From: Nautilus pompilius | Lineage: Eukaryota; Mollusca; Cephalopoda; Nautilida; Nautilidae | Assembly: GCA_018389105.1 (NCBI GenBank) | Contig: JACATO010001097.1 | Location: forward strand, 208,501-272,500 | Length of the DNA stretch: 64,000 nt | Direction: 5' to 3' | Shown here: in pieces, positions 1 through 64,000 of the stretch | How positions within the stretch are numbered: the first letter of the stretch is position 1 | How the letters are laid out: the number at the start of each line of letters is the position of its first letter | Position numbers and translations under genes: made by a program | The notes under the pieces: model-generated | What the model was told of the DNA's origin: nothing | The model's database searches: none | Seen by the model: the letters and a program-made list of their open reading frames with translations, nothing else

Positions 1-527
1 GAATCCTTATTGTCTATTTAGGAGCACGCTGGGCTTAAGGAATCCGTATTGTCTATTTAGGAGCACGCTGGGCTTAAGGAATCCGTATTGTCTATTTAGG
101 AGCATGCTGGGCTTAAGGAATCTGTATTGTCTATTTAGGAGCACGCTGGGCTTAAGGAATCTGTATTGTCTATTTAGGAGCACGCTGGGCTTAAGGAATC
201 CGTATTGTTTATTTAGGAGCACGCTGAGCTTAAGGAATCCTTATTGTCTATTTAGGAGCACGCTGGGCTTAAGGAATCCGTATTGTCTATTTAGGAGCAT
301 GCTGGGCTTAAGGAATCTGTATTATCTATTTAGGAGCACGCTGGGCTTAAGGAATCTGTATTGTCTATTTAGGAGCACGCTGGGCTTAAGGAATCTGTAT
401 TGTCTATTTAGGAGCACGCTGGGCTTAAGGAATCCGTATTGTCTATTTAGGAGCACGCTGGGCTTAAGGAATCTGTATTATCTATTTAGGAGCACGCTGG
501 GCTTAAGGAATCTGTATTGTCTATTTC
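1..527. repeat. 39-bp tandem minisatellite, cut by window edge
   Basis: About 13.5 head-to-tail copies of a 39-bp unit. The conserved part reads CTATTTAGGAGCACGCTGGG, followed by CTTAAGGAATC and a short variable TGTATTG segment. Copies differ by only one or two substitutions, for example GAATCC or GAATCT, and TTGTC or TTATC. The array begins before base 1, so its true length is unknown. It stops abruptly in unique sequence after 'ctatttcc' near 527. Because 39 is a multiple of three, frames stay open through it on both strands (13-residue repeats LGLRNPYCLFRST on + and MLLNRQYGFLKPS on -). I see no splice site or flanking coding sequence to suggest that it is translated. Confidence 0.95.
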
Positions 528-3500
528 CGACAAAACTCAATGGTATCGTTCGTCTTTAGCACTTTATACAATAAACCAACACAAGTTTGCATTACCAGCG
601 GTCTGTGGAGAGTAAATTCGGCTCTCTTAATTCTTCCACGTCAGTTGTGGTGTTAGTTTTCCTACGAAGTCCAGCTGCTTCTCATAATAGAAATCTTAAA
701 GGTGAACCATCCTGTTTTTCTTTCTTTTAATTATTTTTAAGAAAAATATTAAGCCAAAATTTTTTCTATAGCTTTAATTTTCATTTATTTTGGTATTGAA
801 ATTTACTGAATTGCAACAAGAGTTTTAAAAATGAATTTTTTTTAAAAAAAATTAAATCAACAGCATTTGTTTTGTTAATTTTTGTTAAAATAATTGCTTT
901 CAGCAATTCTAAAGAAAAAAAAACTTGTTTTCTTTTTCGTAATGATTATTTTGTTGTAGAATTTGAAGAATGTTATTACATATGAGAAGTGTTAGGAATT
1001 CAAAGTGGCCTAGGAAGGGTTACACAAACATTTAAACTAAATAGGAATACTCTGAAAAAACCGCTGAGCTCCTCAGCATAATGTAGCACCAAATCTACTA
1101 CCGGTATTAATGATGACTCTTTTTTTGTTAACAAAGAAACAAAATAAAAACACAAACAAATAACTGGTTCATTAGATTTCAGCATACATTTACTAGGATG
1201 TCTTCCTGTACGAAGGGCCTCCGGACGGAAACCGTCGGTTCGATGCTAGTGGGGGAGCCTGATAAAATCCCGTATCATTTAGACCCCTGACTTAGAAAAG
1301 GAAACTGCGATTACGGACTTGATTTTAACCTGGGTTCATTGGCTTGCATCCAACCTGGCTGATAGGGTGATCTGGTGTATGACTATGTCTGTACTGCAGT
1401 TTGGCGTTTTTGCATATTCACACTCTCTAAAAACACAACACCCAGCTGTGTTCGCCATGGCATAAGAACCACGAACGACGCGTGAAAATGGGCAGATGTG
1501 AGGGTTTGAATTTCCGTCCTAGATGACGCGACGTCACATGACATACAGGTTCTCGTCAGTGTCTGGTACAGGCTACTCCTCGCTATGGCACACGAATTAA
1601 AGCGAGCTGCTTCAGGGACAGCCATGTACGTTGCATCCTCGCCGCTGAGATGCCGTTTTTTCTCTTTCCTCCCTTGTTGTAGCGATACGGCAGACTGTTG
1701 AGAAGTCTCCGCCAAGCGAGTCTATGCTGGTGGGGGCGATCACTTAGGGTAGAAATTAGACTTGGATCGAACCATGATAGGTCTGCACCGAGAAAACTTC
1801 TGCTTTAATAACTGCAAGGCACAGGGTAGTGCTTACATGTTTCTGAGTTTCCAGATTTTTGTTCGAAACTCCCAGTTTACTGCGCCAAAAAAAAAAAATA
1901 TATATATATATCACTGCTCGACAGCTACCCACACAGTGATGCTGACAACTGCCGGATATGTTGCGCTCTCGGACTGGCGAATTGTAAACCCTTCGTGTGG
2001 ACGACGGATAAACAGCAAACTTAGTTATCAACCAATGGCGAATTAAACGGTAGTTCGTTTGTAAGAACGACTTTTGTTCCGTATCTTGTTAGAGATCCCT
2101 GTGTAAACGGGTGACGTATCAGGAGGGCTCCGTAGGCCATCCGATGTCAACCTCTTGAAGCTAGTGATTGGATGTACTGGTGCATAGAGTGTCTTTGCAC
2201 CATTTTCGAAACTGAGTTAATGGATACTGAAGCTGCATTATAGCACCTGGTTGGCCAGACGTAGCCTATCCGGAAACTCCCCGTATTAGTTACCCATCGG
2301 CTCTCGAAATATTTGGTTTTTGTCAGTCATTTTCTGGTCATAATAGTTCCTCTGTAAAGAATGTCCTTTTTCTTTAAAAGTAAATTGAAAAAAAAGAAAT
2401 TTTTAAATTTACAATTTGATTCGCCTGACAGCCCTGTGAGTTTCTAGGTTGTGTCTTTGTTCTCTAACGTTCGTGATGATGAAGCGCACCAGGTACTGTT
2501 CTCAAACAACACCGTTCCTAACTGTCGATCTCTTTTCTAGAGTCTTTTAAGACCGTCAGCGCCAATAAGATACACACACAAACAAATATTTGGATTTTCG
2601 TAGCAATTATTCTCTCCTCAGTGAGCGAGCAGTTTGGTCTTCTCTAGTTTAAAGAGCTATTCCAATCTGTGATTCTTAAAAGCTCGCTTAAAACGAAACG
2701 TTTGTCAAATATTATGAAAGATATCACAGATGGCAAATGTATTCTTGGCATTTATTCTATCCCATTTAGCCGTGAGCACGTTTTTCGTCGGTCAGACACA
2801 ATCTTTTTAAAAAATATTACGGTCTGTGAGAGCAGAAATTCCGTCCATGAGGGTAATTATCTCTAATCTGCGTTGGCTTTTCATATGTTAACGTGAACCA
2901 TAACAGCTTGGCCTGAGAGCAATTCTTAGCGGGTGGATCCAATAAAAACAGAGAGAAATCAAAAGAACCTACACGGTAATGTTATTAGTAGAAAGAGAGC
3001 CTTAGAATTCACAATATTTGGTTTTTCTTTTCTAAAGCAAAAAAAAACAGTTATACACTTAGATTAGGAAAAAGTTACGCGCAGTTAAATAGTTCCGTTC
3101 ACAATTCATCGATCATTTTCCACATTAGGTTAACTTCGTGACCTTTCATTTCTAAGTAAAAAAAAAGTCTTCGAGGGTTTATACCCCCCCCGTTACTTAC
3201 GGTGGTGTTTCATTCCAGTCTAAAGATTGCACTACACCCGAGGAATTTCCAGGAATATTCAGCGGATCGGAGTAGTGGCGAAGAAGGTGAAGCGTATCTC
3301 TGACTGGTTGATCGTCGTTAGCGTCGACTCATTCTTTGCTTTCAAGCCGGTACGAAGGCGCATCATCTCGCTCTAATCGATTAGCTATCTTGTTTTCGAA
3401 GAAAAATCAGGATGTTCTCTGGCAATCCACCGAGCTGCGAAACATTGCCTCTGCTTTACAGATACAAGCAACACCATAGTAACCCCAAAGACGTACAACT

Positions 3501-5258
3501 GGTTTGGGAATCAACTATGCATCACGGAAGTCGAACTCATCATGACCTCAGACATCACAGGAACATCAGTTCCTCTAATTTTCTTTACGAGACCCGGAGA
3601 AGTTTCTTTTACGCGGGTCAAGAGACCAAAGCAACGGAATACCCTGGGGCTAAAGGACTCCATCTCCTTACCCGATCGCTGTCACCTGCTAGCTTTACCT
3701 GTACAAGATTTAGGCGCAATGATTGAAAGATTCCTCCCCACACCATAACGCTTCATTCAAAGTCAGACACAACCCACCCCGTTAACATCTGAGATGCAGA
3801 ACACTGTTTGTGGTGATGGCCAAACCAATCATTTCGCGGTTGGCTGAGTTGCATCAACAACTGGGGACTCATTCATTCATAAAGAGGTAATGGCTGTACC
3901 ATTTTGTTTAATGGTTACAAACAATATTTATATTTAAAGAAACGTTGTAAACATTTCAATGTAAACACCCTGGTCTGGTCGAATTCCCCCCTTTTTTATT
4001 CTGTAAGGGAACGCTTTATAAGACAGGATAGGGCGCGAGGCGCATGCGTAATGTTGTCTCGTCAACCCCAGCCTTTTTATAACCGTTCTAATGCGTTGCC
4101 AATGAAATAAAAAGCTAATAATAATAATAATAGTTTAGTCATGATACGGCTTCACGCATGAATAATCACAGATAACCATTTTACTGTAAACCTTGTTCAC
4201 ATATTATTTCGATGTTTTAAGACTATAGAAAGAATCCGAGTTTGGATTGCTCACGTGAAGGGCTGCTGTTGGAGGATGTCGGCTGGTGGGGTTAATTAAA
4301 TGAAGAGGAGGAGGAAGGGGAAGATTGAGAAGGGGCAAGAACCTCTTCCGGTGGTGCTGAAGCCGATGTTACCGAGGTCGATGAAGTTGCCTTTGGTTCC
4401 CTTTAGGCATTGATTTAAAAAAAAAAAAAACGGTCGAGAGAGGACCGTACAGAGGCTTCCTTCCTCTCATCATTAACGGCCTTGACCACGACTCCGCTGA
4501 CCTTGGTCCATCTGGAGATGTTAGAGTTCCGCCTCTCAAAACAGGCTAGGCCGTAATTTACTTAAAATGTCGGATTGCTGTTATGAATCCACAGCACAAT
4601 TTCTACCGCACATCGTCCTGGAGAGATGTACTTACCGCATTATTTCTGACCTTAGCTTTTAAGATGCTATGCAACTACAACGTTAAGTGTAATTTTTTTA
4701 GTGATACATTTAGCGGATGACTCTCAAGTCGCGAACGTTGAAAGATTTCGTAAGAGTGAGAATTGATCGAAAAGCATTTATCAGAGACAGGAATATATAG
4801 AAAACCGAAGAAAGGAAGGGGTGGGGAGATTCTCGATATAGGCGATTTAACTATACACAAAATTTAACATATTGGATTTTAGATTTCCAATAAGGGGCAT
4901 TGGGCCTTTCAGATTAACTAAGATTTCTGAGTTTGAACAGCAACAGATTCTTTTGTTCCTCTGCATCGGCATTTAGAAATACAACGGTTCGTAAGCATAA
5001 ATTGGCTGAAGTTTTTGCCCGGCTCGGAAAGTGCAAATCATCAACGTCCTTGAGGACACCATGATGTCAGGACGGCTTCATGTCCACCCTTTAATAGATG
5101 ATTTAAACTTCGCCCTAGTTTCTTTCTTACCTCTTCCATTGTTAATCAAAACGTATTGCGAATTCGCAGTAAGTCGCGATTGTTTCCATGGTGGTGGTGG
5201 TTGTTGTTACTGATCGTCTCCCGTGATCATAAACAAGGGCCGGGATCCGGGGGGGGGG
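528..5258. other. AT-rich stretch without a recognisable gene
   Basis: I see no transposase, splice-bounded exon or RNA gene here. It contains homopolymer A/T runs around 720-930, a short A-run joined to a TA tract at 1887-1912, a six-copy ATA run near 4113-4132, and a C7 run near 3185. The open frames at 3412-3726 and 3542-3748 (+) lack convincing splice borders and look like chance. Confidence 0.6.
1887..1912. repeat. A-run plus (TA)n microsatellite
   Basis: Twelve A residues run directly into a TA dinucleotide tract of about seven copies. This is a simple sequence with no further context. Confidence 0.85.
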
Positions 5259-5626
5259 AGCGCGATACCGGAGGTCGACACCAGGGTGCGCCCGCAGCGC
5301 TCCGACTTCGACCAACTCGACGAACCTAGCGAAATCCGCCTACCAGAACTCTTCACGTTTAGAGGTAAGAGAAAACCTCACTAAAGGACCGCCGGCGCAC
5401 AACATCAGCAAAACCCGAGGACAATTCCTCTTGGTGCTACACTGGCGATTTCGAAAGAGAACGGTGCAGTTCTCAGAACAGAAGCCCGAGGGGTAAAGCT
5501 ATGGTCGAGTTGCTCCAACAGGTGATAATCCCCACGCTAGAGGAACGGATTTTCCGAGCCGTGACGCGACTCTCCACCGATTCATCTCTGCAAGACTATC
5601 ATTTCCAAGATACTCCAAGTTTGTAA
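5259..5626 (+). CDS. coding-like open segment, two overlapping frames, unidentified
   Basis: In this CpG-rich patch one frame is open from just after a G9-10 run to a stop at 5382-5384. It reads acidic, plausible peptide such as RSDFDQLDEPSEIRLPELF. A second frame, shifted by one, is open for 86 codons from 5369 to the stop at 5624-5626. It includes an in-frame ATG near 5503 followed by VELLQQVIIPTLEERIFRAV. GTAAGAG at the junction could be a splice donor for the first frame; alternatively a one-base shift has split one longer frame. I recognise no domain, and no clear acceptor precedes the segment. It could be a host exon, a decayed element, or chance openness in GC-rich DNA. Confidence 0.25.
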
Positions 5627-7377
5627 AACGTGTGAACAACTGCAAGACAGCAAAAAGCAACCGTCAAAGTTTACACGCCGTAATCTCTTCAAGTAATTCG
5701 AACGAAGAAGACGACGAAAGCTTCCTTCTTTTCGGAGAGCGTACTGAAAAAGTAAGAGCCTTCCTCCGTTCTCTCGTGTTTGGAAGCCCGCCCCACCCAG
5801 CTCATCCTTTTTTGTCTGCCTTCGTACCAGTGCTTTAAAAATGTCTCCATCTAGATGCGGATTGTTATTGCTTAAACGAACACGAACATTTAATTCTCGG
5901 TTAAATGCCAGAGAAGGAAATTAACAGCTAACCTGGCCTTTGTTATCGATATAATTCATCCATCGGGCCAGCTAGCTTTGATTTTGTATTGAGCCTTACT
6001 CGAGCATGACATTTGTTCGCGGAGGCAAATCCAGTTTATCGGACCCCTCCCCCCGGCCTACCGCCGTGAAGCCGTACGTTTTCTCCCTTTCAATTACCGT
6101 GGCGTCGCATAATTAAAGAAAAACCCCGGTAGCGATCTAAGCTCACCTTAATGGCCACTCCGAGGGGGGGGAAGAGGAAGCAAATCTCGCTAAACGCTTG
6201 ATCGATTGTTGGAGGGCTGCTTAATTTCTTTCGCCAGTTCGAATGGTCCGGGAATAATTGAACTTCCACGACCGAGAATACGTCAACTCTAAGACGGGGC
6301 CGAAGCGTTACGCTGGAATATAATGGGAAGAAGAAAAAAAAACAAACAATTCTTTGGGGGGGTAGCTATATCACCTGGCGTGGGCGTGAACTGTGCACTG
6401 GAATAATTGGATCCCGGTGAATCACGCGATGTATAGAAAAGAAGAAAGCACGATTGATTTGCGAGTATCGGGTAATAGCGAGAGCGTATTAACCAAAGAT
6501 AAGCTGTAGTCCATAATTCTGGTTTTATGAAGAAAGTAATGTGCTGTCTCGCATTATGTTGTTATAGTCCTTCTAATTCAAAAAAAAAAAAAAAAATAGA
6601 ATTTAATTTAGTAACGCAGTCGCATAACCATTACCGTATAGAGATTGTATATGGCCCCGTGTCGGTTCTGATGGCTGGGGCGTGTGAAAGAGCCAGCTAT
6701 TATTTAACACGATTACATCGAAAAATAGAAAATGGCGCCGCTGATCAGCCTTAAGCGGGTCCGGCAGATTAGTCGCCAACCCTTAGTACTGCTTATTTCG
6801 ATGTGGGAATTCAGGGTCATTTAACATCCAGAGAGAAGCAAAATTAAGGACAACCGCCATTGCTCGGAAAGACTTGACCGTGTGTGTGTCGTCTTATTGA
6901 AGGGTTTACGTTTGACGTCGTCGGGACGGCAGCTGCTTCCGTCGCGTTGTCACCCACCAAGACAAGTCGGATTTATTGATAGAGCCGATAATACCGGATC
7001 AGTATCGTCGTTTCCGTCGGTCCACGACATCGCGCCGAGGCGTGGCTGACAGTCTCGAACGTAGCGCGCGCGCGCGCGCCCCCTATCGGGGGGGGTTCTA
7101 TTCATAGATCCGAAATGACGTCACTCCCATTTCCAGTTCCCTGGAATGAACACCAGATGGTAAACTTAGTCTTGAAACGAGGAAGAGGGGACGTTTCTCC
7201 TTTAGGAAAGAAATGACAATATTCGTACGGCTTACGGTTCATACCTAACAGACGGAACAATGTGCAATTTCCGAAAGGTATTGTATTACACAAGAATTCC
7301 TGCCATGACAAACGATGCAATTTTCTGAAATGAAACAGAAAAATTACCAAATTAAAGAACCATATCAAGTTACTTAC
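5627..7377. other. non-coding stretch with a CpG-rich, Z-DNA-prone patch
   Basis: I identified no gene. The interval around 6890-7100 is CpG-dense and ends in an alternating GC tract and a G run (listed separately). A solo CRE palindrome TGACGTCA lies at 7116-7123. An A15 run sits near 6582. Confidence 0.5.
7063..7096. repeat. (CG)n alternating tract followed by G run
   Basis: Alternating GC/CG of about eight dinucleotides ends in CCCC, and after a few bases comes a G9 run. Alternating purine-pyrimidine GC tracts can adopt Z-DNA; that is a property of the sequence class and is not shown here. Confidence 0.8.
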
Positions 7378-7546
7378 AGGTTCCCGACAGGATCGAAAAG
7401 CCACGGCCAATGAAATCACACGTCCCAGAAGCTTCGGAAAAGGCCTCTGTGAGGCTGGCAAAGAACGAGTAGGACTGTTCGCTACTGATTGGCTCTGACC
7501 AGTAGACCGTTGTCCCATACGTTACCTTTTCCGGTGCGTGGACCGA
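7378..7546 (-). CDS. candidate internal exon, unidentified protein
   Basis: On the minus strand a T-rich tract ending in CAG is followed by 169 bases open in one frame (56 codons plus one base), then CCT|GTAAGT, a near-perfect donor. The reading starts SVHAPEKVTYGTTVYWSEP and ends CDFIGRGFSILSGT; the segment is balanced in base composition against an AT-rich surround. It begins in phase 0 and ends in phase 1. The candidate exon at 12761-12891 on the same strand ends in phase 0, so the two could be joined. I do not recognise the family. It has one cysteine and no membrane segment. It could still be a chance open stretch, but it is among the best splice-bounded candidates in the window. Confidence 0.35.
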
Positions 7547-10500
7547 CTGAAAAAAAAAAAAACAACAACACAACAAAAAAAAAGGTAACTTGGATAATTA
7601 ATAACAGATAAAGAATTGAAAATGGTAATTGTATTTAATTTAAAATAGGGTTTCTTTTTCTACTTCATTGTAGATCGTAGCGTTCTAGTCTGCTGTGGCT
7701 TAGGGACCGACTTCGATCTCTGATGAGGCGGGCACCTGGTGATCTGGCAAATCTTTAGAGCTCGCCTACTCAGCTAGAAGTAACGATCGCATATCTTCAG
7801 TTAAAAGGTTTTAAAGACGGACTGGTACTAAAACTACGGAAACAGTTTAAGCATCGAAAAATGACCCTTGATTTAAGATGCCAGAGACGGCTGGATAAAA
7901 GACCGAAAGAATCAAGTTTGCGCTGTAAAGAGCGGGAATAAACTTTCTCGATGTCTGGACAAGGGAGAATACGAGACATCGGTATTGCGAACAGGATATC
8001 TATTAATAATTCTATCACATATGGGAACGATTTTCCCTTAAGGTATATTCTGCGACTGTGATTTTGCTATTATTCTAGAATGGACTTTTTCTCACGTTGT
8101 AAAGAGAAGACGCCATTATAGATTTTTTTCGTTCGGGTATTTGAATAAATCACATTCTTCTTGCTCTAATAATATGCATCTCTTCCTGGCCCCGGGGAGT
8201 TATTTCAGACGCCGTCGTAGCTGCAGCTAACGGAGATTGGAGACAATACATTCAAATACAATTACGCTTTTTCTGTATTCGTGCAGCAAGGTTTTGTACG
8301 AATACAAAGGAAAAACAAAACAAACAGAACAAAACAGGGATGCTTTTGTTGTTTATAGAAGCATAGATACAGATAATCAAAAGAAGCAGAAAGTTTTGTA
8401 CACTCTTCTTTGTACCTGAAATAAGCACCCAGCTGATTCCTAAAACCGATGTCACGTTTAACGTCTATCGCTTGGCGTCGCGAGCCGTTACCAGCTGGTG
8501 GGTCTGGACGGTCAGCAACAAAAGAAAATCGTTCCGACATCTAAGCTTCTCTGAAGTTGTCATTGTGCCCGTGTCTATTGCTACAATTGTAATCCTTCCT
8601 ATAGTACTACGTCGGCTTTTTAGTTCGCTTGCCAGCCCAGCATCGTTAGTTTTTGAACTGGGTAAAATACCTGGGGGGATCGGTGAGATACGGGACTCGT
8701 CTCTAGAGAGGAAGGTAATTAATATACGTCCATCCTGCGCCGAGTGATGCAGATCTGAAAAGGTGGAGCGCAAGAGTGCATCCCAGGCGATTTGTACAAA
8801 AGGTTAATAATAGCTGACCATAAATGCACTTGCGTTATATAGGCGGTCACTTTATTTAACTTGATCGAACCGGTTTCCTTTACAACAGCGTTAACAAAAG
8901 CAACAGAACAAAGCCGCGCGAGCCGCTTTACTAAGCTTCATCACGAGTCCTCTCTAAATAGCTAATCCACACACCTGCCAACTCGTGTATCCAAGGCCTC
9001 CTAATGAAAGCATCCCAGAGACAACGAGCAGACAATAATAATTAATGTCACCTGTCATACCCTCAGCGAAAAGTAATCGATCGATAGATCAATAACGGCT
9101 CTAGCTGGCGTATCACAAAACGTACATCCCTGAAGACAACACAGGCGAGCAGAGGATGGATTCCTGTAATTTCCGCATCGGTTCTTTTAATTTTGTTTTA
9201 ACAGCCCATTTTTGACTATGGATACGTCACCTGAAAGTTAGAAATCAAAAAAAAAAGAGAGAGAAGAAAATATCCGCTAACCGTTATCGAGACATGGCAG
9301 AAATTTTGTGAATTTCCTTTCTTGAAAGTAAAGAGATACTGGGGGGGGACAGAAAAACCTTAACCCAGAAATTAAAGCAGCTCTTCTTCCAACCGATTTG
9401 CAACAATCGAAAGTAGAACTTTGTAAATAATGAAAGACGAACCGCAGTTAAGGTGATCAGAAAGAAGAAGAAATGTACCAGCTTTTCAAAAAACTGCCTC
9501 CAGATAATAATTTTAAAAAATGCAGAAAACATATCAAGCAAGGGGGGGGACGACTGGAATGAGTGAGCATTCCTGATACGGACGTTAACTGGAAGGTGCA
9601 ATGCTGTATGATGCCTCTAAACAGTAGAAATCTGCAAGATTATATATAAAATATTATATTCTCTATTGTGTTGTCAGTGAAGTTGACTGGTGGTCGTCAG
9701 AAGAGTTTCGCTTTCGACTCACTAATAAGCGAAAGCATTGAAACTGCAGTTATGACAGTCGGCAGGGGTCATGGCCCAAAGTAAGGCGAAGTCGGACAAA
9801 AAGAAAAAAAAAGAGAAGGCTATGTTGGCGCCGTCAGATGCTTCCTGCTCAGTGCAACCCATCTATGACTAAAGGTTTATCATAGCAACCAACATCCGTC
9901 GACGTCATTAGATCTGTTGACTATAAGCCAAAGACCATGATGATAAAGAGGTGATTACCGGAACCATTTCGAGATAGGAATTTGTATTTTATGTGACGTA
10001 TATATATATATATATATCTCAGAGTTGATAATAAAATCCTCGTATTTCTCCAAAAGTTTCCGAATCCGAATTTTATGGAATCTTTGTGCGTGTGCACAAG
10101 TTGTAGTAGTGGACAGAGTCATAAACTTCTTGGGCGTCATGGACTTCTGTTATCACCGTTCATTATCTGCCATGTGAGCTGACCTTGATGCCAATAGACA
10201 AATGGTTGTTTGGCCTATTCGTTTAGAGATTTACGAATTAACTGTTGTCTGAAAATTGCGGTATCTACAATTAGCGATGAATTTTGTTTAAATATCAGTT
10301 CGATCGACAAACGCCAGATTATAGTTTCTAGCATCTTTGTAAATCGATTAATTATAAATGATTCTAAATTGTGAAGCAGCTATTTTTTAAAAAAAGACAT
10401 AAAATGAACCAAACCAGAGAAAGAAAGAAAAAAAACGACGTTAATCTCATATTTTTCCAGCAACCGCTGTCCCATTTATTTTAAAATTGTTCTCAGAGAT

Positions 10501-11550
10501 TATCTTATTATCCGGCTTACCAAAATCCATCATGGCGCATTTTGGCCTTTTGATTAAGTCTGGTTTCCGATACCTATGCCGGTGAGTGCAAAGGTCTGCT
10601 ACATTTTGAAGAACCTATAGCTATAGAATTCACACACACACACAACAAAGCAACACTTCACAAATATCCAGATAATTCTTTTTAAAATAACAGAAAACAA
10701 ACGGGTCCATTCCATCTTACGGAGATAAGAAAAAAGGTATAAGATCAAATAAGGAAAGGCCCAGCTTAGCCGCGCTGTTTACTGCGAGCACATCATTCTC
10801 CACTGTTTCCCGAAGACCATATAAGTGGTTAAAGCGCAGATCTGGAGCCGGGGTCAAACCTAGCCCCTAGGATGGCTTACCAACCGGCCAGTGAAGCCGG
10901 CCATGTTTATTGTTGTGCACAGGTACCCGCGCTCACTCGCGGAAAGTCTGTACCTGTACAGAGCTAGATAAAACGGGGGGTCCAGCTGTAGCCGTGCGAT
11001 TGGGAAGCACTCATAAATGCTATCATCGCTGGAACTGTCAATTAACAGGATTCTGCGGTTTGTCGGTAGGCCGTCCGCCCGTCTGGGTCAACGAATCGTT
11101 TCTGTTCATCGTGAGTAAAGATCGGTCGCTATCCGACAGAGGTTCCGATAAACAAGCAGCGTGTATCAGGAGAGTTCCTTCACCTTGCTATGAGACAGAC
11201 AGACTGAAACATTATACCAAAATTTGATGCTTTGCTATTAGTCTAAAATTAGAAAAAAAATCTTTGCATCTAAATACTGAAATTCAAAAAAATAATTGGA
11301 TAAATCTACTTTATCCCGTCTTTGTGCTACTTCTCATCACATTCCATTTGAAGACTGGTCTCTGTTCGTTCGTTTCCAACATTGGCAGCCATTAGTCCTA
11401 CACCTGGCAGAAGCGTGTGGACGGTAATAATTCGAAAGGGCACATGCCATCGGCTCCAATCGAACATTCAGACGTCAGTTCTTGCTTCCCCATCCCCCTG
11501 CGAGCCACTTCTGTTTAGTTGGTGATCTGACTTCATCACTTATCGTTATC
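7547..11550. other. AT-rich non-coding stretch
   Basis: I see no recognisable gene or element. It holds a TA microsatellite at 9999-10018, a short CA run near 10632, and homopolymer runs. A 40-codon open segment on + ends at a GTGAGT-like donor near 10582, but nothing else supports it. Confidence 0.5.
9999..10018. repeat. (TA)n microsatellite
   Basis: About ten uninterrupted TA dinucleotides in AT-rich sequence. Confidence 0.85.
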
Positions 11551-11637
11551 ACTCTCTCTCTCTGTGTAATGACGTCATCTCTTTCTCTCTAATGACGTAA
11601 TCTCTATGTGCAATGACGTCATCTCTCTCTCTCTCTA
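11551..11637 (-). repeat. CRE-core minisatellite array 1 (short)
   Basis: About three and a half units on the CT-written strand: CT runs alternate with TAATGACGTCAT, TAATGACGTAAT and CAATGACGTCAT. This is the smallest member of the dispersed family whose unit couples a TGACGTCA palindrome to a GA/CT run. The second unit has lost the palindrome (TGACGTAA). Confidence 0.85.
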
Positions 11638-12760
11638 ACTGCTGCGTGCAGCCAAGCGGTCCCCAAAACACAGTGAGCCGAAACTCTCCTCAGCAATTTT
11701 CCTAGCTGGTGGCCCCTTTTCTCCCCTCCTTACTCAACAGGCCCCTCTGCTGTCTTTAGCTTCAAACATTTTTCTACAAATTCTAAACTAGAGTTTTTCA
11801 AAATATTTCAGAAAGTATTCCAGGTTAATACTCGCTAGTTAATCCACAAAACCTTCCAAGGATCCCTGTCTCCTCCGGTCGATCACGTTTCTTGGAGAAT
11901 GGTTGAGCTGGTCACAACTTTATTTCAGCTTTCTAAAAAATTGAATCGTTTCAAAGAGGATGCATTTATTGGATAGATTTTCTTCTGGAGAACAAATTTA
12001 TACCAAACCTTCCGATGACCCGGGTCATCTGCCCTCAATAATACTTCTTCCGGTCTTACGCTGTCCGGTGTTTCAACCCTTTCACTTTATTCTAGTACTT
12101 TCTTCACAGCAATAGAGCCCAATAAAATAAGAGCCTCCGGTCTGCGATATGATATAGTGCTGCTGTCATTGAACTGTGACGAGATGTGTGGAGCAGTCAG
12201 TGCACCTCTCGCTGACCTGCGTCCTTGACCTTGCACACTAGGGGTGAGGCCATGTTTGTTCATTCCCGATAACGTATGACGCACACCCTTAGGTAAAACA
12301 ACAAATGTGTTCTCGACTATATCTGTCTTTTTTAAAAGTCTGTTATTCCTTGACGTTCGTACCTGTCTTTCTTGCTAACACTATATCTTCACGGCCACTC
12401 TAAAACTCTCCCATAGGCACTATCGCCAATTAGAAACCATGTTAGACATCTGAGTTTTTCAAACCTCCACCGATCGATAGCTAAGGTGAATGTCACCGGA
12501 AGTCCACTCTTTTTTAGACGACAGATAGAAGGTAGAATACCTACAGCCCGTTCTGACGTAGGAGAGCAGGCCCTGGCATGCTCATTTGCTCTTGACAGAA
12601 TCACAATTCAAATAAAAGAAAGAAAAATCCCTAACGATCTTTATTAGGTATCTGTTGAAGCAGCCACAGAAACTGGTTTTCTTTTCAAAATAAAAAAATA
12701 TATATATAAATGTTCACTTTCGTAGTAAATCTTGGCCAGGTTTGAATTCACGCATCATAC

Positions 12761-12891
12761 CAAGTGAGACATATAGTGCAAACATGCTTTCATGCCACTA
12801 AGAGGCTTTGTGACGACATCTAATCTTAGATTATCCCTTCTCTCAGTTCTTACGATGTGCTTCACGCTGTGAAGTTCCCCATTACCAGTTA
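12761..12891 (-). CDS. candidate internal exon, unidentified protein
   Basis: On the minus strand a long T tract (about 13 T, then AATCCAAG) gives a strong acceptor. It is followed by 131 open bases (two bases plus 43 codons) and then TTG|GTATGA, an acceptable donor. The reading includes TGNGELHSVKHIVRTE and ends KACLHYMSHL. Phase runs from 1 to 0, compatible with splicing to the candidate exon at 7378-7546. The pattern of alternating hydrophobic residues (LRLDVV) suggests beta strands. I do not recognise the family. The acceptor is one of the best on this strand in the window. Confidence 0.33.
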
Positions 12892-13215
12892 CTTGGATTA
12901 AAAAAAAAAAAATTTTAATATCACGCAATATAAACACCTTTCGATCAATCTAAGACTAATCTGTCTGTGTTGTGAAACGGAGTGATAGAATTAACATTAA
13001 ATGTTCGCAGGGTTGTTCCGGTTTTATAACGAAGTGAATTAACAGAAGCATGTTTACTGCCTTTTCTACTTTCCTCACTGGTTGACTCTTAGCACTTCCA
13101 GGAATCGAAATCGCTTGCTGATTTAAGCGAATGGTCGTACGATTAACCTTAAATATATTTTAAGCTCTAATTATCGATGAAAGAGATGTCTGGAGAGTGC
13201 GTTGACAAACCCAGA

Positions 13216-13727
13216 AAAAAAAAAAAAGGAGGAGAAGGAAAAAGGGAAAGAAAAAAGGGGGAAAAAAAGAAAACGAGAGAGCGAGAGAGAGAGGAGAGCG
13301 AGCGAGAGAGGATGAGAGAGCGGTCGAGATCTCTAGGAGCGAGAGAAAGAGCGAGCGAGAGCAAGAGCGTAGAGTAGAAAGCGACCGAAGAGGCGCGGCG
13401 AGCGAGAGAGAGAAAGAGAGGAGAAGAGTCGAGCAAGGGATGAGAGAGAAAGAGAGAGAGCGAGAGAGACTGAGCAAGAGGCGAGTAAAAGAGAGAGCGA
13501 GAGAGACGAGAGGGGAGCGAGCAAGATCGGCGAGCCAGAGAGCTCTAGCGCGCGAGAGAAAGCGATAAAGTCGAGGTATAGCGAGAGATACAGAGCTAGA
13601 GCTAGAGCGAGAGAGCGAGCGAGCGACGTAGATGAGCTAGCTCTGCGAGAGAGACGGAGATAGATATCTCCACCATCCTCTCTCCATCTCTCTCTCGCTC
13701 TCCATCTCTCTCTACTCACCATTCTCT

Positions 13728-13799
<72 letters not shown>
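13216..13799. repeat. GA-rich tract followed by CT-rich tract (purine/pyrimidine inverted block)
   Basis: From about 13216 to 13660 the + strand is nearly all purine (A/G runs, then GAGAGCGAGC-type repeats with CpG-containing variants). After a short mixed junction (13640-13675) it becomes CT-rich, with an uninterrupted CT dinucleotide run of about 68 bases at 13732-13799. The two arms are roughly complementary in inverted orientation, so a long imperfect hairpin or triplex-type structure is possible. The open frames that cross it (Ser/Leu/Arg-rich on -, Glu/Arg/Lys-rich on +) are low-complexity shadows. Confidence 0.9.
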
Positions 13800-13804
<5 letters not shown>

Positions 13805-16800
13805 CCTAACTGTCGTTCTGTAGCACTACATCTTTCACCAAAAATTCCAGGTTTCTAATTTGTTTCCATTACTTATTTTGAAAATAAAACAAAAGCGCAT
13901 CGCGCCAGAGTGTAGGCCAAGCTTCAGTCATTCGGTGATTCGACTAAGGTACAGCTTTGAGTCAGGTGTAGCGACATCTTTTATGCAATAGAGCGCCTAA
14001 GTAAATTAACTTTTCTTCTTCTGTAGATATTTAGGGTGATAGCGTTTGTACAATATTATTTTAAACTGACTGAGCGGCATAGTAATCAAGAATAGCGTAA
14101 TTGGTATTTACTGATGCAAAATGACAGTTGGCACACCGACACGCCAGCCATTCTTAGGTATGGGTTCGGCTAAGTGAGAAGATCGGCAGTGCCCCTGATT
14201 GAGTAAATTCCAAGTGGTTGCCCGCGTGGTTCAGTCGTACGGCGTTGGACAGAAAGGGAAAATGCAAAAAGTTTTTTTTTTTTTAAATTAAAAAAATTTT
14301 TTTTAATATAAAAACTCTGGAGATAAATTAATTATTATTCCACGACCGCCACCTTGTCCATTCGTCACGTCCATCTTCCTTCTCGTCTCACCCTGACCTC
14401 GCTGCTCCGCCAGCGTGCTGACTTTCTCTCGAAATTCAGCATTTACTAAACGATATCGGCTTATATCGCTGAATGATTTCGGCCGCATTATTTTAAAACG
14501 AGGCTCGTCGAGGCGGCAATGTTTTATCCATCCGCGTGTTAGTACCTGTAGATGTTAATCCGCTAGGCAGACTCTTTTCCTTTACCCGTAGCTACAAAGA
14601 AGGAAAAATCGTTCATTTATCCGTCCCACCGGGTTTCACGGTACAACAAAAGGAAGCATCTTGTGGCGTATGACGCGCTGGTCACGGTTGAATGCATTTT
14701 CCTGAACTATAGGCGCAGATCGATTCCGTTAAACTCATAAACGTTGGATTGTTTGATCAGTCGCGTGCTCTACGCTTGTACGGGCTGCGGCAAGGTGTTG
14801 TGCTTTCTCCGATGGATGAAACGAGTCCTGCCTGGAAAACTGGATGCGCGCAAAGAAACGGGGCTCATCAGAATGGATCCTAAATCCAGAAGATGCTTTA
14901 AAACAGCTTGTACTACAAACTGCTTTGTGAGCTTTCGTTTATGGCTGAACCCTTAAGACAGCACGTCTGATATTGGAAACATTTCGTTGACAGTATGAAT
15001 CACCCATCACGGTGGCATTTGAAATGCATATTTTGTTAAAGTAAGCATCATTTCGGTGGAAAAAAAATATAGGTTTCCTATAATTACCCAAGCCAGATCA
15101 ACATGTTTTCCTCACCTGTGAGAAATGTCAAACTTTAGTTTAGTTCATACCTGGGTGATGAGACTTACCTGCATACCAATGCATTTATATGTATCCTTAA
15201 ATGCTCAATTATAGAGATGCGCCGCTCTGCTATAAATGGAACTGATATTAGATTGGTGGATAAATCAGAGACTTTCGCGGACTATGCCAAGTTACACAAC
15301 GAGGCTAATTCTCTCTCATCAAGACGTTGGTCAATTGAATACGCTAAGCAAAGGGCAACTAAGTTGCTGATCGACTTTAACATCTTTACATGTAAATAGA
15401 TTTGCGATGGCGATCTATTAGTCATAAAGATGCCGCCTGCTCTGAAACATTTTCTGGGTACAAAGCGACTCCGAGCGAGATTTGGTAACTAATACCGACC
15501 AGACGCGAAAATGGCTGATGTAGGCCCGAATCTGAACCCGATGGAGCATCGCAATGGGAAGAAAAGGGATTCCTCTCGTGGAAACTATTGCAGGGCTGGC
15601 CCCGAGGCTTTCTGCATAGAAAGGAAGAGAATGCAGCAGATCCACATTAGAAACCGTTTAGTGAGGCAGCGCGAGAAGGGAGGGATCGTCGTCCGTACAA
15701 GTAGAGGGGTCACCGCGTCACGATCGCTCCTAAGAAATCAGGCGGCACTTAGCATCCAGCCGCTATGTTACAGCGGTGTTAATGCGCAGGTAGAGAACCT
15801 ATCGCAGTTTTAATCTCCTATAGGTAACCGCCTTTCAGCGTTTGAATTTATAGCTGTACTTTCCTGGACCGCTGGCGGAAGGTGGGGTGATGACAATAAC
15901 GGAAAGACAGCTATCTGCTATCGTTACATCAGCTTCTTGTTCCCCGATGACACGTGACTTTTCGGGACCTTCCTGCTGACGCCCAGGAAGATCTCTTACT
16001 CGGCGAGGGGAATAAACAAACCCATAAAGTATCCCCCCAACAAAAGAAAGACTAAAATTGCGAAGCGGAACTATGATGTCTTTTGAAGGAAAATGGACCA
16101 ATATCCATCAATCAGTCCGAGCCTCGTTAAATCTGATAAATCGCCAGTTTAACGCAAATCCGAGGAGATATGATGCCACCTGAAGACTTGAACAGGTCGC
16201 GGAAAATGATCTATGTTGGGCACCAGCTTCACGTCAGATTATTTCTGCTCGAGATGGTCTATGGAAGGCATCATACAAATATCCATCGCAATCTGTTGTT
16301 TTCGTTCCTTCCGTTAATCGATAACACGATCGGAGTTTTCATTTGCTCCGTTAACAAGACGGACAAAAGTAGCAACTGGTTAACGTCAGAAGACTATTTG
16401 GCTAATTGGAGCAATCGGATGCTGGATGATACGGAACAAGGCTACATATAAAAAATGGTATTAACTTATATACATAGAATACATATTTAGAATATGGAAA
16501 GCATCGTACTTTTGAATAATTTTGTACAAAATTCCCTAACAACTGAAGAGAGCATTTTAGATTAAAATAAAGTCTTTAATATAATTGTTAATCTTCTAAA
16601 AGAAAATAAACGGCTCGTATTTGTTTTTATTTATCTTGCTTCAGTTCAGTGTGCGATTTCCGGTGTCATTTTAGTTTCTATGGAATGTTTTGGGAGACAA
16701 AAGAACGACAAATGTTTTCAACTTAAAAAACAAAAACACAAACAAACAGAAATCGACATATTTTGAAGAGAAGACGGCTTTTCTTTATTCACAGTCACCT

Positions 16801-17038
16801 TTAATAATTAAATAAGTATAGCAGTGACACTTTAAATAGAAAATTAAAACCAGAAAGCATTCTTCTACTTTTATAATGAAACTTATCGAAAATACCACAG
16901 TGTTGGAACGACGGGTCTCTTATCGTACACATCTTGTCTGCTATTCTTTTCTTTTCATCGCCGTTACCTAAACAAGGTAAGTGCTGCCACCTTTAGTTAG
17001 TAGAAACAACGACAAAAAATGCGTACTTCGAATACTGA
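13800..17038. other. non-coding stretch, no element recognised
   Basis: No gene could be supported. Weak coding-like pieces: an open + frame at 15217-15399 (60 codons, no splice support), and a 20-codon minus segment near 15170-15231 bounded by an acceptor-like TTTATAG and a GTAAGT donor. A minus frame around 15835-16101 is open but has no clean borders. Confidence 0.45.
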
Positions 17039-17520
17039 TAGAGAGAGAGAGAGAGAGAGACAGAGAGAGAGAGGACGTCAGTACACGAAGAGAGAGATGA
17101 CGTCATTACAGAGAGATGACGTCAGTACACGAAGAAAGAGAAATGACGTCATTACAGAGATGACGTCATTACATAGAGATTACGCCATTACATAGAGATG
17201 ACGTCAGTACACGAAGAGAGATAAATGACGTCATTACAGAGATGACGTCACTATACGGAGAGATGACGCCAGTACACGAAGAGAGAGATATGACATCATT
17301 ACATAGAGATTACGCCATTACATAGAGATGACGTCAGTACACGAAGAGAGATAAATGACGTCATTATATAGAGATGACGTCATTACATAGAGATGACGTC
17401 AGTACACGAAGAGAGAGATAAATGACGCCATTACATAGAGATGACGTCAGTACACGAAGAGAGAGATAAATGACGTCATTATATAGAGATGACGTCATTA
17501 CACAGAGATTAGAGAGAGAG
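17039..17520 (+). repeat. CRE-core minisatellite array 2
   Basis: It opens with a GA run and continues as alternating units: GATGACGTCATTACA plus GAGA, and GATGACGTCAGTACACGAAG plus GAGA. The distinctive dialect here is the GTACACGAAG spacer and CATAGAGAT linker. Several copies carry TTACGCCA or TGACGCCA instead of the perfect palindrome. A longer block of roughly 120 bases recurs about three times, indicating higher-order amplification. Confidence 0.95.
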
Positions 17521-19643
17521 ATGGCAGTTTTTCTGAATCCTCCTTTAAGATCTAAGAGATTGTCCAATTTAATTGGGTCTAATTAATATAAGAAAATCTC
17601 TTTGCCTTCAGCAATCTCCATGAAAAGCAATTTCATCCTACATTGAAAAATACGTGTGAATGTAAAAACTGATTTAATTTTTATTTGCTTGGAGATAAAA
17701 TTATTACAATATATATAAATAATTTAAAAAACCCAAATAAATGATATTTATTTAGCTAAAAGCTATTTAAAGTAAACCAAAAACTGCTGGAACATTTTTT
17801 TTTTTTTTGTAATGCAATAAAGTCGGTCGATAATTATTATTCACGAACAAACGCGAGGAATTTTGCGAATCTGCCTGATTAATGTATTGCGTTGAGTATT
17901 TTGTAACTTTCGCGTCTCCGGAGATCTGGCAGGAATAATATTACAGCCGCTGGTGTGTGAGGGAAATTATAAACCCTTATACAGACAAACAACCCTGACG
18001 TAGATTTACCGTAAGACTTTCGTTTAGGATCAGGAGTTTGTAAACATTTAGGCACGAGAATAAATAAAGCAAATGGCGGCATGCACAAAAGGCATTTGAC
18101 ATTTTCACGCTCTTTCGCTTTCAGGAACAATAAAATATTAGGTAATATAAACAACATGAACCCCTAACATCATTATCATCATCATCATCATCTTCATCTT
18201 CTTCTTCTTCTTCTCACAAAAAAAGCTCGAAGCTATACCTATAAAAACAATTCCTGTCGTAACTGGTAACACTGCCGTTTCAGCTCACCCAGTTAAAATC
18301 GTATTGTCATTGCTAGTAAACTCAGCGACGGAATCTCTGATATCGTATAGAGTAGTGACGGAAACCAATATCAAATGACTTCCGGAAACGGCTCGGCTGG
18401 TAAAGAAAACAAAAGACGAAGAGTTAACTCGGGGGCCTATTATTTTAACGAATTTGTTTATTTATTTATCAGGGGAGGTAATTAGTTTGTTTATTTATTT
18501 GTCTACAACGAGAAATTAAGGACAGATTTTAGGGGTGGTACTGATTTTCTCTTAAAAAAAAACAAAAACAATCAAACGTGACGTCAGTAAACTTTGATGG
18601 TGATCGATGACGCGTGTGAATAACTCCACGGCGTGAACTTCAAACGCAACCCACCTCACAGAGGAGGAAACATTCGATGAAGTGTTATTCTTTCCCGTTA
18701 TTGTTCCCAGGATGTTGCATGCAGAGTGGTCTGCCCTTCAACAAGAGACGTTCGGGCGGACAGGTCAGCTCGGACGACCGGTAAGGAAAAGATATCGAGA
18801 CCACCGATAGGTTACTGGAAAACGTGAAACGGTGCGTGATTTCGCACCCCCCCAACTTTGCTATTTCCCGGCTTGTTTCTCGTTCTACCCACGTGGCAAA
18901 GAGGGACGGCAGGGGCGGGTAATTTGCATCGGAATAACTAATAAATAAATACACGTTTAGAGATAACTTAATACTCGGAACATCAGACACCCCCCCACCC
19001 TGCATCATCTCTGTTTCTCTAGTGGCAACAAGAAAATTTATCGATAGAAGTATCGAACCCCTGGGGGGGGGCGATGTCGGGCTGACGACAACACAGCGAT
19101 ATCCATGTACTATCCAAAACTATAATCAAAAGTACGTAAGTGGATTATTACGGTAGTTCACCCGCCCTCTCTCATGTTTTAGCACCGCGACAGTCGCTAA
19201 TAGGTTGGAGAATTAACTTCTAACCTCACAACCATTTAAAGTTTCAACTGACCGCAAGGGTAGTAATTGACGGAATGAGTTGCGCGAACCAGGCTGCTAG
19301 TAACCGCTGTCTTATCTGCCCTTTAATTAAACACGGCTAATTTGGAATTTCTACCATTCCCAGAATTATTTACTAGCCTACGTTCAGTGGGTTGTTTAAA
19401 AAGCAAACTCTGCTTAAAATATATTTAAAAATTTAATTTTTAAATAATAGCTTCAGAATAATATTGGATTAGATTCCACAAGGTTGAGATAACTTTTAGA
19501 GACTGAGAAGTAAAACGTTTTGGAATATCCGGTGTTTATTTCAACCAATCGTCCATCTTGGTTTCTGTTCCGGTCCGCGTCTAAAGTACCGGGTAAAGCG
19601 GACACGCTAAACGATAATCCCAAGAAAATGTATTTAAAACTAG
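17521..19643. other. non-coding stretch with small simple repeats
   Basis: No gene recognised. It contains a CAT/CTT trinucleotide run at about 18168-18213, a solo TGACGTCA at 18579-18586, and a G9 run near 19062. The rest is AT-rich unique sequence. Confidence 0.5.

Positions 19644-19720
<77 letters not shown>
19644..19720. repeat. (AAT)n microsatellite
   Basis: About 26 uninterrupted AAT trinucleotides (77 bases). The poly-Asn (+) and poly-Leu (-) frames across it are simple consequences of the repeat. Confidence 0.97.
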
Positions 19721-19721
<1 letters not shown>

Positions 19722-19931
19722 CATTGCAGCTAAACATCTTCAAACCAGTCTGAGCTAAATTATTGCAGATGCATTCCACAGAATTATTTAAGAAATCGAT
19801 AATAATCTGTTTCATTTCAGTTATTGGCGGACTTCAAAGATGACTTCTTCTTTACAACACCAAAGTACACAGCCACCCAAACCTTTAATCCAACAAGAAA
19901 GTATGGCCCGGTCGTTAGCTGCGCCAAGAGG

Positions 19932-19960
19932 GAGATATATATATATATATATATATATAC
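19932..19960. repeat. (AT)n microsatellite
   Basis: About 13 AT dinucleotides. It directly follows an open + segment that starts after a TTTCATTTCAG acceptor-like site at 19820 and reads DFKDDFFFTTPKYTATQTF. No donor follows before the microsatellite, so I did not call that segment an exon. Confidence 0.92.
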
Positions 19961-22688
19961 GGGCCTGGCCCGGCGCGCGGGGAAACGGACGAAGATCAAT
20001 GAATGGAAAACGTGGAGGAAAGGGTCTCGAAGTTGGCTCAGAACCTGATTAGGACGCGCCGAACTGTTGTCGTCCCTCGGCTTACCAAGAGATTATCGCT
20101 TTAAAAGGTCGGAGAAAACGAGATTAAGTCGCTTCGCCGATAACTGATCGCTTAATAAACTCGAAAGTCTGCCATACGGTGTAAAGAAAAAAGCGGGAGA
20201 GAAAAGATTTCCATAAAGGACTAAGGGGAAGTTATTATTATTATTACTATTATTGTTAAGGAAAAGTGCCTACCCATTTTTACTTTTGTCAAATAAGCGG
20301 ATTTTTAGGTATAAGTAAAGTTACACGCATCATTCATTAGCAGAGTCATTACAGTCAGCCACGGTCAAATGGACATCACGTGAGTATCGGTCTCCACCAA
20401 CGCAGAACACGCAACGAAACAACAACAGTAATTTTAACTGTACAGGTGGAACAATGTGGGTTTTGGTGAAAGTTTTTGTTTTTTATCTGCCATTTAATTG
20501 AAAAACTAATAACAAAAGGCATTAATTATGTAGCTGAAAACCATTTTTAACTTAATGGTAAAAGAAGATGGAGAGTTTAAGCTGAGGAAATAGCAGCGAA
20601 ACGCTCTTTCGTGATAAAGGTAAGAAAATTGTCATAACGACGTCATCAGACCGGCTCCAGTTATTTACGCAACAGAGGCTCTGGTTGAAGTGTAGATATT
20701 TTTCCGTTATCTCACTACACCATGAAATTAAGCTAATAGATTATTGTTAAACCGTAAGTGAAACCAAATTTGAATAAACATCTTTATAGCGTTTATATAG
20801 AATATCACGTGGCTACAAGAACTGATATCATTACCGCAATTAATGACGTCAGTATTAGATTTTGCTTTTGTTTGGTGTTATACGTTCGCCTCATAAAAAG
20901 CGTGAAAACGCAAAGGATTGGTTTATAGTATTAAAAAGTTACTGAGTTTGAAAGTTTGGGATAATTGTGTCGATGAATCAAACAAAATAGAAAATAGAAA
21001 TTCGTGCTGCATTGTGTTTCTATTTGGAACTGTGCGAGTAAAAGAAAAAGGAGGTCGAATCCATTAGCAAAGAAGTGAAAAGTCAGGCAATGGATGGCTT
21101 TTAAAGCAAGGCTAAGTAGAAAAATGACCAACAACAAAGACCTGGAAGCCATTTTAATTTCCTACCTATATCTTTTTTTGATGTCTTTTTTTTTGTTGTC
21201 AGAATCGTGAAGAGATTAGATTATTGTAATCAATTCTGATGTTAATCTCTTAAAGAAAAAAGCTTAAAACATTCACCTGGAGATTACTTCACCAATCAAA
21301 CGTTTGAGAATCATGACTCTCCATCCCTAAATCCTGGAGATAACTCCAGTGTTTCTGGGTTCATTGACGCCATCAAAATATACTTTGAACCATGTAAATG
21401 CAGAAGTGAACATGTGCCATTGGTTTATGTACCTTTCAGATAAGTTAAATGGATATCGATTAAAATATTAACTATTTATTTTATTTGACCTGTGTATTTC
21501 AGCATTTAATTGAAGTATTATTATTCGTGTCGTTACTGTTGATCGTTATTCTTTCTTAGTGACGTCATAAGAAATTTCGTACAAAAAGATCTTGTCTCAA
21601 TTCCGCCATCTTCAAATCTTGAAGTTCGAGCGAGATGTGCAGGGCCATGCCGTATCACTAACTTGCCCACCTTAAAAATTGAATGTAACCGACCGACATT
21701 GACATGTTTCAACTGTGATTATAGATATATTAGTAATAGACATCTAAGCGGGGAGTCGCCCAATGTGCACCGCCATCGTGTCAAAGGAGCCGAATCCCGC
21801 GATATTTTCCCGTTTATCCGGTGTTGTGCTATTAACCGTTCAGAATGTGGCCAAACTCAACGACTAGTTACCGAAGATCTCGACGTTTCTGAAGAACGTC
21901 TGGCCAATATGCGTCGACAGTGGAGTCCAGTGCCATTTATACGAAAGGGTTAATGGTAAAACAACAATTTCGGCGTGAATATATTAAATTAAAAAAATAT
22001 GAATGGAGCAGATGAAAAGGAAATTTATAAATAAATGACAGCGGACCGAATTAGCTCAGGTGAGAGGCGGAAAACATCATGAATAATAGATAAATGTAAG
22101 AAGTCAAATGCTGCAGGAATACACAACCTGACATTTCCGTGTTCATTGACGTTCAAAATTATTATCTGCGTTTTTGGCATTTTCTTGGATAGTACATTTT
22201 CAGTTTCGCGCACAACTTGATCAGGCACGTCCCCGATCTGGGTCTGGTTGCACGTAATATTTCTAGGGCTTCAAAGACTTGAGATTACCAAGACTACGCT
22301 GAGAAATTTGAATAGAGAAATAGAGATGTTATCGTGGATTCAGAAATACTTCCACATAGTTTTGTTTCTTTTAAAAAGACGTAAACCATTAATCTCCTAG
22401 GTGATAGATGTACTCGTATTGTGATTTTATTGTACAGAACAGATTAAATACCCTTTTTTGCTTCAAAATGGGGATAAACGGTTTTTGGTAAAGAATAGCC
22501 TAACCAGTTTTGACAGCCTAGAAGGTTAGTTTTGTAAGCACCAGACAGGAACACAGGAAGCAGACTCCGTTTCTGAGACTAGCCGCTCAGATAAATCGCA
22601 TATGTCTCATTCGGGTAGATAGACACTTTTCAGACCCGAAGGCCATGTATAAGCTGTAAATATGCTCTGCCTCTTTGTAATCAATATA
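19961..22688. other. non-coding stretch, one unexplained minus open frame
   Basis: A short ATT-rich run lies near 20231-20256, and solo TGACGTCA sites lie at 20844-20851 and 21560-21567. On the minus strand, 22025-22270 is open for about 81 codons with plausible peptide (for example KTQIIILNVNEHGNVRL) and ends at a stop. It has no clean donor and only a moderate acceptor. It may be a terminal exon or chance. Confidence 0.4.
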
Positions 22689-23265
22689 AGTCGGCCCCCG
22701 CGTAATCGCGGCCCCGGTTATTCGCGGAATTTTCCTTAGAACCTGACTAATAATTGTTCGTGGAAACCCCCGCATATTCGCGGAATCGCAAATATCTTCC
22801 GCGATTTTTTATGGCTTTTTTCGTGGCAATATATATTTTTTCACGCTTTTTAACACTAAATTATTAATAACAATATAATTTACTAATTTTGTAATATAAA
22901 TACTAACGTAAATTCAGCAAAATATCAATATAAAATAAACGCTATTGGCTGGAGGTTTGAAAGTAGCCAATCGGAGAGCGTTATTCATTTCTCCTCGCTG
23001 CTGATTGGCTGCTGCCCACGAGGCGCTGTCTCAGACAGATGCAGCCCAGCAGCCCCCCATCATCCCAGTTTACCGCGTGTAGCTATCTCGAGTGTTTCGT
23101 TGAGTGTTGTATTTTTTATTAAATTATTATTATATATTTACTTATATTTTACGTTATATTTTGACGTTTATAGGCATTTTTATGGACCACATCCAATATT
23201 CGCGGTTTTTCACTCTTCGCGGGTGCTCAAGGGACGTAACCCCCGCGAATACCGGGGGACAACTG
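22689..23265. mobile_element. 577-bp miniature inverted-repeat element, Tigger/pogo-type ends
   Basis: The left end begins AGTCGGCCCCCGCG. The reverse complement of the right end begins CAGTTGTCCCCCGG and continues with TATTCGCGGGGG. These ends match each other and the well-known C(A/G)GT-G-CCCCCG..TTCGCGG type ends of Tigger/pogo-superfamily elements. The element is bounded by TA on both sides (22687-22688 and 23266-23267), the expected target duplication for that superfamily. The interior is AT-rich with two ATTGGCT-containing segments and a second internal copy of the CCCCCGCATATTCGCGG motif. No transposase frame remains, so it is non-autonomous. A Tigger-like transposase relic occurs at 51.2 kb in the same window. 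Confidence 0.85.
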
Positions 23266-25544
23266 TACTATACTTTCTAAGAATTTATGTTGATAAATAG
23301 CCATATTATCGACGTTTTCGATTTATATTATAAACGTTGTACAACACGGCAATGAAATACGTTTGTATATGAAAAGCTACAAGCTACACTATATATATAC
23401 TGTAGTTCGAATATTATAAAGATATTGCTTATACAAGATTAAGTACGACGCACCAGAGGGCGGTCTGTCCGTAACAAATGGCTCTTTACACAAAAAAACG
23501 GCAGGTATATCAGTATGTAATTCAAACCTTCCATACAGCATGTTTTCGTTTATTCGATAAGTAATCTTTTGAGTGAAGAAAGCGGCGAGCTTTGACATGC
23601 TTCTCTTTGGAGGTCTAATGGAAATGATGGATTAAGCTTACTCAGTCATCCGTCCTCTCAAAGAATATATTTATTGAAACTTACACAGCGGCAAAGAATC
23701 AGTCATTGCCCGATCAATGGTAGAAAACTTCCGTATTTACTGATCAATACGACCTCGGTTCTAAGCCAGTGAGAGCCTAAACGCTACACGACATTCTAAA
23801 GTGCATCCGAGCTAAACGTGAGTTCCACATTACAAGCAACGGTTTCTGAGCTTACCTGCTTCTTTTGATGTCTTTGTTGTTATTGTCTGTAACAGCTAAT
23901 CAACAGATCCAAAGATGAGTCGATGATTTAAGCAGAAGTCGAGTACGTTTTACTTTCTCTGGCTTTACAGAGCAACTGGTAGAACTCAATTCATGGTTTC
24001 CCTAACGCGACATGTTATCCAGGTTCTTCACACGCCCATCTGTCATGGAAAGCACATATGACAATCTTGGCTTGTGACACCCATTTGTAAAAAAGACTAC
24101 TTACCGCAGTTTGGCTGTGGAGTCCCCCGTTATGAGCTGTCACATAGCGCTGTCTATTCATGCGCAAGATTACGTCTTACAGCCCAATCAGTGTTGATGC
24201 ACACATACTACAGTAAATTCCATCTATGCACGTTCATGAAAACACCACACAATACCGCAGCCTTGCAGTATCCATGTATGAGAGAGAATACATGGCTCAC
24301 TCTATCCTAGTCACGTAGCACCTGTGTGTGAAAGATATTACATACTATACTCAAGCCTTGGTGCCCATTTGGTGTTAGACAATGGACTTTGTTGTAAAGG
24401 AAACCACATCATTCTTAGTTGTATTTTCAAATTGTCCATCAGTTAAGTACGGTGTCAGCCATGTACTACAAAGATAATTCGTTAAAGGTATAAAACGCTT
24501 AATTTCACTGGCCTTGTCTTAAAAGTGAGTAAAACAAGAGCTTGTCAAAACTTTAAATTTAGATATCTCAGAAAACTCGAGCTCTGTCTTCCAAACGTAT
24601 CTTTTAAAAATTAACTAGCAGAACGTAGTAAATGGTATCTACATATAAGGTAAATGTGACGTGTATCTAATCTCTTCTCGACGAACGTGTGTGTATATCG
24701 TTGGAGTTCTTAAGTTTTAGATCCGAAAGCGATTTTTCCGGTCTTTAGACGTACAAATGTTACAGAATTCAGTCCGTTATACCATCAGAGTTTTCGCGTT
24801 CTTACAGAGGAATTGCCCTGCGTTTGAAGCCGAAATACCACTATTTATAAATATATCAATTTATTCCAGCTAGCTGCCACTATTTCTGTATATCACGATT
24901 GATTTCTGACTACATAAATCTCCAGCTTCCATCCGCAAACTTTGACAAATCAGTAGTCGCGAACAAGAGGCAATCTGCTATGTGAACCGATAAACTGCTT
25001 CTTTATTCTCGAATGAGTAATAATTCTAACAAAGACATCTGGTTGTTGCACATTTTTACAGTCAGTTGAATATTGACAAATCATTTTTTTAAAATTAAAA
25101 CATTTAAAATCTGAGGGATATGCGATTGACTGAATAAAAACTTCATGTTCCATACATACACACAAGTCAAACTGCCATTCTAAATTAAAAGTACATTAAA
25201 AATAACTGTTACTGTCTTTTAATCCAATGAAAATGCATTATTTTACCAAAATCGTTAAAAATCATGCAAAAGAAGATGATCAGAACATATAAACCATTAG
25301 TTGGGAAATCACCAATTTCAGATTTTTCATAAAAATAGCTACTCTTACACGATTTAGACATTTTTTTTCACTCAATCGATCTGCTACTTCCTCACATGAT
25401 CATAAAGGTTCTCAGACCCGAAGACTGTGCGGAATCATGATATTAAGAAATCTTGCCAATTTTTTTTTCTAAAAATTGTATTCCGTATTGAGTTTAGCAG
25501 TTTGGTACCATATTATTTTTTTTCTTGCAGCGTGAACCAGTCAC
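23266..25544. other. AT-rich stretch without recognised gene
   Basis: No element recognised. A tiny minus segment near 23857-23900, bounded by a TTGATTAG acceptor and an AGCAG|GTAAGC donor, would add about 14 codons. It is too short to assert. Confidence 0.45.
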
Positions 25545-26390
25545 TTACCAAACGTCGTCGTGATGGAATTGCATGGCATCGTGAAACATTGTGACATCTG
25601 TTCTTTGAGAAAATTCCATCCATTTTTGCCAGGTCACCGGTTGAATAAAATTTCGATTACTGTGCTTCATTGTAGTGTAAACGCAGCTTTCACGCAATTC
25701 CCCGGGCTTTCTCTCAACATACAATTTCTTTGAGACATATTTCAAGAACTTTTCATTACCGATTACAGTACGTGGCATCGTTGCTTCAAAGTGTAGTTCC
25801 AGTTCTGGTATTTATCCCAGTACAAATCGCATTTTTTTCTATTACCAAGTTTAAAGGAGAGCTTTCCAGCTGATACTCAGCCAATCAAACAAACCTCCAT
25901 TAACCATCTCTTGGTGACAGAGGCCAGAATGCTGACGGCTGGAGAGGAATCGTCGTCAGCAGTTAATTGGATATCCGTCAACAACGGGTTTGCACCAGAC
26001 TCTCCAATCAGCAGCCTTATCTTCCTCGTTCCAGGGTTTTCATTTTTTTCTCTTTCCTTCTTCTTCAAGTCCTTTGACATCATTGCTGAGCCAGTTGGGC
26101 TGTCTCTTGTAAAATGGCTGCTTGCACACCGCCACACTTTTGCTCACCCTTTTCCTCACAGCTTCCTGAAGTGCGATAATAGATTATTTTGTTGTTGTTG
26201 CTTTACGTGGACTTTTCTTTTAGGTGCCATTTTAATCCGTCAGATGGAGCGGTAGCAGTCACGAATAATGGGTTCCATTAAAAATTTACACGGAATACAG
26301 TATGAGCTAAAATTATTCAAAATACCGGTAATAGGCGAGATATCGGATGAACACGACGACGCCATGCCTTCGGTATAATCTAAACTCATC
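25545..26390 (-). mobile_element. Tc1-like transposon relic A
   Basis: On the minus strand, broken frames recover pieces of a Tc1-family transposase. Near the 5' end there is an ATG-initiated basic start (MAPKRKVHVKQ), and near 25670-25730 the segment LYVERKPGELRES, then TTMKH, corresponding to the YVRRKPGE..TVKH block of Tc1 transposases. The 5' 200 bases match the 5' part of relic B at 27.5 kb in opposite orientation, sharing ATGGAACCCATTATTCGTGA. Stops and frameshifts interrupt the reading. The 3' half, including the third catalytic residue, is not visible. The stretch 25545-25778 resembles an exon with a GTAAGT donor, but it is better explained as part of this relic. Confidence 0.75.
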
Positions 26391-27535
26391 GTCCGCCCAT
26401 TATGATGCCAAACGTCTCTGGCGATGACTACGTACTATATATTACATGGTACTTCGGATTTTAAATGTTTGCGGTTATTGCTGGGATATTATAATTTTAT
26501 TAAGAATAAAGTCTTTTCGAATGCTGGGGTTTTAAAAAAAATTGCACCCATAGTACCGTCTTGTTTGTGGACTTTCGGTAACCGGATTCTTTAATAAATG
26601 CTTCTCGGCTTCCGACATCGACTGCACTAAACTTAACACGAGGTCGTGATGCTGATGTCACCTCGCCCGCATCGGCTGACAGGCATCATCGCCCATCTGA
26701 GAAGTTCCCATCATAGACATTTTCTTTTTTATACTTAAAGAAGAACCTTATTAAATGTTCGTCCTGTTCAAAGCCTCGGAGTAATGAGCGCTGGACCCCA
26801 TTAAGCCTTTTCGATAATGTTTATTCTAAAAGCCGCTACCTAGGGAAAAGTCCAGTCACTTTCCGCTCGCTCCGCCATTAATGACGGGGGCGCAGTTCAA
26901 ACGGCAGAAAACCAGGGACACTGCCGATTGCCACGTGACACGGCTCCCGTTACTTTCACTATGAAGTGAGTTATCGCGCTCGTCAAAGCTTTTAAGCCAC
27001 CACTTTGTCTCTTTGCGCAACACCCACCCCTCGCTAGTTCTGTTGACTCTTGCGTTCGCTTCTCCACTGGAGTGCAAACACGATGTCACGGGCTTCTGTA
27101 GACTTTCTTTTCAACGGCCATTTAAGAACTCTGCAGCTGTTGTTTCAGCCGACTGCTCACGACAGGTATTATCGAGTGGTTTGAAAGCTGTACATTACTT
27201 CCAACAGCCGACCCTGTCCCTCTTTTGGTAACCACGGGGAAAATAAATCGGCCCAGTCCCCATTAAATGCATTTTAATTGAAGGAGCCCGTTTACAGAAG
27301 CAGTGCGTCGAAGAGACACACGTCATTACAAAAACCACCAAACAATTCCTTTGTTAGACATCTTTCGCACAGAGACGCTTCCAAACATGCGCCGACCCCA
27401 TCCAAACACCTTTAAGGGCTCCTTCGATAATTTGTTGTTAGTGAAAATGCATTACTTCATCAGAAGGTACCATGAACTATGTATCAAAAGATAAAAGCTA
27501 TTAATTATAACACTGCTGCTACTTCAAGCCTGCCT
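26391..27535. other. spacer between two inverted Tc1-like relics
   Basis: No coding sequence recognised. It separates the 5' ends of relics A (-) and B (+), which lie head to head. The frames at 26856-27089 (-) and 27013-27231 (+) have no supporting borders. Confidence 0.5.
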
Positions 27536-28500
27536 TTATGCAGGATAATGTACCGGAAGTCTGATGTCATCATGTTCTTCCGGTATAATTTTTTTAACCG
27601 GTATTTTGAATGATTTTAGCTTGTACTGTACTTTTGTATACATGCTAATGGAACCCATTATTCGTGACTCCTGATGTTCTATTTGACGAATTAAAATGGC
27701 AACTAAAAGAAAAATCAACGTAAAACAAAAAAAAAATACCTATTATTCCTCTTCATAAAGCTGTCACTACCGACGAACTGGCTCAGCAATGACTGTAAAG
27801 AGTTTGAGGGAGCCAGACAAAACCCACGGAAGGTAAATTTGCTTGTTCAACCCTTTTAGTGCAATCTCTTTCTTGACGGGCGGACAATTAACTTCTGGCT
27901 GCTGCAACTGTCAACATCTCAGCCTAGATCAGCAAAAGATGATTTTAAAAAGTGGGATTAATTGGCCGGAGGGGCAGAGGGAAAACTGTTCTTTAGACCT
28001 AGTAACAAGAAAAAAAGAAGATTTGACTGGGCCAGACACCAGAGCTACACCTTGGATCTGCTTGCAATATACCGTGGTCGGGTGTTAGTAGATATTCGTT
28101 TCTAAGCGACGACAGTGTGTTAGAGAGAAGGCATGGGGAAAATAAATGGATAACGGCATTTTCCCCGCAATCAAGCATGGTGGTGGAAATAATAGGATTC
28201 TTTGCTTGTTATTCGGTCAGTGACTTAATAAAAAATTTATGGGATTCTCACAAAATAGAAATTTAACGATATTCTGTAAAGCTTTAGAATTCCATCAAGG
28301 AATCATTTAAATTCTTTAATAAAGTGATGAATCAATAAACCAAGATGATGATCCGATGCACATCACAAAGCTCAGTACACGATACAATGTTAGGAAAGAA
28401 TCGGAAAGATCTCTTCAAGTCATAATTTGTTCCCCTGATCTCCAGATCCAAATTAAATTTCCTCGAAATGGACTAGTTATTGTTAATATTCTGGGGAGTG
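27536..28500 (+). mobile_element. Tc1-like transposon relic B
   Basis: Plus-strand fragments occur in the order expected for a Tc1 transposase. A start region reads MATKRKINVKQ. A later segment is LDLVTRKKEDLTG. Then comes AIKHGGGN (the family's TVKHGGGS block) near 28165, then DDPMHITKLSTRYN (the NDPKHTSK block) near 28350, and finally SPD (of SPDLNPIE) near 28440. Several stops and at least two frameshifts separate them. The upstream 200 bases are shared with relic A, and the 'GTAACAAGAAAAA' region is shared with relic C. The element is defunct. Confidence 0.8.
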
Positions 28501-29770
28501 ATAAATTCGAACTTAACTTAAGGGATACAGGCATTTATTCCATTCCTGCAAGACCGACAACAAAGTCACGTAACTGCAAAACTTATTAGTAACTACATTG
28601 TACAAGTCACTTGAATGTAAAGATGGAGTTTCGTCCAGATTATCTCCCCCTGCATGACGTTCTCACCCTTTTTTCTTAATCTCTTCACGTTGATGCCGAG
28701 AGCCGGACTGACTAAAGTCCGAAGGCACAAGGAAAGCTCGGCGACCGCTCCACGGCTCAATGGCAGCGGCGTACACGCATATTCCGTCACTTTAGAATTA
28801 CAGAAAAGCGAAGAATCCGGAGAAACCTAAAAGTAAGCAACAACAACAAAAAAGGACGAGCCGGCAAAAGAAAGCAAAAAATCGATTACCAAAATGCTAT
28901 GCTACTGACTGAAAGACAGGAAACGGAAGTTTGCGTCATCCATTCACGAAACCATCCTGATGTCCGAGCTACCTTATTTAGTGTTAAATGACGCCTTTCC
29001 ATTCCTAAAATGACTTACACCATGCGTCTGGACAGTCTATAGAGGAAATGGTAGATTCGCGCAGGTTAGGAGGAGGGAGTAATCTGTCCAAGGGGTTTGC
29101 TAAGGCTCGCTCAGTTTCGGAAAAAATAACTGTTACATTACGTGTTTTCCTTTCTTTCCTCAACAAGCGGAACCAGAATATGAACGAGTACGTTCAAACA
29201 ACGCGCCATGTCTACCATGCTCCGTAGGCTCGGAAACACCCGCCTATGCCCTAAATTTTTGGCGGGTACAATACACCAAGTGATGCGCAAACCAGGGTAG
29301 TGTATTACGAGCTAACTCACCATCCCCTAATCTACAACTTCAGTTTATTCACTAAAAAGCAAAAGAAAGAAAATCAAATTTAGAAAAACATATATTTCAA
29401 TTTTTTAAAAAAACGTTCTTACCGTTTATAATTATAGTTAAATTCCCTTTGCATCATTTGCGCCATAATTTAGTTCTACAGAGATGACTTCAAATATATT
29501 CTTCTTTAAATATTATTCAAATTTTGTTAATTTTATATAATTTTATACAATTATGTAAATCTGGTTTGTTTGTTTTTTTTTGCTTTTGTGCATTCCACAA
29601 TTTGTTTCACGCTTCGTATCGATCGTTCTCCCCTGTTGTCGATCGATGTCTCATTTCGTTTGTTTGCAATAGAAATTATTTTAAAATTGATTTCGCAGTT
29701 GAGAACGGTTTTTATTTTTCATGGAATTCAGAAATTAAGTTCAAAATTTTGATATTTTTTGCAACTTTTA
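28501..29770. other. non-coding stretch before the largest array
   Basis: No gene or element recognised. It becomes very AT-rich toward 29400-29770, immediately before the 1.6-kb minisatellite array. Confidence 0.5.
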
Positions 29771-31380
29771 GAGAGAGAGTGAGGTGACGCCATTACAGAG
29801 AGAGGTGACGTCATTACAGAGAGAGAGGTGACGCCATTACAGAGAGAGATGTGACGTCATTACAGAGAGAGATGTGACGTCATTACAGAGAGAGGTGACG
29901 TCATTACAGAGAGAGGTGACGCCAATACAGAGAGAGGTTCGCCATTACAGAGAGATATGTGACGTCATTACAGAGAGAGAGCTGACGCCATTACAGAGAG
30001 AGAGGTGACGCCAATACAGAGAGATGTGACGTCATTACAGAGAGAGGTGACGTCATTACAGAGAGGGGTGACGTTATTACAGAGAAAGGTGACGTTATTA
30101 CAGAGAGGTGACGTCATTACAGAGAGATAGTGACGTCATTACAGAGAGAGATGACGTCATTACAGAGAGATAGTGACGTCATTACAGAGAGAGGTGACGT
30201 TATTACAGAGAGAGGTGACGTTATTACAGAGAAAGATGACGTTATTACAGAGAGGTGACGTTATTACAGAGAGATGTGACGTCATTACAGAGAGGGGTGA
30301 CGTTATTACAGAGAGATAGTGACGTCATTACAGAGAGAGGTGACGTCATTACAGAGAGATAGTGACGTCATTACAGAGAGAGATGGTGTTATTACAGAGA
30401 GAGGTGACGTCATTACAGAGAGGGGTGACGTTATTACAGAGAGGTGACGTCATTACAGAGAGGGGTGACGTTATTACAGAGAGATAGTGACGTCATTACA
30501 GAGAGAGGTGACGTCATTACAGAGAGATAGTGACGTCATTACAGAGAGAGATGGTGTTATTACAGAGAGAGGTGACGTCATTACAGAGAGAGGTGACGTT
30601 ATTACAGAGAGAGGTGACGTCATTACAGAGAGAGGTGACGCCAATACAGAGAGAGGTTGCGCCATTACAGAGAGATATGTGACGTCATTACAGAGAGAGA
30701 GCTGACGCCATTACAGAGAGAGAGGTGACGCCAATACAGAGAGATGTGACGTCATTACAGAGAGGGGTGACGTTATTACAGAGAAAGGTGACGTTATTAC
30801 AGAGAGGTGACGTTATTACAGAGATAGTGACGTCATTACAGAGAGAGATGACGTCAATACAGAGAGATGTGACGTCATTACAGAGAGAGGTGACGTCATT
30901 ACAGAGAGGGGTGACGTTATTACAGAGAAAGGTGACGTTATTACAGAGAGGTGACGTTATTACAGAGAGATGTGACGTCATTACAGAGAGGGGTGACGTT
31001 ATTACAGAGAGATAGTGACGTCATTACAGAGAGAGGTGACGTCATTACAGAGAGAGATGGTGTTATTACAGAGAGAGGTGACGTCATTACAGAGAGAGGT
31101 GACGTTATTACAGAGAGAGGTGACGTCATTACAGAGAGAGGTGACGCCAATACAGAGAGAGGTGACGTCATTACAGAGAGAGGTGACGTCATTACAGAGA
31201 GAGATGTGACGTCATTACAGAGAGAGATGTGACGCCATTACAGAGAGAGAGGTGACGCCAATACAGAGAGAGGTGACGTCCTTACAGAGAGAGATGTGAC
31301 GTCATTACAGAGAGAGAGAGGTGACGCCATTACAGAGAGAGAGAGAAAGAGATGACGTTAGTAGAGTGATAGAGAGATAG
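29771..31380 (+). repeat. CRE-core minisatellite array 3 (1.6 kb, largest)
   Basis: On the order of 75 tandem units of about 20-21 bp, each GTGACGTCATTACA followed by a GAGAGAG-type run. Variants include TGACGCCA, TGACGTTA and TGGTGTTA in place of the palindrome, and ATAGTGACG or GGGGTGACG linkers. Higher-order duplication is evident: the marked block containing GACGCCAATACAGAGAG and a GGTTCGCC or GGTTGCGCC variant recurs with a 719-base offset (29921 and 30640), and a rare ATGGTGTTATTACAG variant occurs at about 30381, 30550 and 31057. A 21-bp unit keeps frames open (VTSLQRE, DVITERG on +; NDVTSLC on -). The predicted frames here are by-products of the repeat. Confidence 0.97.
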
Positions 31381-33958
31381 AAGGGAGGGATCAGCCTCCG
31401 CTCTTCGCTCTATATTTAGAAGTTATGGCGTCCACTTTTAAACGCGAAAAAACGAATAAAAATGGCGACATTTCGACTTTGAGAGAGCGAAGCTAAGCCA
31501 CCGACCGCTCTTCCCGCTATGTTGTCGATTACTAGTTTCTTCTTTTGTTTTCTCTCTGTCGCTGAAAACCTGCAAGCCGCGATCGGTTTAAACGCGCGCT
31601 CCCCAACTGAAATCCTCTCAATATTTCTCTCTTAAAACTCTGAACATTCAATGACCTTAAAGTCAGTCTACCCTAAAAAAACAAAACGAACGGTGATGAA
31701 TGAAGAAAGTTAGTCTTCGAGTGCGCGGAACTTGAGTAAAAGACCGGTTTTATAGATAGCAGCCCTACTACAAACAGCCTACAGAATAAGAACCTGTCAG
31801 CTCACAGGGTGAGACCCGAATTACCCTAGCAGAATAAAATTTATTACGTAACAATCTGAAGATTTATTATCTAAAGAAAAGGTTTAATCGCCCATCGACC
31901 CCTCTCTTTTGTCACCTTTATGGTAGCAAGAGGTCGGATCATTACGAAACTGCATAGTGGCCACTCACAGCATAAACCGGATAACAAGATCACCTGAACT
32001 CACTTAACCCTTTACGTAATATCGGTTTATTGGGCAAACATTTAATTTTTTTTGCAAGATATTGGCTCATTACGCAAAAATCCTTTTGCATAATATTTGT
32101 TCCTGGTGTGCGTTTATTACCTGTTACATAGCATAAGTTGATTAAGTAACGTGCGCCAAATACCTGGATTTATCGTGTTTGTGTTTGCGTTACACGTCAC
32201 AGGTGTTTTCTCCATGACACAAGAACACTCTGTAGTTTTACGGGGAAAGGGGAGACTATTAGGATAAGCAAAAAGGCGAGAATTGCTTATTCGCTGATCC
32301 CCCGGGGACCTGGTCGAGCTTTTGTCTGTCGTAATTAGAAACAGGTGCTCGCCTGGCACCAAACCGGGCCGAAAACCGAAGAGCCGGTTATTAATAGCCC
32401 TAAATAAATGTAATGTGATAGGATTGCTTGTTACCGACGAAGCGGATAATGGACGCCATGTTAATGTTGGAGGTTGATTAGATTCCAGAGAAAGACAAAT
32501 GGATTTTTAAATTTTTTTCTATTTCAGAGATAGTTACTCTCCATCCTCCTCCAGTTTCCACTCATGCGGCTGTTCGTTCGTTATAGCTACAGTGCAAGCA
32601 TTCCTCTTCCCTGTGCCAAAGAAGAGCGTTTACATTTTATCGGAAACTCCTTCCTCCCAACCAGAAAGGTTGGACATATTTTTATTGATTTTACTTCTCG
32701 TGCAATCGATTAATGAGTCAAAAGTTATGGCAAATATTCTGGCTGTAAGAATTTTTCTTTCCTTGTTAAGAGAGACATGTGTTCTGTTTTAGTGTCTTGA
32801 ATATAAGCGAACAACAAGGGAGGCAACTCAAATGAGTAAGGTGAAGACTTGAAAAAGGATATGAAGAAGAATTATCGCGTATTCCCCCCCCCCACACCCA
32901 ACCTCTCAAATCCAAGAAACTTAAACGTGGGGGGTGTTAGTGATGCAGTAGCCAGCCCCGTGTGGCCTCTGGTACGTTGGTAATTTACTTCTAGTTAATT
33001 TAAATCTACTTAAAAAACATCGCATCATAAGCCAAAGATAAAATCGGCTGAAGAACACGGACGAGGCGGTTTAATGGAAGGGGATTACGAAAGTGTATCA
33101 GTAAACAGAAGTAAGACACTGTAGGTCTGCGAAGGCGGAGTAGGAAGACCAACGATTGACTCTCTCATGATGATGAAGCGACCAATTTTTTAAAAAATTC
33201 TGATGACATGTATTTTCAGTACATTTATTAGCCTTGCTTGTTCCGCACCTAAGTCTAAATATTTAGAAACTTTGGAGGGAAAAACCCCTTCGGGTGTTGT
33301 TTGCCCCTCTCAATAATTTTGCTAAAACCCTTTATCTACTGATAATTTACATATAATACTTTACTGCGATGTCTAAGGCCCTAAACGTAGATATTCGTTT
33401 TCAAACTATACATAAATAATGACTAATAATGTGTTTAAGGCCCCTTATCACTAACTATGTGGGGCCTTATATGACTGCACAAATCACTTAGTTATGTATA
33501 AGCAATTTATGAGTCAAATTAGGAGAACCTTTGAGAGCCTAAGATTTATTTGATATAGTTAGTATCCAATCTTTTCTATTATAAGAGAGACCAAAGAACA
33601 ATAATATTATGCACAGGAGGAGACAATAAATTCTAAATATTCTAGATATGGCAAAAAAATTAATTTTCGGTCATGTATGCTTCATTGAAAATATATATCT
33701 TTAATAGAGTATAGACATTTAAATACGAGCATTCGAAAAAGCAATATTTGTTTTTAAGAGAACTTTATAAAAAGATATTTGTATTTGTATTCAGTTATTT
33801 TTAAAAGACATCTTTCCAAACTTTTACTTTTATATTATTAACGACTTTTAGTCGATTATGAATTTATATTATTATATAGAACTAATGTCTTTAAGTATAA
33901 AGCGATAATAAATAGTGTCATAATGTTATTTCACATACTTTGTAAATTATAAATTTAG
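31381..33958. other. non-coding stretch
   Basis: No gene recognised. It holds a C10 run near 32885. From about 33300 to 33950 it is very AT-rich, with GGGGCCTTA / TAAGGCCCC-type motifs near 33375-33470. Confidence 0.5.
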
Positions 33959-33999
33959 ATGTCTGCTGAAGAATTTTCGATTATATCTGATGCAGTTAT

Positions 34000-34112
34000 A
34001 CAGAGGGATGACGTCAGTACAGATAGAGATTGCGTCATTACAGAGAGAGAGATGATGTCATTAGACGCTGGGGAGGATATGACGTCATTACAGAGAGAGA
34101 GAGAGAGAGAAG
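34000..34112 (+). repeat. CRE-core minisatellite array 4 (short, hybrid)
   Basis: Four or five units: GATGACGTCAGTACAGATAGA, a GCGTCATTACAGAG unit, GATGATGTCATTAGACGCTG joined to GGGAGGATA, then TGACGTCATTACAG plus a GA run. The TTAGACGCTGGGGAGG insert links it to arrays 5 and 8. The array lies inside an open + frame (33959-34210, 83 codons) just upstream of the hAT relic. Confidence 0.88.
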
Positions 34113-34589
34113 CAGAGGATTTGGCCAACCTTGAAGGCTCAATGAATGAGTTTGTTATACCTCATGAAATAATCATTTCCGAAACGTTTGCTATTGAAAA
34201 TACTACGTAAACCATAGAATATACAGAAAAAAAAAAGCATCTTCAGTTATCCCAGACAGAGCGAAACGAAGGTGGAAATCTCAACCACAGTTAATCCAGT
34301 AGGTACCGCGGTGAAGAAAAGTACCGAAGCCTCATCATCAAATACAGATATGCCACAAAACCCTGCTGCGAGATGTGCTCCCCTGAATGGAAGTATCTCA
34401 GATGCACCTGAAGTTCCTGAATGGGCAAAAATCTGCAGCAGAAGAATTGGACGAAGATAAAGAAATGCATTCAAATAGAGATCACGGTCAGGTTGTGGGT
34501 GCAGGAAAAGCATCAGTTCTTGATGATTAAACCTTGGAGTGCGATGTCTTGTTGCAAAACCGAAATGTAATGATTTTAATTCTAAAGAT

Positions 34590-36030
34590 TTTCTTTGATG
34601 TAGAGATGCTCCAAGAACTGCCGCAGATGTAATGATAGCAGCGCAGGGAGCTTTGTGGGAACGTAAACGAACTAAACACTTAATATATCTGACGATCTGG
34701 TGGACCATGACAGCTAACCAGAAATCATATCTAATAGCACTTGGACCGTGTCAGCCCTTTCCCATACAATACTCAGAAGTCAAGACAACAAAGCAGTGGA
34801 AGTTTTCTGCTGCTCGGGACAAGGGATCTTTTCACCTAAGGTAGGGGTCTCAAAAATTGCCGCATTTTGTTTTGTATCTAGCTTATTTCTCGATGGTCCG
34901 GGTCGTGGTAAGGGAGAAAATTCTTGTGTTGATGACAGTAATCAATGGTCAAATATGAAAGGAAACCAGAGGAAAAAAATATATACACATCTGTTAGACA
35001 GGGCTCTTCGTGAAGCTACATCTTCTGAAGTTTTAGAGGCTGAAATTGTATAGTATAATGGCTGATACAACTCCCGGTGTGTCACACTAGCGGTTGCTGT
35101 GGATAAAGACGGAAAGTTAACAGAGCATCTTACTCAAGTCGTAAAGGTTTCTGACAAATGAAGATACTGCTTGAGAAATTCTCCATCCACTGAAGTGAAC
35201 TGCGTCAACAAAGATATCACAAGATTTCAGACAAAGGGCAGTACCTCTATTATGTATGGAAAGTTCAGAAGTACACAAAAGAGGATTTCAGAAACCCTGC
35301 AACAGATGGTAAAATACCGTGTATCGTCCATGGAGCCAACTTATTTACAGAACATGGTACCAAATCCAAGATCTTTATATATATAACAATCTTGAGAGCA
35401 TACATGTATTTTAGCTCCAGCAATAAGCGCTGCAAGGTTCTGAGTCATTTGTCGGCAAATGTAGATAACGGACATTAGCTCAACAATCCGTCCACGACCG
35501 AACCAGTTAAAGCCGGATGGAAAAGAACACGACGAAATACTAAAGGATCTGGAAGTTGTTTCCGCTACCAAAGATAGTGACAAAGAAAACATGCATTAGA
35601 AGCGTCAGATCTTCTTTTTGACCTCAATGTTCCACTTATTTTCTCAAAGAACGTTTTCATCAAAATGACGATAATGATTGAAATCTTGGGAAAAAAGGAC
35701 AGGAGCCTCGATCTGAAAAAAACAACAAAAAACAAACACCCCCCCCCCACAAAACTCGATAACTGGTTACAGTGTGAAACAGAGTTTAACCAGCCCCGTC
35801 GAGGCAACTGTTGAATGTTCGTGTCAACACGACAAGGATGCAGTTATAGAATACACCAAACTTCACCATGCTTGCAAAGTACCCAAGTGTCTGGCCAATA
35901 TTTATAATACAGCAGAAAATCCATTTAATCTATCTATCTATAGGAATTCGCTTCTGTGTCAGATTCTCTTTCAGCACGAAACCGTAACAGAATGGAAAAC
36001 ACTGAAACTGTGTTCAAGCCATTTCCGGAT
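34590..36030 (+). pseudogene. decayed hAT-family transposase, TTF-zinc-finger/ZMYM1-like type
   Basis: Fragments in several frames follow the order of the widespread TTF-type zinc finger / 'zinc finger MYM-type protein 1-like' hAT transposases with a DUF4371 region. Near 34735 is ALGPCQPFP (the GPCQP block). Near 34850-34920 are AAFCFVSSLF and DGPGRGKGE (the DAAFCF.C..F block). Near 35057 is MADTTPGVSH, then AVAVDKDGKLTEHL in another frame (the ADTTPD..H..LAV block). Near 35320 is KIPCIVHGANLF with TEHG, and near 35590 ALEASDLLFDLNV. Stops and frameshifts separate all blocks, and the C-terminal dimerisation domain is not visible. I could not find terminal inverted repeats or an 8-bp target duplication by eye. 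An ATG frame at 34272-34460, and the array-containing frame before it, may belong to the same element. Confidence 0.8.
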
Positions 36031-36200
36031 GCGCTAAAACCTCAACGAGCTGCTAACCAAACTTGGGATCGAGAGTTTGGGTGATGCAATATCCAAATGA
36101 ACTTCCGTCAACAGTACTGCCTTCCACTGAAATGGAAACACAATCCGAGAAGAGCGATGTCGCATAATGCAACATGACGCGCAGAGACGTAGCTATTTCG

Positions 36201-36260
36201 CAACTTGCGGAAATCACTTTTGCTTATTCCCAACTTGCGGAAATCACTTTTGCTTATTCC
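36201..36260. repeat. perfect 30-bp tandem duplication
   Basis: Two identical, adjacent 30-base copies, each beginning CAACTTGCGGAAATCACTTT. Their perfection, next to a heavily decayed transposon, suggests a recent duplication. Confidence 0.95.
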
Positions 36261-36949
36261 CAACATTAACGGTGGCGTACAGACTACCAGTGACAGCTGC
36301 CCCCCCCCACACACACACCGAGAGCAAAGATCAAAGGAGATTTTAGCAAACTGGAGTTTGTAAAATCTTTTCTGCAGAAGCCAAAAGGTCAATGAACGGA
36401 TTGATGCTCTATTGTTATTAGCAGACAAGAAAGATTTAACTGTTAACATATGTTTTTAGCGGCATACGTCGACAAACGGGCTAAAACCAAGCATAAGGCT
36501 ATTGAAGTATTGCCTTAGTATTAAATATTTCACGTCATATTCGAGGATAGAATTTAATTCTATTTTGCAACAACAAAATTTCTCCAGTTTTCATTTTAGC
36601 GATCGTTTCTTTTCTGTTTTGTTTTCCCCCTCCCCTGTTACATTCTAACAAGTCCTGCGGCTTCAGTGTCATGTAATCGATATTTAAAGTTATTTAACGG
36701 GTAAACAATACCGTTAAGAGTATCAAGATTCCGTTCACGGCAATGAGAAAGTGTAGACCTACTTATGGCCACGATTTACTAATCTATTACATGTATGTAG
36801 ATTTCTTGTTGTCGTGTGTCTGATTTCATATACAACCTTAGAACACAAACGTTCAGGTCAACACAGCGGAGCCAGGACCACAGATCTCCTCATGGAGGGG
36901 AGAAGGGAGGCTTTTAAAAAAATGAGGGAATCTCCAGATAATGAATTAG

Positions 36950-37620
36950 GAAAGAAAATTGTTTTAATTCTTTTTAAAGTCTGTTTTAGGTCTGCAGACG
37001 GCCGACTGTTTACCGCGCTGGGCACCGACTTCGTTTGGCCAATCTCCCAGCTTCTCGTTCTCCGGGTGCCGGTCAACTTTGCCCCGGTTTTCTCTTCGCA
37101 TCAGAAACGTAAGAATCCTTATGAGAAATGTCGGTTTCCCGCCGAAGACGGAAGTGTTCAGGCCCCGCGAAACTCTACAGTGGCAACGCTTGTTATCGGC
37201 TATCGCGGCTCCAGCGCCATCCCATCAGGTCTGTTTCCGGTCGTCGACCACCACCATCGTCGCGGAAAGAGGAAGGGGGTGGGATGGGGCGACGTCCAGT
37301 TTCCAGAATAAGACGTAGGGGGGGCTCATCGCGTTCATCTATGGCGCCTACCTATATCGAAACGATCACCCGTCAGAAGGCAGGCGGCGACAACAAAAAA
37401 ATGTCCGCTAAATAAAGAATCCTCGATCGAAATGAGGGAGACGGCCAACTTCGCAAACCACGGTCGGACGACTTCGGCTGCGCTCGCGCCTCTATCGCCC
37501 GCTTCCGGCGCATCACGATGATAACACGAAATAACGTATACTCAAAACGGCCGCGCGTATTACTGCGCGGGGGGTTCACGTCGCACACTCGTATCGACGG
37601 CCACGAAGAAAGCACTAGTC
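36950..37620. promoter_or_regulatory. CpG-dense patch, possible promoter region
   Basis: CpG dinucleotides and GC content rise sharply compared with the AT-rich flanks, especially at 37420-37580 (CGCTCGCGCC, GGCCGCGCG, TGCGCGG). A dense CpG block can mark a promoter or an unmethylated exon cluster. I see no TATA box or unambiguous first exon. The 165-codon + frame at 36814-37311 is long partly because stop codons are rare in GC-rich DNA. Confidence 0.35.
36990..37108 (+). CDS. candidate internal exon, unidentified
   Basis: A strong acceptor (pyrimidine-rich, ending CTGTTTTAG) is followed by 119 open bases and AAAC|GTAAGA, a good donor. The reading starts SADGRLFTALGTDFVWPI and continues through a hydrophobic LLVLRVPV stretch. 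Phase runs from 2 to 1. It sits in the CpG-dense patch. No partner exon on the + strand is obvious, and I do not recognise the protein. Confidence 0.25.
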
Positions 37621-38315
37621 GGGCTTCCTGTTGGAGAGAAGGAAGAAAAAAAACGATTCACCTTACAGATCGAAACCTGTAGGGAAATAATTGTCTGCGA
37701 TGATTGCCTTTTCCATAATGGAACTGTTTTGTTATCGCGAAGCCTTTCCGCCATTGCGTCGTTGTACGGTTACACGAAAAAAAGGCCAAGCGGCTGCAGA
37801 TCACAAGGGAGGGAACAAAGCGAATACAAAATCGATAGCCACAAAATAACTCGCGTGCTATCGCCAACCGGCTCAATCTCTATATCCCCCCTTCCCGCAG
37901 AATCTGCGTGGGTGCCTCGTCTGCTTCACTGACTTACTCGGAAATATCCCTTTTCTTTTCCAGGCAATGACTTCAGCCCCGATACCGGCCATTTAAGAAT
38001 AAATTATTTCCATCTCGCCGCTCTGACGGTGATTTTCATCCCCGTCTGTCGTTTGGATGCGAGAAAATAACTTCATCCTTTTCCTTTTTTGTCTTTGCAC
38101 ACCGACGACTTTAATCCTGGTCCGTCATCCGCTTCACCGGGTCACTTAGGAAAGCAACAACAACAACAAATTCCTACTTTCTATTTCCCTGTCATCGATT
38201 TCCCATTCCAAGGCGTTCCCTTTCTCCACTTCTGTGCCCGTTGATCTCGTCACTAAATGGCCGTCGTCGCTCTTTCGAGAGTGGGGAAGAAAAATATCTA
38301 TCGGCCCTTCTTCAC

Positions 38316-38431
38316 CAGACGCCGGACCCGGAGTGGTGTCTTTAAGGGGTCCAAATTTTTCCGCATCCAGGTCGGTTCCCTAATCAAGGCCACGTGGAGA
38401 CGACGATTCATGTCCATAGCGCGGCTGGCCA
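38316..38431 (-). CDS. candidate exon of the minus-strand chain, unidentified
   Basis: An acceptor with a pyrimidine tract (CCCGACTCCCTAACATTCCGCAG) precedes 116 open bases (two bases plus 38 codons), followed by CTG|GTGAAG, an imperfect donor. The peptide is basic, including MNRRLHVALIREPTWMRKNL. The start phase (1) matches the end phase of the candidate exon at 41919-42077, so they could be consecutive. The basic composition differs from the acidic, Asn-rich exons farther upstream, which may mean a cytoplasmic portion, a different gene, or a false call. Confidence 0.22.
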
Positions 38432-40145
38432 CTGCGGAATGTTAGGGAGTCGGGAAACTCCCTTCCGACTCGGACAACCTCCAAACCTATCCCGCTGTTT
38501 CGTAAGCGGCGACCCCGGTCTGCGCACGTGCGGCCATCTTAAGAGCTAGAACGAGGGGCGTGCCACCGCCTAGGTAACTTCTTACCTAATACATTCCGGA
38601 TGCCATTAGACCAGCCGATGAGAGAAAGTCAAGCGTGAACAATTTCCGCCGTGTTTTCGAGTCGTTGTCACGTGAAGAACACGTGTTATCTTTTACACCG
38701 TTGACATGAAAGGAAATCAGTGCACTTTACTTAATTAGATTCGATTAAAAATACCGACTTTCAACTTGATTAAAATTTTTATTACAACTAAATTGATGCT
38801 TTTTTCCTTTTCTTTCTTATAAAGTCTTAAGTAAATCTGGGGGGGGGGGAATACGTAATTGAATTAATCGAGTCGAAGAAACCCATTTCCAAAAACAGGA
38901 ATTCGCCATTTCGATTTTTAGGAAAGCTCTTCAAGAAAGAATTCCATGGAAGAAGGAAAAATCCATTTATTGAAATACAGCCCTATGGAAGAAGTGGCTC
39001 AAAAGCGTATTTGAGATGAAGATACTGCTGGGGTTCGGATAACCACCAGAGTCATTTCGGAAGGATCTGAGAAATAAAACCGGACGTTTTTGCCAAGGTT
39101 AGAAGTTAAAGGGCAGTGACTAAATAAGAAAGAATTTTTTAAAAAAGGGAGGGGGTAAATCAGATATCGGCTTTCTGTCGAATCGGATGGGAATTTATGG
39201 GAGGAAAGGGAATTAAGTGGGCCACGTGAGTGAGAAAAAAAACGAAAAGAAGAGCAGAATTCGCTGTCCGGACCAGCGATCGGCTGATTGTTCGCATCGC
39301 ATGAATTTCTACAAGTAAATCCGTACATTTCCCACACGGTTCGCTCCTTTTCGGTGCTATGGCCAATGAAGGAAACCAGCCTCACAGATTCAGAAACCTC
39401 TGTTACCCTCTGACTCACTCTACCTCGATGCAGTTCTCGTCCTAATCCAGATGGATCTAGACTGCTCTTGTTGGAATGGGAGGGGTGGCCACAGCACGCG
39501 CTTAGTTTTGCCGATTTCATTGCGAACGCCGTCATTTGAAAGTGATGGCGTTTAGCCAAGAGCGCGGGGTCGCAAGGCGACAATGGACCGAAAGGGTTAA
39601 AAGGATTTTTAAAGAAAATCAACGGTGCGGAGGCTCGACATCGCCAAGGAGGGATACCGCGAAGCCTCAGTTTTCGGTAACTCGCTTTTTTTGTTTAGTT
39701 TATGCCCCGCTGTAGGAGTGAAAAAAAAAAAACAACAACGAACCACCCTGGGGCGAGGAAGAAATGAAACTTGTGTAGTGACGTCACTGACGGGGGGGGG
39801 CAGGATGAGGATACCCAGCGTCCGTTTGCGGCTTTCTAGACGAGAGTAAAGGGCATGAATCATCACTAATGATGCTTCGGTTCACGACGGATTTATTGGT
39901 ACGCAGATGTCGGTAAAGACAGCCAGTCTCTAAGCGCGGTATGGCGCACCTTAAACCATACAAGAGCGGGCTTTACGTTCTAGGTTAGAAGAAAAAAAAA
40001 ACCATTCATTAAGGGATATTCACGTATCAGCCGTAAGATATCCAATCACGAGAAAAGCGGCAGGACGGTGCATCTTTAAAAGAATCGCCGTGAAGTGAAT
40101 TTGATCAGGCACAAAATGAAGTTATATGACAAGTTTTCCTTTTTT
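38432..40145. other. non-coding stretch
   Basis: It includes a G9-10 run near 38840, a solo TGACGTCA at 39779-39786 and a G8 run next to it. The 207-codon minus frame at 38999-39622 is the longest in the window. It has no splice borders, no compositional signature and no recognisable domain, so I treat it as chance. Confidence 0.45.
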
Positions 40146-40537
40146 GAGAGAGAGAGAGAGACACAGAGAGAGAGCGTTGACGTCATTACACAGAGAGATG
40201 ACGTCATTAGAGAGATTACGTCATTACACAGAGAGATGCTGTCATTACACGCTGAGGAGGGTGTGACGTCATTAAAGAGAGGGAGCGCTGACGTCATTAC
40301 ACAGAGAGATGACGTCATTACACGCTGAGGAGGATGTGATGTCATTAGAGGGATGACGTCATTACACGCTGGGGAGGATATGACGTCATTAGAGAGATGA
40401 TGTCACTACCCAGAGAGATGATGTCATTACACGCTGAGGAGGATGTGACGTCATTAGAGAGATAACGTCATTACACAGAGAGATGATGTCATTACACGCT
40501 GAGGAGGATGTGACGTCATTAGAGAGAGAAAGAGAGT
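40146..40537 (+). repeat. CRE-core minisatellite array 5 (CACGCTGAGGAGG dialect)
   Basis: It opens with a GA run. Units alternate between GATGACGTCATTACACAGAG and a longer form in which CATTACACGCTGAGGAGG is followed by ATGTGACGTCATTAGAGA. Several palindromes are mutated to TGATGTCA or TAACGTCA. The CACGCTGAGGAGG (or GGGGAGG) insert is also found in array 4 and, inverted, in array 8. Confidence 0.95.
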
Positions 40538-41918
40538 TAAAAACCCGGAAATAATCGATAGTTTATGAATGAGAATTTAAAGGTAAAGAAACCAAAATCG
40601 AAGTGAATTATAAGTGTGTATTACAGAACAGGTTTTATAAACGCAAACACTCAGATAATTTTTGTATAAATACTCAAGATGGTTGCAAACTAATAGTTCT
40701 AAAATGTAGAATTTGTTAACATTGGGTGACGGTCTCGGAGCCGGGCATTCAAGATGATAATTAGCGTGGGTTATTTGGAAAGGAAATTCGATTTTTTAAT
40801 TAGTCTTTAGCAAGTAAACAATATAAGTATTCCCGAGGCTTTAGCCATTGTTCGATCAAAAAGCACTCGTCGCTGCTGATTTCGGGGTGAGGGATTTCGA
40901 GAAGAAAGTTCAATGAAGAAACTCGGTTGCACGCAAAAATGTATGGGCTCTCGGCGGGGGCTAGTTTTTATTTTGCTCTATAAAAATTCTTCACGTATTT
41001 TTTTTAAGTTGTGTATTGATAGGGAAAAGCTATATATATATATATTTTTTTTTTTTACCGCCATTATGTCTGTCAGACGCTTTAAATTCAGCGAAATAAC
41101 GATTGGTTTTGAAATACATTTACAAAACAAACGAATATTTGTAAAGTAACAAAAACCCGGCAATAAGATTAAAGCTTCCCAGATCCCCTCGTGAGATCAT
41201 CGACTCTGAAATCATTTCCGGTAATTTCTTTTCTTCTTTTAACATTTAAAATCGCTGGAGTTCCCTCCCCTCCTCTAAGGAGATTAAAAAAAAAAAAACG
41301 AAGGTGGCGGCCAAAACGAAACGAAACTTTCAAAAATATTTCAAACTTTATCATGAAAAAAAAAAATCAAAAGAAGACAATTAATTTACAGACCAAATGG
41401 CGGATGTTACACCTTTAAAAAAAAACAAAACTGGAATTTGTTCTGTTGTCGGTAGTTGTAAAAGTCTTGACACGGTGCCGGCTGCGGGTGGTCCGACAAG
41501 GGTGCCACAACACCAACAACCACCACACGTGGCCATTTAAAACCCTCATAGATCAGTATGGTATTTGTCCAAGCGTCCTCCCTGCCTCGTTCCGACACTT
41601 GGAACTCAAAGATATCCTGCAGAGTGCTAATAAATATTTCAAGCATTGAGGACATAGTAATGATTCTCCTCCCTGGTGTTACTTCCAGCTAAATACACAC
41701 CCTGGTTTTATTATCGCCCATTCTCATTTATTCTCACTTCGCCAGCTCGGATGCCATGCATTTTTAATGAGTCGTAATTATTTTTTAAAGCGGTCTCGCG
41801 ATATCTAATTAAAGGGGGGGACACAACAACACAGGGGTCGATTCGAAAACGTCTCCTTGCTTTAATTTTTTTTTTTTTTAGGGTTTTCTGGTCAAAACTC
41901 AAAAAGGTTGTCGCTTAC
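40538..41918. other. AT-rich non-coding stretch
   Basis: No gene recognised. It contains a TA tract followed by a T run near 41028-41058, and several A10-12 runs. Confidence 0.5.
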
Positions 41919-42077
41919 AGGTCGTTCCGTGATTTTCCTTTAACTCTTTACCGAGGCGCATCCGCATCTCTAGCGTGATGTGGGGCTTGATGTGATCGTC
42001 AACCACTGCCGTCGTTCTACCCGGTAGATTTAACACACCAGGGGGGGTGGGGAAGTAAAGATGGCGGGCAGAGGAGA
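41919..42077 (-). CDS. candidate exon of the minus-strand chain, unidentified
   Basis: A C8-containing pyrimidine tract ending in AAG precedes 159 open bases (two bases, 52 codons, one base), which end at ACCT|GTAAGC, a good donor. The peptide contains GRTTAVVDDHIKPHITLEMR followed by a Lys/Glu-rich tail. The start phase (1) matches the end phase of the candidate exon at 43696-43774, and the end phase (1) matches the start of the one at 38316-38431. The GC content is higher than in the flanks. An alternative acceptor lies about 70 bases inside (GGGTAG). No family recognised. Confidence 0.28.
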
Positions 42078-42819
42078 CTTGGGGGGGGTTGAGAGCATTC
42101 ACTAAGACCGGTAACGTGATCGGTCATCCCGGATCGCACAAAAGCGTTGGATATGGCAGCGCGAGGGAAAACATCCGGTCAAACGGCCGAAAACTCGATC
42201 CACGTTAGCTCTCCTCACCGGCCTCTACCCCACGACAAAGCCGAGTCACCGAGCGCCGCGATCGGCAGGGGGCGATGTCCAACAGCCAGTGTCGGTACAC
42301 CGCCCGGGGGCGTGGTCGAGAAACTGAGACTCGAACCCCTGCTCTTTCCAGAGTACAAGTACCAACAGGAACAGGCTAACTAAACCTGTCTTCTATAGCT
42401 CTAGTGGGTTTAGCTGATAAGCAGCCTAAACCCAAATTTGAAAACCCAAAACATCTCTCCAAACCAAATTGGTTTGATTATGGCCGACAGCGGCTGCACG
42501 CTACGCCAATTTACGGTCGCCGGTAATCCGTACAGCCAGTCTGCAATAAGATTTACGACAAAATTATTCCATAATCACAACACCCGCAAAGCCTTTAAGT
42601 ATAAACATCTTTGAGCTTCGGCAGAGAAATGGGGAAAAGACCTACAAAAGAAAAGTTAACTGATTAAATTATATCATAAAATATCCATTGTGTTTAATTT
42701 ATGCTGTTCACTCTTCTTTGGCCTTCCTCGATTATGGCATCAGTTTCCATTTTAACTAAGATTACAGATCTCGAGTTGCTCTAACAAAGGAATTGTTTTA
42801 GATTACACATCATCATTCT
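42078..42819. other. CpG-rich segment with one open + frame
   Basis: The + strand is open from an ATG at 42147 to a stop at 42383 (about 78 codons), in CpG-rich sequence, ending LEPLLFPEYKYQQEQAN. The flanks (42400-42819) are ordinary AT-rich DNA. The frame may be a short first exon or chance; I see no splice donor and do not call it a gene. Confidence 0.35.
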
Positions 42820-43235
42820 GTCTCTCTCTCTCCATCTCTCTGTAATGACATCATTTCTCTCTCCGTAATGACGCCATTTCTCTCTGTAATGACATCATAT
42901 CTCTCTCTCCATCTCTCTGTAATGACATCATTTCTCTCTCCGTAATGACGCCATTTCTCTCTGTAATGACATTATTTCTCTCTCCGTAATGACGCCATTT
43001 CTCTCTGTAATGACATCATCTCTCTCTCCATCTCTCTGTAATGACATCATTTCTCTCTCCGTAATGACGCCATTTCTCTCTGTAATGACATCATATCTCT
43101 CTCTCCATCTCTCTGTAATGACATCATTCTCTCTCCGTAATGACACCATTTCTCTCTGTAATGAGGTCATTTCTCTCTCCGTAATGACGCCATTTCTCTC
43201 TGTAATGACATCATTTCTCTCTCTCTCTCTCTCTC
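42820..43235 (-). repeat. CRE-derived minisatellite array 6 (palindrome lost)
   Basis: Written CT on the + strand. Units read CTCTGTAATGACATCATTT or CTCCGTAATGACGCCATTT. Almost no unit keeps TGACGTCA: TGACATCA and TGACGCCA alternate instead. A higher-order unit of 77 bases (for example 42847 to 42924) recurs several times, with CATCTCTCTG spacers. The GA/CT part is maintained while the palindrome is not. Confidence 0.94.
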
Positions 43236-43695
43236 AAAAAAGTCTTTCAGCCTTTCTATTTTAGTTTCTCGTGTCTGCAATATAACTACCTTTTAGGGGA
43301 AAATGCCGAGTGGTCAACAACGGGAATCTCTTCCCTTAATCCTAATAAACGTAAAAGCATTAAAAAAAAAATAACGAAAACTGGAAAATCAAATAAGGGC
43401 CTGCATAGCGGGCTCCTTTGATGTCTGAGACCCGCTAGGAGCCCTTCGACCAAAGAAAAAATTGAAGCGAAGCGATGGCAGGGTATTTGATCTTTAATGA
43501 ATAGCACAAGCAAGTTTTTCATGAAAACTGAATTCAGTCTCTCAGCATCCGTGCTGTTTGAAACGAGTGGCTGTACGTTGAAAAGAAGTCTTCGATGCAC
43601 TTTAATGACTGGCTTAAGGGAACTAAAAGACTATTTCAGAGTGATATTTAAACGAAATTAAATTTGACAGATAATAAACACTGCGTAGAAATTAC

Positions 43696-43774
43696 CTTTC
43701 GGTTCTTGAAGTGGATTATTAAGGGTGAAGTAAATATGACAGCTGGAAGTCCGGTCAGAAGCATTTTCAAAAAT
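43696..43774 (-). CDS. candidate exon of the minus-strand chain, unidentified
   Basis: The acceptor TTTTGGTTTTTAG is followed by 79 open bases and AAAG|GTAATT. The reading is IFENASDRTSSCHIYFTLNN, then PLQEPK. It starts in phase 0 and ends in phase 1. NAS is a potential N-glycosylation site, and there is one cysteine. It fits after the candidate exon at 44924-44965 (ends phase 0) and before 41919-42077 (starts phase 1). Confidence 0.3.
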
Positions 43775-44246
43775 CTAAAAACCAAAACGTTTTCGATAAA
43801 CGACCAAGGCTTTTGCCTTCGGGTCTACATCTCAGGTTAGATTGCTAGAACGCTTCCCAAATAAGATTATTTAAAAAAAAAATTTTAAAAATTACGCACC
43901 CTTAAAAATGGAATAAATCCCAAACCCTGTCTCACGAGAAAAGCGAAATTTACTTAATGACAGTAAAGAAAAGAAAGACCTACGTCCGCTGATAGGGAAT
44001 AAACTCATGGAAGGTATACAACATTTACCAGCTTCCATCCCGTGAACTTTATTGGTTAATACAAACTTCACATGACACTAGTGAAAAGTACAGAATTTGC
44101 ATAAGGTTCACCCAGCGGCGTGTAGCCAGTGTCGTGCGTTTGGTTCTTCGCTACAGACATGCGAACTGTACTTGACGCTTTTTTCCGGGAGCGATCACCT
44201 GGGAATGGCCCGGGGCGCTGCTCTACACAGCGTTACAGTCACGTGG

Positions 44247-44286
44247 TCACCTACGGCTCATGGCCAATCCCATGAGCCGTAGGTGA
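44247..44286. other. perfect 17-bp inverted repeat with 6-base loop
   Basis: The left arm TCACCTACGGCTCATGG (44247-44263) is exactly complementary to the right arm CCATGAGCCGTAGGTGA (44270-44286) around the loop CCAATC. The left arm partly overlaps a CACGTG-like motif (TCACGTGG). A C13 run follows at 44323-44335. It is too GC-rich and perfect to be expected by chance in 64 kb. No T-run follows, and no transposon ends were recognised. Confidence 0.95.
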
Positions 44287-44923
44287 AACTTCACAGCCGC
44301 AGGTCGACTAGCCGGAACACCACCCCCCCCCCCCCGCTGATGTCGTGCGACGTCAGATCGTTCATATTATTTTAGACAAACGTCAAAGACTCAGCTTACC
44401 CCAAGGACGGAATGGTTGATAAACGTCTGGTGTTTTGAAGAGAGAACCAGGCGCCGTGATTAATAATTCATGCAGTAAATCACCTTTTACTGACTGGCTT
44501 ACTATTGAAAATGGCTTCCCACACTTGAAGACAACAGATCACAATTGAATATGGACATTTAAAAAAAGGGGGGCGCAATCGAAACTGGAAGATACCCGAC
44601 AACCTCTGAAGACGCCGAAAACAGCCAAAGTCAACCCCAAAACAGCGAAGGCTAATTGAAGGCACCAGGAGATATCCAAGATGGTAACCAGAAATATAAA
44701 AATGACTATTGTAAAACTTTGCGTGTGTAGGATGTACGAAAGGAACTCCTGGGACAATTAACTAAACAAATTCACCCTTTGTTTTTTCTTAAGTATAGAA
44801 AATATAGGAAAGTTAGACAGCTAACTGGATCAGAACTACGACCTACTATTTACATTAAAGAAGCGATTTAGCACCTTTTTTAAATTTAAAGTTCACAGAA
44901 ATTTCCTCAATACTAAAAGTTAC

Positions 44924-44965
44924 CTTTAAACCATCGATGCTGTCGTGAAACGTGATGTTCAAAAT
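44924..44965 (-). CDS. candidate short exon of the minus-strand chain
   Basis: The 42 open bases lie between an acceptor (TAGTCTAACATTAG) and AAAG|GTAACT. The reading is ILNITFHDSIDGLK, with NIT a potential N-glycosylation site; phase 0 on both sides. It fits between 45681-45882 (ends phase 0) and 43696-43774 (starts phase 0). A further 27-base phase-0 microexon (TFINHSVLG) with a good acceptor and GTAAGC donor is possible at 44400-44426. Short segments like this arise by chance easily. Confidence 0.25.
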
Positions 44966-45680
44966 CTAATGTTAGACTACATTCAAATGTGTACAGCGCA
45001 CCTACGTCGTCTTCTAATTGTTTAGCTTGCGAATCAGTACAGAATGTTTTGATCATTAGACACTGAAAAATATACTAAATATAAATAGTTAATTACTTGT
45101 GATTAATCACCACTAAGGTACAGTGAGAGAGAAAATCAGTGAAAATGTTTCCTTGGACAAAAATTCGATGTAGGCGGGAATTACAGTATCTGCTTGTAGA
45201 ATACTGTAGCTTTTCAAAAGATGTCCAATTAACTGGTACAACAGAAAATGATCTTGTGAAACCAGATCCGCGCTGCTGTCAAAGGGACACGGCACAACAT
45301 GGTCAGATTTCCAGAGGTGCATTGCAACAGATATTGCAACGTTACGGAACAATGAAAGATTTACTTCTCTTGCAAGACCAAGACTGCAAAGGAAGACGTC
45401 GAAGCCTCGTGTGTTAATTCTGTTGAAACACACGAGAAAATTTTAAATTATGGCTACTCCAAGTGCATCGTTCTTTTACAACTCTGAAACATCGAAAAGC
45501 AAAAATGAAGATAAGTACCCATTTGGTAGAAATAGCAAATTGGATGCCCAATACATTCCAAATCTGAAAGAAGACCGAGTAAATACCAATTTTTAAAGTA
45601 GAATTATGGATGATAATGCGTTGTCTTTACGTATATAATATAACTAAGATACGAATGCAAGTTTTGGGGGAGAAGTATAC

Positions 45681-45882
45681 CTGTTCACTAATATCTTCAG
45701 AAATATTCCAGTTTTGTATGTTGTTCAGATCTTGTGAGCAGTACTGTGTAAGATTATAAACAAAGTTAAAATCCACGGAAATAATAAGGGACAATGCAGG
45801 GTCGAAAGGATTTACGTATATTCTGCTCTCAGTAAAATTGTATTTAAATGTTTTTGGCACCACTTCGGTCAGCAAAGCGAAC
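45681..45882 (-). CDS. candidate exon of the minus-strand chain, ectodomain-like
   Basis: The 202 open bases (one base plus 67 codons) follow a pyrimidine-rich region ending ATAATAAAG and end at CAG|GTATAC. The reading starts FALLTEVVPKTFKYNFTESR and later contains VYNLTQYC and NWNISED. Three NxT/S sequons and one cysteine, with alternating hydrophobic beta-type stretches (LSLIISVDFNFVY), suggest a secreted or extracellular part. It starts in phase 2 and ends in phase 0. The start matches the end of 49557-49611 and of the optional 47963-48109 segment. I do not recognise the family. Confidence 0.4.
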
Positions 45883-46859
45883 CTTTATTATATTGGGTAG
45901 AAATGCCACAAAAAATGTAGGGAATTACAGGGAAAACACTGGGGAAAGATTTCTCACGTTACATGCTGGCTGATCAGAAATAGGTAACTTCAAAACAAAA
46001 AAAAAGTAACCCACTTTATTTCTCATGTCCAAACGTCCTTTCCTCACATCGAAACGACTGCAAGTCATATATAATATTTCGCCTTCTTAAGAGTTTGTTT
46101 CTTATTATATCCTATTTTATACCTAGAAGTCTTAGTCTTCAGCAACCTTGGGTAAATTCCTAACTATTTTCTTTAGAACTATTCCACAAAATAAAAGAAA
46201 CAACGACATATAACCGCTGCCTTTTCGATTAGTCGTCGCGCCCGCTGAAAGAGGGCGCCATCGTTCACCACGTGCGGTGTCGTGTAAAACCTCCAAGCCA
46301 AAGCTCCTACCAGTCGTGACATATGAACCTGAACGCAGGTCTTGTAAGGAACACGGACTATTACATTATCTTCATAGGTGCTCATTTAATTTCGCCCAGA
46401 CTTGTTGTTTTTGTTGCTGTTGGTGGTAGTGGCTAGGCAGGGAAATAGGAAATCACACATACGGACCAAACAAAGGTAATACGTGTCTGAGTATCCGCAG
46501 CAGGTTACTGTGGCATCTTCTGGCAAAATACCGTCAGAAGATTCCAACATCTTCAACTGGATAGTCCTTCTTACAGCAAAAACTCCTCACTTTTTAGAAA
46601 TGTATCCAATTAAAAGCACGAAGGTCCGATAAACCAGGTGTAAAAAAACTCAAACCGTTAATTATAATGTTGTTATCATTTCGAGATTATTTCGTAATAG
46701 TTTAATCAGAAAGTTATTTATATTAATGTTAGTTTTAATTCGTACTGAAAGCATGATATTTATCGTTTTTAATACTATTTTGTGATATCTGAAAACAAAA
46801 TTAACATGAAGCAAAGTGATATGTTACTGCTCTTCACAAAGGCAGAGTTACGCGAGATG
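45883..46859. other. putative intron or intergenic DNA
   Basis: Nothing recognised apart from AT-rich sequence. The + frame at 45139-45417 just outside this stretch has a segment (ISRGALQQILQRYG) faintly like the N-terminal helix-turn-helix of Tc1 transposases, which I could not confirm. Confidence 0.45.
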
Positions 46860-47750
46860 GTGAACCAACAACCATTTATAGAAAGAAAACGACTGATTCA
46901 GCCATGAAATTAGAAATACTGACGAAGAAGAAGAAAATCCACAAAACAGGAGAGATAGACGGCTGATGGTTCAGATGCTCAGGGCAGTACCTTTCTTACA
47001 GATAAACAATTAACTGCCGACTACAGCTTCTCTGCAACTGTCAGCGTCTCAACTTCCATCACCAAAATAGTTAAGAGGCGCTGGATTGATGGATAAGAAG
47101 CGGCCAGAAAGCTCTCGCTTAGATCTGGTAACAAGAAAAAGCGAGTTGATTGCGATAAGTATCACCTGAGCTTTGCCTTAGAGCAATATTGCAACGATTT
47201 ATGGTCGGATAGAAAAATGTCTAAAATTTGTGGTTCTAAGCGGCTACGACATCTTGAAAGAAGGGCGAGAGGGGAAAGTACAAAGAGGGCTGTGCGCGCT
47301 CTGTAATTAAGTCTGATAATAAAAATTTGAAATTATGGGGCTCTTCTGTTGACTTGATAACAGTTGATACGATTCTCCTCACAACATTCTGTAACACCAT
47401 GCAATTTTATCAGGACATCTTTTAAATAGGTGATGTGCTCTCATACTGCCACAATACAGTGATCCAAATCACATAACAAAAGTGTATGCACGATATCTCG
47501 GAAGAAAGGGAAATCGAGAAGATGGCATAAAGCCACGTGGTCCTCTCGGTCTCCAGATCGGAATTCCATTCAACTTGTGTGGAATGAATTAGTAGAAGAG
47601 TCAAGAGGAAAAGTCCGACTAATGTCGGTCAGCTGTGAAGCTAAACTGCAACTGGAATAGGAGTTAACTGAGCAGTATTTTAAATTGTTACCAAAGAAGC
47701 CGCCCGAAGAGCATCTTCAGCAGTTATCAGAATGAAAGATGGCTACTTTA
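46860..47750 (+). mobile_element. Tc1-like transposon relic C
   Basis: Plus-strand fragments run in the order of a Tc1 transposase: LDLVTRKSEL near 47130, LWSDRKMSKICGSKR near 47200 (the WSDESKF..FGSKG block, keeping the first aspartate), SDPNHITKVYA near 47460 (the NDPKHTSK block, keeping the second aspartate), and RSPDRNSIQLVWNELVEE near 47550 (the SPDLNPIE..W.EL block, keeping the final glutamate). Stops and frameshifts separate them, so no complete protein is encoded. It shares the region around GTAACAAGAAAAA with relic B and belongs to the same subfamily. TIRs were not located. Confidence 0.85.
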
Positions 47751-47962
47751 ATGATAACTACGTCACAATTAACGATTTATAATTATCCATCGATATATAT
47801 ATATATTTTTTTTAAAAATTAAAAAGCCGGTACTTCAGCTTTAATGTAGCAATTTTTATAGTCAAATTTTTTAAAAAAATAATAAAACATTTATAATGGA
47901 AATTTTATTTAAATGTTCAAACAGTGAACTCCGCAGAATAAGTATAAAGGGAGGGGGGTTAC

Positions 47963-48109
47963 CTTTTTAAACAGTAAGGGACCTTATGGATCCTTTTCCA
48001 TTCATCGGAACGTAAACCGGCATTTACTAATTCATCGAGGCATGACAGCAAAACAAAGCTCATTTCCTTCTCAGTAGACAACCGGTCGGTGGAGCAGACA
48101 CAACGCGGC
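47963..48109 (-). CDS. optional candidate exon of the minus-strand chain
   Basis: The 147 open bases (phase 2 to phase 2) lie between a weak acceptor (CTGAATAACAG) and AAAG|GTAACC. The reading includes MSFVLLSCLDELVNAGLRSD and ends HKVPYCLK. The phase would allow it between 49557-49611 and 45681-45882 without breaking the frame. The poor pyrimidine tract makes this the weakest member of the chain. Confidence 0.18.
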
Positions 48110-48969
48110 CTGTTATTCAGGTATTTAGCTTTGTCAGTCCGGGCGCTTATGTTGCACGGGGTAGCTAATCAAGAAAGATTTATCAGGCTAATACGTCGGC
48201 GGCGGCGCGATCCATGTCCACGGTTTAGGGGGGAGAGAGAGAGAGCGAATTACTGTAAAACCGGAAGATCGATTCCCATCAAGACGCCGACGTATCGCCC
48301 ATTCTCTTTGTCTCTCATTTTAATAACCAGAAACCGTGGAAGCCGTCCCTAGAAACGGCAAAAAAAAGGGGGGGAGGGAGGAAGGAGAAAACACTCGTTT
48401 TCATTTGTTACATTTGCTTTGAAATGAGGTTTTCTCGTAATTTTGATATTTTCACTCGATTTTCGCTTTTGCGATTAATCGGGATTAGTTTCAGCGATTC
48501 GGAAAAAAATATTTTCAAGGAGCCGATGTAAACGTGAGGGGGGGGGGCTTCCATCCTTCCTTCCACCCCCCAGCTAAAATAACCGGCTCCAGAGGACTTA
48601 CTCGATCGAACGACGTCGGCTAACCTTCAAAAGCGGATTCACGGAAAATTCTTTTACAGATACCCGTTTCAGGTAGGGGTCTCTGGTCATCTGCGACGGA
48701 CGATTGCCGCCATCTGTAGCTAGATAAGTACCCGAGACCGACATCCCACACCTTACCCCTTCTGGCTCCCTGCTGTGAGAAGCCCCTTAGACTTCGATAA
48801 GTCGAAACAGAAGTAGTTATTGCATCCATCTATCAAACTGATTTAATAGAGCAAATTCTTTTTATTTTATATTAATATAAACTAATCAATACCGCATGCG
48901 ACAACGGACTTGGGTTCATGATATTATTGGAATCTGTTCACACACGAACTTGGAGTATATCATTGATCG

Positions 48970-49400
48970 GAAACCCAAGGAAGCCAAAGCTGAACTCACC
49001 ACGGTAACGTCATAGCCATCAGAGCTCTATTACCTGGCCATCCAAGCATCTGTAATATGTCCCTCCACTCTTCCTGAAGCCCCACAAAAGTTCCTAGTGT
49101 GTTCAATGGAATTCAGGTCTGGAGAGTGAGATGGACGGGGTGGCAGGGTTACGTAAGTGGTTCGCTGGTGGCTTCTCTAGTTGAATATTCCGTCACGCTA
49201 CCCGTGGTTCATCCGCCGGTTCGGTGAAATCTACTCCGCTGTCTTCTTTTGTCCAATCTGTGTAGTGCACCAAGGATGACAGGCAACCCGGACCACGCCC
49301 ATCTATAGAAAAAGATGCATAACTCTCTCCTTGTACCGTTTGTCTTTCTATACGCCACTGCAGGAACAACTCGCACATCAATACGGCATCACAAGAATGC
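48970..49400 (-). mobile_element. Tc1-like transposon relic D (C-terminal fragment)
   Basis: On the minus strand near 49135 the reading RPSHSPDLNSIEH matches the SPDLNPIEH signature of Tc1 transposases, and about 15 codons on, in a shifted frame, LQEEWRDIL matches their LQEEW..IP block. Upstream (49190-49400) a frame including FSIDGRGPG may be the decayed middle of the protein. The SPDLN and LQEEW signatures differ from those of relics A-C, pointing to a different Tc1 subfamily. Confidence 0.75.
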
Positions 49401-49556
49401 AAAATGCAGACTTAAAAAAATCGAGACAAAGCATCAAGTGATTCTTAAAGTTGAAAAGAGACTAAGAAGTAAAGCAGATACCCAAGTAGTTTGACATGCT
49501 TCGAAATACTCATTCCAACGTGTCTTAAAAATGCAGATAAGACCATAGGTGGTTAC

Positions 49557-49611
49557 CTGAACAGCATAGGGCCTAATCTATCCAATATTGCCCAAGAATA
49601 GAAACCAGTAA
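49557..49611 (-). CDS. candidate short exon of the minus-strand chain
   Basis: The 55 open bases (two bases, 17 codons, two bases) lie between CTTTCTGTCTAAG and TTCAG|GTAACC. The reading is TGFYSWAILDRLGPMLF. The start phase (1) matches the end of 50409-50523, and the end phase (2) matches the start of 45681-45882. Alternative AGs exist further inside. It is short, so the main support is the phase fit and the peptide quality. Confidence 0.27.
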
Positions 49612-50408
49612 CTTAGACAGAAAGGCCGTCGTCTGATAATTTAGACTCCTTCAACTTTCACTTATCAACAGTACGCACGAAGAAGACGTCAAAACCATAT
49701 CTGTACAATTCATTTTATGTGATCAATCGGTTTTCTGCTATTTTCTATAAACACAAGTATCCTTAATTAAAATACAAAGATAATGTTAAATGAAAGTAAG
49801 AGGGTTATGAAATATGTAAGAAAAAAAAATTCAATACAGAAGTGGATATCTAACAGTCAACGGTGATCTACGTAATTCTATAACTGATTGCACCCTTACA
49901 TCTATTTTCATTTTTATAAGAATAATGAAATTTCCAACTTGCTTTTTGAATATCTCTCTAAAGACATATCGCTGTGTCGGTATATCAAAGGAAGGCAGCA
50001 TCTTTTACGCGTTCCAATCCATCAGTGAATACAAAAGTTTCCAGCAGAATTTAGCCCTAGATACCTTATATAATCTCGCTAATTAGTTTTTTTTTACTTT
50101 ATATATTCCTTAGAATGCCATAAGCAAAGACCCTCGTATGTATGTATGTATCAGTAATTATGTATTTTTGGGAGAAAATCATGTTTTCACAAAATTATAG
50201 TCCACGTCTAATTATAAATAAATATCTTAAGGTCTTGGAATAACAAGCAGTGAGAACAGCATAAAATGCAAGCTATTAAATTTTTTGCACTATTTTTATG
50301 GAGTGCCATTTAGAAAACGCATCATTAAGTAATATTTATTATGTATATTTATTTTTTTGTTGTAATTAGCACCTAAAATTAAGTCTGAAATAATCGGCCT
50401 TTACTTAC
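49612..50408. other. putative intron
   Basis: AT-rich sequence with a few TATG repeats near 50140. No element recognised. Confidence 0.4.
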
Positions 50409-50523
50409 CTGGTTTACAATTAAAATGGCAAATATTATCTGAACGTAAGTTTTCTTCTTGTTCGCTAAATTGCAAAGGTGCTGGCAGTGGATTCACCAAG
50501 CTACAGTCGCCCAGGTAAGCAAA
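50409..50523 (-). CDS. candidate exon of the minus-strand chain, cysteine-containing
   Basis: The acceptor CTTTGTTTTAG is followed by 115 open bases (38 codons plus one base) and CCAG|GTAAGT, a consensus donor. The reading starts FAYLGDCSLVNPLPAPLQFS and ends SDNICHFNCKP. Three cysteines, two of them spaced CxxxC, suggest a disulphide-bonded extracellular segment. The spacing faintly recalls WSC-type modules, but this is not an identification. Phase runs from 0 to 1, matching 49557-49611 downstream. Its two borders are the best pair on this strand. Confidence 0.4.
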
Positions 50524-51215
50524 CTAAAACAAAGAATACGCTGTTCTGAATTTAATAAATCACCAATGCAGAAATTGCATTATTAAAGGACGTATAGTCG
50601 TTAATGGGATATCAGGCTAGCATTCCGTATTACTTAGTACAAATGTAGCTGGTTTTGTTTGTTTTTTTAACGTTCACGTACTTTCGCTTTATTTTCTTTA
50701 CGTTTACAATACAATACTTCGCTCACTGGTCGGCGCTTTCCCAGTTCTGCGCATTAGTAAATCGACCAGCTACTAAATTAGTAAAACCCATTATGGGTTT
50801 CCACTATTCACGGATCCTTTTTTCTCGGCCAATAAATCGCAACATGTCACGTACTGTACGATACACAAACTCGAGTTTACATGGCGAAATCTGATGAAAA
50901 CACACAATGCATTGAGCTGTTTGCTTCTTTTGTTGCTGCTGGGACGTTTGGAGTAAACCATTAAATGCTAAGAGAAGAGCTTGAGACCAAATCTACCTGC
51001 TATTTAAGTTCCATTAGATCTCGGGGCGTCCTCGGTTTCGGTCTTTGACAAATATTAGATTAATAAATGCGGTCTAATAAGTGAATACGTTCAAAGGAAC
51101 CGCGCACTTTTAAATGCTACCGAACAAATGCAGCAGGCGCCGTGGTGATGCTACGGGAATGATGGAGGCAACCTGACTCACGGTTTAACTTTGGGAATAT
51201 TTCACTAAAAGGAAT
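50524..51215. other. non-coding stretch
   Basis: No gene recognised. The + frame at 50655-50894 lacks borders. Confidence 0.45.
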
Positions 51216-51640
51216 CTTTCCAGATTGCACTGCTTCTGTTCGATACTGCCTCAAGACATCCGGAGAATCTTGGTGATTTGTGTGAAAATGCGCGAGTCAA
51301 TTCTCTTCCACCAAACAACCACCTGCCTGCCGCAGCCTATGGACCCGTGGTCCTGTCCTGCTTCAGAGAACATTATTTACGTCATACGTTCAGACAACTT
51401 ATCCACACAGAGTGGGGTGGGGAAAGGTTATCCGTTAGAGGGTTTTGGCATGAGTACGGTATCATGAACGCCATTAATAACATCCGGGGACTCGCGACAG
51501 GAAGTGCCACAAAGGAAAACAAACTGATCTCTGCGCGATGTCTTGAATGACTTCCAAGGATTTGAGGAGAGTGTAGGAGTGGTTCGCCATAGCATTGTGG
51601 GGGGGGGTGGCCCATCAAGGAGGTGAGGAGTCAGACATAC
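51216..51640 (+). mobile_element. Tigger/pogo-like transposase relic
   Basis: Plus-strand fragments in two or three frames match the C-terminal half of Tigger/jerky-type DDE transposases. IALLLFDTASRHPENLGDL near 51221 is the ALLLLDNAPGHP..L block. LPPNNHLPAA near 51307 is the FLPPNTT block, with PMDPWS in the adjacent frame for QPMDQG. FREHYLRHTFRQLI near 51365 is the FK..YLRRTF block. Then GFWHEYGIMNAINNI near 51440 is the FW..Y....I.NI block. Frameshifts and stops make it inactive. It is the same superfamily that would mobilise the miniature element at 22689-23265. The N-terminal DNA-binding part and TIRs were not found. Confidence 0.85.
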
Positions 51641-53856
51641 ATAGCCACTGTCTGGTGAGAGTTAGGTTTTGTCGGATGCGCACGGAGCCGAGGGAGAGAA
51701 GTGAAGATGAAGAAGTAGACTATGTACCTCCTCCACGCATCCCTAACTACAAAGTTACCGTCTGAAGCAGAGAACGATGTTATTGAGTAAGAGAGCTTTT
51801 AATGGGAGACACGGAATATTACGAAGAACTTTACCGACGTGGAAAAAAAGGGGATCTTCAGAGCAGAAGACTCTTGATGTTGTCTTTCCACAAAATGGAA
51901 GAACGGGAGACGCGTGATGACCCAGTTACGCAGATGACGTAAATACCTTTTATGTGAGGAAATCTTGACCAAAACTTGCTTCCCGGGAACGTAACTCATG
52001 AAATTATTTCAGGGTAATGCTAGCTTCGCTCTTGGCTCGTGTCACTATAAGTAGAGTCTTTGAGGAACGCTGCCCCAACGGAAAGCGAGGAAGCCCTGTG
52101 AATGCTTTGCTTTCTCGTGCCTGACATTAAAGGTGACACTTTTGTCTGAACATCTCGCTAACGTTTTCCTGAATTTTTAAGAAATAAGCTAATCAAGCTA
52201 AAGTTTTGGCCGAAAGTCTTTGGAATTTGTTTCTAGTATAATCCCCTTACGTAATAACTTAATTCATGGCTCCGACACCGCCCACTGGAAAATACTGTTT
52301 CTGCAGTCAATCCAAAACGGTAATTCCATTCGAGGAAACTCGCCGGTGTGGGTTTCCTCTAGCCGTTTATTTAGATGCCAACAGGATTAGCGGTAATATA
52401 TCGAGTTGCCGTAATTAGTTTTCTTTGATTTTTAATCTCTCTTTCTTTTTTTTTGTGGTGCTTTTCGTGCAATAAAAAGACAAGCAGGCGCCCTGGAGAG
52501 CTACAGATCGCGGTACCAAGACCTCCTTACGTCACGGGTGCCGAAATTATCTGAAAATGGGAACACTGCCCAGATACTTAACAGACAGTGGTTAGAGAAT
52601 TGTTATAAACATCGATATACGCACACCAATAAAGACAACAACAACAACAGAATTGACTCTCCGTGGTTCTGGTAGCCAGGATCAATCGCCGGAGCGGTAG
52701 GTGTATTAACCAGTTCCCTTCCAACAACCAGGCGACGGGAAAACTAATAATTCTTCCATCGTCTGTCATATAATCTATCTAGGCGATGTGCGAGCAGCCA
52801 ACCACACCTTTGAAATGAACTTAATAAAAATTCTTTCAAAAGAAGTAAACAAGAAGGGAAAGACCTTTCAACGAGGAATTTGCACGAAGAGCTTCGTGAA
52901 TGGAAACTGCGCCAAGGCTATTTCTTCAATGAACTACTGACTGATGGTTTCAGGTAGGTATTGGTCATTGTGGGGCCTCATCCTTATGGCGTAGAGTGTC
53001 CAAAAGAGAAAATTTACCGTCTCAGCATTTCTGGCCTCCCAAGCATATCTACAATTTTTGTTTGTTGTCGGCTCGTCCAGTCCGGCTATTCTAACGAATC
53101 CAAACCGGAGGACAAGGTAACAGTTTAGCCAACTCCCCCTCCTGCCACGGTTAGTTAATATGCGCTGCTCCCGATAGAAGGTTAACTTCTGCTATTCGGG
53201 AATATACAAAAACAGCCGGCCAAGTTTTACTGTCTGAAACCATGGAAGCCGCCCACCTAACAACGGCTCTAACATCTTCTTTTATTAACAACTTTCGAAG
53301 TCCTGGGGAAAAAAAGGAAAAAAAAGAAAATTTGGTGGGGTGTTTACGGTACTGGCTTAAATCTAATTTCTCTCCGTTTATTACGAGAGCCGAATTTTGT
53401 TCAGAAGGTAGTGTGTGGTTTCTTTGCTCCTCCTCGTCGTCGTCTTGTTCTTACAGTTATCCGGCCGGGCGGGGGGTGGTGCCAGCAGCCCCGACAGCTG
53501 AGTCAGTATGCTAGCTTCGGTGGTACTAGCAACAGAATAAAACAACGCAAAAATTTTGAATTGCCCCCCCCCCGGAAACAAACAAACAGTTAAAAAAAAA
53601 CTCATTTAAACGCATTTACCTAGATTAATTAAAAATTAAAACCTTCATCAATACATTTACAAAAAAAAAAAAATGCAATTTAGCACTAGCCCGATTTTTC
53701 AGTAATATCGTCTCCCCGGATAAACGTAATTATATTTGCCGAGTTTATGGTACATTAGAGACGTACTTTGGATTACTGCCATGTGTTGTGTGCTCTGCAA
53801 AACCTGCCACGTACAAGAGAACGGGACGACGGACGTACATTAAAATTAAGAAAAAA
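51641..53856. other. non-coding stretch with weak open segments
   Basis: A + segment at 52843-52953 is open for 36 codons (including LHEELREWKLRQGYFFNELL) and ends at TTCAG|GTAGGT, but its acceptor is poor. A CpG-rich GT/CT segment lies near 53430-53520, and A-runs near 53310 and 53660. No element recognised. Confidence 0.4.
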
Positions 53857-54747
53857 CGAGAGAGAGAGAGAGAGATGACGTGAGGAGAGATATGACGTCA
53901 GTACAGAGAGATGACGTCAGGAGAGATATGACGTCAGTACAGAGAGATAGATAGATATAGAGAGATGACGTCAGTACAGAGAGATGACGTCAATACAGAG
54001 ATAGATAGATAGATAAATAGAGAGAGAGATGACGTCAGTACAGAGAGATGACGTCAGGAGAGATATGACGTCAATACAGAGAGAGATAGATAGATAAATA
54101 GAGATGACGTCAGTACAGAGAGGTGACGTCAGGAGAGATATGACGTCAGTACAGAGAGATAGATAGATATAGAGAGATGACGTCAGTACAGAGAGATGAC
54201 GTCAATACAGAGATAGATAGATAGATAAATAGAGAGAGAGATGACGTCAGTACAGAGAGATGACGTCAGGAGAGATATGACGTCAATACAGAGAGAGATA
54301 GATAGATAAATAGAGATGACGTCAGTACAGAGAGGTGACGTCAGGAGAGATATGACGTCAGTACAGAGAGATAGATAGATATAGAGAGATGACGTCAGTA
54401 CAGAGAGATGACGTCAATACAGAGATAGATAGATAGATAAATAGAGAGAGAGATGACGTCAGTACAGAGAGATGACGTCAGGAGAGATATGACGTCAATA
54501 CAGAGAGAGATAGATAGATAAATAGAGATGACGTCAGTACAGAGAGGTGACGTCAGGAGAGATATGACGTCAGTACAGAGAGATAGATAGATATAGAGAG
54601 ATGACGTCAGTACAGAGAGATGACGTCAATACAGAGATAGATAGATAGATAAATAGAGAGAGATGACGTCAGTACAGAGAGATGACGTCAGGAGAGATAT
54701 GACGTCAGTGCTGAGAGCTGACGTCAATACAGAGAGAGAGAGAGAGG
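53857..54747 (+). repeat. CRE-core minisatellite array 7 with 212-bp higher-order repeat
   Basis: Basic units are GATGACGTCAGTACAGAGA, GATGACGTCAGGAGAGATA and GATGACGTCAATACAGAGA, interspersed with GATA tracts (GATAGATAGATATAG and GATAGATAGATAAATAG). The whole pattern repeats with an exact 212-base period: the GATAGATAGATATAG landmark starts at 53946, 54158, 54370 and 54582. About 4.2 copies are present, almost identical to one another. The palindrome TGACGTCA is intact in nearly every unit, in contrast to arrays 3 and 6. Confidence 0.97.
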
Positions 54748-56572
54748 CTACGAAAGCTACACCTTTATTCCCATGATTTTTTTTCTAAAAGCGGGTGATA
54801 CCAGCAGCGGACAAAAAAAGAAAAAAAAATGTTGAATGGCATTTATGGGTGACATTATATATATAAAAAATGATTTCAGTATACTTCGAACTTCAGCGGA
54901 ATAATAAATATGAGTCAGAGCGTCGAATGCTGATTCCGAGCTCGTATAGCGAAGAGGAAATGGGTCGAGCCAAAAGAATTCTGGGAAAGACCCTCAAGTT
55001 TGCGCCCCAAAGATGCCATTATTTACGCTTTTCAATGACTAAATCGTAACCTAGTCAAACCGAGATAGCTCCCCCTCCATTTTTAGATTCAAGCCTAACG
55101 ACCCCTGACAGTTTATTGCAACCAGACGTGAACTTTAGATCTAATTTCTGCTCGGCACTGGACTCTATGACCGATAAATATTAACTCTTTCCCGGATGTC
55201 CTGTGCAAGAAATGACGATGTCTCATCGCGTCAAAGCGAACTAACAGCGGCGAGACGGACAAACCCACACTGTAAATTGAGCCGTGGACTAACCTGGAAC
55301 CCTTTTAGAAATCTCGTCTGTCGGACCAATTTATTAGGTATAAACGACGCCAGCTATACAATAAAGGGACCGATTTGAAAAAAAAAACTGGGTCCGCGTG
55401 TCCTTTAATAGTTTCTATCTTATCCGTGTATACTGCGCTCTACGTTACACTAGACGAATTCATCCATGAACTGTAATCCAGGGCGGTGTCCTGGAATCAA
55501 CGCCCAATGCTGCATGAGATGGACTGATGGACTCGTCGTGCTTCATCCCCGGTAATTGGAAATGTTTTAAGGCTGTTGTTGTAAATCCCCTAATACATTC
55601 ATGCTTTCTTGTGCTAAATAATATATATATATATTAGTGTCTGATAGTGAGAAAGAACAACTCTGGCGTTGCTTTGGCCGTGGTAACTGCCGACATGGAT
55701 TACTATTCCTACCGCGGAGAAGCTTTCTTTCTAGCGGATGGAACTTTCCAAACTCCCCCCCCCCACAAAAAAAGGATTAAGAGAGAAACAGGCTCGTGGA
55801 TGTCATATTTACCTAATCAATAACCGCGCCGTGTAGCGACTGATCGATGCTACATCTAACCAATCAATTTATTTTTGTTTAACAATCGGTTCATGCCGTG
55901 TTTACCTGATCGATGTCTTTTCCGCTCCACGACACGTTGTGGCAAGTCGAGCGAGTGCGCGAGACGAGCCCGACCGTGTGAACTCACCCGACAGCCGCAC
56001 ATCCTCCACGGCGAGCCGGACTGCGGTCGTTCCGTGTGGACAGCAGCGCCACACTTGAGCGGAGCGGGAACTAAAACCCGCCCCGTTCTTGTCGGCAACA
56101 GCGACACTTCAGCCCAATTCCCTCGCCCCGACCGACTGACACACGTCAGTTGACACCATACATCCGGAAATTTTTTTTTATAAGAAACCGTCAAGTCTAA
56201 CGGAGTTGTGTACTCCTGTGTACGACAGCGGTAAGGTGTCGTAGTGGCGAGTTCCTGTCAGTGCTGCACTTTGGCATTTTTCGTGTGCACCTGCTTCGTA
56301 GGTGTAAGGATGTACATCTTTGCTTCATGATGGCTACCGGTTGAAAACGAATCCATGCGAAATCCTGACATCCTTAAACTACGGTCTTATTAAGCGACGA
56401 TTCTAGTTCTTGGAGAATGGAATAGATCACGTTAAACGTATCCTATTTTATCCTAAACATTTCCCGATTGATGCCGGGTCAGGGAGACTTAAAACAAAAA
56501 AATAAACCTATTCTAACCGCAGTGTGTTTCTCCGGGTAACCGTGATCCACTCTGAAATCGTAATACGATTAC
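54748..56572. other. non-coding stretch with CpG-dense patch at 55900-56150
   Basis: The patch at 55900-56150 is CpG-dense and open in several frames on both strands. On - a segment ending in ATCAG|GTAAAC reads TCHNVSWSGKDIDQ, but it has no credible acceptor. It could be a promoter/first-exon region for the minus-strand gene model, or simply GC-rich DNA. A C9 run lies near 55756 and a TA run near 55620. Confidence 0.35.
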
Positions 56573-56743
56573 CAGGAATATTTCACTACTTGCCCCGTCC
56601 TGGCCTAGAATCGTTACATGATACCTTCCGGGTTCGAGGACTGCTGATACTTGATCAACTGCTGGAATTTTTAAGACTATGACATCCGTATCCATAGAAA
56701 AAACCGCCCTTTTTATTTCATCATTAATGACTCGCATTGAGAA
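56573..56743 (-). CDS. candidate exon of the minus-strand chain, beta-rich
   Basis: The acceptor region CTTTGCTATCCCCGATGG... ends in TTTAG; an in-frame stop overlaps the AG, so the frame opens exactly at the exon border. The 171 open bases (57 codons, phase 0 at both ends) end at CTG|GTAATC. The reading includes VIVLKIPAVDQVSAVLEPGR and then YHVTILGQDG. The PGRYHVTI..Q motif resembles the PGtYtVtl..N end of PKD/Ig-like beta-sandwich domains; this is a similarity of pattern only. Its phase permits direct splicing to 50409-50523. Confidence 0.35.
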
Positions 56744-56991
56744 CTAAAGTTACACGAAATTTGCCATCGGGGATAGCAAAGACATAATGCAAAACAAAAA
56801 TAATTCGGAAACTAAGTTTACTTTCCTGAAGCCTGTTTTTTTTTACAAAAAAGCTCGGGAAGCCTTCGTGGCTTGTAGATGACTTCCAGGAAAAGGAAAC
56901 GCCTGTCAATAATTTCATTCTAAATGTTTCTATTAACCATCACAGCCGCGAATCCATCCATGTAAGTTACGCTCGTTTACGTTAGGCACTG

Positions 56992-57055
56992 TAGAAGTAA
57001 ATTGGCAGACATTCTTTGTCCTCTAGAAGTAAATTGGCAGACATTCTTTGTCCTC
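56992..57055. repeat. perfect 32-bp tandem duplication
   Basis: Two adjacent identical 32-base copies beginning TAGAAGTAAATTGGCAGACA. It lies about 130 bases outside one end of Tc1-like relic E. Confidence 0.95.
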
Positions 57056-57188
57056 TATTCTTTCCCTAACCCAGACACACTCTAGAAGAAATCTTGTTCT
57101 CTATAAGCAGGGCGCTCGAGTAAGGGCAAGCTGTTCCAACACCTCGAAATTAAAGCGCTCGTAAATGTTGTTAATTGCTTTGCCAATG

Positions 57189-58012
57189 TACAGTGAATCG
57201 AAAAAGTATTGCACTACCTTAGATTAGGCAGTATTCTGATGAAGCTAATTGCTGGAATATGTTTACCTTCATGCTAAGTGAAACGTCACAATGTCTCCAC
57301 GTTTATATGCTAATTACTTAATACATTTTGCAGTATCAAATAAATAATCAGCTATTTGTTTAAACTTGCAAAATGATGATAATTATTCACATATAATAAC
57401 TTTAATTATCCCAATAATTTGAATGGCAACATCTGTAACAGCTTCCAAAGGCTCTGTGAAGTGGATAAAAGTAGATTTTATGCAATATTCAGCAAAAGTT
57501 GTTTTCGATATTTGAACAGTCGTAGATTTTTAAGTGACTCATTGATTTGGGTGTTCTTTAGTTTCCTCTATGTTGAATCGCTTCTCGCAGCCTTTTTACA
57601 GAGTTTAGATCTGGTAACTGTGCAGGCTCGAGCAAAAAAAAGCCCGTCTCCCACACAATTTGTGTTACTGAGGATCTTTGTTCTGTTGGACGACATGATC
57701 TCATTCAAACAGCTTCCTCGCGGATGGTAACGTTTTTCTTTCCGGTTTGTCTTTGTCTGTGATTCCTTCTATGATGTCTAATGGACCAATTGCTTTTGAA
57801 ACCATTGCTGAGGCTATGAAAACAGTACAACTTCCACACATCCTATATATACAAAATAATTACGTGATTATCTACGTTCTTGTGAACCTGAATGTACTTA
57901 GGCACATTTTTATCGAATTTCAATTTCACTGCAATAAAGTTATACAAGAATGACTTCTGCGAGTTACTTATTAAACAGAAATTGTTAGTGCATCTTATTT
58001 CTTCGAATTATC
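57189..58012 (-). mobile_element. Tc1-like transposon relic E with both degraded ends
   Basis: The left end starts TACAGTGAATCGAAAAAGTA, a Tc1-type terminal sequence (TACAGTG...AAAGTATT). Near 57983-58012 a degraded inverted copy (AGTGCATCTTATTTCTTCGA) marks the other end. On the minus strand, near 57620, the decayed SPDLN signature is recognisable (CACAGTTACCAGATCTAAAC), preceded by a VVQQNKDPQ segment corresponding to QQDNDPKH. At about 820 bp the copy is shorter than a typical 1.2-1.7-kb Tc1 element, so it has internal deletions. All frames are broken. Confidence 0.75.
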
Positions 58013-58448
58013 AAGTCCCATCTGCTGCTTAAGACAAATAGCCTTTGCATATGTAGCTTCCGCAATCACTGACAAGTGATTGGCTTTAAAACCGATTGAC
58101 TTTATCCGAAGCAAGATGTTTAGTTGTAAAAAAGATACTTAAAAAAAAAACAACCGCTATCAGGATGTTATTCCGCTCTAACGCGATTACCGCTGTCGAC
58201 ATTTTTCACTTTCTGAAGCATTAATTTCTCTTATTGGCGATTTTCTCGTTAATCTGCATCAGTGTGTCTCGTTCTCAAAAGCACCGATCAACGGCATCCT
58301 GTCGGGGATTCCGCTACCAAAGGTGACGCAACCGCGCGCAAAGATTCTCCAGATTAACCACTTCGCTGCCAGCGTTCATCTATCGTTGGAAAACCAACAT
58401 CGCAGAAGCATTTTACGATAATGCTTTTTTTTTTTTTTTTTCTTTTAG

Positions 58449-58550
58449 TTGTCGCGTTCCCTGGCGCCGGGTATCCGGAAAAACTGCGTGAAGAACCGTT
58501 TGCGTTCTTAATAAGATCCGATGCGCCGAGATACAGTTTCCGTTTCCGTG
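58449..58550 (+). CDS. candidate exon (+), unidentified
   Basis: A T18-CTTTTAG tract is an exceptionally strong acceptor. The frame after it is open for about 95 codons to 58738. The first 102 bases end at a CGTG|GTAGCA donor and would encode AFPGAGYPEKLREEPFAFLI followed by RSDAPRYSFRFRG. The GC content and CpG density are higher than in the flanks. The donor is weak and no partner exon is certain. Confidence 0.22.
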
Positions 58551-58989
58551 GTAGCAGACCCGCGAGTAGCCGGTTTTGGCGGCGAGTTCTAACGTCGGGA
58601 AAGCCCGCCCCATCTTACAACAGCAGCATCTGGCGCGCATCCTTTAATGTTTTCCTTTTGGCCATTGGCGTACAATCCCCGGCCACATCTGTTTTGATTT
58701 TGTCGGCTTTCCGCCGAGCACCGATCTTCGTGGTTTAAGAAGGAAAAATTGTGTTTATTGTAAGTACCAGACAACTTAGGTTTCTCACCAGCTCCGCCGC
58801 AGTAGCAAAGCATAATTGTCAGTCCTCTCCCCCCCCACCATCAAGTACTGTCACAAGTTCATAAGCCGGTGTTCCATCTGAAAGTGACCAGAAAAAGAAA
58901 GCTTCTTCATAGTCGAAAGCATTTGGTAAACTCTGCGCAGCTTCTCATGTAAACATTGTCTGAAGTCATCGTTTACAGTTAATTTCTTT
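58551..58989. other. short stretch before array 8
   Basis: Open frames continue on both strands to about 58813 but have no further splice support. It contains a C9 run near 58830. Confidence 0.4.
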
Positions 58990-59309
58990 GCTCTCTCTCT
59001 CTCTCTGTAATGACGTCACATCCCCTCAGCATGTAATGACGTCATCTCTCTGTAATGACGTCACATCCCCTGTAATGACGGCACACCCTCTCAGCGTGTG
59101 ATGACGTCATCTCTCTCTGTGATGACGTCACATCCCCTGTAATGACGTCATACCCTCTCAGCGTGTAATGACATCACACACTCCTCAGCGTGTGATGACA
59201 TCATCTCTCTGTAATGACGTCACATCCTCTGTAATGACGTCATACCCTCTCAGCGTGTAATGACGTCACATCCCCTCAACGTGTAATGACGTCATCTCTC
59301 TCTCTCTCC
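58990..59309 (-). repeat. CRE-core minisatellite array 8 (CACGCTGAGGAGG dialect, inverted)
   Basis: Written CT on +. Units read CTCTGTAATGACGTCACATC with CCCTCAGCGTGTAATGACGTCAT. Read on the opposite strand this is ATGACGTCATTACACGCTGA with GGGGATGTGACGTCATTACAG, the same dialect as array 5 (40.1 kb) and array 4 (34.0 kb). Most palindromes are intact; TGACATCA and TGACGGCA variants occur near 59080 and 59170-59210. Confidence 0.95.
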
Positions 59310-59498
59310 GTTCATTTTAAATTCTTCAACAAAGCATTATTATTATTTTTTTCAGAGTGAATGCAGCCATTGAAGGTTTTCGCTAACTCTGATGTCTCCT
59401 GGATTAAAGGACCTGATGTAGGTGCTGATTGTAGCGAGCCAGTTCAAACCATCCATACAAAGATGAGTGGTTGAGTTGATGTAACTTCATTTGAAATC

Positions 59499-59499
<1 letters not shown>

Positions 59500-59588
<89 letters not shown>
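59500..59588. repeat. (ATT)n microsatellite
   Basis: About 29 TTA/ATT trinucleotides with one interruption (TATATT) near 59537. Confidence 0.97.
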
Positions 59589-59589
<1 letters not shown>

Positions 59590-61010
59590 GTTTGCATAAT
59601 TCTGAAAGTAAAGTTTTCATTTCTTTAAGATTTCGGGTTCAGTTTGTCTCCCGATATGCAATTCCACACTCAGAGTTCCTTCCGGTGGTCGTTGTGCACA
59701 TGGTGATAAATGTACTGAATTTGCCCTTTTTACCTATTTATAGAACACGGCACAGGTTGAGGAACTGATAATGGGCTCCCACATGCGAAGTACAAACACA
59801 CCTTTGCTTTGATGTTAGGAAGAACAAGATATCGACGATGGACATTCTTTAACAAGACTCGATTAAAGAAAGAGTCAATTTAGATTGGATTCTGAAGCAG
59901 AACTGTTGGCAGAGAATGCTGACGATGGAGTCTTTTATGAATGCCAGCGCGAAAATAACTATTTTTGGCAAGTTTTCGGTCAACCCAGGGGCTCCACATA
60001 AACCGCTTCCCGGTGCCAGTATCGATCTGCTGGCAGTTTAAACATGGACCGGAGGCCATAATACGCGGCCACGATAATAAAATATTCAATATTCTATACG
60101 TAGATTATTTGGCACTCCGGTTTCCTGCAACCTACAAACGCGAGTTCTCGTAGGGACTCTCGGTAGGTTTGTTAAAGAGAAAGGGGAGTGGCTAGGGTCC
60201 TCCTCAACGACACCCGACGTTGAAGAATTACCGGAGTCACCACGCGAAAATCCTTTCTCTCTAGTTTGTGTTGGATCGTGGATGGTGATCGGCGAAGTCC
60301 CTGATTGGGGGGTGAAACACAATGATGACGATCAAACGAAACTTGCGAAAGAGAGGTTTATTTTCTCCCCTCCTCCGGAACATTTACCACCCGTGATGTT
60401 TCTTCATCGGAATATCTTCCGTGTTCTACAAACCACATTACTGCTGAGTCCATAGTTACAGCCTCCGGTGTACATCCCCTGCGGCTCCCCTCTCTATGGC
60501 AATAACGATTGCAGGGCAAAAGAAAATGTATCCTGTAATTTTACTTCAGACTTATATTTTTCGAACCAGCAAAGGTATTTTATATTCTGGGCGTCTACTG
60601 CAGAGGAGAAACTCTGGTAATACCAGGAAAACGAATCATGGAATCTGCATGAATTTCAGCGAACGGGTAATTACACTAGTGCATCATAATTATCTGACTC
60701 CGAGATTCGACGATGAATTTTTTCTTTTTTCCATCTGATTGATCTTCTACTTGCTGGGTCTTTAATCTTCTCGGGAATAGATTTTTCACGGAAATAATCG
60801 GCCGATAAAAACCCTAAGTCACGAAATTATTTGGTTACAGCAGTAAAATTATCGTGGCGTCGAACCCGACCTGCGCCAACAGTAAATTATTGCTCGGCCT
60901 GGCTGAGTGAAAAGATTCTTTGATGTTGACAACAAAATGCTACCGGTTACAAATCAAGACTATAATTTTCCACCAGTCTCCAGCATCGTGTTTCCTTACG
61001 TTTTATTTAG
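59589..61010. other. stretch with an unexplained minus open frame
   Basis: On the minus strand, 60086-60300 is open for 71 codons after a pyrimidine-rich acceptor (CACCCCCCAATCAG) and ends in a stop. The reading is Ser/Thr/Pro-rich (SPITIHDPTQTREKGFS, then GDSGNSSTSGVVEEDPS) and resembles an unstructured tail. It could be the last exon of a gene lying beyond the window. On +, 59890-60002 reads SEAELLAENADDGVFYECQ, also without good borders. Neither is called as a gene. Confidence 0.35.
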
Positions 61011-61211
61011 CTAAAGAGACGTGTATTTCATTTTAAAATGGGATTTAGTAACGGTCTTCTGAGTAAACACGAGAGGTTCGCAGACTTTCGTCGTAGAGGA
61101 TTAGGAAATCATTTCAAGACTTATGAGAACGAAGGTTGGCACGCGATGACAGCTAAAGATAAAAGCGCTGAAGACGAAGATTGGGCATTTCATCAGTTTG
61201 TACAAGAATGA
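61011..61211 (+). CDS. candidate terminal exon (+), unidentified short protein end
   Basis: After a pyrimidine-rich TTACGTTTTATTTAG acceptor the + strand is open for 67 codons to TGA at 61209-61211. It contains an ATG at 61038 followed by GFSNGLLSKHERFADFRR, and later AMTAKDKSAEDEDWAFHQF. The composition is charged and protein-like, and the 58-codon ATG frame is short. No poly(A) signal is obvious within 100 bases. A second open + segment (61379-61630) follows but ends at a weak GTGGTG. No family recognised; a small transposon ORF is an alternative. Confidence 0.25.
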   Translation, partial: LKRRVFHFKMGFSNGLLSKHERFADFRRRGLGNHFKTYENEGWHAMTAKDKSAEDEDWAFHQFVQE

Positions 61212-61970
61212 ATTGAAATAATCCAACTAGGATGTATTAAAACTACAGCGACTTTGAAATGAGTCGTGTTTTTAATAATATTAATATTAATATAAAATGA
61301 TTGCATTCGTCAAAGTTTAATTTACTTAAGTCTAATTAATTCTACCTCAAATAATATCAGGTTTTAAGCATTTTATTTGTGCCCAATTTATCAGTCAGGT
61401 ATTTCTTTCATAGAATTAATATTATCCATTCTGAAGAGAAACTAAAGGGCCGCTTACAGCATTTTACCGATTCATTATTCTACATTTGGCTCCGTTTGGA
61501 ATGTTTACTCCAGAGACACCGTGAATACCGAATCAAAGGGTCAGCTGGCTTTAATATATTAGAGCATCTTTACATCGGTACACACGATGAACAGTCAGCA
61601 TCTTGCCTACAAAATAAGGTGGTGCGGTAAATTCTGACAACCAATGTACCAAAGCGACTGGAAGAAGTCGGGAATTTATCGCGGCACGACGCTTCTGGAA
61701 CCACTCACCGGTCCGACGACTGCTTCGCACCTCGCTGACCCTATAATCGACGCACTTTCCAGTATATGGATCTCGCGCCGTGCTTAATCACCGATAACAA
61801 AGGACTAGGTCCTTAAAACCGGTAAGTTACCAGATTTTAAATATTGCAGGGTTGAGGCGATGCGATAAGATAAAAGGTTATGGTTGCTCCTGCCGAGCCC
61901 ACTGAATAATCTAAAGGTCTAAGTTGAGATAGCTTTCTAGAAACTACCGCTAAGAGAAAAGTTACACATA

Positions 61971-62000
61971 TACACTGCCAGTCAAAAATTTGGGAATGAA
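61971..62000. mobile_element. solo Tc1-like terminal sequence
   Basis: TACACTGCCAGTCAAAAATT followed by TGGGAATGA is typical of the ends of Tc1-like elements (CACTGCCAGTCAAAAGTTTGG type), starting with the TA target dinucleotide. No transposase or partner end was recognised nearby. Confidence 0.4.
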
Positions 62001-64000
62001 AGCAATACGGATAGAAGAGTTAATTTGGTTAATTCGACACGAATGATGGGGTTGGGGGTTTAAACTTTAAAAGAGAAAAGCGACCTTCGAAAACAACGTT
62101 TCAAAAATGTCGTGGGTCCTGGTGTCCTGCCAGATAAAGGTTATTGAATATCTGCCTATTTTTTTTGTGTGTTTTTGGTGAATCTTCCCCATGTTTTCAA
62201 ACACCCCCCCCGTTTACCTTTAGTCTTAGAGGTGTCTCCCCCCCCCCAACGCAGTAAATTCCTGACAGGGGGTCAACTAAGCATCTCTCAGAAGCGATAT
62301 CTTTAAATGGAGGTTGCGACTTCTTTCGATTTTTGTTCGCTGTTTCCAGCGACTGTCGAAGATAAGCCAGAGCCGCATCTTTTCTATTTGCGCGCGTTTG
62401 TACTTGTCAGGTGAGCTGTGAGAGAGGCTCTCAAGATCTCAGCGTGTCGAATGCTAATCAAAAGCGACTAGGGATGCTGGTTTCCTCCGCCGAGGTAAAA
62501 AAAAAATTGATGTGGGCGATTGCATTGGTTAGTGTGAGCGATCTGTGAGTGGGAGATTAAAAGAGAGAAAAGGAGGGAGGGAAGTGGGGTAAAACAAATA
62601 TACACTGATGTCTGTAAAGCAGCTGAGCGAGACAAATAAGGAACAGAAACACGTTCGAATACATAGGCAGGCAGTCGAGAAACCAGAAGCACATCTCACA
62701 GCAAAGATACAAGCTTTGCCCACATTTTCTTCGCAGACAAAAACAACATCTGATTACATTTTGTTTTAATGAACAGGTATTTGGTTTACAGAAAGTGGAG
62801 GTGTTTAGTTCAATCAATTCTCGGGACTTGATTAGTTCTAAGACCTTCTCCTCCTTTGCTATCATCAGAGTTGAGTTAAAATTGCGAACTTAACTATGGA
62901 ACACCCAAAGAGAGCATCGTGATGGGGAAAAAAAAGAGAATACATAATGTTACGAAATTTCCGACATAAACTTATTTTAACACGAATTCACACGCAGTCT
63001 GTGTAGACACGTTTATCTATAGCGATAAAATACAGTATACCTTTTTAAAAAAAAATATTATTATTATTATTTGTCTTTTTTAATGCAGCCATTGTCTGTT
63101 TTGTTTTCCATTGCCTTACTTCGCTTAACTCCGCTCACGCGGTAAGTAACAGAGGGCCAGGAGACTCGTTTTCATCTCTACCGCAGACATCCATTTCGTG
63201 ACGTCAGAACTACCCGGTGACTTAGAGTTCAAATAGTCTCTCAGTCACGTGCCGTTAGGCCTACCTCGCCACTTTTGTTGCGACGAAAGAACCGGATCGA
63301 ATTCTGTTATTATAGTGATCCATCGATCAAATACGAACAGGAGGATGGATATCTCAAGAGATAAATTTGTAATCGGCAAACTACACATTCCAGCAATGAA
63401 GGCAAGAATTGCCCTATCTCGCCCGCTAACTGTCAGCCCCTAAACCATTACTCCAGAACAAGCGAAGTCTATCTAAAGACCACGGAACACAGGGATCCGG
63501 CTAATATACACGTGGCATCAAACGAGGTATCTGCCTTCATTTCCATCTGTTACTAGTTACGTCAGTAGACCGACCGTTCTGGCATAACCAAGTCTAAGTT
63601 GGAACCGCGGCCCAGCGTGTCAGCTTTAGTGGTGTTTGCTTCAGATAGCTGAATGTTATCACCGGGGTTCACTGAAAACTTGTCAGACAGCCACCTTTCT
63701 GCGCATGCACTTATAGTGGCAGGACGTCCAAAAATTCCAATCAACACCGGTACAAAGTATCAACTCCCCGGTTCCGCATCGGATAATCCCCCCTACTCAT
63801 GGTAGTGTATACTTTCGGCGTCACGCTTCCTGCGAAAACAAGATTCGCTAATCGGCAGTCCATCCCACAGCGGTGAAAGTAGTAAGAGATGTGAATCACC
63901 AAGCCACGTTTCTCCGAGGGGCTCCATTCTTTTTGGCAGGGATCTGTACCTAGCGCCATGAGATGCAGTGCTCCAGTACACGGTGAAATAACCGACAGTT
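62001..64000. other. non-coding stretch with weak + exon-like segments
   Basis: On +, 62350-62410 is open between GTTCGCTGTTTCCAG and GTCAG|GTGAGC (TVEDKPEPHLFYLRAFVLV). On +, 63089-63141 is open between a T-rich TAATGCAG and CGCG|GTAAGT (PLSVLFSIALLRLTPLT). Both have good borders but are very short. A solo TGACGTCA lies at 63199-63206, and C7-C9 runs near 62200-62250. No other feature recognised. Confidence 0.35.

Follow-up and report, generated by a model that had tools for sequence, protein, structure and literature searches.

The tandem repeats described here, from the genome of Nautilus pompilius, resemble dispersed minisatellites and other short satDNA-like arrays in that short tandem arrays occur at many loci, build higher-order repeats and carry array-private variants. 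Their unit differs from those of other dispersed minisatellites in being fixed and compound, with a perfect 8-bp CRE palindrome followed mostly by (T/G)TACA, and in lying in one orientation within a purine run. The core, TGACGTCA, is exactly that of the CRE, the binding site of CREB/ATF proteins. Regulatory CREs, however, occur singly or a few together, and the CREB consensus flank has R at -1 and Y at +8, whereas the CREs of the Nautilus arrays stand in tandem and their commonest form has no pyrimidine at +8. Many short dispersed arrays are also present in the genome of another mollusc, the oyster Crassostrea gigas, but there the Cg_HINE arrays lie within elements that have flanks in common (PMC7492417), while no common flank was found for the Nautilus arrays. 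A last point of comparison is the M26/CRE recombination hotspot of fission yeast, whose 7-10 bp motif is the same as in the Nautilus arrays; ATGACGTCAT, the M26 motif from that work, was also assayed for hotspot activity in budding yeast (PMC3534124; PMC2677671). The yeast sites, unlike the Nautilus arrays, are one or a few introduced copies. Purine tracts have likewise been associated with hotspots, although a section heading of the source states that microsatellite tracts are not the main reason for this link (PMC1543642).

The window, i.e. the whole stretch of 64,000 nucleotides that was analysed, contains eight arrays, delimited by Tandem Repeats Finder (TRF) and by reading their edges from the sequence. 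Five lie on the + strand and three on the - strand, for a sum of about 4,177 bp, which bears out the preliminary description of eight arrays in both orientations with a total of about 4.2 kb. The array unit consists of a GA (purine) run, TGACGTCA and mostly (T/G)TACA.

The first array (11555..11634, - strand; TRF and sequence) is small, with 3-4 degenerate units and CT runs on the + strand. The second (17040..17509, +) shows TRF periods of 19, 27, 48, 65 and 82 bp and both TTACA and GTACA suffixes; 14 of its 18 near-sites are perfect CREs. The largest (29776..31381, +) comprises 73 copies of a 21-bp unit according to TRF, with 69 near-sites, 37 of them perfect, and a longest internal repeat of 147 bp. 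It is followed by an array of four units with a GA run at its end (34002..34092, +), traced by TRF to 34060 and by the exact unit to 34092, whose CGCTGGGGAGG spacer resembles that of the array at 40.2 kb (40171..40527, +; TRF). The latter has a 65-bp higher-order unit with a CGCTGAGGAGGATG spacer. The array at 42823..43223 (-; TRF) has the core TGATGTCA on its GA strand and a 119-bp higher-order unit, and none of its 14 near-sites is a perfect CRE. In the array at 53869..54743 (+; TRF), a 212-bp higher-order unit with GTACA and GGAGA suffixes is repeated 3.9 times at 99% identity, which is a mark of recent growth; 33 of its 34 near-sites are perfect, and its longest internal repeat reaches 540 bp. 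Finally, the array at 59005..59301 (-; TRF and sequence) has a 92-bp higher-order unit with a CGCTGAGAGGG-type spacer.

Perfect CRE cores, of the kind recognised by CREB/ATF, are present in seven of the eight arrays; the statement that the core is common to all fails only for the 42.8-kb array. The window holds 113 perfect copies of TGACGTCA, six of them lone, rather than the hundreds of potential sites proposed earlier. Exact TGACGTCATTACA occurs 56 times, against none in each of 100 shuffles, and exact 13-mers amount to 78, spread over seven of the eight arrays, when the GTACA form is included. A unit of about 20-21 bp describes best the 29.8-kb array (period 21), while the five medium-size arrays have mixed spacers and higher-order TRF periods of 44-212 bp. 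TTACA is indeed one of the two main suffixes, but the 53.9-kb array has mostly GTACA or GGAGA, and genome-wide GTACA is 4.5 times commoner (27,454 vs 6,059).

These last figures are the exact counts of TGACGTCAGTACA and TGACGTCATTACA, respectively, in the 727.6 Mb genome; together the two 13-mers occur 33,513 times, against 99 for reversed-pattern controls (68 for TGACGTCATTACA and 31 for TGACGTCAGTACA). The counts rule out that the unit is absent from the rest of the genome, and by estimate the arrays form thousands of blocks across it. With a tandem unit within about 10-100 bp and many loci, the family is a dispersed minisatellite. No published description of it was found among the titles and abstract openings listed (supplements aside, and with few subscription papers): of 5.39 million papers, 7 contain one or more of six strings of 12-13 bases, and no title among these 7 deals with repeats, Nautilus or molluscs, the main text of the Nautilus genome paper, in its searchable part, has no match for 'tandem repeat' or 'satellite' and does not describe the family (PMC8257504), and neither does the available text of an octopus repeat paper (PMC13282606). 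As for other content of the window, none of the 10 scanned open stretches (out of 296 of 60 aa or more) gave a Pfam match over the cut-off, and there was no Rfam match over the gathering score and no tRNA.

Kinship between arrays was evaluated on a sample of 33 arrays from 25 sequences. The median longest shared string was 20 bp for 36 same-locus pairs, 19.5 bp for 20 same-contig pairs and 19 bp for 472 different-contig pairs, so that the arrays of the window are no more alike than arrays on different contigs. It could be argued that a single array gave rise to all eight by spreading locally in this region, considering that a CGCTGAGGAGG-type spacer is common to the 34.0-, 40.2- and 59.0-kb arrays, that the exact 40.2-kb spacer with CRE is rare, two of its three genome-wide sites being in the window, and that the window has seven clusters of exact 13-mers in 48 kb, compared with at most five on contig C1. 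However, the remaining site with that spacer belongs to a different contig, all 28 pairs of window arrays share at most 29 bp, and no long multi-unit block is common to any of them. The shared strings are too short, and local spread was rejected as hardly credible. On C1, the maximum of five clusters in 48 kb was compatible with random placement (p 0.33), and orientation switched 9 times between arrays against 12.3 expected (p 0.12).

The internal repeats of arrays, in contrast, are longer than the strings shared between arrays: the longest per array has a median of 40 bp, with a maximum of 540, and the larger arrays have private higher-order repeats, exceeding 100 bp in 6 of 33. Because the longer arrays have long internal repeats and neighbours are no more alike than distant arrays, the arrays are probably the product of expansion in situ, starting from short seeds. 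Since internal repeats are short (9-40 bp) in 17 of the 33 arrays, the small ones, separate growth is seen in the larger arrays, and for the others it is presumed.

The reading that we favour, with a probability of roughly 0.6, is that of a GA-anchored minisatellite, dispersed genome-wide, in which seeds were placed at GA tracts and each array then grew separately by local duplication. Seeds of one or two units would lie in or beside (GA)n microsatellites, the GA tracts offering a handle for homology or slippage, and would have moved by GA-tract-mediated conversion or end joining. Each array would then have expanded independently of the others, through tandem duplication on the spot by slippage, unequal exchange or break repair, and this would account for the private higher-order repeats of the longer arrays. 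Against this reading, a (T/G)TACA suffix and an orientation that all arrays share call for a single ancestor and hence for some means of dispersal, which is presumed here. What is observed is genome-wide spread, a fixed CRE/GA orientation, GA at most array ends and no common flank.

As to orientation, all 247 copies of TGACGTCA(T/G)TA in the 33 arrays are on the GA-rich strand, with none on the opposite one; two arrays have no exact copy, and their near-copies favour the GA-rich strand 6:0 and 8:0. A same-strand GA run is found within 60 bp of the 5' end in 31 of 33 arrays and of the 3' end in 27, in keeping with the suggestion that the GA run acts as a recombination handle, and GAGAGA follows the unit in 26 of 34 listed units adjoining AT-rich flank. 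Eleven of the 13 long GA/CT runs of the window are within 300 bp of a unit, compared with 0/6 AT, 0/1 CA and 2/5 TTA runs. GA runs alone are not sufficient, because 63 of 173 GA/CT runs in L009-L028 are away from any unit. No GA run accompanies the lone units C600 and C831. Seeding at GA tracts is suggested by this anatomy; GA at array ends could also be a product of array growth rather than its cause.

The preliminary description had fared less well in proposing spread by a mobile element. All-against-all BLAST of the 1.5-kb flanks of the 33 arrays revealed no common carrier: the matches consisted of remnants of GA runs or arrays and of segments of a single locus that overlap, with the exception of a 55-216 bp repeat that three loci have at differing distances from the arrays, and of one 33-bp match. 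When a 5.5-kb stretch with two arrays was searched against the genome (scores for 40 of the 2,832 candidates, with frequent words skipped), all non-self matches among those listed were inside arrays. A mobile carrier was rejected on these results, and the conserved flanking modules of Helentrons and HINEs were not seen around the arrays. Although Helentron carriers are described as spreading short tandem arrays through the oyster genome (PMC7492417), it is very unlikely that the Nautilus arrays are the central repeats of such a non-autonomous element.

Lone full CREs, in otherwise unrelated sequence, show a large excess whose size varies with the base next to the core. For GTGACGTCAC, 3,848 copies were counted genome-wide, against 310-715 expected, whereas the numbers of CTGACGTCAG and TTGACGTCAA, tandem copies being set aside, lie close to or under those expected; the flank that lone CREs favour has R at -1 and a pyrimidine at +8. 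Because of this flank dependence a CRE reader is probably active, and the counts suggest genome-wide recognition of lone CREs by a bZIP protein.

Such a reader, together with the 304 perfect CREs in the 33 arrays and one partial pKID (CREB) match in the genome, might indicate that binding by CREB/ATF bZIP proteins maintains the arrays, as a sink, enhancer platform or boundary. We consider this unlikely, with binding of the array core in vivo remaining putative. Core and suffix vary to similar degrees, given mismatches of 0.8-14.9% over the eight CRE positions and 2.7-13.2% over the five suffix positions in 524 units; the commonest array form, RTGACGTCAG, has G at +8, where lone CREs prefer a pyrimidine (this position is T in the less common TTACA form); and palindrome-keeping double changes are nearly absent (TGATATCA in 1 of 392 units). 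The 42.8-kb array, moreover, grew without any perfect CRE, and the intact-CRE fraction is unrelated to internal repeat length (rho -0.08, p 0.66, 33 arrays; per unit, rho 0.11, p 0.59, in 25 arrays with six or more sites).

Separately, a hairpin or dimer constraint found no support in compensatory palindrome changes, and there is no sign of CpG decay by methylation, with CpG observed/expected at 1.04 for the window, compared with 0.97 for the sample. Strand-asymmetric C-to-T decay was not significant (C4T vs G5A, 14 arrays against 7, p 0.12).

Alternatively, the core could drive its own amplification: ATF/CREB bound to ATGACGT(CAT) would induce breaks in meiosis, as at M26/CRE in fission yeast, and the arrays would expand when such breaks are repaired using other units or GA tracts. 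Alongside the 304 perfect CREs of the 33 arrays, ATGACGT occurs 232 times on the GA strand and 179 on the other, and the full ATGACGTCAT, the M26 motif of the yeast work, 100 times; the hotspot association of purine tracts and the higher-order expansion of the larger arrays also agree with this. Hotspot motifs are, however, expected to be lost through biased conversion, yet lone CREs are in excess; furthermore, intact CREs are unlinked to internal repeat length and one expanded array has no perfect CRE, so that we judge this mechanism rather improbable. Equally doubtful is a wider proposal, that one bZIP-directed process fills the genome, both keeping or creating lone RTGACGTCAY sites recognised by ATF/CREB and amplifying CREs that came together with a GA tract into thousands of arrays, possibly via ATF-bound M26-type meiotic breaks. 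The lone RTGACGTCAY sites involved would number thousands to tens of thousands, in unrelated sequence.

Perfect transcription factor sites arrayed at many loci provide a natural test of whether repeats serve as sinks for factors. They likewise bear on the question whether repeats in an animal can be made to grow by a motif that resembles a hotspot. Of the arrays and the lone-CRE excess, the latter merits the closer attention: should other animals lack such a flank-dependent excess, it would point, in this slowly evolving cephalopod, to an unusually large CRE network or, alternatively, to mutation or recombination directed by the motif. Lone CREs are no closer to arrays than random positions (median 1,654 vs 2,117 bp, p 0.43; 23 of 27 sites, the other four being in sequences without an array). 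The six in the window, in non-array sequence, are at 7116..7123 (no strand assigned), 18579, 20844, 21560, 39779 and 63199.

All eight tandem arrays that the preliminary description had placed in the window were found again, five on the forward and three on the reverse strand, with one strand only within each array, in keeping with its claim of both orientations. The unit had been described as a CRE followed by TTACA and a GA run; the CRE core and the purine spacer stand, while the suffix is mostly either TTACA or GTACA. The core is TGACGTCA in the window arrays, except for one array (42823-43223, reverse strand) which has a one-base variant instead, and higher-order units of 44-212 bp are present in five of the eight. 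The window holds 113 perfect CREs, 56 copies of TGACGTCATTACA (vs 0 in shuffles) and 22 copies of TGACGTCAGTACA; its 10-kb neighbours on either side (L029 and L030) are array-free. The window also contains, at 1-526, a 39-bp unit repeated 13.5 times at 95%, without a CRE basis and truncated by the window start, and, at 13275-13800, a tract of about 0.5 kb, GA-rich and then CT-rich, which has no CRE and forms a GA/CT inverted arrangement.

The genome searched, in which the window is C1052:208501-272500, comprised 727.6 Mb in 2,558 contigs; the published N. pompilius assembly amounts to 730.58 Mb and was the smallest sequenced cephalopod genome at its publication (PMC8257504). The genome-wide count of CRE plus GA units proposed earlier, performed with exact suffix forms, revealed thousands of copies outside the window, with genome-wide figures of 6,059 for TGACGTCATTACA (68 for the control) and 27,454 for TGACGTCAGTACA (31 for the control). 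On contig C1, the 105 matches listed formed 25 clusters within 1.05 Mb, 6 of which consist of a single unit, the GTACA-form matches behind this clustering being the first 100 listed, every one on C1. Extrapolation from 4.2 matches per cluster on C1 gives roughly 8,000 clusters in the genome, single units included; by the same yardstick, cluster density in the window is high (7 clusters in 48 kb, compared with a maximum of 5 on C1). Match positions also showed closely spaced CRE series in other contexts (GTGACGTCAC at 42-bp spacing, and CTGACGTCAG series; G000:C1:1046291-1046720, C1:774434-775318 and C22:24140-25390, on contigs of this genome), so that CREs recur in more than one tandem series.

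Array anatomy was studied in the window and in 24 fetched stretches (223 kb), 22 of which were picked for TGACGTCATTACA matches, the other 2 being the window neighbours; with at least three near-matches to the CRE defining an array, 33 arrays were obtained. The orientation of the unit relative to the GA-rich strand is fixed: of the exact copies of TGACGTCA(T/G)TA, 247 lie on the GA-rich strand and 0 on the opposite one, and in the two arrays lacking exact copies, near-copies favour the GA-rich strand by 6:0 and 8:0. A GA run lies within 60 bp of the 5' end in 31 of the 33 arrays and of the 3' end in 27; of the six arrays lacking such a run at the 3' end, two (window 11470 and 58961) arose because the clustering rule had drawn in a CRE-like site beyond the array. 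A pattern for units lying no more than 30 bases from an AT-rich word gave 34 rows (two overlapping), GAGAGA following the unit in 26; four sites fetched from this list were two array ends and two lone units without GA (contigs C600 and C831). The arrays are a dispersed minisatellite, anchored by GA runs and built on a CRE core, and represent a new form of a known kind of repeat.

Spread by a mobile element, which had been suggested earlier, would call for a common carrier, and none was found in the 1.5-kb flanks of the 33 arrays. What these flanks have in common is GA or array leftovers and overlapping pieces of one locus; the other matches were a repeat of 55-216 bp at three loci, at differing distances, and one 33-bp match. 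When a 5.5-kb query with two arrays was searched against the genome, with common words skipped, the matches listed (40 of 2,832 candidates scored) contained, beyond self, array sequence only. Nor did the proposed array-to-array comparison set neighbours apart, as the longest strings shared by same-locus pairs (median 20, largest 42, n = 36) are no longer than those shared by pairs on different contigs (median 19, largest 39, n = 472). Because these strings are short and the longest internal repeats are longer (median 40, above 100 in 6 of 33 arrays, maximum 540), sequence comparison indicates growth in place, at least for the larger arrays. That a CRE hotspot might drive this growth is a testable idea; the fission yeast meiotic hotspot motif M26 is given as ATGACGTCAT in PMC3534124.

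Strong selection for CRE function within the arrays appears disfavoured. Over 524 units, mismatch is similar across the eight CRE positions (0.8-14.9%) and the five suffix positions (2.7-13.2%), these units having been chosen by likeness to the 13-base consensus, which hides more diverged ones. In addition, the intact-CRE fraction does not track internal repeat length across the 33 arrays, double changes preserving the CRE palindrome are almost absent from array units, and the array at 42.8 kb expanded without any perfect CRE; taken together, this evidence speaks against such selection. Predicted binding to the arrays would be favoured only by the motif itself and by the one pKID match in the genome, which is partial (model positions 5-24 of 41, 35.6 bits) and has an in-frame stop.

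Single CREs outside the arrays are in unexpected excess. In a masked sample of 240.5 kb, almost all from array-bearing loci and with arrays and purine tracts removed, 27 lone copies of TGACGTCA were present, compared with 2.3 (order-2 model) or 5.7 (order-4) expected and with a mean of 4.3 and a maximum of 11 in 60 order-3 simulations; bootstrapping by sequence gave 61-169 per Mb vs 9.5 expected. Those in non-array sequence of the window lie at 7116, 18579, 20844, 21560, 39779 and 63199. The 12 single-base variants of the CRE occurred at 0.2-2.9 times expectation. Other palindromes were over-represented to a smaller extent (CTGTACAG 28 vs 4.3, TCACGTGA 13 vs 2.7, CCACGTGG 7 vs 1.8), and simple repeats were likewise in excess. 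At E 1e-3, no two of the 27 lone CREs had flanks (±100 bp) in common. With the two sides pooled, position -1 was G in 21 cases, A in 20, C in 11 and T in 2, so that purines are favoured and T is avoided.

Genome-wide, GTGACGTCAC occurs at 3,848 sites (310 expected by the order-2 and 715 by the order-3 model), CTGACGTCAG at 1,256 (462 and 886) and TTGACGTCAA at 450 (564 and 921), all raw counts being inflated by tandem copies. Of the 50 distinct sites at the head of each listing, 39, 20 and 33, respectively, lay outside any visible series; extrapolating these fractions, which come from the first contigs of the listing, gives isolated-site ratios of about 9.7, 1.1 and 0.5 to the order-2 expectation and of about 4.2, 0.6 and 0.3 to the order-3 expectation. 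It should be noted that the reversed controls (926, 690 and 2,032 sites) exceeded their own order-2 expectations (571, 488 and 1,177) by 1.4-1.7 times, and the order-2 model is therefore too low by about the same factor; the contrast among the three flank forms remains. With tandem copies removed by this extrapolation, lone CREs are in large, flank-dependent excess, about 4-10 times for GTGACGTCAC depending on the model, with CTGACGTCAG and TTGACGTCAA near or below expectation.

Contexts were fetched for GTGACGTCAC only, for all 39 isolated sites, two of which also belong to the 27 lone CREs. Around each of the 39, about 115 bp on, there was no further CRE; no pair shared flanks at E 1e-4, and no consensus extended beyond the 10-mer; among the first 20, weaker flank matches of 15-28 bp were seen (best E 7e-5 in that smaller set), and one site (L052) lay in a dispersed repeat. 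The flanks were slightly GC-richer (43.6 vs 41.0%) and more often contained GGGCGG (15 vs 5%), with no enrichment of CCAAT, TATA or CACGTG. A bZIP protein recognising the site in a sequence-specific way would leave such a pattern; the route may have been either selection on regulatory sites or a motif-directed process. Of all these results, the flank-dependent excess most merits further study, the arrays being moderately interesting.

The genome also gave 14 matches to molluscan-type haemocyanin units (PF14830), at two loci with seven each; Nautilus haemocyanin subunits consist of seven units. Compared with single-unit solved chains, one of these units scored highest with 4yd9_C (613.8 bits) and 1js8 (593.5), which are squid and octopus chains, followed by 8tnv (486.7).
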